Of a stretch of DNA of 24,905 nucleotides, positions 1-24,905 are shown piece by piece. The notes beneath the pieces are model-generated. The model worked only from the letters and a program-made list of their open reading frames with translations. It was not told where the DNA came from and did no database searches. The stretch lies in the IMG/VR virus record IMGVR_UViG_3300019755_000014, positions 1 through 24,905 of that record. One strand, given 5' to 3'. Made by a program: the position numbers and the translations under genes. The stretch is from a virus. Position 1 is the first letter of the stretch. Each line of letters opens with the position of its first letter.

Positions 1-206
1 TATGCAAAAGAAAAGGAAAAATTTTCGTGCTATAAATTATCTTTTAAATACTCCCTATACTATTATATTAATTATACTTTTTATTATATCCCTATTAATC
101 GGCTTTTTAAACTTTGTATATTTATATATTAATATGTATAGTATTATATTAATTTAAGTTTGGTTACACTATAATTTTAACAGTAAAAGAATATTAAGGA
201 GTTACT
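1..206 (+). promoter_or_regulatory. Left subterminal AT-rich region with the protelomerase promoter
   Basis: No gene is visible here. The stretch is almost pure A+T between about 50 and 155. It holds a 13-nt direct repeat TATTATATTAATT (61-73 and 142-154). Positions 124-148 match the reverse complement of 24675-24699 at 23 of 25 bases, so they may be subterminal inverted repeats. A good -10 box TATAAT lies at 170-175 without a convincing -35 element, and a strong ribosome site AAGGAG sits just before the ATG at 207. If the molecule is joined across its ends, this region lies directly beside the telomere palindrome. The -10 call is seen in the sequence; its use is inferred. Confidence 0.55.
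124..148 (+). repeat. Left copy of subterminal inverted repeat
   Basis: ATATATTAATAT-GT-ATAGTATTATA here matches the reverse complement of 24675-24699 (23 of 25 bases; only the two middle bases differ). Both copies lie within about 230 bp of the ends. The sequence is AT-only apart from a few bases, so chance similarity is possible. Confidence 0.4.
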
Positions 207-1547
207 ATGGTAAAAAACACAGCTATAAATAAGTTGTTTTCAGGAGAGATGGTTAGAGCTACTAATTGGGACAAAGATAAGTACATTGTAGCTAATGAGC
301 AGGGACAGCCTGTAGATAACGAGGGTAAACCTTTTAATGTCATTACAGCTAAAGAAAAGAAGTGGGAGGTATATGTTAAACCTGCACCTGCAACTGCTAC
401 AGCTGATAACTCAGAGTTAGTTAAGATGATTGAAGCTCTAACTAACCAAGTTACTGAGCTACAACAAACTATTAATGATAAAGAGGAGAATGTAACTGTT
501 GAACAGGAGATTAACAGCCACGAGGTAGCCGATGAGGTTAGTGAGGTTGTAAGCTCTACTGTAGAACAGGCAATTAAAGATAATCTTCCACAGGAAGAGA
601 AAAGCCATGAAGAGACAATTAAAATCTTTTATGGTGTATCTTCACTTAAAGAGGTTAGAGCACAGTTTAAAGATGAGCTTATCAATTGTAAAGAAAAAAG
701 AGACACTATCAGAGTTGTAGCTAAATACATCCCTTATTGTTGGATGGGAGCTAGAAAAATAAATACAGTTAAGCGATACTATACTGACATGAGAAATGTT
801 ATTAAAGATGTTGCTGACCAATGGCAAGATTTAGCTTTAGAGTTATTTAGTATCCCTGCTGAGGTGTACGATAGACTTAATGAAGCTGATAAAAAAAAGG
901 TATTGGAGAAGATCGACACAAAAGAGACTTTTGATGTAACACAAATCAAAAATGTAATTAGTCAATTAAAGCACAATATTGAAACAGTACAATCTCTTGG
1001 AGCTAAAGCAACTGAGGAAGATTATAAAAATAACGGTGTACCAATCGCAAAACAACAAAAAGTATCTCAAGCGAGAAGCTATTTATATGCAACATACATC
1101 GCATTAGTTACAGGTCGTAGAAATACTGAGATTTTAAAGACCTTAGAGCTAGTAAAAAAGAAAAATGTGTGGTATTACAAGGGACTAAGCAAAAAAGGTT
1201 CTGAGGGTGTAGAAATTGAAGCTGTAAGCCTTGATGATGATTTTAACTTCTTAAAAGGTCTTATTGCACAAATTAGAAAAGATGTTGATACTAAAGAGTT
1301 ATCTCATCAACAGGTTAATTCAAAATACAATCATATTTTTAACAGATCATTTAAAAGAATTACAGGAACTAACTTTACTTTCCATGATGCAAGAGAGATT
1401 TATGCTGAGATTGCTTATCTTGACTTTGGAAAAGACAAAGGAACTGAGAGAGAAGAGATTGACTTTAAAAGTGATATTTTAGGGCATGAGATTGATAAAG
1501 ATAGACTTGTATCAACTGAACATTATATGACTAAAAAAGGGGAGTAG
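207..1547 (+). CDS. Protelomerase (telomere resolvase), TelN/TelK-like
   Basis: A 446-residue protein of the tyrosine-recombinase-related telomere resolvase family. These enzymes cut a palindromic site and rejoin each strand to its partner, giving covalently closed hairpin ends on linear plasmid prophages. The catalytic set is visible in the C-terminal half: TGRR with Arg304 or Arg305, a lysine in a GLSKKG turn (329/330), HDAR with His393 and Arg396, LGHE with His427, and the likely nucleophile Tyr440 in EHYM near the C-terminus. About 130 N-terminal residues look like a separate small domain (residues 5-58) followed by a glutamate-rich, coiled-coil-like linker. The length is below TelN (about 630) and close to shorter relatives such as the Borrelia and Agrobacterium enzymes (about 440-450). 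AAGGAG precedes the ATG. The stop abuts the parA-like ATG, so the two are probably co-transcribed. A 44-bp palindrome at the window end is the expected substrate. An ordinary integrase is the alternative, but the context makes that unlikely. Confidence 0.88.
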   Translation: MVKNTAINKLFSGEMVRATNWDKDKYIVANEQGQPVDNEGKPFNVITAKEKKWEVYVKPAPATATADNSELVKMIEALTNQVTELQQTINDKEENVTVEQEINSHEVADEVSEVVSSTVEQAIKDNLPQEEKSHEETIKIFYGVSSLKEVRAQFKDELINCKEKRDTIRVVAKYIPYCWMGARKINTVKRYYTDMRNVIKDVADQWQDLALELFSIPAEVYDRLNEADKKKVLEKIDTKETFDVTQIKNVISQLKHNIETVQSLGAKATEEDYKNNGVPIAKQQKVSQARSYLYATYIALVTGRRNTEILKTLELVKKKNVWYYKGLSKKGSEGVEIEAVSLDDDFNFLKGLIAQIRKDVDTKELSHQQVNSKYNHIFNRSFKRITGTNFTFHDAREIYAEIAYLDFGKDKGTEREEIDFKSDILGHEIDKDRLVSTEHYMTKKGE

Positions 1548-2162
1548 ATGAATAAAAAAATAGCAGTTATCACAACAGATGGTGGAGCAGGTAAAACAGC
1601 GATTAGTTTCGCTGTAGCTAAAGAGCTTGATTACTATTTAATCTCAAATGATGATAGTGTGATTGAGATGGCATATCCTGATATGGCAAAGATTACAAAG
1701 CAACCTAAAGTTATTGATGAGACTATCTATGACTTTGGAGGTTTTGTTGATGCAGGTGTGATTGATATTATCAAACATTGTGATATTGTGATCGTTCCTT
1801 GTATTAATGATCTTAACTCAAAGATGAAAGCAATTAAAACAATCCAAGAGCTTTCTAAGTACAACGATAACTTTTTAGTTGTTGCAACTAGAACAGAGAA
1901 TAAAACAGATTTTAAAGAGGTTAAAGAATCTATTAATGAAGTTTTCAAAGATGTTAAAGTGCTTGGACTTAGAAAAACAAAGCTTTTAAAAAATGCTTTA
2001 GAGTTTGGTAACTCTCCGTTAGAGTTAGTAAATGAAAGTAAAACAGTAGCTTGGCAGTCAAGGAACTTTATCCCTGAATACAAAGCAATATTAAAAGAGA
2101 TCATCAATGATGAGACAGAATATGAAAATCTATTAAAAGAAAAATTAACAGGAGCAGAATAA
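1548..2162 (+). CDS. parA: ParA/ParF-type partition ATPase
   Basis: A 204-residue P-loop ATPase close in size to type Ib partition ATPases such as ParF. These proteins use ATP-dependent binding to the nucleoid or polymerisation to segregate low-copy plasmids with a small DNA-binding partner and a centromere. The Walker A motif is at residues 11-17 (DGGAGKT), and a Walker B-like IYDFGG follows at about 62-67. The signature lysine usually found at the first position (KGGxGKT) is Asp11 here, which is unusual. There is no N-terminal HTH, as expected for type Ib. The ATG follows the protelomerase stop with no gap, and the stop overlaps the next start (TAATG), so all three genes look translationally coupled. 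Family assignment is confident; function as a partition ATPase is inferred from size and neighbours. Confidence 0.82.
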   Translation: MNKKIAVITTDGGAGKTAISFAVAKELDYYLISNDDSVIEMAYPDMAKITKQPKVIDETIYDFGGFVDAGVIDIIKHCDIVIVPCINDLNSKMKAIKTIQELSKYNDNFLVVATRTENKTDFKEVKESINEVFKDVKVLGLRKTKLLKNALEFGNSPLELVNESKTVAWQSRNFIPEYKAILKEIINDETEYENLLKEKLTGAE

Positions 2163-2476
2163 TGGTAAAGGATAAAAAGAAATTAGGAATAAATGCAGTT
2201 TTAGAACATGAGCATATCAATACTTTTGAAAATGCAGAGGCTAAAGAACAAGAACACAAACAACTTAAACAGGAGGTGCAAAGTAAAACAGAAACTAAAA
2301 AGTCAGGAAGACCTACAGCAGGTAAAAGTAAAGCAACAAATAAAATAGCTTTTGTTGTAGATGATGAACAACTGGAATATTTAGAGAGTTTAACTGATCG
2401 TAAAGATAGAACTCCAAATGCAGTTGCTAAAAAATTGTTTCTTGCTAACTATGAAATACATAAAAATGGTAAATAG
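2162..2476 (+). CDS. Small ribbon-helix-helix partition partner (ParG-like)
   Basis: A 104-residue protein whose start overlaps the stop of the ParA-like gene (TAATG). Its N-terminal half is charged and rich in Lys, Gln and Glu, and contains a basic patch KKSGRPTAGKSK at about residues 46-57. The C-terminal part (about 60-100) looks like a ribbon-helix-helix fold: a beta-strand IAFVVDDEQ, then two helices around LEYLESLT and TPNAVAKKLFLANY. This layout, a flexible basic arm plus a C-terminal RHH directly downstream of a short ParA, is that of ParG/Omega-type centromere-binding proteins. It would bind the centromere and stimulate the ATPase. Sequence identity to a named family cannot be shown by eye. 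Confidence 0.7.
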   Translation: MVKDKKKLGINAVLEHEHINTFENAEAKEQEHKQLKQEVQSKTETKKSGRPTAGKSKATNKIAFVVDDEQLEYLESLTDRKDRTPNAVAKKLFLANYEIHKNGK

Positions 2477-2482
2477 TGGGAT

Positions 2483-2595
2483 AATTTAAGAAGTGTACAG
2501 GTGCTCTAAAAAGAGCTAACCCATACGGACTTTAAAAATACTTTTGGTCGAGCAATTTTTAAAAGTTCCGTATTATATCCTATAAAGGTTTTAAT
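2483..2595. other. Structured intergenic element: small hairpin plus long bulged stem
   Basis: No ORF lies here. A short hairpin GCTCT-AAAA-AGAGC is at 2503-2516. A longer one has arms 2523-2539 and 2555-2573: ATACGGA pairs with TCCGTAT, and the pairing continues inward through CTTTAAAAAT with two single-base bulges (about 17 pairs, 15-nt loop). The loop contains GGTCGAGC, whose GAGC could pair with the GCTC of the first hairpin. There is no U-run after the stem, so a plain intrinsic terminator is unlikely. On the opposite strand a TATAAT at 2572-2577 could start a transcript through it. Possible roles are a small or antisense RNA, a leader structure or a partition centromere; the sequence does not decide. 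Confidence 0.4.
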
Positions 2596-2679
2596 ATGGC
2601 AAAGATGATTAAAAAAGTTAATAATTGGTTTGAGAGAGCAGATGAGTTTATTTTGTATTTAGGGGAGAAGATATTATGA
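2596..2679 (+). CDS. Short ORF, 27 residues, coupled to next gene
   Basis: ATG at 2596 begins a 27-residue peptide (MAKMIKKVNNWFERADEF...) ending in TGA at 2677-2679, which overlaps the ATG of the next gene (2676) in an ATGA arrangement. AAAGG lies 6-8 nt upstream. The peptide is basic at its N-terminus and could form an amphipathic helix. The overlap suggests it is translated, either as a small product or as a leader that couples translation to the following gene. No function is recognised. Confidence 0.45.
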   Translation: MAKMIKKVNNWFERADEFILYLGEKIL

Positions 2680-3023
2680 TCCAAGAGAATGATATTAAAT
2701 CTTATATAGATACAGGGATAGGACTAATTAGAGTATTTAAAGCAGAGGCACTATCTCATATTGAAAAGGTAGAAGTCTCAATCAATGGAACAACACTTAA
2801 AGCAGGAGATAAAACAACTCTTGATAATTTCTTTAGTGAAGAGGTTATTTATTTAGGTGTTTACGATGGATATATGCAGTTTCAAGTTGGAAAAGATAAT
2901 AACCTGTTTGAAAGCTCTATTTATACAAATGAGTTTAAAAAGATTGATGAAAATAGAATATTGACTATTTATCAGCTTGGAACTGCAAGAGATCACTTTT
3001 TTAAAGATGGAGTTTGGAAATAA
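2676..3023 (+). CDS. Hypothetical protein, 115 residues
   Basis: Not recognised. The protein is soluble, mixed in charge, and predicted by eye to be rich in beta-strand (for example LIRVFKAEAL and EEVIYLGVYDGYMQFQVG). GGGGAGAAG lies upstream as a ribosome site, inside the preceding short ORF. Its start overlaps that ORF and its stop overlaps the next ATG (TAATG), so it belongs to a compact + strand cluster of small genes beyond the partition operon. Such genes near the maintenance module of phage-plasmids are often early or establishment functions; that is context only. Confidence 0.6.
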   Translation: MIQENDIKSYIDTGIGLIRVFKAEALSHIEKVEVSINGTTLKAGDKTTLDNFFSEEVIYLGVYDGYMQFQVGKDNNLFESSIYTNEFKKIDENRILTIYQLGTARDHFFKDGVWK

Positions 3024-3229
3024 TGGAAAATCTAATAAAAGAAAAAGCCCCTGAACTTGTACAGGTGGCAGACCAAGAAGGAATGAATGTAGTTAATTTA
3101 TTTAACAACATAGCAGGAACTCTAAGAACTGTTAGTATTGAAGATACAGCGAAGATATATGCAGTTAGTGTTGATGTTGTTGAGTTTGTAAAAGAAAATA
3201 GTGAGTTTGCACAAAAAGGAGAGACATAA
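3023..3229 (+). CDS. Hypothetical protein, 68 residues
   Basis: Not recognised. I chose the ATG at 3023 because it overlaps the previous stop as TAATG; an in-frame TTG at 3014 is an alternative. The product (MENLIKEKAPELVQVADQEG...) is acidic and looks all-helical, with an amphipathic pattern through most of its length. No transmembrane segment or cysteine is present. It is followed after 1 bp by the next ATG, so the three genes 2676-3530 are probably one transcript. Confidence 0.55.
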   Translation: MENLIKEKAPELVQVADQEGMNVVNLFNNIAGTLRTVSIEDTAKIYAVSVDVVEFVKENSEFAQKGET

Positions 3230-3230
3230 A

Positions 3231-3530
3231 ATGAAAAAACCAACAGAAGAAGAAATAAAGCAAAGAAATGAAGAACAAATTAAAATGGCCACTTTATTTA
3301 TTAAATCTTTTATGATGAAATCAAATAGGTTTAATAAAAAATATTCAACATATAATTTAAAACACTGTGCAGAAAGAGTTATAAACTCATTAAGAGATAC
3401 AGGACATTTCTATATTTCAGAAAAGAATTTTAAAACTGCCCTTATAGAACAAAATTATATTACTAAAAAAGATGGTCTATCTGATTATCATATAGTACAA
3501 TTTAAATGGGATTATAATCATCTCTTTTAG
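3231..3530 (+). CDS. Hypothetical basic protein, 99 residues
   Basis: Not recognised. The start at ATG 3231 is supported by AAAGGAGA 6-8 nt upstream; an in-frame GTG at 3201 would only extend into the preceding gene. The protein opens with an acidic helix (MKKPTEEEIKQRNEEQ), then is Lys/Asn/Tyr-rich and likely helical. Its TAG stop is the outer end of a perfect inverted repeat (3528-3563) that closes this + strand cluster against the convergent Dam-like gene. Confidence 0.55.
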   Translation: MKKPTEEEIKQRNEEQIKMATLFIKSFMMKSNRFNKKYSTYNLKHCAERVINSLRDTGHFYISEKNFKTALIEQNYITKKDGLSDYHIVQFKWDYNHLF

Positions 3531-3563
3531 TATGTCTCCGACATTGATGTCGGAGACATACTA
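3528..3563. terminator. Bidirectional hairpin between convergent genes
   Basis: A perfect inverted repeat has 17-bp arms (3528-3544 and 3547-3563) around a 2-nt centre, with the core GTCTCCGACAT / ATGTCGGAGAC. Its two outer TAG triplets are the stop codons of the + strand gene and of the Dam-like gene on the - strand. The stem is long and includes GC pairs, and the position between convergent genes fits a shared terminator. Neither side carries a clear run of T, so intrinsic termination may be weak or Rho-assisted. Confidence 0.65.
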
Positions 3564-4352
3564 ATAATTCATAATATACAACTCACAAACTGTCTTTTTT
3601 TGCTTGTGAACATTGCTCCCAAGTGTATAATCAAACTTATCACTTTCCACTATTTTATAATCTTTATATAACCCCCTCACAAATTCACAATCGTTGTAAG
3701 ATAATAGAAACCTACCCTTTAACCCTTTTAAGCTCTTGTGTAGCCTTTTGTGGTCATTTAAATCAAAGGTTTTCTCATTTTTATAATAACTCTCAGTTCC
3801 AACATACGGAGGATCACAATAAAAGAATGCATCTTCACGATCATAGTTTGATATTAACTTTTGAAAGTCCATATTTTCAATCGTAACCATTTTTAATCTG
3901 TCGGACCATTTAGTAAAATCTTTAAATATGTTTTTTGGCTTTCTACTTTTACAAGCCATTGCAAAGTTATCTCCCTTGCTTCCAAAACTCATCTGTAACT
4001 GATAGAAATAAAAACAAGCCCTTTCTACATGGTCACGAGGTTCTATCAATTTATATTTTATATCTGTAAAGATCACTCTACTGATAAACAATTCATTTAA
4101 ATATTTTTCCAATAATAAAGGATTATCTCTTATGCACCTATGCAGGTTAATAAGATCATTGTTGAAGTCATTTGCAACCTCTCTATATTTTCCATGTGTT
4201 GGAACTTCTTTTGCATACAGGACATTTAAAGCCCCTCCAAATACTTCAACATATAAGTTGTGATCATTTGGTATTAAAGAAACAATTTGTTTTGCTAGTT
4301 TTGATTTGCCACCTACCCAACCATGTGGTGGTCTTAATTTACTTGTATTAAT
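3561..4352 (-). CDS. dam: DNA adenine methyltransferase (Dam-like, D12 class) with ATT start
   Basis: A 263-residue class D12 N6-adenine methylase that transfers a methyl group from S-adenosylmethionine to adenine, GATC in the best-known members. The N-terminal SAM region reads PPHGWVGGKSKLAKQI then YVEVFGGALNVL. The catalytic DPPY is at about residues 180-183 in FFYCDPPYVGTESYY. The conserved N-terminal region lies upstream of the first ATG (4112), so the real start must be further up. The frame is open back to a TAG just before AGGAGG (4358-4363), and the only codon at the right distance is ATT at 4350-4352. I therefore propose a rare ATT start. The gene has its own promoter region with a repressor-like operator (4366-4384). 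Likely roles are protection from host restriction or timing of replication or expression. The first-ATG version would lack the SAM-binding motif and be inactive. Confidence 0.8.
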   Translation of the reverse strand: MNTSKLRPPHGWVGGKSKLAKQIVSLIPNDHNLYVEVFGGALNVLYAKEVPTHGKYREVANDFNNDLINLHRCIRDNPLLLEKYLNELFISRVIFTDIKYKLIEPRDHVERACFYFYQLQMSFGSKGDNFAMACKSRKPKNIFKDFTKWSDRLKMVTIENMDFQKLISNYDREDAFFYCDPPYVGTESYYKNEKTFDLNDHKRLHKSLKGLKGRFLLSYNDCEFVRGLYKDYKIVESDKFDYTLGSNVHKQKKTVCELYIMNY

Positions 4353-4365
4353 ATTTTCCTCCTAT

Positions 4366-4384
4366 TGTATAATTAAATTATACA
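4366..4384 (-). promoter_or_regulatory. Operator/promoter of Dam-like gene, same palindrome as repressor operator
   Basis: A 19-bp palindrome TGTATAAT-TAA-ATTATACA. The same two 8-bp arms occur with a different 3-nt spacer at 19315-19333 between the repressor and the Cro-like gene. The - strand copy contains TATAAT placed as a -10 box just upstream of the ribosome site of the Dam-like gene. Binding by the CI-like repressor would cover that -10. The shared sequence is directly seen; the regulatory link is inferred. Confidence 0.7.
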
Positions 4385-4419
4385 TTTATTAAATTCTTTT
4401 TTGGTATAGTTCCAAAGCT

Positions 4420-4447
4420 GAGAGTGGGAGGTAGAAGAATCACTCTC
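4420..4447. terminator. Hairpin after the late operon
   Basis: Arms GAGAGTG (4420-4426) and CACTCTC (4441-4447) form a 7-bp stem with a 14-nt loop. It sits just after the last gene of the tail/lysis operon (stop at 4464) and before the Dam promoter on the - strand. There is no strong T-run, so it is a plausible but not definite terminator that separates the two - strand units. Confidence 0.35.
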
Positions 4448-4463
4448 GGTCTTGGTTAATCTA

Positions 4464-4697
4464 TTAAGAAATAAACTTTAACCCTCTTTGTATTTCGATA
4501 CAATCAGATTTAATCGCTGTCACTTGTATAAATGATCCCTCTTTATAAATTACTGTTTCAATCCCATGATCTGCCATAAGATTAACTGTATATTGAAGTT
4601 TCATATCTTTGATTGTTCCCTCTGCCTTTTCAGGAACTACTACAGTTTTACCATTCTCAATCTCTTCAATGACACCTGTTTCTATTACTTTTTTCAT
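4464..4697 (-). CDS. Hypothetical protein, 77 residues
   Basis: Not recognised. The start MKKVIETGV at 4697 is preferred because AGAAAGG lies just upstream; a longer in-frame version would overlap the previous gene. The protein is small, soluble and probably beta-rich (GVIEEIENGKTVVVPE, SFIQVTAIKSDCIEIQRG), with no signal peptide. It is the last gene of the long - strand late operon, directly after the small exported protein at 4700-5029. Confidence 0.5.
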   Translation of the reverse strand: MKKVIETGVIEEIENGKTVVVPEKAEGTIKDMKLQYTVNLMADHGIETVIYKEGSFIQVTAIKSDCIEIQRGLKFIS

Positions 4698-4699
4698 AT

Positions 4700-5029
4700 T
4701 TACCTTTCTTCTATATATCCACAATTTATGTCATGCCACTCTTCCTCATCAAAGTCATGATCAGACAAATACCAATAATAATTGTGTATATCGTTTAGAG
4801 TTGTTAATGCATTAGCACACATTAATTCATTATCATGTTCACAATGATAATTATAAGAGTCATAAGCTCGTTCTATTGCTTCATCTAAAGCACTTTGATA
4901 ACCATTGTAAAACTTTACATTTTCAATATTATCCCCATCAGGATGAGAAGTAGTAACAATACATATTTCACTATTATTGTTTGCTACCAATGAAAGGGAT
5001 AAAACCATTAAAAAAAGAAATGATCTCAT
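4700..5029 (-). CDS. Small exported acidic protein with cysteines
   Basis: Not recognised. The 109-residue product begins with a typical Sec signal (MRSFLFLMVLSLSLVANNNS), with a likely cleavage after VANN or nearby. The mature part is strongly acidic (DHDFDEEEWHD) and has four cysteines (CIV, CEHD, CANA, CGYI), which could form disulfides in the periplasm. The start overlaps the endolysin stop by 4 nt (ATGA), so it is co-translated with the lysis gene. A periplasmic lysis accessory or immunity role is possible; nothing in the sequence proves it. Confidence 0.6.
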   Translation of the reverse strand: MRSFLFLMVLSLSLVANNNSEICIVTTSHPDGDNIENVKFYNGYQSALDEAIERAYDSYNYHCEHDNELMCANALTTLNDIHNYYWYLSDHDFDEEEWHDINCGYIEER

Positions 5030-5526
5030 GTTCTCTCAACCCAACCTGCAAAAAATTTCTCTTGTGAGTGGTCATACTCTACTATGTCGTAGTATCTTTT
5101 GAATTGTAAGCCATTAAGAACTTTTAATAGTTTTCTATTATCAACTTTTCTTATTGCTTTTAATGTCTTATCCCCTATCCAACCATCAACAAGAAGATCA
5201 GGATATAAAGTTTCTACTCTATTTAAAAGATTAAGAGCCACTTGTAAGATTTTACGACCTATATTAATACCCATATTGACACCTGTATCAAACACCTCAA
5301 TAGCGATAATCTCAGGTAACTTTTCTAAATCTCCCTTTTGTGTATTCCAAAAGTCATTTAAATAAATTTCCCTTGCATCTACTAAAGAAAGAGATTTAAT
5401 ATCAACATTTGGATAAGACCGTTTAGAAATTCCAAACTTAGTCTCCCCACCCTTATCATCAGGATCAAATACATAACCACCCTCATGACCGATTACAGTT
5501 TCAAAAGCTTTATAAAACTTATCCAT
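5026..5526 (-). CDS. Endolysin, GH108 N-acetylmuramidase
   Basis: A 166-residue peptidoglycan hydrolase of glycosyl hydrolase family 108, the phage muramidases that cut the glycan at N-acetylmuramic acid. The hallmark HEGGYVFDPDDKGGETKFGIS lies at residues 14-34; Glu15 is the expected catalytic acid. The C-terminal half resembles the peptidoglycan-binding domain 3 that usually follows (LLVDGWIGDKTLKAI at about 107-121). There is no signal peptide, so a holin would be needed for export, and a holin-like gene begins this operon at 18025. In a tail-encoding operon it would lyse the cell to release particles. Confidence 0.88.
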   Translation of the reverse strand: MDKFYKAFETVIGHEGGYVFDPDDKGGETKFGISKRSYPNVDIKSLSLVDAREIYLNDFWNTQKGDLEKLPEIIAIEVFDTGVNMGINIGRKILQVALNLLNRVETLYPDLLVDGWIGDKTLKAIRKVDNRKLLKVLNGLQFKRYYDIVEYDHSQEKFFAGWVERT

Positions 5527-5546
5527 AATCTACCACCAACACACAA

Positions 5547-5819
5547 TTAAAGCTCTTGAGCTTTTGAAGAACTCGCAACTTCTTTTTTTTTGTCTTTTTG
5601 TCGCTCCAATTCTTCTTTTACAGTTGTACGAGCTTTATCATAAGTCACTACAACTTTATCAAGAACCTCTAACTTTTCATTCTCAACAGGTAACTCAACA
5701 TAAACAGTCTTAGCACCTTTATAGATAACCTTTCCTGTCATATATGCTTTTTCACTCATGCACCCACTCATTGCAACAGCCATCATAATACCCATTGCTA
5801 AAACTTTTAAAATCTTCAT
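5547..5819 (-). CDS. Small lipoprotein (possible outer spanin)
   Basis: A 90-residue protein with a lipoprotein signal: basic start MKILK, hydrophobic stretch, then AMSGC with Cys20 as the likely lipidated residue. The mature part is charged, ending in a Lys/Glu-rich likely helix (KEELERQKDKKKEVAS). The ATG overlaps the stop of the DUF1353 gene, and the endolysin follows 21 bp later. A small lipoprotein next to an endolysin suggests an Rz1-like outer-membrane spanin, but it is not embedded in an Rz gene, and o-spanins are usually more proline-rich, so this is only an inference. Confidence 0.65.
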   Translation of the reverse strand: MKILKVLAMGIMMAVAMSGCMSEKAYMTGKVIYKGAKTVYVELPVENEKLEVLDKVVVTYDKARTTVKEELERQKDKKKEVASSSKAQEL

Positions 5820-6238
5820 TATTTACCCTTTACTGTGATTTTTACAAACTTCTTAGCTTTTTTAACTTTAGACTTTTTATGTTTTTTCCATACAAAGCCA
5901 CCACCAAGCCTTACAGCTCTATACATAACTCTTCTTTTAAACCAACCCACCCCTTTGAGCTTTAGAAGCTCCAAGAAGATAAGATCACACTCTTTACGAG
6001 GTAAAGCCTCAGACATATATAAAGCATCATGGATGATAGCTCCAAAGATAGTCTGCTCCCCATAAGAAGAGAATATATTTTGAAACACTTTAGGAACACT
6101 CGCTCCATCAGTTTCCCAACCACCTGAAACCTCAATTAAATATTTTTTATTTTCATAAGCTACAGGATCAAGCACTAAATAAGCAAACTCTTTATCCTCA
6201 ACTTTCTCTAAAATGATTTTTCCTCTAAATTCCTGCAT
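5819..6238 (-). CDS. DUF1353 phage protein
   Basis: A 139-residue protein matching the DUF1353 family common in tailed phages. The family pattern is visible: GWETDGASVPKVF (about residues 40-52), IIHDALYMSE (about 68-77), RKECDLIFLELL and a final RRVMYRAVRLGG. The conserved Asp/His residues suggest a small hydrolase-like or metal-binding fold. It usually occurs near endolysin or tail genes, as here; its role is not established. The C-terminus is very basic (KKHKKSKVKKAKK). It sits between gpD and the lipoprotein with near-zero spacing. Confidence 0.78.
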   Translation of the reverse strand: MQEFRGKIILEKVEDKEFAYLVLDPVAYENKKYLIEVSGGWETDGASVPKVFQNIFSSYGEQTIFGAIIHDALYMSEALPRKECDLIFLELLKLKGVGWFKRRVMYRAVRLGGGFVWKKHKKSKVKKAKKFVKITVKGK

Positions 6239-6252
6239 ACAATTTCCTTTTA

Positions 6253-7188
6253 TTAATTTTGAATTTCCACATCAGTAACCCAACCATCTGACCTAGACCA
6301 AGTATGAGTACAACTCTCAACAGAATAAACTCCATCATCTTCACTCTCATAAGTACCTGTAACATTTACCTTTGTACCTGCATATAAAGCTATTCCTCTG
6401 TTAGAAAAAGAACCTTGAACCGTTCCCTTGTTTGCTTGAAGTAATTTTGCTTGAGCTTTTATTTTTGCATCTCTATCATCTTTAAAAGCACCCTTAACCT
6501 TTAAGCATGGTGTACCATCGCCATAAGTAACGACTAAAAGCTTTCCTTGATCCACATCATGCCAAGAACACTCGCACGATTGATAATATGTTTTAGTGGT
6601 ATGTTTAATAGATGAGCTTTCGCAATGTTCAATATTGATAGTAGTTTCAGGCAGAGTTTCATCATCTTTATTTACAAAATAAATGATGTCATTTTTTATA
6701 CTGAATGTTACATTATATTGCTTGGCTATTCTCTCTAAAAAGTTAATGTCAGTTTCATTAGTTTGTAGTAGTGATTTAATAGTAGGATCAAGTGTTTTAA
6801 ACTTTACACTATGACCAAGCCTTTTAGCCACAATATCCACTATATTAGATAACTTAGTATCTTTATAATTGTTTGATAGTTTTTCCTTTTGTTTCTCATT
6901 AAATTCAACACCTGTAGCACTAAAAGACAATGTTTTATTATTGCTCCTAGTAACTGTTTGAGTATGAAATAAACCACATTCTAAACTCTCTTTTAACTCA
7001 TCATTTACAAATGATTTAAAAGTAAGTTCTAATTTAGTATTTGGTGCAGGTCTTGGAAAGCTTGGAACAACTTTTAAACTTACTTTATCAGACTTGCTTC
7101 CTGCACAGTCATTAAAAGATAAACTTAATATATCCTCTATATTTACAAGCTCTCCACCGATCTTAAGTTCAACAGTATCTTTTACCAT
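6253..7188 (-). CDS. D: P2 gpD-like tail/baseplate hub protein
   Basis: A 311-residue relative of P2 gene D (late control protein D, gp27/VgrG-like fold), which forms the trimeric hub of a contractile tail baseplate and accepts the gpV spike. Visible family marks include an N-terminal strand-rich region opening ELKIGGELVNIEDIL, TQTVTRSNNKTLSFSATG, and DINFLERIAKQYNVTF at about residues 144-159, the conserved segment of this family. Length is normal (P2 D about 387, many relatives 310-350). It overlaps gpX by 7 bp, keeping the P2 order U-X-D. Confidence 0.87.
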   Translation of the reverse strand: MVKDTVELKIGGELVNIEDILSLSFNDCAGSKSDKVSLKVVPSFPRPAPNTKLELTFKSFVNDELKESLECGLFHTQTVTRSNNKTLSFSATGVEFNEKQKEKLSNNYKDTKLSNIVDIVAKRLGHSVKFKTLDPTIKSLLQTNETDINFLERIAKQYNVTFSIKNDIIYFVNKDDETLPETTINIEHCESSSIKHTTKTYYQSCECSWHDVDQGKLLVVTYGDGTPCLKVKGAFKDDRDAKIKAQAKLLQANKGTVQGSFSNRGIALYAGTKVNVTGTYESEDDGVYSVESCTHTWSRSDGWVTDVEIQN

Positions 7189-7412
7189 AATGGCTCTCTT
7201 TTCTTAGATACAGTTTCCTGCTCTGTGGCTTGATCTTTGATGATAATAGGAAGTTGTATTGTTGTACCACTTTTTAAGTCCATAGACTTATCAAATAAGT
7301 GTTTATTGTGAGCTATAACTGTATTTAGATGTTCTAAGCTTCCATAATGCTTTAAAACAATTAAATCAATTCTATCTCCTGTATTAGACTCATAATTACT
7401 GTAATTCATCAA
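7182..7412 (-). CDS. X: P2 gpX-like tail protein (LysM-like)
   Basis: A 76-residue protein of the phage tail X family, a LysM-like fold. The pattern TGDRIDLIVLKHYGSLEHLNTVIAHN (given in parts: GDRIDLIVLKHYG, then VIAHN) and SGTTIQLP near residue 52 is characteristic. P2 X is 67 residues. It probably acts at the baseplate or tail hub. Its start lies inside the end of gpU (17-bp overlap), as is normal for this compact operon. Confidence 0.85.
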   Translation of the reverse strand: MMNYSNYESNTGDRIDLIVLKHYGSLEHLNTVIAHNKHLFDKSMDLKSGTTIQLPIIIKDQATEQETVSKKREPLW

Positions 7413-7803
7413 AACTCTCCTCTAAAGAAAGATTGTAAGTTTGTACTGTGAACCTACCATCATCTAAAAAATGCTCCTCAGTAGTATTTAGACTATTTAT
7501 AACTACATCTAAATCATGCTGTAAGGTAGTGAACCTGATCGGATCACGAGCGATAAGATAATCTTCCAATGGTTTTAATGCATCTGTAGGTTGAACAACC
7601 AACACTCCATTAAGTGTGATTTTTCTTTCATATCCCCCACTATCAGTTAAAAGCTTTTGACCCTTTATCGGTGTAAAGCTCCCATGTGTTGCAGTTAAAG
7701 ATTGAGATATTTTTTTATATTTGTTTTTATCAATATAAAAAGCAAACTCTCCGAGCTTACCCATCTCCATACCATTGGTTAAACTATCTAATGTATCAGC
7801 CAT
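7396..7803 (-). CDS. U: P2 gpU-like tail protein
   Basis: A 135-residue member of the gpU family of Myoviridae tail proteins. Recognisable parts are LGEFAFYI at the start, then SFTPIKGQKLLTDSGGYERKITLNGVL (conserved Gly-rich core), and RDPIRFT. P2 U is about 160 residues. It is thought to act in tail-tube termination or baseplate assembly. It starts directly after the stop of the nuclease gene (7804), so an unrelated gene has been placed between tape measure and U compared with P2. Confidence 0.85.
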   Translation of the reverse strand: MADTLDSLTNGMEMGKLGEFAFYIDKNKYKKISQSLTATHGSFTPIKGQKLLTDSGGYERKITLNGVLVVQPTDALKPLEDYLIARDPIRFTTLQHDLDVVINSLNTTEEHFLDDGRFTVQTYNLSLEESFDELQ

Positions 7804-8325
7804 TTAAAACCTTTTATAAATCCCTCTTTTTTCTAAGTTAGCCTCACGACTAAGCTCTAAAAGATAAGCTTTTCTTTGCTTATGTATCTTATTATTTGGA
7901 TAGTACACAGCCCAACCCTGTCTTACTAATTGATAGTTTAAAACCTGAATCCATACAAGCTCTCTATCGTATTTATCTTTACCATACGAGTGATATTTAA
8001 CTGTTTTCCCTAAATATCTTTTAGAAACAAAATCTTTAGCTTTAAATCCAAGACTAATCACTTTTTTAACTGTATGACTATATTTATCTTTATGCTTTGG
8101 ATTATTTGGATGGATATTTTTTAAAGTCTCCAATTGTTTGAATACCCTGTGATTAAACTTTGTTTCAAAAGTATCAATTGCAATAAGTCTAGCTTTAAAC
8201 TTTTTCCCACCTTTTTCCTGTAAAAATAGAGTGTCTCCATCTTCAACATAAACAACCTTTGCTTCATCCCAATTATTGGCAAATAAACCACTAACTAAAA
8301 GTAGTACCATTAACATTTTTTTCAT
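7804..8325 (-). CDS. Exported thermonuclease (SNase family)
   Basis: A 173-residue staphylococcal-nuclease-like enzyme that cuts DNA and RNA with calcium. An N-terminal signal peptide (MKKMLMVLLLVSGLFAN) points to export. The active site is complete by motif: VEDGDTLF (Asp29, Asp31), ARLIAIDTFETK (Arg46, Asp51, Glu54) and YDRELVWI (Arg121), matching Asp21, Arg35, Asp40, Glu43 and Arg87 of the S. aureus enzyme. A 20-25 residue Lys/His-rich insert at about 60-85 is extra. It lies between tape measure and U in the late operon, where P2 has no gene. It could degrade DNA on lysis or be a passenger gene; whether it is carried by the particle is unknown. Confidence 0.85.
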   Translation of the reverse strand: MKKMLMVLLLVSGLFANNWDEAKVVYVEDGDTLFLQEKGGKKFKARLIAIDTFETKFNHRVFKQLETLKNIHPNNPKHKDKYSHTVKKVISLGFKAKDFVSKRYLGKTVKYHSYGKDKYDRELVWIQVLNYQLVRQGWAVYYPNNKIHKQRKAYLLELSREANLEKRGIYKRF

Positions 8326-8348
8326 TCTTTTTTTCCTTTGTATTGAAT

Positions 8349-10556
8349 TTAAGATGCATCTTCTAAAGATGTATCCATTTCCTCATATTTGATCTCTTTT
8401 TGAACTCTGATAAATTTCTCTTTTAAATCCTCATAGTCCACCTTTCCATCTTTAGCCTGTACATTAATAGTTTGAGTGATATTTTGAGTAACTGGCTTAT
8501 TGTTGTTGGTGCTGTTATTTTGCATAGTGTTTTTATGCTCTGTGATTGTTTGAGCAGTTACATCAGATACAGACTCTAAAGGAACTTTAGGGATACCCAC
8601 CTCTTTTAGAGAAGAAGTTGTTAAGGTTTTCTTATAGTCCGTATTATTAACAGGTATGTTATTTAAAAGCTTTGGTTTCTTAAGAGTATTTTCTTTTTTA
8701 TCATCAGAACCCCAACTAAATAAACTTTTAGTTTTAGACCAAAATCCACCCTCTTTTTTATTACCTGCAGTATCGCTTTTTTTATCGTTATCAGATCCAA
8801 AACCTAAAAAGCTTTTAACCTTATTTGCAACTGCAAATATCTTTTTAAACTTTTCATCAATCCAATTAAAAACAGATACAAATGGAGATTTAATTGCAGT
8901 TACAATATTAGTCCAAATTTGACCTGCTTTATTTTTCAAGTTATCCCAATTTTTATATAAAGCAACACCACCTGCTATAAGTAAAGATATACCACCCACA
9001 ACTGCAAGAACAGGAAGAGATATAAAACCAATAGCAGTAGCAACTCCACTAGCTACAAGACCAAACCCTGCAAGAGCTACAGAACCAACAATAAAAGCAG
9101 AAGCTAAACCAAACACCCATTTAGATGCATTTGGATATTTTGTTGTAAATGCTTCAATACCACCTGCAACAGAAGTTAAACCATTTGTAACCCATCTTAT
9201 TGTTGGAAGCAGTCCTGTAGTTGCACTAATACTAAGCCCCTCCATTGCAGAGCCTAAAAGTTTAAATTGTCCTGCTGTAGTTTGTAATTGAATACCTGCT
9301 ATTTTTGAAGCTGATCCTTTATAATTATTTACTACATCTAAATATTTATTTAATGCACCACTTCCACTTTGTTCTATAAGTTTATTAATTCCTGCTGCAG
9401 GTTCAGTTCCAAACACTTTTTTAATGAAACCTAATCTATCTCCTGAACCCATATCAGCAGTAGCTTTAGCCACCTCTTTTAGAATAAAAGGCATACTTCT
9501 AATATTTCCCTGTGCATCAAGAGCAGAGACTCCTAATTGTTCTAAAGCTTTTCTTGCTCCACCTGTTGGACTAGCAAGTCTTAAGATCATTGATTTAAGA
9601 GTAGTACCTGCCATTGATCCTTGAATACCAATATTTCCTAAAAGACCTGCCATTGCAGAAGTTTCTTGTAAGTTCATCCCTGCTGTTTTGGCTACAGGTG
9701 CGACATACTTCATTGTATCTCCAAGCATTCTCATATCTACATTCGCAGAAGTGATTGTTTTTGCCAATACATCAGATACATAACTCATTGCACTCATACC
9801 ATTTATTGTTTGAGCAGGATCAATATTAAAACCACCCATAATATTAGAAGCAATATCACTTGTAGTTGCTAGATCAGTTGCACCTGCAGTTGCAAGAGAT
9901 AAAAGACCAGGCATTGCAGAAATTGTTTGTTTTGCATTAAACCCTGCCATTGATAAGAACTGCATACCATCAGCAATTTGAGAACTTGACCACTCAGTTG
10001 TTTTACCTAAAAATAAAGCTGTTTGATTTAACTGTTTAAACTCTTCATTAGTTGCACCACTTAAAGCTTTAACACGACCCATACTTGCTTCAAATTGAAT
10101 ACTTGCTCTAAATGGTAAAGCTATCATTGTTGCCATTCCTACAGCACCAACAACAGAACCTGCACCAACTGGCTTAGACATAGTTCTTTTTTGAGCATTA
10201 GTTCCTGACTTTAAATTCTCAGCAGTTTTTTTAGTCCAAAATGCTACTTGCTTTGCATCTTTCTCAATAGCTGTCATATCTTTTCTAGCTTCTTTTAAAG
10301 ATGTTCTACTCGTTTTTACATCAAGTCTTATTGGATTAGCTGATATTTTTGCAGTTTGACTTCTAATGTGTCCTAAGTGACCCTGTAACTGTTTTACATT
10401 TCTATTTAATGTACCAAACTTAGTAGCTCTTAATAAATCGGCTCTTGTTACTTTTGTAGCATAGGTATGAATACCTTTAACACTTGCTTGAAGAAAGTTT
10501 GAACCCTTTATGGCAGGATTCCACACCATATTAAGACTAACAGAACCTAAACCCAT
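8349..10556 (-). CDS. T: Tail tape measure protein
   Basis: A 735-residue tape measure protein, which sets tail length and passes through the tail tube. The N-terminal third has a PhageMin_Tail/TP901-type domain (FEASMGRVKALSGATNEEFKQL and later MAGLLGNIGIQGSMAGTTLKSM). A hydrophobic, glycine-rich stretch at about residues 480-540 gives two or three possible membrane segments. The C-terminal part is Lys/Asn/Thr-rich and low in complexity. Length is close to P2 T (815), predicting a tail somewhat shorter than P2's. AAAGGGG precedes the ATG. A hairpin at 10649-10674 separates it from the HU gene. Confidence 0.9.
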   Translation of the reverse strand: MGLGSVSLNMVWNPAIKGSNFLQASVKGIHTYATKVTRADLLRATKFGTLNRNVKQLQGHLGHIRSQTAKISANPIRLDVKTSRTSLKEARKDMTAIEKDAKQVAFWTKKTAENLKSGTNAQKRTMSKPVGAGSVVGAVGMATMIALPFRASIQFEASMGRVKALSGATNEEFKQLNQTALFLGKTTEWSSSQIADGMQFLSMAGFNAKQTISAMPGLLSLATAGATDLATTSDIASNIMGGFNIDPAQTINGMSAMSYVSDVLAKTITSANVDMRMLGDTMKYVAPVAKTAGMNLQETSAMAGLLGNIGIQGSMAGTTLKSMILRLASPTGGARKALEQLGVSALDAQGNIRSMPFILKEVAKATADMGSGDRLGFIKKVFGTEPAAGINKLIEQSGSGALNKYLDVVNNYKGSASKIAGIQLQTTAGQFKLLGSAMEGLSISATTGLLPTIRWVTNGLTSVAGGIEAFTTKYPNASKWVFGLASAFIVGSVALAGFGLVASGVATAIGFISLPVLAVVGGISLLIAGGVALYKNWDNLKNKAGQIWTNIVTAIKSPFVSVFNWIDEKFKKIFAVANKVKSFLGFGSDNDKKSDTAGNKKEGGFWSKTKSLFSWGSDDKKENTLKKPKLLNNIPVNNTDYKKTLTTSSLKEVGIPKVPLESVSDVTAQTITEHKNTMQNNSTNNNKPVTQNITQTINVQAKDGKVDYEDLKEKFIRVQKEIKYEEMDTSLEDAS

Positions 10557-10648
10557 AAATACCCCTTTCTTATATATCTCTTTTTAAAGTTCCTTTAGAT
10601 CTAACATCACTATAAAAAGCGATACTTGAGAACCTCTAAAAAGAAATA

Positions 10649-10674
10649 TAAGAGGCAAGATAACCTGCCTCTTA
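10649..10674 (-). terminator. Hairpin terminator between HU and tape measure genes
   Basis: Perfect 9-bp arms TAAGAGGCA / TGCCTCTTA enclose an 8-nt loop. On the - strand the stem is followed by TATTTCTTTTT (10638-10648), a usable U-tract. It would partly stop transcription after the tube/chaperone/HU genes and reduce the tape measure transcript, a sensible stoichiometry control. The rest of the 132-bp gap holds no ORF. Confidence 0.6.
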
Positions 10675-10688
10675 ATTTAAACCACCAA

Positions 10689-11009
10689 TTAGATTGATGG
10701 AGTTGTGTTCATAGCTTCAAGTAAGCTATCAGACTCTACAAATTGAACATGGAAACCTGCAGGTGCAGTTCCAACAGTACCATCAGGTAATTTGTAATCT
10801 CTAGCTTGGTGCTCTCTAACAGTTAAAGACCCAAGACCTCTTACTTTGATTGACTTACCAGCAACTAATGTAGCAATTGATAAATCTCTTGCTTTGTCAA
10901 GCACTCTGTCAATATCAGCTTTTGTGATCTCGTGACCATCTGCTTGTAAAGATGCTTGGATTGCATCAACTGACTCTTTTTGATTAATACTATTAATAGC
11001 ATTTCCCAT
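10689..11009 (-). CDS. HU/IHF-family DNA-binding protein in the tail operon
   Basis: A 106-residue histone-like protein. I place the start at ATG 11009 (MGNAINSI) because AAGGA lies 7-8 nt upstream; an in-frame start at 11048 has no better ribosome site. The HU pattern is clear: helices with ESVDAIQ..., then AGKSIKVRGLGSLTVREHQARDYKLPDG, the beta-arm region with TAPAGFHVQF, and a C-terminal helix. HU proteins bend or coat DNA. Its location between the tail chaperone E/E' and tape measure is odd for a DNA-binding protein; it may be a regulator, a nucleoid factor used in the lytic phase or a repurposed structural or chaperone protein. Confidence 0.82.
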   Translation of the reverse strand: MGNAINSINQKESVDAIQASLQADGHEITKADIDRVLDKARDLSIATLVAGKSIKVRGLGSLTVREHQARDYKLPDGTVGTAPAGFHVQFVESDSLLEAMNTTPSI

Positions 11010-11081
11010 AATGTATCCTTTTTGGTTTTTTGTATTTTTTACAGCCAAGCCAACCTATAAATTAATGAATTTACAGGAATA

Positions 11082-11542
11082 TTAACGATGAGCTAAACTC
11101 ATCCACTCTAACTTTTGCTTGTGTTTCTTGATTGCAACATCAAAATACTCAAGCCACTCTCTAACAGGCATCTTCTTTTGTTCATTGACTGATAAAAAGA
11201 AAAACTCTGTTATTAAGCTGTAGGCTTCTAACCTATCAGCTCTATCTCCTCCGAGTCGCACAAAAAAGATTGTTGCACCTCGTTGATCAGCATTGCATCT
11301 CCACGACTTAGCTTTTTAGCTTCATCAAGTGTTAAACCACACGATGCACTGATCTCTGCATAAACTGATTGAGATTCCTGCTTTAACAGGTTTTCATCAT
11401 CTTGACCTGTAAGCTCCTGAACAGTTACAACTGTTACATCTTTCTCAACACCTCTAACTTTAGCTTTAGCTGTCTCTCCAAATGGATAAACTCTGCTTAA
11501 AGCCACCTTTTTACTTTCATATTGAATAGTATCTTTTGCCAT
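11082..11542 (-). CDS. E': Tail assembly chaperone E+E' made by -1 frameshift
   Basis: The frame after the E gene stop is extended in the -1 frame. Shifting back one base at T TTT TTG (11261-11267) continues as VRLGGDRADRLEAYSLITEF and runs to TAA at 11082-11084, giving about 153 residues in total (P2 E+E' is about 142). The E' part is open for about 60 codons, is helical and charged, and ends before the HU gene. In P2-like phages the E and E+E' proteins chaperone the tape measure during tail assembly. The slippery heptamer is identical to the one known for P2. Production of the fused form is inferred from this match. Confidence 0.82.
11228..11542 (-). CDS. E: Tail assembly chaperone E (unshifted product)
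   Basis: A 104-residue P2 gpE-like protein. ATG at 11542 is preferred over the adjacent GTG at 11545, with AAAAGGT upstream. The N-terminal half is strand-rich (QYESKKVALSRVYPFGETAK) and the rest helical, ending SFLCDSEEIELIG. The last codons overlap the shift site for the longer E+E' form. It lies between the tube gene and the HU and tape measure genes, the same place as in P2 (FI-FII-E-T). Confidence 0.8.
   Translation of the reverse strand: MAKDTIQYESKKVALSRVYPFGETAKAKVRGVEKDVTVVTVQELTGQDDENLLKQESQSVYAEISASCGLTLDEAKKLSRGDAMLINEVQQSFLCDSEEIELIG
11261..11267 (-). promoter_or_regulatory. Programmed -1 ribosomal frameshift site
   Basis: On the - strand the zero frame reads CAA TCT TTT TTG TGC, which gives the slippery heptamer T TTT TTG in the correct phase. 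A purine-rich GGAGGAG lies about 10 nt downstream. The same heptamer drives E/E' frameshifting in P2. The shifted frame is open to 11082. Confidence 0.82.
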
Positions 11543-11563
11543 CACTCAACCTTTTATATTTTT

Positions 11564-12040
11564 TTATACATTACTGCTAAAATCAGCAGACATTGGAATT
11601 CCACCCATAACTAAGTTATAAGGGTGTCTTGTGTAAACAATTGTTGGAATATTATCCACGATCTCAGAGAACATATCCACTCTAATTTCAAATGTTCTTT
11701 TAACCTTATCTCCAACCTTTACATCTTGACCCATCTTATGAAGCTGACCCTGTGCTGTAATAACGATTGGTTTGTTTACACCATCCTCATGGATATTCCC
11801 TTTTAGAACAAAAGGAAGTCCACCTGCAATATGAGCAATAAACTCAGCACCAAGATTTTCAACTTCTAAAGTCATTTTTGGAACTTTTACAATCCCTGTG
11901 CTATCTTCATCTACTGTCTCAAATTCAAACTCAGGAGCTTTTGTGCCATCTCCTGTGTAACCAAATGTGTTTTTACCACCTACTAAAATTGACAGTCCTG
12001 TCAAGCTTTGAGCAGGTTGACCTAATCCATTTTTTTGCAT
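11564..12040 (-). CDS. FII: Tail tube protein (P2 FII-like)
   Basis: A 158-residue major tail tube protein. The family shape is visible: an opening that leads into SILVGGKNTFGYTGDGTKAPEFEFET, then VKVPKMTLEVENLGAEFIAHIAGG-like strands and a conserved FEIRVDMFSEIV near residue 120. P2 FII is 172 residues. It polymerises into the inner tube inside the contractile sheath. It follows the sheath gene by 15 bp, as in P2. Confidence 0.85.
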   Translation of the reverse strand: MQKNGLGQPAQSLTGLSILVGGKNTFGYTGDGTKAPEFEFETVDEDSTGIVKVPKMTLEVENLGAEFIAHIAGGLPFVLKGNIHEDGVNKPIVITAQGQLHKMGQDVKVGDKVKRTFEIRVDMFSEIVDNIPTIVYTRHPYNLVMGGIPMSADFSSNV

Positions 12041-12055
12041 AATTCAATCTCCCTT

Positions 12056-13246
12056 TTAAACTTCTACTGTGTAATATTCACTAGTAGCATAACCTTGAAG
12101 AACAATAGTTCTTACACCCACATTGTTTCCTGCTTTATAGTCAAGATACAAGATACCTGCAGAAATATCTGTCGATGTATTTCTATCTGACCACCAAACA
12201 TCAAATCCAACAGTTGCATTTGCTTTTTTTGATTTAAGCAAGAAAGCTTCAATATCAGCACGAGCTAGATCAAGTACCTCAGTAGTTGGTCTGTGCTTAT
12301 GTTTAACTAATGCTTTTTGTGACTCTTCATTAATAAGATCAAAGTATCTCATTGTTTCAAGTTTGTTAAATCTCGTGTCATCCGATGGAGTCTCAAAGTT
12401 ATATAAAATATTCCCCATGATCTCATCATTGATACAAAGACAACCACCTGCATTAGCGATAATATTCACATCACAAGTATCTTCCCCCTCCTCGTAGAAA
12501 AGAGGAACTTGACAATCTCCCATATTAAAGATCGTTCTATTTGCATGATCAAAACAAGTTCCAAACTCTCCATGTTTTGCATCCCAATATGCAATATGAC
12601 CTGCAACAATTGCAGAGTAAGGTTTTAAGATATATGCATCATCAAATACCGACCAAACCTTTCTATAAAAAGGTACAGACAAGTGTCTCTTAGATGCCTG
12701 TTCTTTAAGCCATAATAATGCATCAGATACATTTTCATTCTTTGCATTTGCAACTGAGATAGTTTTAGTTCCTGTAACTTGTGAGTTAAGAGCATCAAGC
12801 ACAGTATCATCATGAGTAAACCATCCACAAATTGGAAGTCTTACTTTTGTAGCATGAACAGTTTTTGCCATCTTCAATCTTGAAAGTGCATCTAAAATCG
12901 CTGTTTTGATCTCAGGATCTCCATAAAAGTCAAAATGGTCCTGCTGTGATTGTTCCTCAGTAATTTCAACTAAAGAGATAATAATTGGACTCTTCACATT
13001 TTGTAAGTGAATGTCATATAAATCCTCTCTTAAAGTTCCTGCCGACTCTTTAAATACCTCTAAAGCTTCCTCAGCATTACTAAATCTTAAAAGACCTGCT
13101 TTACTTGTATCAGCTAACTGATCTTTAATCTCATCACTTACATTTGTTAAAAATGCAGTACCAACAATCCCAATAACAGTTGTACTTGTAATAGCAACTG
13201 CTGTAGGGCTAATGTTTTTTACATCTAATACTTTAATTCCACCCAT
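12056..13246 (-). CDS. FI: Contractile tail sheath protein (P2 FI-like)
   Basis: A 396-residue tail sheath protein, the same length as P2 FI (396). It forms the outer cylinder that contracts to drive the tube into a target cell. Recognisable parts are the N-terminal handshake-type strand, TVIGIVGTAFLTNVSD, and the C-terminal DVWWSDRNTSTDISAGILYLDY with a final strand-rich VGVRTIVLQGYATSEYYTVEV. Its presence shows that the particle is contractile (R-type, myovirus-like). AAAGGAT precedes the start. Confidence 0.92.
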   Translation of the reverse strand: MGGIKVLDVKNISPTAVAITSTTVIGIVGTAFLTNVSDEIKDQLADTSKAGLLRFSNAEEALEVFKESAGTLREDLYDIHLQNVKSPIIISLVEITEEQSQQDHFDFYGDPEIKTAILDALSRLKMAKTVHATKVRLPICGWFTHDDTVLDALNSQVTGTKTISVANAKNENVSDALLWLKEQASKRHLSVPFYRKVWSVFDDAYILKPYSAIVAGHIAYWDAKHGEFGTCFDHANRTIFNMGDCQVPLFYEEGEDTCDVNIIANAGGCLCINDEIMGNILYNFETPSDDTRFNKLETMRYFDLINEESQKALVKHKHRPTTEVLDLARADIEAFLLKSKKANATVGFDVWWSDRNTSTDISAGILYLDYKAGNNVGVRTIVLQGYATSEYYTVEV

Positions 13247-13260
13247 TTTATTAATCCTTT

Positions 13261-13950
13261 CTAATCAAAATTTGGGAACTCAGGATATACTGCTTCCCTT
13301 TGTTCAGCTATTGCGTTTGTACCCTCTTGGATACAAAGATAAGCCCACTCATTTCTAACACCAATTTTCACTAACTTTTCATATAATGGCTTAACTGCAT
13401 CATCTAAACCTGATACAATCTCAGCAAGTGTTTTCCCACTAAAAAAAGAAGTTACCATTTCAACGATCTTCTTTTCTAATTCAGTCACACCAGTAGCTTT
13501 TAACTTAGTTGAAAAGTTAGCTTCCCACTTATCATCTTGTGTTTGTTTAGTTAGTGGGTATTTTGAATAAACATAATCTTCAATAGCTTGTACTTTTTCC
13601 TCAGCCTCAGCTTTTATCTTTGTTTTTGTATCTTCTACCCATTTATCTACTTCCCATTTATCAAACTGTGCAGGAACTAAAAGAGTAAAACCATCTTTAA
13701 TAGCTCCTAAATAATCAACTAAACTTTCTGTTTTATCTTCAATAGAATAAACAGTTTTATTTCTGTTATCTTCTACATATTCCCACTTATCATCATTAAA
13801 ACAAATTGTAAAACCTTTTTTAGTTTCTAAAGGTTTAATTGTCGTTGCATTTGCAGGAATTAAAAAGCTATCTTTATCAAGTGGATTAACTGCTGCATCA
13901 CTTGTAGAAAGAAACTCTTTTGTATTTTTGTCATAGTTATATACTTTCAT
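13261..13950 (-). CDS. Tail fibre-associated protein (gpG/assembly-like, DUF4376-like)
   Basis: A 229-residue protein located where P2 has G, the tail fibre assembly gene. Its N-terminal region (YDKNTKEFLS, LIPANATTIKPLETKKG, DDKWEYVEDNRNKTVYSIED) matches the common phage tail fibre assembly/fibre N-terminal pattern. A middle helix rich in Lys and Glu and a C-terminal helical region follow. It would help fold or attach the adjacent fibre, or decorate it. The combination of assembly-like N-terminus and helical C-terminus is known in phage accessory proteins; the exact role is inferred from order. Confidence 0.7.
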   Translation of the reverse strand: MKVYNYDKNTKEFLSTSDAAVNPLDKDSFLIPANATTIKPLETKKGFTICFNDDKWEYVEDNRNKTVYSIEDKTESLVDYLGAIKDGFTLLVPAQFDKWEVDKWVEDTKTKIKAEAEEKVQAIEDYVYSKYPLTKQTQDDKWEANFSTKLKATGVTELEKKIVEMVTSFFSGKTLAEIVSGLDDAVKPLYEKLVKIGVRNEWAYLCIQEGTNAIAEQREAVYPEFPNFD

Positions 13951-13959
13951 GCTTTACTC

Positions 13960-14931
13960 CTAATACTTGATGCAATACATCATTGCTATATTTCGTGGTC
14001 TAGGTGTACCAAACCAATTTGCAATTGAAGGTAATGATTGTTTTGAATAATGACCACTTGTAGAATCTCCATTTAAGATTATTAAGTCATTTGGTACATC
14101 ACTTAAATCTGGTGTTTCAAGACCAATCGTTTTTCTATTATTATGTAAGATATTTTGAGTTGTACCATTGTAAGTATCTTGATTATCATTACCTGCAATT
14201 AATGAACCTTTTTGATATGTACCAATAATACGACCTGCATCAATACCACGACCACTATCAAAACCTCTTATAAACTCCCCTCTTAAATCAGGAATATTAA
14301 AAGTTGTACTTCCATCACCTGCACCGTAAACAGTACCTATTGCATCAAACAAATCACTATAAAGATCTCTTGATAATTCAGCACCATTACACTCTAAAAA
14401 ACCATCAGGTACTACAGAAGTAGGTACTGTTATAATTGTTGATTTTGGTAAAGCTTTTGTTAAAACTTGCTCTAAATTGTTATTTTCAAGCTTATCAGAA
14501 TTTAAACTGTGCTTAGAACTCCCACTTTTAACAATATTGATAAGTATATTTTCTGCTTCTGTAATTGTGATATACTCATCTTTTTTAAACACGATTGTTG
14601 AAGCATCCCCACTAATAGTAAGTTTTACTTCCTGCTCTCCACCAATACCTGTTACAAATTTAATAGGTTGTGTTGGAACTGTACAAACTATTACATCATC
14701 ATCAGTTTGTAGTAAAATACCACTATTCCAAGATGTAAAGTTATCCTCTTTTGGGATGATAATAGAAGCTGTTAAAATACCATTAGTATCAAAGAACACA
14801 CTATGAATATCAGCTGTATAATAAAGCTCTCCATTTTCATCAACCAAACTAAATTTAGTAATATCACTAAATAATTTGTCTTTTAAAAGTTGTATTCCAT
14901 CTGCATGAGGAACTGCAACTAAACCGTCCAT
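13960..14931 (-). CDS. H: Tail fibre with tail-collar domain (receptor binding)
   Basis: A 323-residue tail fibre, placed after gpI as in P2. The C-terminal half carries the phage tail collar motif: GFLECNGAELSRDLYSDLFDAIG, then FNIPDLRGEFIRGFDSGRGID, and the final RPRNIAMMYCIKY. The N-terminal part (about 1-170) is strand-rich and would attach to the baseplate. It probably recognises the surface receptor and so sets the target range. It is short for a P2 H (669), suggesting a stubby fibre. The ATG overlaps the gpI stop by 13 bp, and AGGAGGTG is a strong ribosome site. Confidence 0.85.
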   Translation of the reverse strand: MDGLVAVPHADGIQLLKDKLFSDITKFSLVDENGELYYTADIHSVFFDTNGILTASIIIPKEDNFTSWNSGILLQTDDDVIVCTVPTQPIKFVTGIGGEQEVKLTISGDASTIVFKKDEYITITEAENILINIVKSGSSKHSLNSDKLENNNLEQVLTKALPKSTIITVPTSVVPDGFLECNGAELSRDLYSDLFDAIGTVYGAGDGSTTFNIPDLRGEFIRGFDSGRGIDAGRIIGTYQKGSLIAGNDNQDTYNGTTQNILHNNRKTIGLETPDLSDVPNDLIILNGDSTSGHYSKQSLPSIANWFGTPRPRNIAMMYCIKY

Positions 14932-15491
14932 ATTACACCTCCTGTGATGTTAAGATTTAAGCTCCCGTTGAAGCTTAGATGGTTTTTTAATTTGATATTT
15001 ATAACTGCACCCCCACTATTTGATATATTTCCTGCAACTAAAGGATATTTGACATCAAATCCCATGAATTTGCTTCTTACATTCTTAGCAGTTCTAATCA
15101 GCCTATTAGAAACAGAAAACAATCTCTCATCATATTTAGTGTCATCATTTCTTACATCTACAGAAACACCAAACTGACCTTTTTTAAATCTCTCTTTATC
15201 TTCAAACCACTCTACGAGTTGAGCATTATCAAACAGAACATTAACTGCATCTTCTACAGCTCCAACCGTTCCATTAGCTTTTTTACTAAATGTTTTAAGA
15301 TATGTTCTAGCTTCACTCTCAGCCATATTGTCAATATTTGCACCTTTGATAATTGCTAAGTGTGGTAAAAGTGAAATATTGCAAGTTAAAGGATCAATTT
15401 TTAAATCACTATAATTAACCTGTGAACGACCATCTAAAAGCTCTGCAAATTGTTGATCTTTAAGAGATGTATTTTTTGGAAGCAAACTCAT
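14919..15491 (-). CDS. I: Baseplate/tail protein I (P2 gpI-like)
   Basis: A 190-residue tail protein I. The conserved opening LLPKNTSLKDQQFAELL and the SLLPHLAIIKGANIDNMAESEARTYLK-type segment (LLPHLA at about 41-46) are typical, as is the VGAVEDAVNVLF stretch. It is a wedge component linking J to the fibre. It overlaps the J stop by 4 bp (ATGA) and the fibre start by 13 bp. Confidence 0.84.
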   Translation of the reverse strand: MSLLPKNTSLKDQQFAELLDGRSQVNYSDLKIDPLTCNISLLPHLAIIKGANIDNMAESEARTYLKTFSKKANGTVGAVEDAVNVLFDNAQLVEWFEDKERFKKGQFGVSVDVRNDDTKYDERLFSVSNRLIRTAKNVRSKFMGFDVKYPLVAGNISNSGGAVINIKLKNHLSFNGSLNLNITGGVIWTV

Positions 15492-16597
15492 ATCTGTGCC
15501 TCCCTATATGTAAAGTTAATTGATTTTATTTTGATGATCTGTTTATTTGTTGCAAGTACATCTTTAAACTCACTATTAACTTTATATACACCATCTATAT
15601 GACACTTTCTTACAAAATCAGACTGTACAAAGTCCTGACCGATAAAAAAAGAATTATTTAAATTTGCTTTGATTGTTGTATCAATCTCTGACTGTTTTAG
15701 TAAATCAAACAATTCAATATCAGCAGTAAGATCAACCTCTATAATTTCAGCAGGTAAGATATTTAATTCATCTCCAAGAGGTCGTGTATATTTTGCATTA
15801 CAATTTTCATAAGCTCTTTGGATCATTGCATCATCTACAATATCAAATGAAGCAATATAAATATTAACTTCTAATGGTTCATTGTCATTTGGGATTGACA
15901 CATCATCTATACGACTATCTGAGCTATAAACAAAGTATTTATAAGCCTCTTCACTTCCTGCAGTTGAATATTTATCATTAGAAGCAATAATTCTTAATCT
16001 GTATCTTTCATCATCTTCTTGATCAGAACCATTATTAAAAATATCAAGCTGTTTAGCTTCAAGTGAAAAAGTAAGCTCTGTCACTATATTTTCAGTTTTA
16101 ACCTCACTTTGGTAAACATACTCTTCAAGCTCTACTTTTACAAGTGCTGTTAATTCCCCTGCTTTGATGATTACATTATCAGATACAATTGCACTGTATT
16201 TATCATCATCACTATTTAAAACTAAACCTTTTGGTATCGTTATATCTGTAGTACCTGCAGTTAAAAGTTTAAACTCAAAGTTAGTGTATGGATATTCCCC
16301 TAAGTCTCTAAATACCTTTAGTTCTGCTCCTAGATTGTCTAAATCTGAACCTGTAGCAGTTGTTAAAAGTAACTGTTTGATTGTTTCGTTTTTATCAGCT
16401 TGATTGTGTAACTGTCTAAGTGTAAGTACTCTTAACTTTTTCATGTATGGATCAGATTCTAAAGGAAGCCAATCATTACCAAGTATCTCTTTAGCTAAAG
16501 CGACATTCTCAGCTAATAATTCATCAAAGCTTTTATTTTCAAACCCTGTAGGCTCTTGTAAAGAAGAAAGTTGATCTAATAAATCTTTATACATCAA
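15488..16597 (-). CDS. J: Baseplate wedge protein J (gpJ-like)
   Basis: A 369-residue baseplate J/gp6-like protein that forms the wedge ring of the contractile baseplate. Recognisable features are a helical N-terminus with ENVALAKEILGNDWLPLESDP, TGSDLDNLGAELKVFRD, the DDERYRLRIIASNDKYSTAGSEEAYKYFVYS segment at about residues 195-226, and a strand-rich C-terminus. P2 J is 302 residues, so this is somewhat long but within the family. It overlaps W by 11 bp. Confidence 0.88.
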   Translation of the reverse strand: MMYKDLLDQLSSLQEPTGFENKSFDELLAENVALAKEILGNDWLPLESDPYMKKLRVLTLRQLHNQADKNETIKQLLLTTATGSDLDNLGAELKVFRDLGEYPYTNFEFKLLTAGTTDITIPKGLVLNSDDDKYSAIVSDNVIIKAGELTALVKVELEEYVYQSEVKTENIVTELTFSLEAKQLDIFNNGSDQEDDERYRLRIIASNDKYSTAGSEEAYKYFVYSSDSRIDDVSIPNDNEPLEVNIYIASFDIVDDAMIQRAYENCNAKYTRPLGDELNILPAEIIEVDLTADIELFDLLKQSEIDTTIKANLNNSFFIGQDFVQSDFVRKCHIDGVYKVNSEFKDVLATNKQIIKIKSINFTYREAQI

Positions 16598-16916
16598 AAA
16601 CCCCTTTTATTGAATAGAATCCAATATATACATTAAAATATATTTTCCCACTACTTGCAGAACTTACATCAACTAAAGCATTTTTATAAGTCAATCTTGG
16701 ATCATGTTTACAAGCATCTTTCAAACATCTTTTAAAATCAATTATCCATGAACTGTTAAAGCTTCTATGCTTCAATTTATGAGCATCAGTTCCATAATCA
16801 GGTTTACCAATCACAGAACCCTTTGGAGTGTTAAATGCATCTATAAAACTATCCTCTGCACTTACTTGATAACCATCCATTCCAAGTGGTAAATTACTAC
16901 TTAATATTTGTATCAT
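16587..16916 (-). CDS. W: Baseplate protein W (gp25-like)
   Basis: A 109-residue gpW/gp25-family baseplate wedge protein. The segment AFNTPKGSVIGKPDYGTDAHKL at about residues 28-49 is the family hallmark (TPKGS followed by G-x-x-DYGT). The following WIIDFKRCLKDACKHDPR helix fits as well. P2 W is 115 residues. It links the central hub to J wedges. ATG overlaps the preceding small gene. Confidence 0.86.
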   Translation of the reverse strand: MIQILSSNLPLGMDGYQVSAEDSFIDAFNTPKGSVIGKPDYGTDAHKLKHRSFNSSWIIDFKRCLKDACKHDPRLTYKNALVDVSSASSGKIYFNVYIGFYSIKGVFDV

Positions 16917-17098
16917 GATGCAACCACCTTATGTGATCCATTTGATGAACCACCACTTACATTTGCTTGAACATCAGAATTAAGATATTTTTGAACAGCT
17001 TTTGCAAGTGCCTCAGCTAATTTATCGTTCATGTCAGTTTCTTTGAAACCAACTGCTTTCATTTCATCTTTGATATTTTGTTTTAGTATAGAACTCAC
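16913..17098 (-). CDS. Small helical protein between V and W, 61 residues
   Basis: Not recognised. A short helical protein (MSSILKQNIKDEMKAVGFKETDMNDKLAEALAKAVQKYL...) with a Gly/Ser-rich tail ending HKVVAS. It overlaps the V stop and the W start by 4 bp each, so translation is coupled to the baseplate genes. P2 has no gene between V and W. It may be a baseplate-assembly helper or spike-associated peptide; that is position-based. Confidence 0.6.
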   Translation of the reverse strand: MSSILKQNIKDEMKAVGFKETDMNDKLAEALAKAVQKYLNSDVQANVSGGSSNGSHKVVAS

Positions 17099-17664
17099 AT
17101 CGTAGCCTTTACAGTAGAACTTCCATTGCTACAAGGTAAACCTGTAAGATTACAGATAGAATCATCAGTTTGTACACCTGTACCACCAAGACCATTATTA
17201 ATATCTTTACTATCAATATTTACCTGTTTAGCTTTGAGGTTAGAAGTATCACACTCAGCATTTATAATTTTTGCTTTTAGATTTACATTTTTAGCAGTTG
17301 TGATCGTGATTTCACATGGAGTATCTAAAGAGATCTCTTTAGTTTTAGTATCATGTATATAAGTAGTACCATCTTCAAACTCTTTATAAAATTTATTTTC
17401 ATCTACACCTGCAGGAAGTGGAATATCTTTATAAGTAAGGTTTCTATCTACAAAACCATCTTCATTCTCTCCAAAAGGATTAAATACAATAACTTGATCT
17501 TTAATTCTTACAGGTATATGCTCCACTAAAGAAAGAGAAGCTTTTGTTTTTACAGGCAACCAATTAGTAACTCTGTTATCTACATTAACCTTTACTTCAA
17601 GCTTTTTACCACTTGATAAAGTTGTGTATCTAAACTCAGTTATTAATCCGTACTGTATATTCAT
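17095..17664 (-). CDS. V: Baseplate assembly protein V / central spike
   Basis: A 189-residue gpV-like protein that forms the trimeric spike of the baseplate. The OB-fold N-terminal region includes VNVDNRVTNWLPVKTKASLSLVEHIPVRIKDQVIVFNPFGENEDGFV (in parts: NRVTNWLPVKT, KDQVIVFNPFG). The C-terminal half is a beta-helix-like repeat region with alternating Ile/Val/Asn/Lys, and ends in the tail CNLTGLPCSNGSSTVKATM. P2 V is 211 residues and its spike tip binds iron through histidines; I see no matching HxH here. Two cysteines near the C-terminus may instead hold the tip. Confidence 0.84.
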   Translation of the reverse strand: MNIQYGLITEFRYTTLSSGKKLEVKVNVDNRVTNWLPVKTKASLSLVEHIPVRIKDQVIVFNPFGENEDGFVDRNLTYKDIPLPAGVDENKFYKEFEDGTTYIHDTKTKEISLDTPCEITITTAKNVNLKAKIINAECDTSNLKAKQVNIDSKDINNGLGGTGVQTDDSICNLTGLPCSNGSSTVKATM

Positions 17665-17668
17665 TTTT

Positions 17669-18025
17669 TTACTTTTGTTTTTGAAGTTCTAAAACTAACT
17701 GTATATTGCTATGTAGTTGATCCATTCTGTTAGCTACACCGATGTAGCACTCTTTTGTATTTGCTCGTTCAACTTCTAAAGTTTCATTTAAAAGCCCTAC
17801 AATTTCCTTATGCTGTTTTTGGCTCTCTTGGTACATAACAATAAATTCTTTTTGATTGTCAGCAGTTTTTTTAATTGCCTCTCCAAGCTCTTTATCGCTC
17901 TTTTTATCTTTTAAGATGTACCAAACTAGCAGACCTGTAACAATCAATAAAACAACCACCGTAATTCCTAAAACACCATAATCAAAATATGCACTTGCTG
18001 TCTCAGATAAAAGTTTATTTGGCAC
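17669..18025 (-). CDS. Membrane protein, holin-like, first gene of late operon
   Basis: A single transmembrane segment (VLGITVVVLLIVTGLLVWYIL) near the N-terminus is followed by positive residues KDKKSDK and a long charged coiled-coil-like tail. Positive residues after the segment suggest N-out, C-in, as in BhlA/UviB-like holins. An inner-membrane spanin is the alternative. I chose GTG at 18025 because AGGGGAT lies 5 nt upstream; a TTG at 18067 would extend 14 residues but has no ribosome site. The gene lies 4 bp before gpV and probably makes the opening for the endolysin encoded at the far end of the same operon. Confidence 0.6.
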   Translation of the reverse strand: MPNKLLSETASAYFDYGVLGITVVVLLIVTGLLVWYILKDKKSDKELGEAIKKTADNQKEFIVMYQESQKQHKEIVGLLNETLEVERANTKECYIGVANRMDQLHSNIQLVLELQKQK

Positions 18026-18036
18026 TTGATCCCCTA

Positions 18037-18161
18037 AAATATTTTTATAATAGATGTATTTTGTCAAAATGGAGATTGATTAATCAATATACTTTTTTGT
18101 AAATAGTTTTACGATACAATCGGAGATATCACATCGTTAAAAAAAGCGATAAAGGATCTAA
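18037..18161. promoter_or_regulatory. Divergent promoter region: late operon (-) and exported protein (+)
   Basis: Between the two divergent genes lies a perfect 14-bp palindrome ATTGATTAATCAAT (18075-18088). On the - strand a -10-like TATAAA (18044-18049) precedes the holin-like gene, putting the palindrome centre about 45 bp upstream of the likely start, a usual activator position. On the + strand, GATACAAT (18113-18120) can serve as -10 and AAAGGAT is the ribosome site of the gene at 18162. The 19-bp repressor palindrome is absent here, so the late operon may be controlled by another factor. Confidence 0.45.
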
Positions 18162-18608
18162 ATGAAAACAAGTACAAAATTCTTTTTAGGTGCAGTTGGT
18201 TTTTTTGCTGTAATTATGTTAATAATTCCAAGTGAAGAGACAACAGATCAAACACCTGTTAAAAAAGAAATTATCCAAGAACCTGTACAGGATGTAAAAT
18301 ATAATAAAAATGATGGAGCTTTAGTTAAAAGTTTTGCTTATTCATTACAAGCAGGTTTAATGTGTGATGATCTCAAAATGAGACTTGATACAGAGAATAA
18401 AATTAAAGATAAAATTGGTACAGATACAAGGCAAGGAACTTACAATAAAGACTATATGCAAGGATTAAATATAGCCCTATCTGATAATGAAAAAGGTTTA
18501 TTATGTAAGGAAGCTTGGAGTCATTTTGGTTGTAGTGGAGATATTGAAGCAAATCTTTTACAACAAAACCCTATGACAAATCCAAATGCCGAACTATGTC
18601 AATATTAA
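18162..18608 (+). CDS. Exported or membrane-anchored protein with four cysteines
   Basis: Not recognised. A 148-residue protein with an N-terminal hydrophobic anchor (KFFLGAVGFFAVIMLII at about 6-22), an acidic/proline linker, and a C-terminal globular part with four cysteines (LMCDD, LLCKE, FGCSG, LCQY) that could pair in the periplasm. It is transcribed away from the late operon and overlaps the repressor stop at its end. Such genes beside a repressor are often passenger (moron) genes expressed in the lysogen, such as exclusion or host-modifying proteins. An immunity protein protecting the host from its own particle is a further possibility; no direct evidence. Confidence 0.6.
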   Translation: MKTSTKFFLGAVGFFAVIMLIIPSEETTDQTPVKKEIIQEPVQDVKYNKNDGALVKSFAYSLQAGLMCDDLKMRLDTENKIKDKIGTDTRQGTYNKDYMQGLNIALSDNEKGLLCKEAWSHFGCSGDIEANLLQQNPMTNPNAELCQY

Positions 18609-19291
18609 GACTTTAAAATTCTACCCACTACTATTCCCACAATATCTAAGAACTCCTGAGTTTCACTAGACTTTATTGTCTCAGGAGGATAAGCCTTATT
18701 ACAAGATGATATTATAATATCTCCATTACTTCTAAAAGAAAGATTTTTAACCATTGCTCCGTTTACGGTTGTAATGATATATTTACCATCTGAATAATTA
18801 TATTTTCCCTCTTCAAGTGGTGCAAACAATACTATGTCACAACAATCAACATAAGGACTCATACTATCTCCTACAACAGTAAGACCTTTTATATCATGAT
18901 CCTGATAAGCTTTTTTAATTGTATAATTATCTACATACAAATAGTCAACAGTTTCCACCTTTTCAATAATTCCTGCACTTCCTGCACCAACATATCCATC
19001 TAATAAACTGATCTTTTTTGTATGCTCCACCATATTAGTAAAATTTGGGATTTCCTTTTCTACTATTTTGCTTATTGCCTCATTACTATCATTAAATAAA
19101 AATTGTTCAGGTATGTCTAATATATCAGCAATTGCTCCTATTACTTCAAGTTTTGGATTAGTTCCTTTTTCCCATTTTCCAACATTGTCTTTTGTATAAT
19201 TGCTACCTATAAGATCATTGATTCTAATAGCTAGTTCACCCTGATTTAATTTCTTTAAAACCCTATATTTTTTTAAATTTATACCAAACAT
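18605..19291 (-). CDS. LexA/CI-like repressor with S24 peptidase domain
   Basis: A 228-residue phage repressor. Residues 1-62 form a HTH_XRE DNA-binding domain (KKLNQGELAIRIND... and NVGKWEKGTNPKLEVIGAIADIL). The C-terminal S24 domain has Ser143 in GDSMSP and Lys182 in AMVKNL, the self-cleavage dyad. A cleavage site is likely at VGAGSAG near Ala103-Gly104. RecA-stimulated self-cleavage after DNA damage would then induce the lytic genes. The gene faces the Cro-like gene, and a 19-bp palindrome between them should be its operator. AAAAGG is the ribosome site. Confidence 0.88.
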   Translation of the reverse strand: MFGINLKKYRVLKKLNQGELAIRINDLIGSNYTKDNVGKWEKGTNPKLEVIGAIADILDIPEQFLFNDSNEAISKIVEKEIPNFTNMVEHTKKISLLDGYVGAGSAGIIEKVETVDYLYVDNYTIKKAYQDHDIKGLTVVGDSMSPYVDCCDIVLFAPLEEGKYNYSDGKYIITTVNGAMVKNLSFRSNGDIIISSCNKAYPPETIKSSETQEFLDIVGIVVGRILKS

Positions 19292-19314
19292 AATAAACCT
19301 TTTTTAGTTGTATA

Positions 19315-19333
19315 TGTATAATTATATTATACA
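19315..19333. promoter_or_regulatory. Repressor operator in the divergent repressor/Cro region
   Basis: A 19-bp palindrome TGTATAAT-TAT-ATTATACA with 8-bp arms identical to those at 4366-4384. It contains TATAAT-like -10 boxes on both strands, so protein bound here would affect both the repressor promoter and the Cro-like promoter. Single arms recur nearby at 19375-19382 and inside the repressor gene (19194-19201, 18920-18927); these may be half-sites or chance in AT-rich DNA. Confidence 0.75.
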
Positions 19334-19365
19334 TTAGTCTTATTATATTCCGTTTTAGCTATGAA

Positions 19366-19623
19366 ATGAATTTAATTATACATAAAGGAGAATTTTATTA
19401 TACTCATTTCATGAAAAATGAAAATTTTGATATTATCCTAAATATACCAGCAACAGACTTAGCAAAAACGAGTGGAGTAACAAGAGATCAAGCACAAAAA
19501 TACAAAGCAGGGAAGAGCGTTCCGAGCCTTGCAAGAGCTGTATTACTTGAAGATACTTATAACATTCCTCCAAGATTATGGATACAACTTAAAAACCATG
19601 TGGAGAATAATGAAAATGTATAG
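19366..19623 (+). CDS. Cro-like HTH protein
   Basis: A HTH_XRE-type protein of 85 residues from this ATG, or 70 from the in-frame ATG at 19411. AAAGGAG at 19384-19390 is too far from 19411 and inside the longer version, so the start is uncertain; a leaderless start at 19366 is possible since a -10-like TATTATATT lies about 20 bp upstream. The HTH reads DLAKTSGVTRDQAQKYKAGKSVPSLARAVLLEDTY. It is divergent from the CI-like repressor across the operator, the place of Cro. It would counteract the repressor during the lytic switch. Confidence 0.72.
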   Translation: MNLIIHKGEFYYTHFMKNENFDIILNIPATDLAKTSGVTRDQAQKYKAGKSVPSLARAVLLEDTYNIPPRLWIQLKNHVENNENV

Positions 19624-20080
19624 TACATCAGATATTGCATCTTTTTTAAATACTGATCGACAAAATGTAAATTATTACATTAGAAGAGGTTATTTAGAAG
19701 CTGTAATGGTAGATGGAGAATACGAAATTACTCAGCAGTCTTATTTTTCTTTTAGAGATAAATATTATGATACAGACAAAAGAAACTCGAGCAGAGGCAT
19801 TGCAAAGAAATTATCAGATGAACAGGTGGAACTTCTATCACTAATAATTAACGATACTAAAGATCACAGTATTTCATTTGATGAATTTAAAAACAAATAT
19901 CAAAATAAATCAGACCTAATCCCCCAAATACAAGAATTTATCATATATAAAAGAGATCATTGTATAAGATATGACAATGATAATAAAGGCTACAGATATG
20001 CAAAATTAGCTCAAATGTATGGATTAAAAGAGATAACAATTAAGACAATAGTCAATCAAAATAAAAGGAGTGATTTTTAA
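19610..20080 (+). CDS. Putative HTH DNA-binding regulator, 156 residues
   Basis: Starts MKMYSTSDIASFLNTDRQNVNYYIRRGYLEAVMVDG, a winged-helix/MerR-like or excisionase-like HTH in the first 35 residues. The remainder is helical and charged, with a possible second HTH-like segment near the C-terminus (GYRYAKLAQMYGLKEITIKTIVN). ATG at 19610 is supported by TGGAG and overlaps the Cro-like gene by 14 bp; longer in-frame reading is a shadow of that gene. It probably works in the early lytic operon like CII or a late activator; the function is not known. It could be the missing activator of the late operon. Confidence 0.65.
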   Translation: MKMYSTSDIASFLNTDRQNVNYYIRRGYLEAVMVDGEYEITQQSYFSFRDKYYDTDKRNSSRGIAKKLSDEQVELLSLIINDTKDHSISFDEFKNKYQNKSDLIPQIQEFIIYKRDHCIRYDNDNKGYRYAKLAQMYGLKEITIKTIVNQNKRSDF

Positions 20081-20083
20081 TTT

Positions 20084-20160
20084 AGTTTAACATACTGTAC
20101 TATAATTTGAGTATAGTTTATGTAAGTTTAAGTAAATCGTGTGTATAATTTTTAAAATAT
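20084..20160. promoter_or_regulatory. Control region upstream of RHH gene
   Basis: Three copies of AGTTTA-type repeats (20084, 20115, 20125), the last two one helical turn apart, and a small inverted repeat ACTATA-N7-TATAGT (20099-20117). An extended -10 box TGTGTATAAT ends at 20149. Such phased repeats fit autoregulation by the ribbon-helix-helix protein encoded just downstream. Pattern seen; binding inferred. Confidence 0.4.
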
Positions 20161-20182
20161 AAATCAAACCAAAGGATTTTAC

Positions 20183-20386
20183 ATGGGTGGAGATAAATAC
20201 ACAGTACCTGAGAATGAAGCTCTTTTTCCTGTTAAATACAAGAAAAAAAGAGTTAATTACTCAATCAGCGAAGATTTAGTACACGATTTTAATACTTACA
20301 CAGACAAAGAGAACTTAAATAAGTCAGCTGTAATGGAAACTTTTATGAGAAACTTTTTAATTCAATCAGGAGTTAGAAAGGCATAA
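20183..20386 (+). CDS. Ribbon-helix-helix protein (CopG/Arc-like)
   Basis: A 67-residue protein with an RHH fold: beta-strand KRVNYSISEDL (about residues 23-33) followed by two helices in HDFNTYTDKENLNKSAVMETFMRNFLIQSG (about 34-62). CopG-like proteins of this size control plasmid replication genes or their own promoters. It lies between repeats upstream and the replication operon downstream, separated by a terminator, so a copy-number or replication repressor role is reasonable. AAAGGAT precedes the start. Confidence 0.68.
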   Translation: MGGDKYTVPENEALFPVKYKKKRVNYSISEDLVHDFNTYTDKENLNKSAVMETFMRNFLIQSGVRKA

Positions 20387-20390
20387 AAAA

Positions 20391-20420
20391 AGGCAGATTT
20401 AAAAAATCTACCTAGTTTTT
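20391..20420 (+). terminator. Intrinsic terminator after RHH gene
   Basis: Stem AGGCAGATTT / AAATCTACCT (10 positions, one C-A mismatch) with a 3-nt loop, followed by TAG and TTTTT at 20416-20420. It closes the RHH transcript and isolates the replication promoter downstream. Confidence 0.72.
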
Positions 20421-20424
20421 ATTT

Positions 20425-20500
20425 GTAGCTATAAAGCTTGTTTGACTGCTCGTATTATAGCTACTTATAAATTAAACTTAATTTAAAATAGGATAATAAT
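20425..20500 (+). promoter_or_regulatory. Promoter of replication operon with flanking inverted repeat
   Basis: TTGACT (20442-20447), 17 bp, TTATAA (20465-20470) make the best sigma70-type promoter in the window. A perfect 10-bp inverted repeat GTAGCTATAA (20425-20434) / TTATAGCTAC (20455-20464) flanks the -35 box, with the right arm filling the spacer. A bound dimer would block RNA polymerase, so it is a candidate operator, perhaps for the RHH protein. AGGAT precedes the primase ATG. Confidence 0.6.
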
Positions 20501-21658
20501 ATGAGCGATAATAACGAACCATCTATCGAAGAACTAAAACAATCACTCGACATTTTAAACATTGCAGAACTTTATGGAGAGCTTCAAAAAACAGGAGCTA
20601 ACTATAAATATAAAGATAACTCAAGTATCGTTATAAATGCAGATAAACAAATATTTAGTGACTTTAATGGAAATATTACAGGTGGAAGTGTACTTGATCT
20701 TATCATGTACATGGAAAAGAAGAACCTTGCAGATGGTATAAAGAGATTAAAAGAATTAAATGGTCAGGACACTTACAAAATTGATCCTGCTTTACAAATA
20801 AAAAGAAAAGAAGAAGCAAAAGAGAAAAAAGAAGTTGATTTCCAAAAGCTTGGTTTTTTTGGTAAGAATGACTTAAATAATGTTAAGTTTAGAAGACCTG
20901 CACAGGTGTTTGATAAAGACAACAATTTAACTCATTATATTGTTAGTACAGAATATCAAAAGCTTTTTGAGACTAAAACATTACCTCTTGATGCAACTGC
21001 AAAAATAGATTATCTTCATAAAAATATTTTAGGATACTCAGAACACTTTCAATGTGCTTCAATCATACTAAGAGATGATAAGAATTCAATAGTTGATATT
21101 ATTGCTTATAGACCTGTAAAACCTGAATCTTATGAAAATTGGTCCGATCCTAAATATATCTATAAAAATTCACATAACAGAGGTCAATTCTTCCTGTACC
21201 CTTTTAGAAAAGAGGTTGAATCAATTATGAGTAAGCAAACATCTGATCGTTACTTTATAGTTGGAGAGGGAATTAAAAACGGACTTAATGCTCTTTTATA
21301 TTCAGTTCCATTTATCACACTTGAAAGCACATCAAATAAAATAGATCAGAGGCTTATTGATTATATTAAAGATTATATAAATAGAGGTTACTCACTTATT
21401 ACTATGTTTGATGGAGATTTAGCAGGAGCAAAAGCATATTTAAATTTTATTAAATGCTATTATCAAAATACAATAGAGATTATAAATAATTTTATTGCTC
21501 AAAAAGAAAATACCCTTTTACCTGATAAATCAAACAAAGATATTGTTTTGTCAAATTATATCAACTTTATAAATGCCAATAGTTTTAATACTAAAAACTT
21601 TTTAAATTTCGATAGTGGACTTGATTTTGTGGACTATCTTCAAAGTGAGGATAAGTAA
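20501..21658 (+). CDS. DnaG-like primase with degenerate CHC2 region and TOPRIM domain
   Basis: A 385-residue primase that would make RNA primers for plasmid/phage replication. The N-terminus follows the DnaG CHC2 layout: helix IEELKQSLDILNIAELYGELQKTGANYKY, then ADKQIFSDFNGNITGGSVLDLI, but it has none of the zinc-binding cysteines. The C-terminal TOPRIM domain has the GEG glutamate (about residue 255) in YFIVGEGIKNGLNALLYS and the DxD motif (about 304-306) in MFDGDLAGAKA. It overlaps no gene; its stop TAA abuts the ATG of the helicase gene (TAAATG), so the two act together. Confidence 0.82.
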   Translation: MSDNNEPSIEELKQSLDILNIAELYGELQKTGANYKYKDNSSIVINADKQIFSDFNGNITGGSVLDLIMYMEKKNLADGIKRLKELNGQDTYKIDPALQIKRKEEAKEKKEVDFQKLGFFGKNDLNNVKFRRPAQVFDKDNNLTHYIVSTEYQKLFETKTLPLDATAKIDYLHKNILGYSEHFQCASIILRDDKNSIVDIIAYRPVKPESYENWSDPKYIYKNSHNRGQFFLYPFRKEVESIMSKQTSDRYFIVGEGIKNGLNALLYSVPFITLESTSNKIDQRLIDYIKDYINRGYSLITMFDGDLAGAKAYLNFIKCYYQNTIEIINNFIAQKENTLLPDKSNKDIVLSNYINFINANSFNTKNFLNFDSGLDFVDYLQSEDK

Positions 21659-23491
21659 ATGAAAAATAATATCACTCAAAAAATACAAGCTATCCAAAAA
21701 GAGGCACAACAAAACCTTACAGAGCAAGATGACTTCTTTATGGAAGTACCAAAGTACCTTTCAAGTGTAGAACATATAAGAGAAAAAAATAAACTTCATA
21801 ATGATGGTAAATCTCAGATTTTACTTGAAGAATTTTATAAGACCAAAGAGTCATTAAATAAGAAAAAAGAAAGTGATCCTGAATATTCAACAGCTGATTT
21901 AATGAAAGATTTAAAAGAAGCCTATGTTAAATATGCTAAGAAAAATGCAAAGCTTGACAGAGTGGGAGAAGCAACTGTATTTCTTGATGCATTAAGTGAT
22001 ACTTTTGTAAGGATCATAAGATATAAAAATACAGATAGATCAGGTGTAGAGCATGATAGACTTTTAGCTGATAGAATTACTAAAAATGTATTAAAAGCTT
22101 TTATTGATAAAGAGTCTAAAAAGTTAATGGGAACTCTTATCGAACCTGCACAGTTAAATCTAATCATTAGAGAGCTTAATCCATATTACAAAGAATTTGA
22201 GCCACTAAAAGATAAATTTTATGGAGAGTTTTTCAATACTTACACTCCACATGGTTTTTTAGATGTTAAAGTTAATAATGTTGTGAACCTTGAAAAGTTT
22301 GTAAATGTTACTATGCCAAGAAGATACCCTGCAATTAATGCATTATTGGAAAATATAGCACCTGATAACCAAGAGAGGATATATCTTTTAAATTGGTTCA
22401 GTACAATTTTAAATACTTCACTTAAAACAAAAACTGCACCTGTATTAAAAGGTATCCAAAGAACTGGAAAAGGTGTATTTGCAACTAAAATTATTGAGTA
22501 TGCAATGCATGAGGCAAATTGTTTTATTGCTACAAACTCAAACTTAGCAGATAATTTTAATGGATATTTAGAAGATAAACTATTTATCACATTTGATGAA
22601 GTTAAGGGAGATTTTAAAACAGATAAAGATATTGGAAATAAAATTAAACAGATTGTATCTGAGGACAAGTATCAAATCAGAACGATGCACACAAACCCTT
22701 ATATGATCACTTTACATTGTAACTGTATCTTTTTATCTAATGATGATCTTCCAATTCCTATGGATCAATCAGATGGTAGGTTCACTATCATTGAAACTAA
22801 GCCACGAAAACTTATTGATGTAGCTGAGACTGATTTTAAAAAGACTATTGATGAATTTGTGAACTTAATTAAATCAGAAAGAGATCACTTCTTAGTACAT
22901 CTTAAAATGTGTGAGTATGATAGAAAACTAGCTATGTCAACAGTTGAAAACCAATCTAAAAAAGTTATACAGGATGCAATGGCTACTCATGAAGCTGTAC
23001 TTAAAACAGCATTTAGAAACCAAGACATTGACACTCTATCAGATATACTTGATGAAGCTATCCAAGACATTATGAATGAAACTCTTGTAAAAAAAGAATA
23101 TCAAGCTTTTACTCTTGATGATAATACAGGAGACACTTACAATTCAAAAAGACATATTTCTTTTAATCATCCAAATAGAAAAATGAAAGAGATCTTTATT
23201 AAAGAGTTTGAAGCAGGTTTCATCTCTAACACTTCTTTAAAGTGGTTCAGCAAAGCTATTGCTCTTGAACACATTTTAAAAGACGATAAAAAGTTTGGTG
23301 GCTTTTGGAATAAAGTCCTTTCAGGAGGGACAACTATCAATCTTAAATTTAAAGATACTCTTGAGGTTAAAAATAAAAGACTCAAAGAGAAATTTAGAAA
23401 AATTAAACAGCATGAAGAGATCACATCATTTCATTTTGATGGATCAGACTTTATCTTCATGACTACTACTACTGCAGAACAATCTTCATAA
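21659..23491 (+). CDS. SF3-type replicative helicase (primase-helicase, DUF5906-like)
   Basis: A 610-residue P-loop helicase that would unwind the origin and load with the preceding primase. Walker A is at about residues 264-272 (KGIQRTGKGVF), Walker B at about 308-313 (LFITFDEV), and motif C with its sensor Asn at about 360 (CIFLSNDDLPIP). An upstream all-helical region (about 1-200) precedes the ATPase core, and the C-terminal 150 residues could hold a DNA-binding winged helix. Related proteins occur in phage P4-like and N15-like replicons and often bind iterons next to the gene, as seen at 23521-23830. Confidence 0.84.
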   Translation: MKNNITQKIQAIQKEAQQNLTEQDDFFMEVPKYLSSVEHIREKNKLHNDGKSQILLEEFYKTKESLNKKKESDPEYSTADLMKDLKEAYVKYAKKNAKLDRVGEATVFLDALSDTFVRIIRYKNTDRSGVEHDRLLADRITKNVLKAFIDKESKKLMGTLIEPAQLNLIIRELNPYYKEFEPLKDKFYGEFFNTYTPHGFLDVKVNNVVNLEKFVNVTMPRRYPAINALLENIAPDNQERIYLLNWFSTILNTSLKTKTAPVLKGIQRTGKGVFATKIIEYAMHEANCFIATNSNLADNFNGYLEDKLFITFDEVKGDFKTDKDIGNKIKQIVSEDKYQIRTMHTNPYMITLHCNCIFLSNDDLPIPMDQSDGRFTIIETKPRKLIDVAETDFKKTIDEFVNLIKSERDHFLVHLKMCEYDRKLAMSTVENQSKKVIQDAMATHEAVLKTAFRNQDIDTLSDILDEAIQDIMNETLVKKEYQAFTLDDNTGDTYNSKRHISFNHPNRKMKEIFIKEFEAGFISNTSLKWFSKAIALEHILKDDKKFGGFWNKVLSGGTTINLKFKDTLEVKNKRLKEKFRKIKQHEEITSFHFDGSDFIFMTTTTAEQSS

Positions 23492-23520
23492 AGTGACCTG
23501 TTAAGCTTTCTTTAAAGCTA

Positions 23521-23628
23521 CAGGAACACTTAAATTTTTTTTGAACACATCAGGAACACATCAGGAATACATCAGGAATACTATCAGGAACACATAAAAA
23601 GCCCTTATTTATGGGAATAGGAACACAT
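23521..23628 (+). repeat. Forward iteron array (CAGGAACAC type)
   Basis: Seven copies of a CAGGAAYAC(AT) motif: 23521, about 23540 (degenerate), 23551, 23562, 23573, 23585 and about 23618 (TAGGAACACAT). The middle copies are 11-12 bp apart, one helical turn, so they would face the same side of the helix. This is typical of initiator-binding iterons at a plasmid origin. Confidence 0.75.
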
Positions 23629-23731
23629 AAGCAATTTTTTTGCTTTCCTAAAAACTCACTTCAAACTTTTTTTATAAATACTTTTATTTTATATTATTAA
23701 AAACCTTTATTAAGCCCTTATTTATGGGCTT
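23599..23731 (+). repeat. Paired 17-bp repeats with AT-rich core between iteron arrays
   Basis: The 17-bp sequence AAGCCCTTATTTATGGG occurs at 23599-23615 and 23712-23728. The second copy forms a stem AAGCCC / GGGCTT (23712-23717 and 23726-23731) followed by T-rich DNA, so it can also be a terminator. Between them (23629-23711) the DNA is very AT-rich (TTTTATTTTATATTATT), the likely unwinding element between the two iteron sets. The AT-rich DNA is a property seen; melting is inferred. Confidence 0.55.
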
Positions 23732-23750
23732 TATAGCCTTTTTAACTATG

Positions 23751-23830
23751 TATTCCTAACCTATTCCTAACCTATTCCTAATCTATTCCTAATTATATTT
23801 TACCTATTCCTAGAGTTTTACCTATTCCTG
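23751..23830 (-). repeat. Reverse iteron array (TATTCCTAACC type)
   Basis: Six copies of TATTCCTAAYC or shorter: 23751, 23762, 23773, 23784, 23805, 23823. The first four are exactly 11 bp apart. Read on the - strand they are GGTTAGGAATA, sharing AGGAATA with the forward array, so the two arrays point toward each other around the AT-rich core. Probably a second set of binding sites for the same initiator, or a control region for copy number. Confidence 0.75.
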
Positions 23831-23992
23831 AAAATTCTATTAGAAAAAGAGTTTCTTTGAAATGCCTGTTAGATTGCTCTGCTATTCAATTGGCAGTTAA
23901 ATTTATTACCACCACTAGAAAATAAAAAAAGATATTGATTATTCAATCAGAAACCTGCCAAAATAACAAAATTAGATAAAAAAGGTATAACT
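23831..23992 (+). other. Intergenic leader before the last gene
   Basis: No clear gene. GATTGATTATTCAATC-like sequence at 23934-23949 contains a small inverted repeat TTGA/TCAA. AAAAAGG lies about 6 nt before the ATG at 23993 as the ribosome site. No strong promoter is visible; transcription could come from upstream through the iteron region. Confidence 0.3.
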
Positions 23993-24415
23993 ATGCATAA
24001 AATAGATGAAAAGAGCTTCACAGTCATTGCTAATACTTCAAAACAGGCTTTTGATATACTGCTTAGGCTATCAAATTACGATAAAGCCTCTTTTAGCACT
24101 TATATGGGTGTTGATATAGAAACATTGGAAGAACCTCCACAATGGGCTTTTAAATACCTCCAAGACCTCATCAATGCAGATTTAATCCACTTGGGCTATA
24201 TTATGAAAGACACTAAGACTGCAGGTATTATGTTTGATTACAATGAGACTCAAAAAACAATTACACAGCTTGTAGGTCAAAGTCAATTAACAGGAAACCA
24301 ACCTGTAACGATTAAAAGCTCTATTATCACAGAAGATGGATCAATAAAAGCAAAATATCTAGTGTATGCAGAAGAGATACTGCTAGATTTTATATCAACT
24401 GCAACACCTGAATAG
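23993..24415 (+). CDS. Hypothetical protein, 140 residues, next to origin region
   Basis: Not recognised. The N-terminal half is helical and may hold a HTH-like fold (TSKQAFDILLRLSNYDKASF), while the C-terminal half is strand-rich (AGIMFDYNETQKTITQLVG and SSIITEDGSIKAKYLVYAEEI). No cysteine, membrane segment or catalytic motif is evident. It lies between the iteron region and the DnaA-box/telomere region, so a role in replication or telomere control is suggested by place only. Confidence 0.55.
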   Translation: MHKIDEKSFTVIANTSKQAFDILLRLSNYDKASFSTYMGVDIETLEEPPQWAFKYLQDLINADLIHLGYIMKDTKTAGIMFDYNETQKTITQLVGQSQLTGNQPVTIKSSIITEDGSIKAKYLVYAEEILLDFISTATPE

Positions 24416-24419
24416 TTGT

Positions 24420-24703
24420 AATATATAACAACTAATTAAGATCAGGCATCGCTAAATAAATCGGTGCTTGAGCTTTCATCCTAAGATATCACACCACCAA
24501 ATATAACGATACTCTTTTAGTACCATACCAACATATAAAACGATAGTACACTAAAAACATTCTAATTAATAGTTTAATATAAAAATATATAAATATATTA
24601 CTATCTATATAAATATAATATTATAAAATTTAGATATATACCTTATTTTAGCTTATAACCTATAATTATAATTCTATAATACTATGTATATTAATATATT
24701 AAG
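24420..24703. other. Right non-coding region, AT-rich unwinding stretch
   Basis: No gene. 24417-24438 can fold TAGTTGT-ACAACTA, and 24446-24469 has GCATCG/CGGTGC arms around CTAAATAAAT, either of which could end the previous transcript. The motif ACGATA recurs at 24506 and 24540. From about 24555 to 24703 the DNA is nearly pure A+T (ATATAAATATATTA-type runs), a good candidate duplex-unwinding element beside the DnaA boxes that follow. Confidence 0.5.
24675..24699 (-). repeat. Right copy of subterminal inverted repeat
   Basis: Partner of 124-148 in inverted orientation, 23 of 25 bases identical. It borders the first DnaA box at 24704. Confidence 0.4.
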
Positions 24704-24789
24704 TTATTCACATTAAGCAAACTTTTATGTGAATAAAATAACCGTTAGTTAAAAAGTTGTTCACACACAAATAACTGTTATGTGAATAA
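24704..24789. promoter_or_regulatory. Cluster of DnaA boxes (candidate replication origin)
   Basis: TTATTCACA occurs at 24704-24712 (+), and its complement TGTGAATAA at 24728-24736 and 24781-24789; a one-mismatch copy TTGTTCACA is at 24757-24765. This fits the general DnaA box TTATNCACA and the form used by Helicobacter. A long AT-rich stretch sits directly on the left. The cluster lies about 70-160 bp from the telomere palindrome. Together these look like a host-DnaA-dependent origin. Confidence 0.65.
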
Positions 24790-24835
24790 CTAACCGTTCA
24801 TAAGTTCCCTTAATCCCTACTTAATAACCGTTAGT
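24736..24835 (+). repeat. Telomere-arm repeats beside the palindrome
   Basis: The arm motif of the palindrome, AATAACCGTTAGT, recurs outside it at 24736-24749 (with one more A) and 24823-24835, and a shorter TAACCGTT at 24791-24798. They point the same way as the right arm of the palindrome. They interleave with the DnaA boxes. Extra protelomerase-binding sites or a regulatory link between resolution and replication are plausible. Confidence 0.7.
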
Positions 24836-24861
24836 CGTTAATCTTAATGTTCGTTTAAGCT

Positions 24862-24905
24862 TTACTAACGGTTATTTATATATATATATAAATAACCGTT
24901 AGTAA
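24862..24905. other. Telomere resolution site (protelomerase target palindrome)
   Basis: A perfect 44-bp palindrome, arms of 22 nt, centre between 24883 and 24884. The outer arm reads TTACTAACGGTTATTT and the central part is an uninterrupted TA repeat of 12-14 bp. Protelomerase sites in N15, PY54 and phiKO2 are likewise long perfect palindromes of about 42-56 bp with an alternating pyrimidine-purine core, where the enzyme cuts. The palindrome ends exactly at the window edge. Palindrome is seen directly; the function follows from the protelomerase gene 206 bp away if the ends join. Confidence 0.85.

Follow-up and report, generated by a model that had tools for sequence, protein, structure and literature searches.

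An autonomous hairpin-ended linear plasmid of Campylobacterota that probably encodes an SOS-induced R-type tailocin

Can a contractile phage tail without a head be the cargo of a plasmid that replicates on its own? The question is raised by a 24,905-nt sequence (hereafter the window), which is the whole of the IMG/VR record IMGVR_UViG_3300019755_000014. The first-pass annotation described in it a P2-order contractile tail with holin-like and GH108 lysis genes, nothing for heads or packaging, and repressor, replication, partition and telomere genes of the element's own. Its suggestion was a tailocin carried by a linear plasmid; whether the contig was complete was left to be confirmed.

The right end of the window is a perfect 44-nt palindrome (24862-24905), and homologous palindromes occur at the ends of relatives. 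In all the records examined, perfect palindromes of at least 24 nt are confined to the record ends. The reading of the molecule as a linear plasmid with a right hairpin telomere rests on these observations. The left end lies 207 bp before the resolvase gene. In relatives the distance between left telomere and resolvase is about 320-420 bp, and the window stops roughly 0.1-0.2 kb short of their left-telomere position. Judged from its sequence, the window covers nearly all of a hairpin-ended linear plasmid but does not extend to the left telomere.

The gene at 207-1547 (+ strand) matches Pfam PF16684 (2.2e-11) and the PDB profiles of ResT (6.8e-7) and TelK (3.9e-5). Its best Foldseek matches are to TelA (E 3.6e-8), and its catalytic residues and core are invariant across eight relatives. 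These matches and residues identify it as a genuine telomere resolvase of the ResT/TelK/TelA type. It is followed by a ParA-like partition ATPase (1548-2162, +; PHROG ParA 7.7e-9; Pfam CbiA 9.5e-5, just below the cut-off) and, directly 3' of it, by a small protein in the ParB position (2162-2476, +), which has no profile, is kept in relatives and is a putative partition partner.

The gene content of 3561-18067 lies wholly on the - strand. It starts with a D12 adenine methylase (3561-4352; Pfam 1.1e-16), which is full length: the frame reads through to an ATT start after AGGAGG, and a start at TTG 4112 was ruled out. The lysis genes follow, a GH108 endolysin (5026-5526; Pfam 2.6e-21, PHROG 3e-45) and a small lipoprotein-like gene in a spanin-like position (5547-5819), which has a lipobox-like N-terminus in its sequence, is kept in relatives and lacks a profile. 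After a DUF1353 gene come the baseplate hub D (6253-7188; PHROG 2.5e-50, Pfam Phage_GPD 6e-9), the LysM-type hub protein X (7182-7412; PHROG 1.3e-11), U (7396-7803; Pfam Phage_P2_GpU 2.2e-10), an exported nuclease of the SNase family (7804-8325; Pfam 4.2e-11), the tape measure protein (8349-10556; PHROG 2.8e-108) and an HU-like DNA-binding protein (10689-11048; Pfam 7.8e-8). The nuclease is kept inside the tail operon across relatives and has no match among the listed ORFs of three chromosomal prophages. The HU-like protein and the nuclease have no obvious role in a DNA-free particle, which counts against a tailocin.

The remainder of the operon begins with E' and E (11082-11545), in the position of the tape-measure chaperone, and continues with the tail tube (11564-12040), supported by its position, its conservation in 25 records and a match to Pfam Phage_tube below the cut-off (7.4e-4). 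The contractile sheath (12056-13246; PHROG 1.2e-23), a Tfa/G-like fibre assembly protein (13261-13950; PHROG 6.7e-35), a tail or collar fibre (13960-14931; PHROG 4.2e-41), I (14919-15491; Pfam Tail_P2_I 2.5e-13) and the baseplate wedge protein J (15488-16597; PHROG 3.3e-48) come next. The matches of W, a gp25-like wedge protein (16587-16916; PHROG 7.4e-6, Pfam 0.004), are weak alone, and the gene is conserved in nearly every relative covering its position. The last genes are a 61-aa ORF, the spike V (17095-17664; PHROG baseplate assembly 1.7e-15) and, kept at the operon head, a holin-like membrane protein (17669-18067) with one N-terminal hydrophobic helix predicted from its sequence and a PHROG holin match of only 0.047. 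Thus profiles name most of the tail and lysis genes of the first-pass annotation, while E and E', which no profile names, are assigned only from where they lie, their overlapping frames and their conservation among relatives, and the holin from its features. A finished tail requires a tail terminator or collar. No gene for either was recognised in the element, which also counts against a tailocin.

The right arm starts with a repressor of the self-cleaving type (18605-19291, -; Pfam Peptidase_S24 1.3e-9, HTH_3 7.6e-6), whose Ser/Lys catalytic residues are conserved in 16 relatives, and a Cro-like regulator (19366-19623, +; HTH_3 8e-7). A palindrome in the gap between them (19315-19333) is predicted to be a probable operator, and one of the same plan at 4366-4384 is a possible repressor operator. 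The argument for the latter rests mainly on its position, because two matches are also reached in 17 of 100 shuffles. The ORF at 19529-20080 (+) is a putative late activator of the Mor type: its profiles are weak (Mor 0.012, HTH_17 0.008), it is kept in relatives, and its regulatory role is inferred from its position beside cro. Replication genes follow, a DnaG-like primase (20501-21658, +; Pfam Zn_ribbon_DnaG 1.6e-6) and a DUF5906 primase-helicase (21659-23491, +; Pfam 2.2e-21).

The late-promoter motif of the tail operon, ATTGATTAATC (18042-18098, -), has a second copy at 23924-23980 (+; inverted pair I1), ahead of the right-arm gene 23993-24415 (+), so that the motif is common to both. This conserved late gene of unknown function is present in every relative covering that region and possibly encodes a component of the particle. 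Foldseek returned no match below 0.1 for its product. A PDB-profile match to a portal (E 0.0044) consists of two domains with i-E values of 59 and 3 and is due to chance; the gene was thus rejected as a hidden portal. The late promoter would fit the missing tail terminator, without fold support, and this identity is left open.

Searches with Pfam and PHROG profiles gave no match to capsid, portal, protease or scaffold among the window ORFs. The only terminase-like match among these ORFs is to Terminase_5, on 19529-20080, at E 0.0035. This gene was not counted as a terminase because the match is sub-threshold, without a significant stretch and limited to the DNA-binding region, and because the gene lies next to cro. 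As a positive control, chromosomal prophages of the same host family that share this tail type were searched in the same way, and their head genes were readily detected. The terminase family phrog_2 is silent in these prophages too, and was replaced by the gpA terminase and capsid E families.

The search for syntenic relatives yielded about 28. G006 (27.1 kb) and G017 (26.7 kb) are whole molecules with telomere palindromes at both ends, and six further records have both backbone arms and the tail. None of these eight contains head genes, and none emerged when the unmatched proteins were searched with profiles. The finding that would have refuted the first-pass proposal, head genes flanking the cluster on the same molecule, was therefore not made, and these relatives, together with the positive control prophages, support its reading of a linear plasmid with a tailocin. 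The headless layout is unchanged in members whose sheaths are down to 36% identical. In one close pair, dN/dS of the tail genes is mostly 0.03-0.1, which at the sequence level indicates strong purifying selection. The fibre region is hypervariable and is swapped out in nearly every relative, and two relatives have a diversity-generating retroelement that targets the fibre. In G006 the tube frame is split and J is shortened, which counts against a tailocin.

Among phages and plasmids, megablast with the window as query matched no more than about 49 bp of a methylase gene from Campylobacter, and tblastn with the resolvase matched nothing. The element belongs to an uncharacterised plasmid family in relatives of Campylobacter and Helicobacter. 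Named hosts are limited to two MAGs classified as Helicobacteraceae; they are uncultured, and plasmid binning can err.

The sole particle module of the element is a headless contractile tail in P2 order, accompanied by fibre and lysis genes, and therefore an R-type tailocin is most likely. We consider it probable that the element is an autonomous hairpin-ended linear plasmid of Campylobacterota that encodes such a tailocin under SOS control. The plasmid would replicate by its own primase-helicase, its telomeres would be resolved by the ResT/TelK-type enzyme and it would be partitioned by ParA. Upon DNA damage, activated RecA would induce self-cleavage of the S24-type repressor, and Cro and the Mor-like activator would switch on one gene of the right arm together with the tail operon. 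Once tails have assembled, holin and endolysin would lyse the producer, and the variable fibres of the released tails would attach to competitors, whose envelope would be punctured. The sequences themselves show the tail genes, the lack of head genes on whole molecules of the family, the telomeres and the resolvase, the purifying selection, the catalytic residues of the repressor and the common late-promoter motif; SOS induction, the role of the activator, particle assembly and killing are inferred.

R-type pyocins similarly combine a P2-like contractile tail, fibres, lysis genes and an SOS-type repressor without head or packaging genes, but R-type tailocins are chromosomal and, according to PMC12090994, have no replication genes. 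The element meets the tailocin criteria of a contractile tail set, no capsid, portal or packaging genes and a lysis cassette (holin-like by features only), but not that last one: it has a primase-helicase, a resolvase and ParA, and its own telomeres. It shares the resolvase, partition genes, repressor and linear hairpin plasmid with telomere phages (N15, PY54, VHML/Vp58.5/Valp1), and the contractile tail with Valp1, which has 43 kb and a 60-nm head (PMC11054321). However, telomere phages form full virions, whereas members of the present family have 25-27 kb and lack head and packaging genes on whole molecules. The telocins of Klebsiella telomere phages are also antibacterial weapons on a telomere element, but they are toxin proteins of the bacteriocin type, paired with immunity partners and found on intact siphophages (PMC12042878), not tails. 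Campylobacterota prophages (CJIE1/Mu-like and relatives) have a sheath of about 30% identity and a D12 methylase beside the tail; unlike the present element, the examined examples G197 and G098 are located on large chromosomal contigs and encode capsid and terminase.

The alternative that survives best, although unlikely, is an extracellular contractile injection system (eCIS) that delivers an effector, e.g., the SNase-family nuclease, instead of puncturing membranes. Headless contractile particles do exist on plasmids, such as the antifeeding prophage of Serratia entomophila (PMC10598620), and the nuclease is kept between the tape measure and U across the family and is unseen among related prophage ORFs. 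However, its export signal makes the periplasm or the medium a more likely destination, and hallmarks such as an AAA+ ATPase are missing among the profile matches of the window proteins (eCIS-specific profiles were outside the search). Moreover, the P2 tail order, the phage-type lysis cassette, the bacterial-type fibres and the hairpin-ended plasmid differ from the Serratia system.

The element might also be a satellite which makes its own tails and relies on a helper phage for heads and packaging, the hairpin plasmid travelling in helper capsids fitted with its tails. Such an arrangement is the reverse of known capsid-forming satellites, which borrow tails. It would explain how a self-replicating element with lysis genes and no recognised conjugation genes spreads; the HU-like protein in the tail operon and the head-bearing phages with a related tail in the host family agree with it. 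On the contrary, no gene for a neck, tail completion, a small terminase or any other packaging or hijacking function was found, Phage_tail_S (tail completion) is confined to the control prophages, and gpA terminase and capsid E are absent from both named host MAGs and from G013 (the MAGs are incomplete). This reading is not excluded, but it is improbable and less likely than the tailocin. A combined role, in which helper heads serve for spread and the same tails are a weapon when the helper is absent, is likewise doubtful.

It is very improbable that the element is a telomere phage in decay, on its way to becoming a plasmid and with a tail no longer functional. Defective phage-plasmids are known (PMC12977533) and the broken tube and J frames of G006 fit decay, but the constant headless layout of deeply diverged members and the purifying selection on the tail genes largely refute it. 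It is hardly credible that the window is an assembly artefact or a fragment of an ordinary telomere phage with head genes beyond the contig: the IMG/VR class 'linear' often denotes a fragment and the left telomere is unreached, but the contig ends in a telomere on the right, it stops close to the expected one on the left, and the two whole headless relatives, from other samples, refute this reading for the family.

The usual description of tailocins is that of domesticated, immobile loci whose replication has been lost. The open-access papers searched yielded no described precedent, and no tailocin together with a linear plasmid or a telomere phage. If the tailocin reading is true, self-replicating hairpin plasmids with a tailocin as sole particle module mean that tailocins can be plasmid cargo, perhaps maintained through the advantage of killing. 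The fibre-directed retroelement of two members would then give a tailocin whose target range evolves at an accelerated rate. The family makes the spread and persistence of a headless element directly testable.

The window is an entire IMG/VR record (24,905 bp, class 'linear'). Profile searches of its tail and lysis cluster (3561-18067, minus strand) name a D12 methylase, a GH108 endolysin, a DUF1353 protein, the tail parts baseplate D, X, U, tape measure, tube, sheath, I, J, W and V, a fibre and its assembly protein, an SNase-family nuclease and an HU-like protein. For E/E' and the holin-like gene the assignment relies on where they lie, on sequence features and on their conservation among relatives. 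Among the window ORFs, profile searches gave no convincing match to head, portal, terminase, protease or scaffold families. These results confirm the first-pass annotation, which described a contractile tail and lysis genes without any head or packaging gene, with non-profile support for E/E' and the holin-like gene. The earlier reading of the methylase is corrected: the full-length gene starts at 4352 (minus strand), apparently with ATT (4350-4352) behind a strong ribosome-binding site. The same gene, compared in G001, G003, G006 and G013, appears to begin with ATT or ATA in several relatives and ATG in others.

Searches seeded with the resolvase, primase and sheath gathered a family of 30 records, the window among them (G000-G017, G589-G600), in which G599 is nearly identical to G011 and G597 to G015. 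The records have a common gene layout. One arm reads resolvase-ParA-ParB-cargo, followed on the opposite strand by methylase to holin; the other carries the repressor, cro, the activator, the primases and a conserved right-arm gene. The exception is G014, a 5.5-kb MAG contig in which D comes straight after the resolvase. Resolvase, tail and primase are all present in eight records. G006 (27,145 bp) and G017 (26,659 bp) are whole molecules, since they have telomere palindromes at both ends; in the former (locus L028) the tube frame is split and J shortened, by sequencing error or local decay. The cargo loci (L090 of G591, 5463-11231; L029, L056, L087) encode SNF2-type helicases and PAPS reductase/DndC-like proteins, which resemble parts of defence systems.

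The family also appears headless. The 77 accessory proteins of 12 relatives that have no match in the window hit 14 Pfam families, none of them a head family, and 52 PHROGs, with no head family among the commonest 25. Capsid E, gpA terminase and phrog_2 terminase were not found in six-frame searches of 10 element records. Chromosomal prophages from the same host family, whose tails are related, served as positive control and gave capsid E, portal, gpA terminase, Mu portal and Phage_tail_S; the six-frame search detected capsid E and gpA in them, and not phrog_2.

The gene at 207-1547 is assigned as a telomere resolvase from Pfam (ResT/TelK, 2e-11), PDB profile matches to ResT and TelK, top Foldseek matches to TelA and an invariant catalytic core (Arg, Lys, HxxR, His and Tyr in 8/8 sequences compared). 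The catalytic roles of these residues are established for tyrosine recombinases. Profile searches place ParA directly after it, and a DnaG-like primase and a DUF5906 primase-helicase on the right arm. The record ends on the right in a perfect 44-nt palindrome; perfect palindromes of 26-254 nt occur at record ends of G003, G006, G008, G009, G016 and G017, and none (arms of at least 12) lies away from the ends in the records searched. This is the pattern expected of reads running through a covalently closed hairpin. In relatives with a sequenced left telomere, about 320-420 bp separate it from the start of the resolvase, which lies at 207 here. Thus the record reaches the right end of the linear molecule proposed by the first-pass annotation and lacks only roughly 0.1-0.2 kb at the left. 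Iteron-like short repeats after the primase (23540-23840) are a possible origin. DnaA-box-like TTATTCACA boxes adjoin the right telomere (24704-24789), and both ends in relatives; the four matches in the window do not exceed chance in number.

The named hosts are two MAGs called Helicobacteraceae, and the closest sheaths among named records belong to Helicobacter and Campylobacter prophages. Distant relatives of the resolvase occur in the same phylum on small contigs that carry partition or transfer-type genes and lack tail genes, which makes capture of a tail module by a linear plasmid as plausible as loss of the head by a telomere phage; the data do not decide. Two such contigs of 6.8 and 10.9 kb (L062 of G141, L063 of G479), with partition, replication or coupling-protein-like neighbours, are probably plain small linear plasmids. 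Decay of the tail is argued against by low dN/dS in the close pair G013/G597 (sheath 0.025, tube 0.095, V 0.056, W 0.074, J 0.10; the tape measure is far more diverged, at 0.5) and, across a family in which sheath identity drops to 36%, by correlated resolvase and tail-gene distances (r of 0.58 for sheath, 0.84 for J and 0.94 for tube, with mosaicism elsewhere), so the tail appears to be maintained.

The fibres differ in almost every member. Two fibre loci, L024 of G002 (12322-15902; reverse transcriptase, Avd, template repeat) and L034 of G009 (3-2747; reverse transcriptase, Avd, template/variable repeats), are, judging from their sequences, diversity-generating retroelements targeting the fibre gene 3' end: 17/17 and 11/13 template-fibre differences, respectively, fall on template adenines.

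The element would work like an R-type tailocin and replicate like a telomere phage, but it departs from each in one defining feature: tailocins, as described, have no replication genes (PMC12090994), and telomere phages, such as Valp1, bear heads (PMC11054321). In Klebsiella telomere phages the telocins are toxins of bacteriocin type rather than tails (PMC12042878), and the plasmid-borne Afp is an eCIS (PMC10598620). No report linking tailocins to linear plasmids or to telomere phages in a single system was found among the open-access papers searched (subscription content excluded). The tailocin reading does not account for the lack of a recognised tail terminator, for the exported nuclease (7804-8325, minus strand) or for the HU-like protein (10689-11048, minus strand). 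The nuclease and the HU-like protein are conserved inside the family's tail operon, but the ORFs listed for three related chromosomal prophages showed neither.

By profile search the repressor combines an HTH with an S24 peptidase domain; its catalytic Ser and Lys are kept in 16/16 sequences, and a cleavage-type motif is present in 15/16. Two sites, the repressor/cro gap (19315-19333) and a position before the methylase (4366-4384), carry the palindrome TGTATAATTAWATTATACA. Since 17/100 shuffles reach two matches of this kind, only its position points to a regulatory role. Another motif, ATTGATTAATC, precedes both the holin and the right-arm gene (23993-24415, plus strand) in several members, and this gene therefore looks co-expressed with the tail. 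Its product, whose predicted fold matches nothing known, may be a particle component. Only the genetic layout is established; by inference, the element most likely works as follows: DNA damage would lead to repressor cleavage, the activator would switch on the late operon, tails would assemble before the cell lyses, and the released tails would kill competitors recognized by the fibre.
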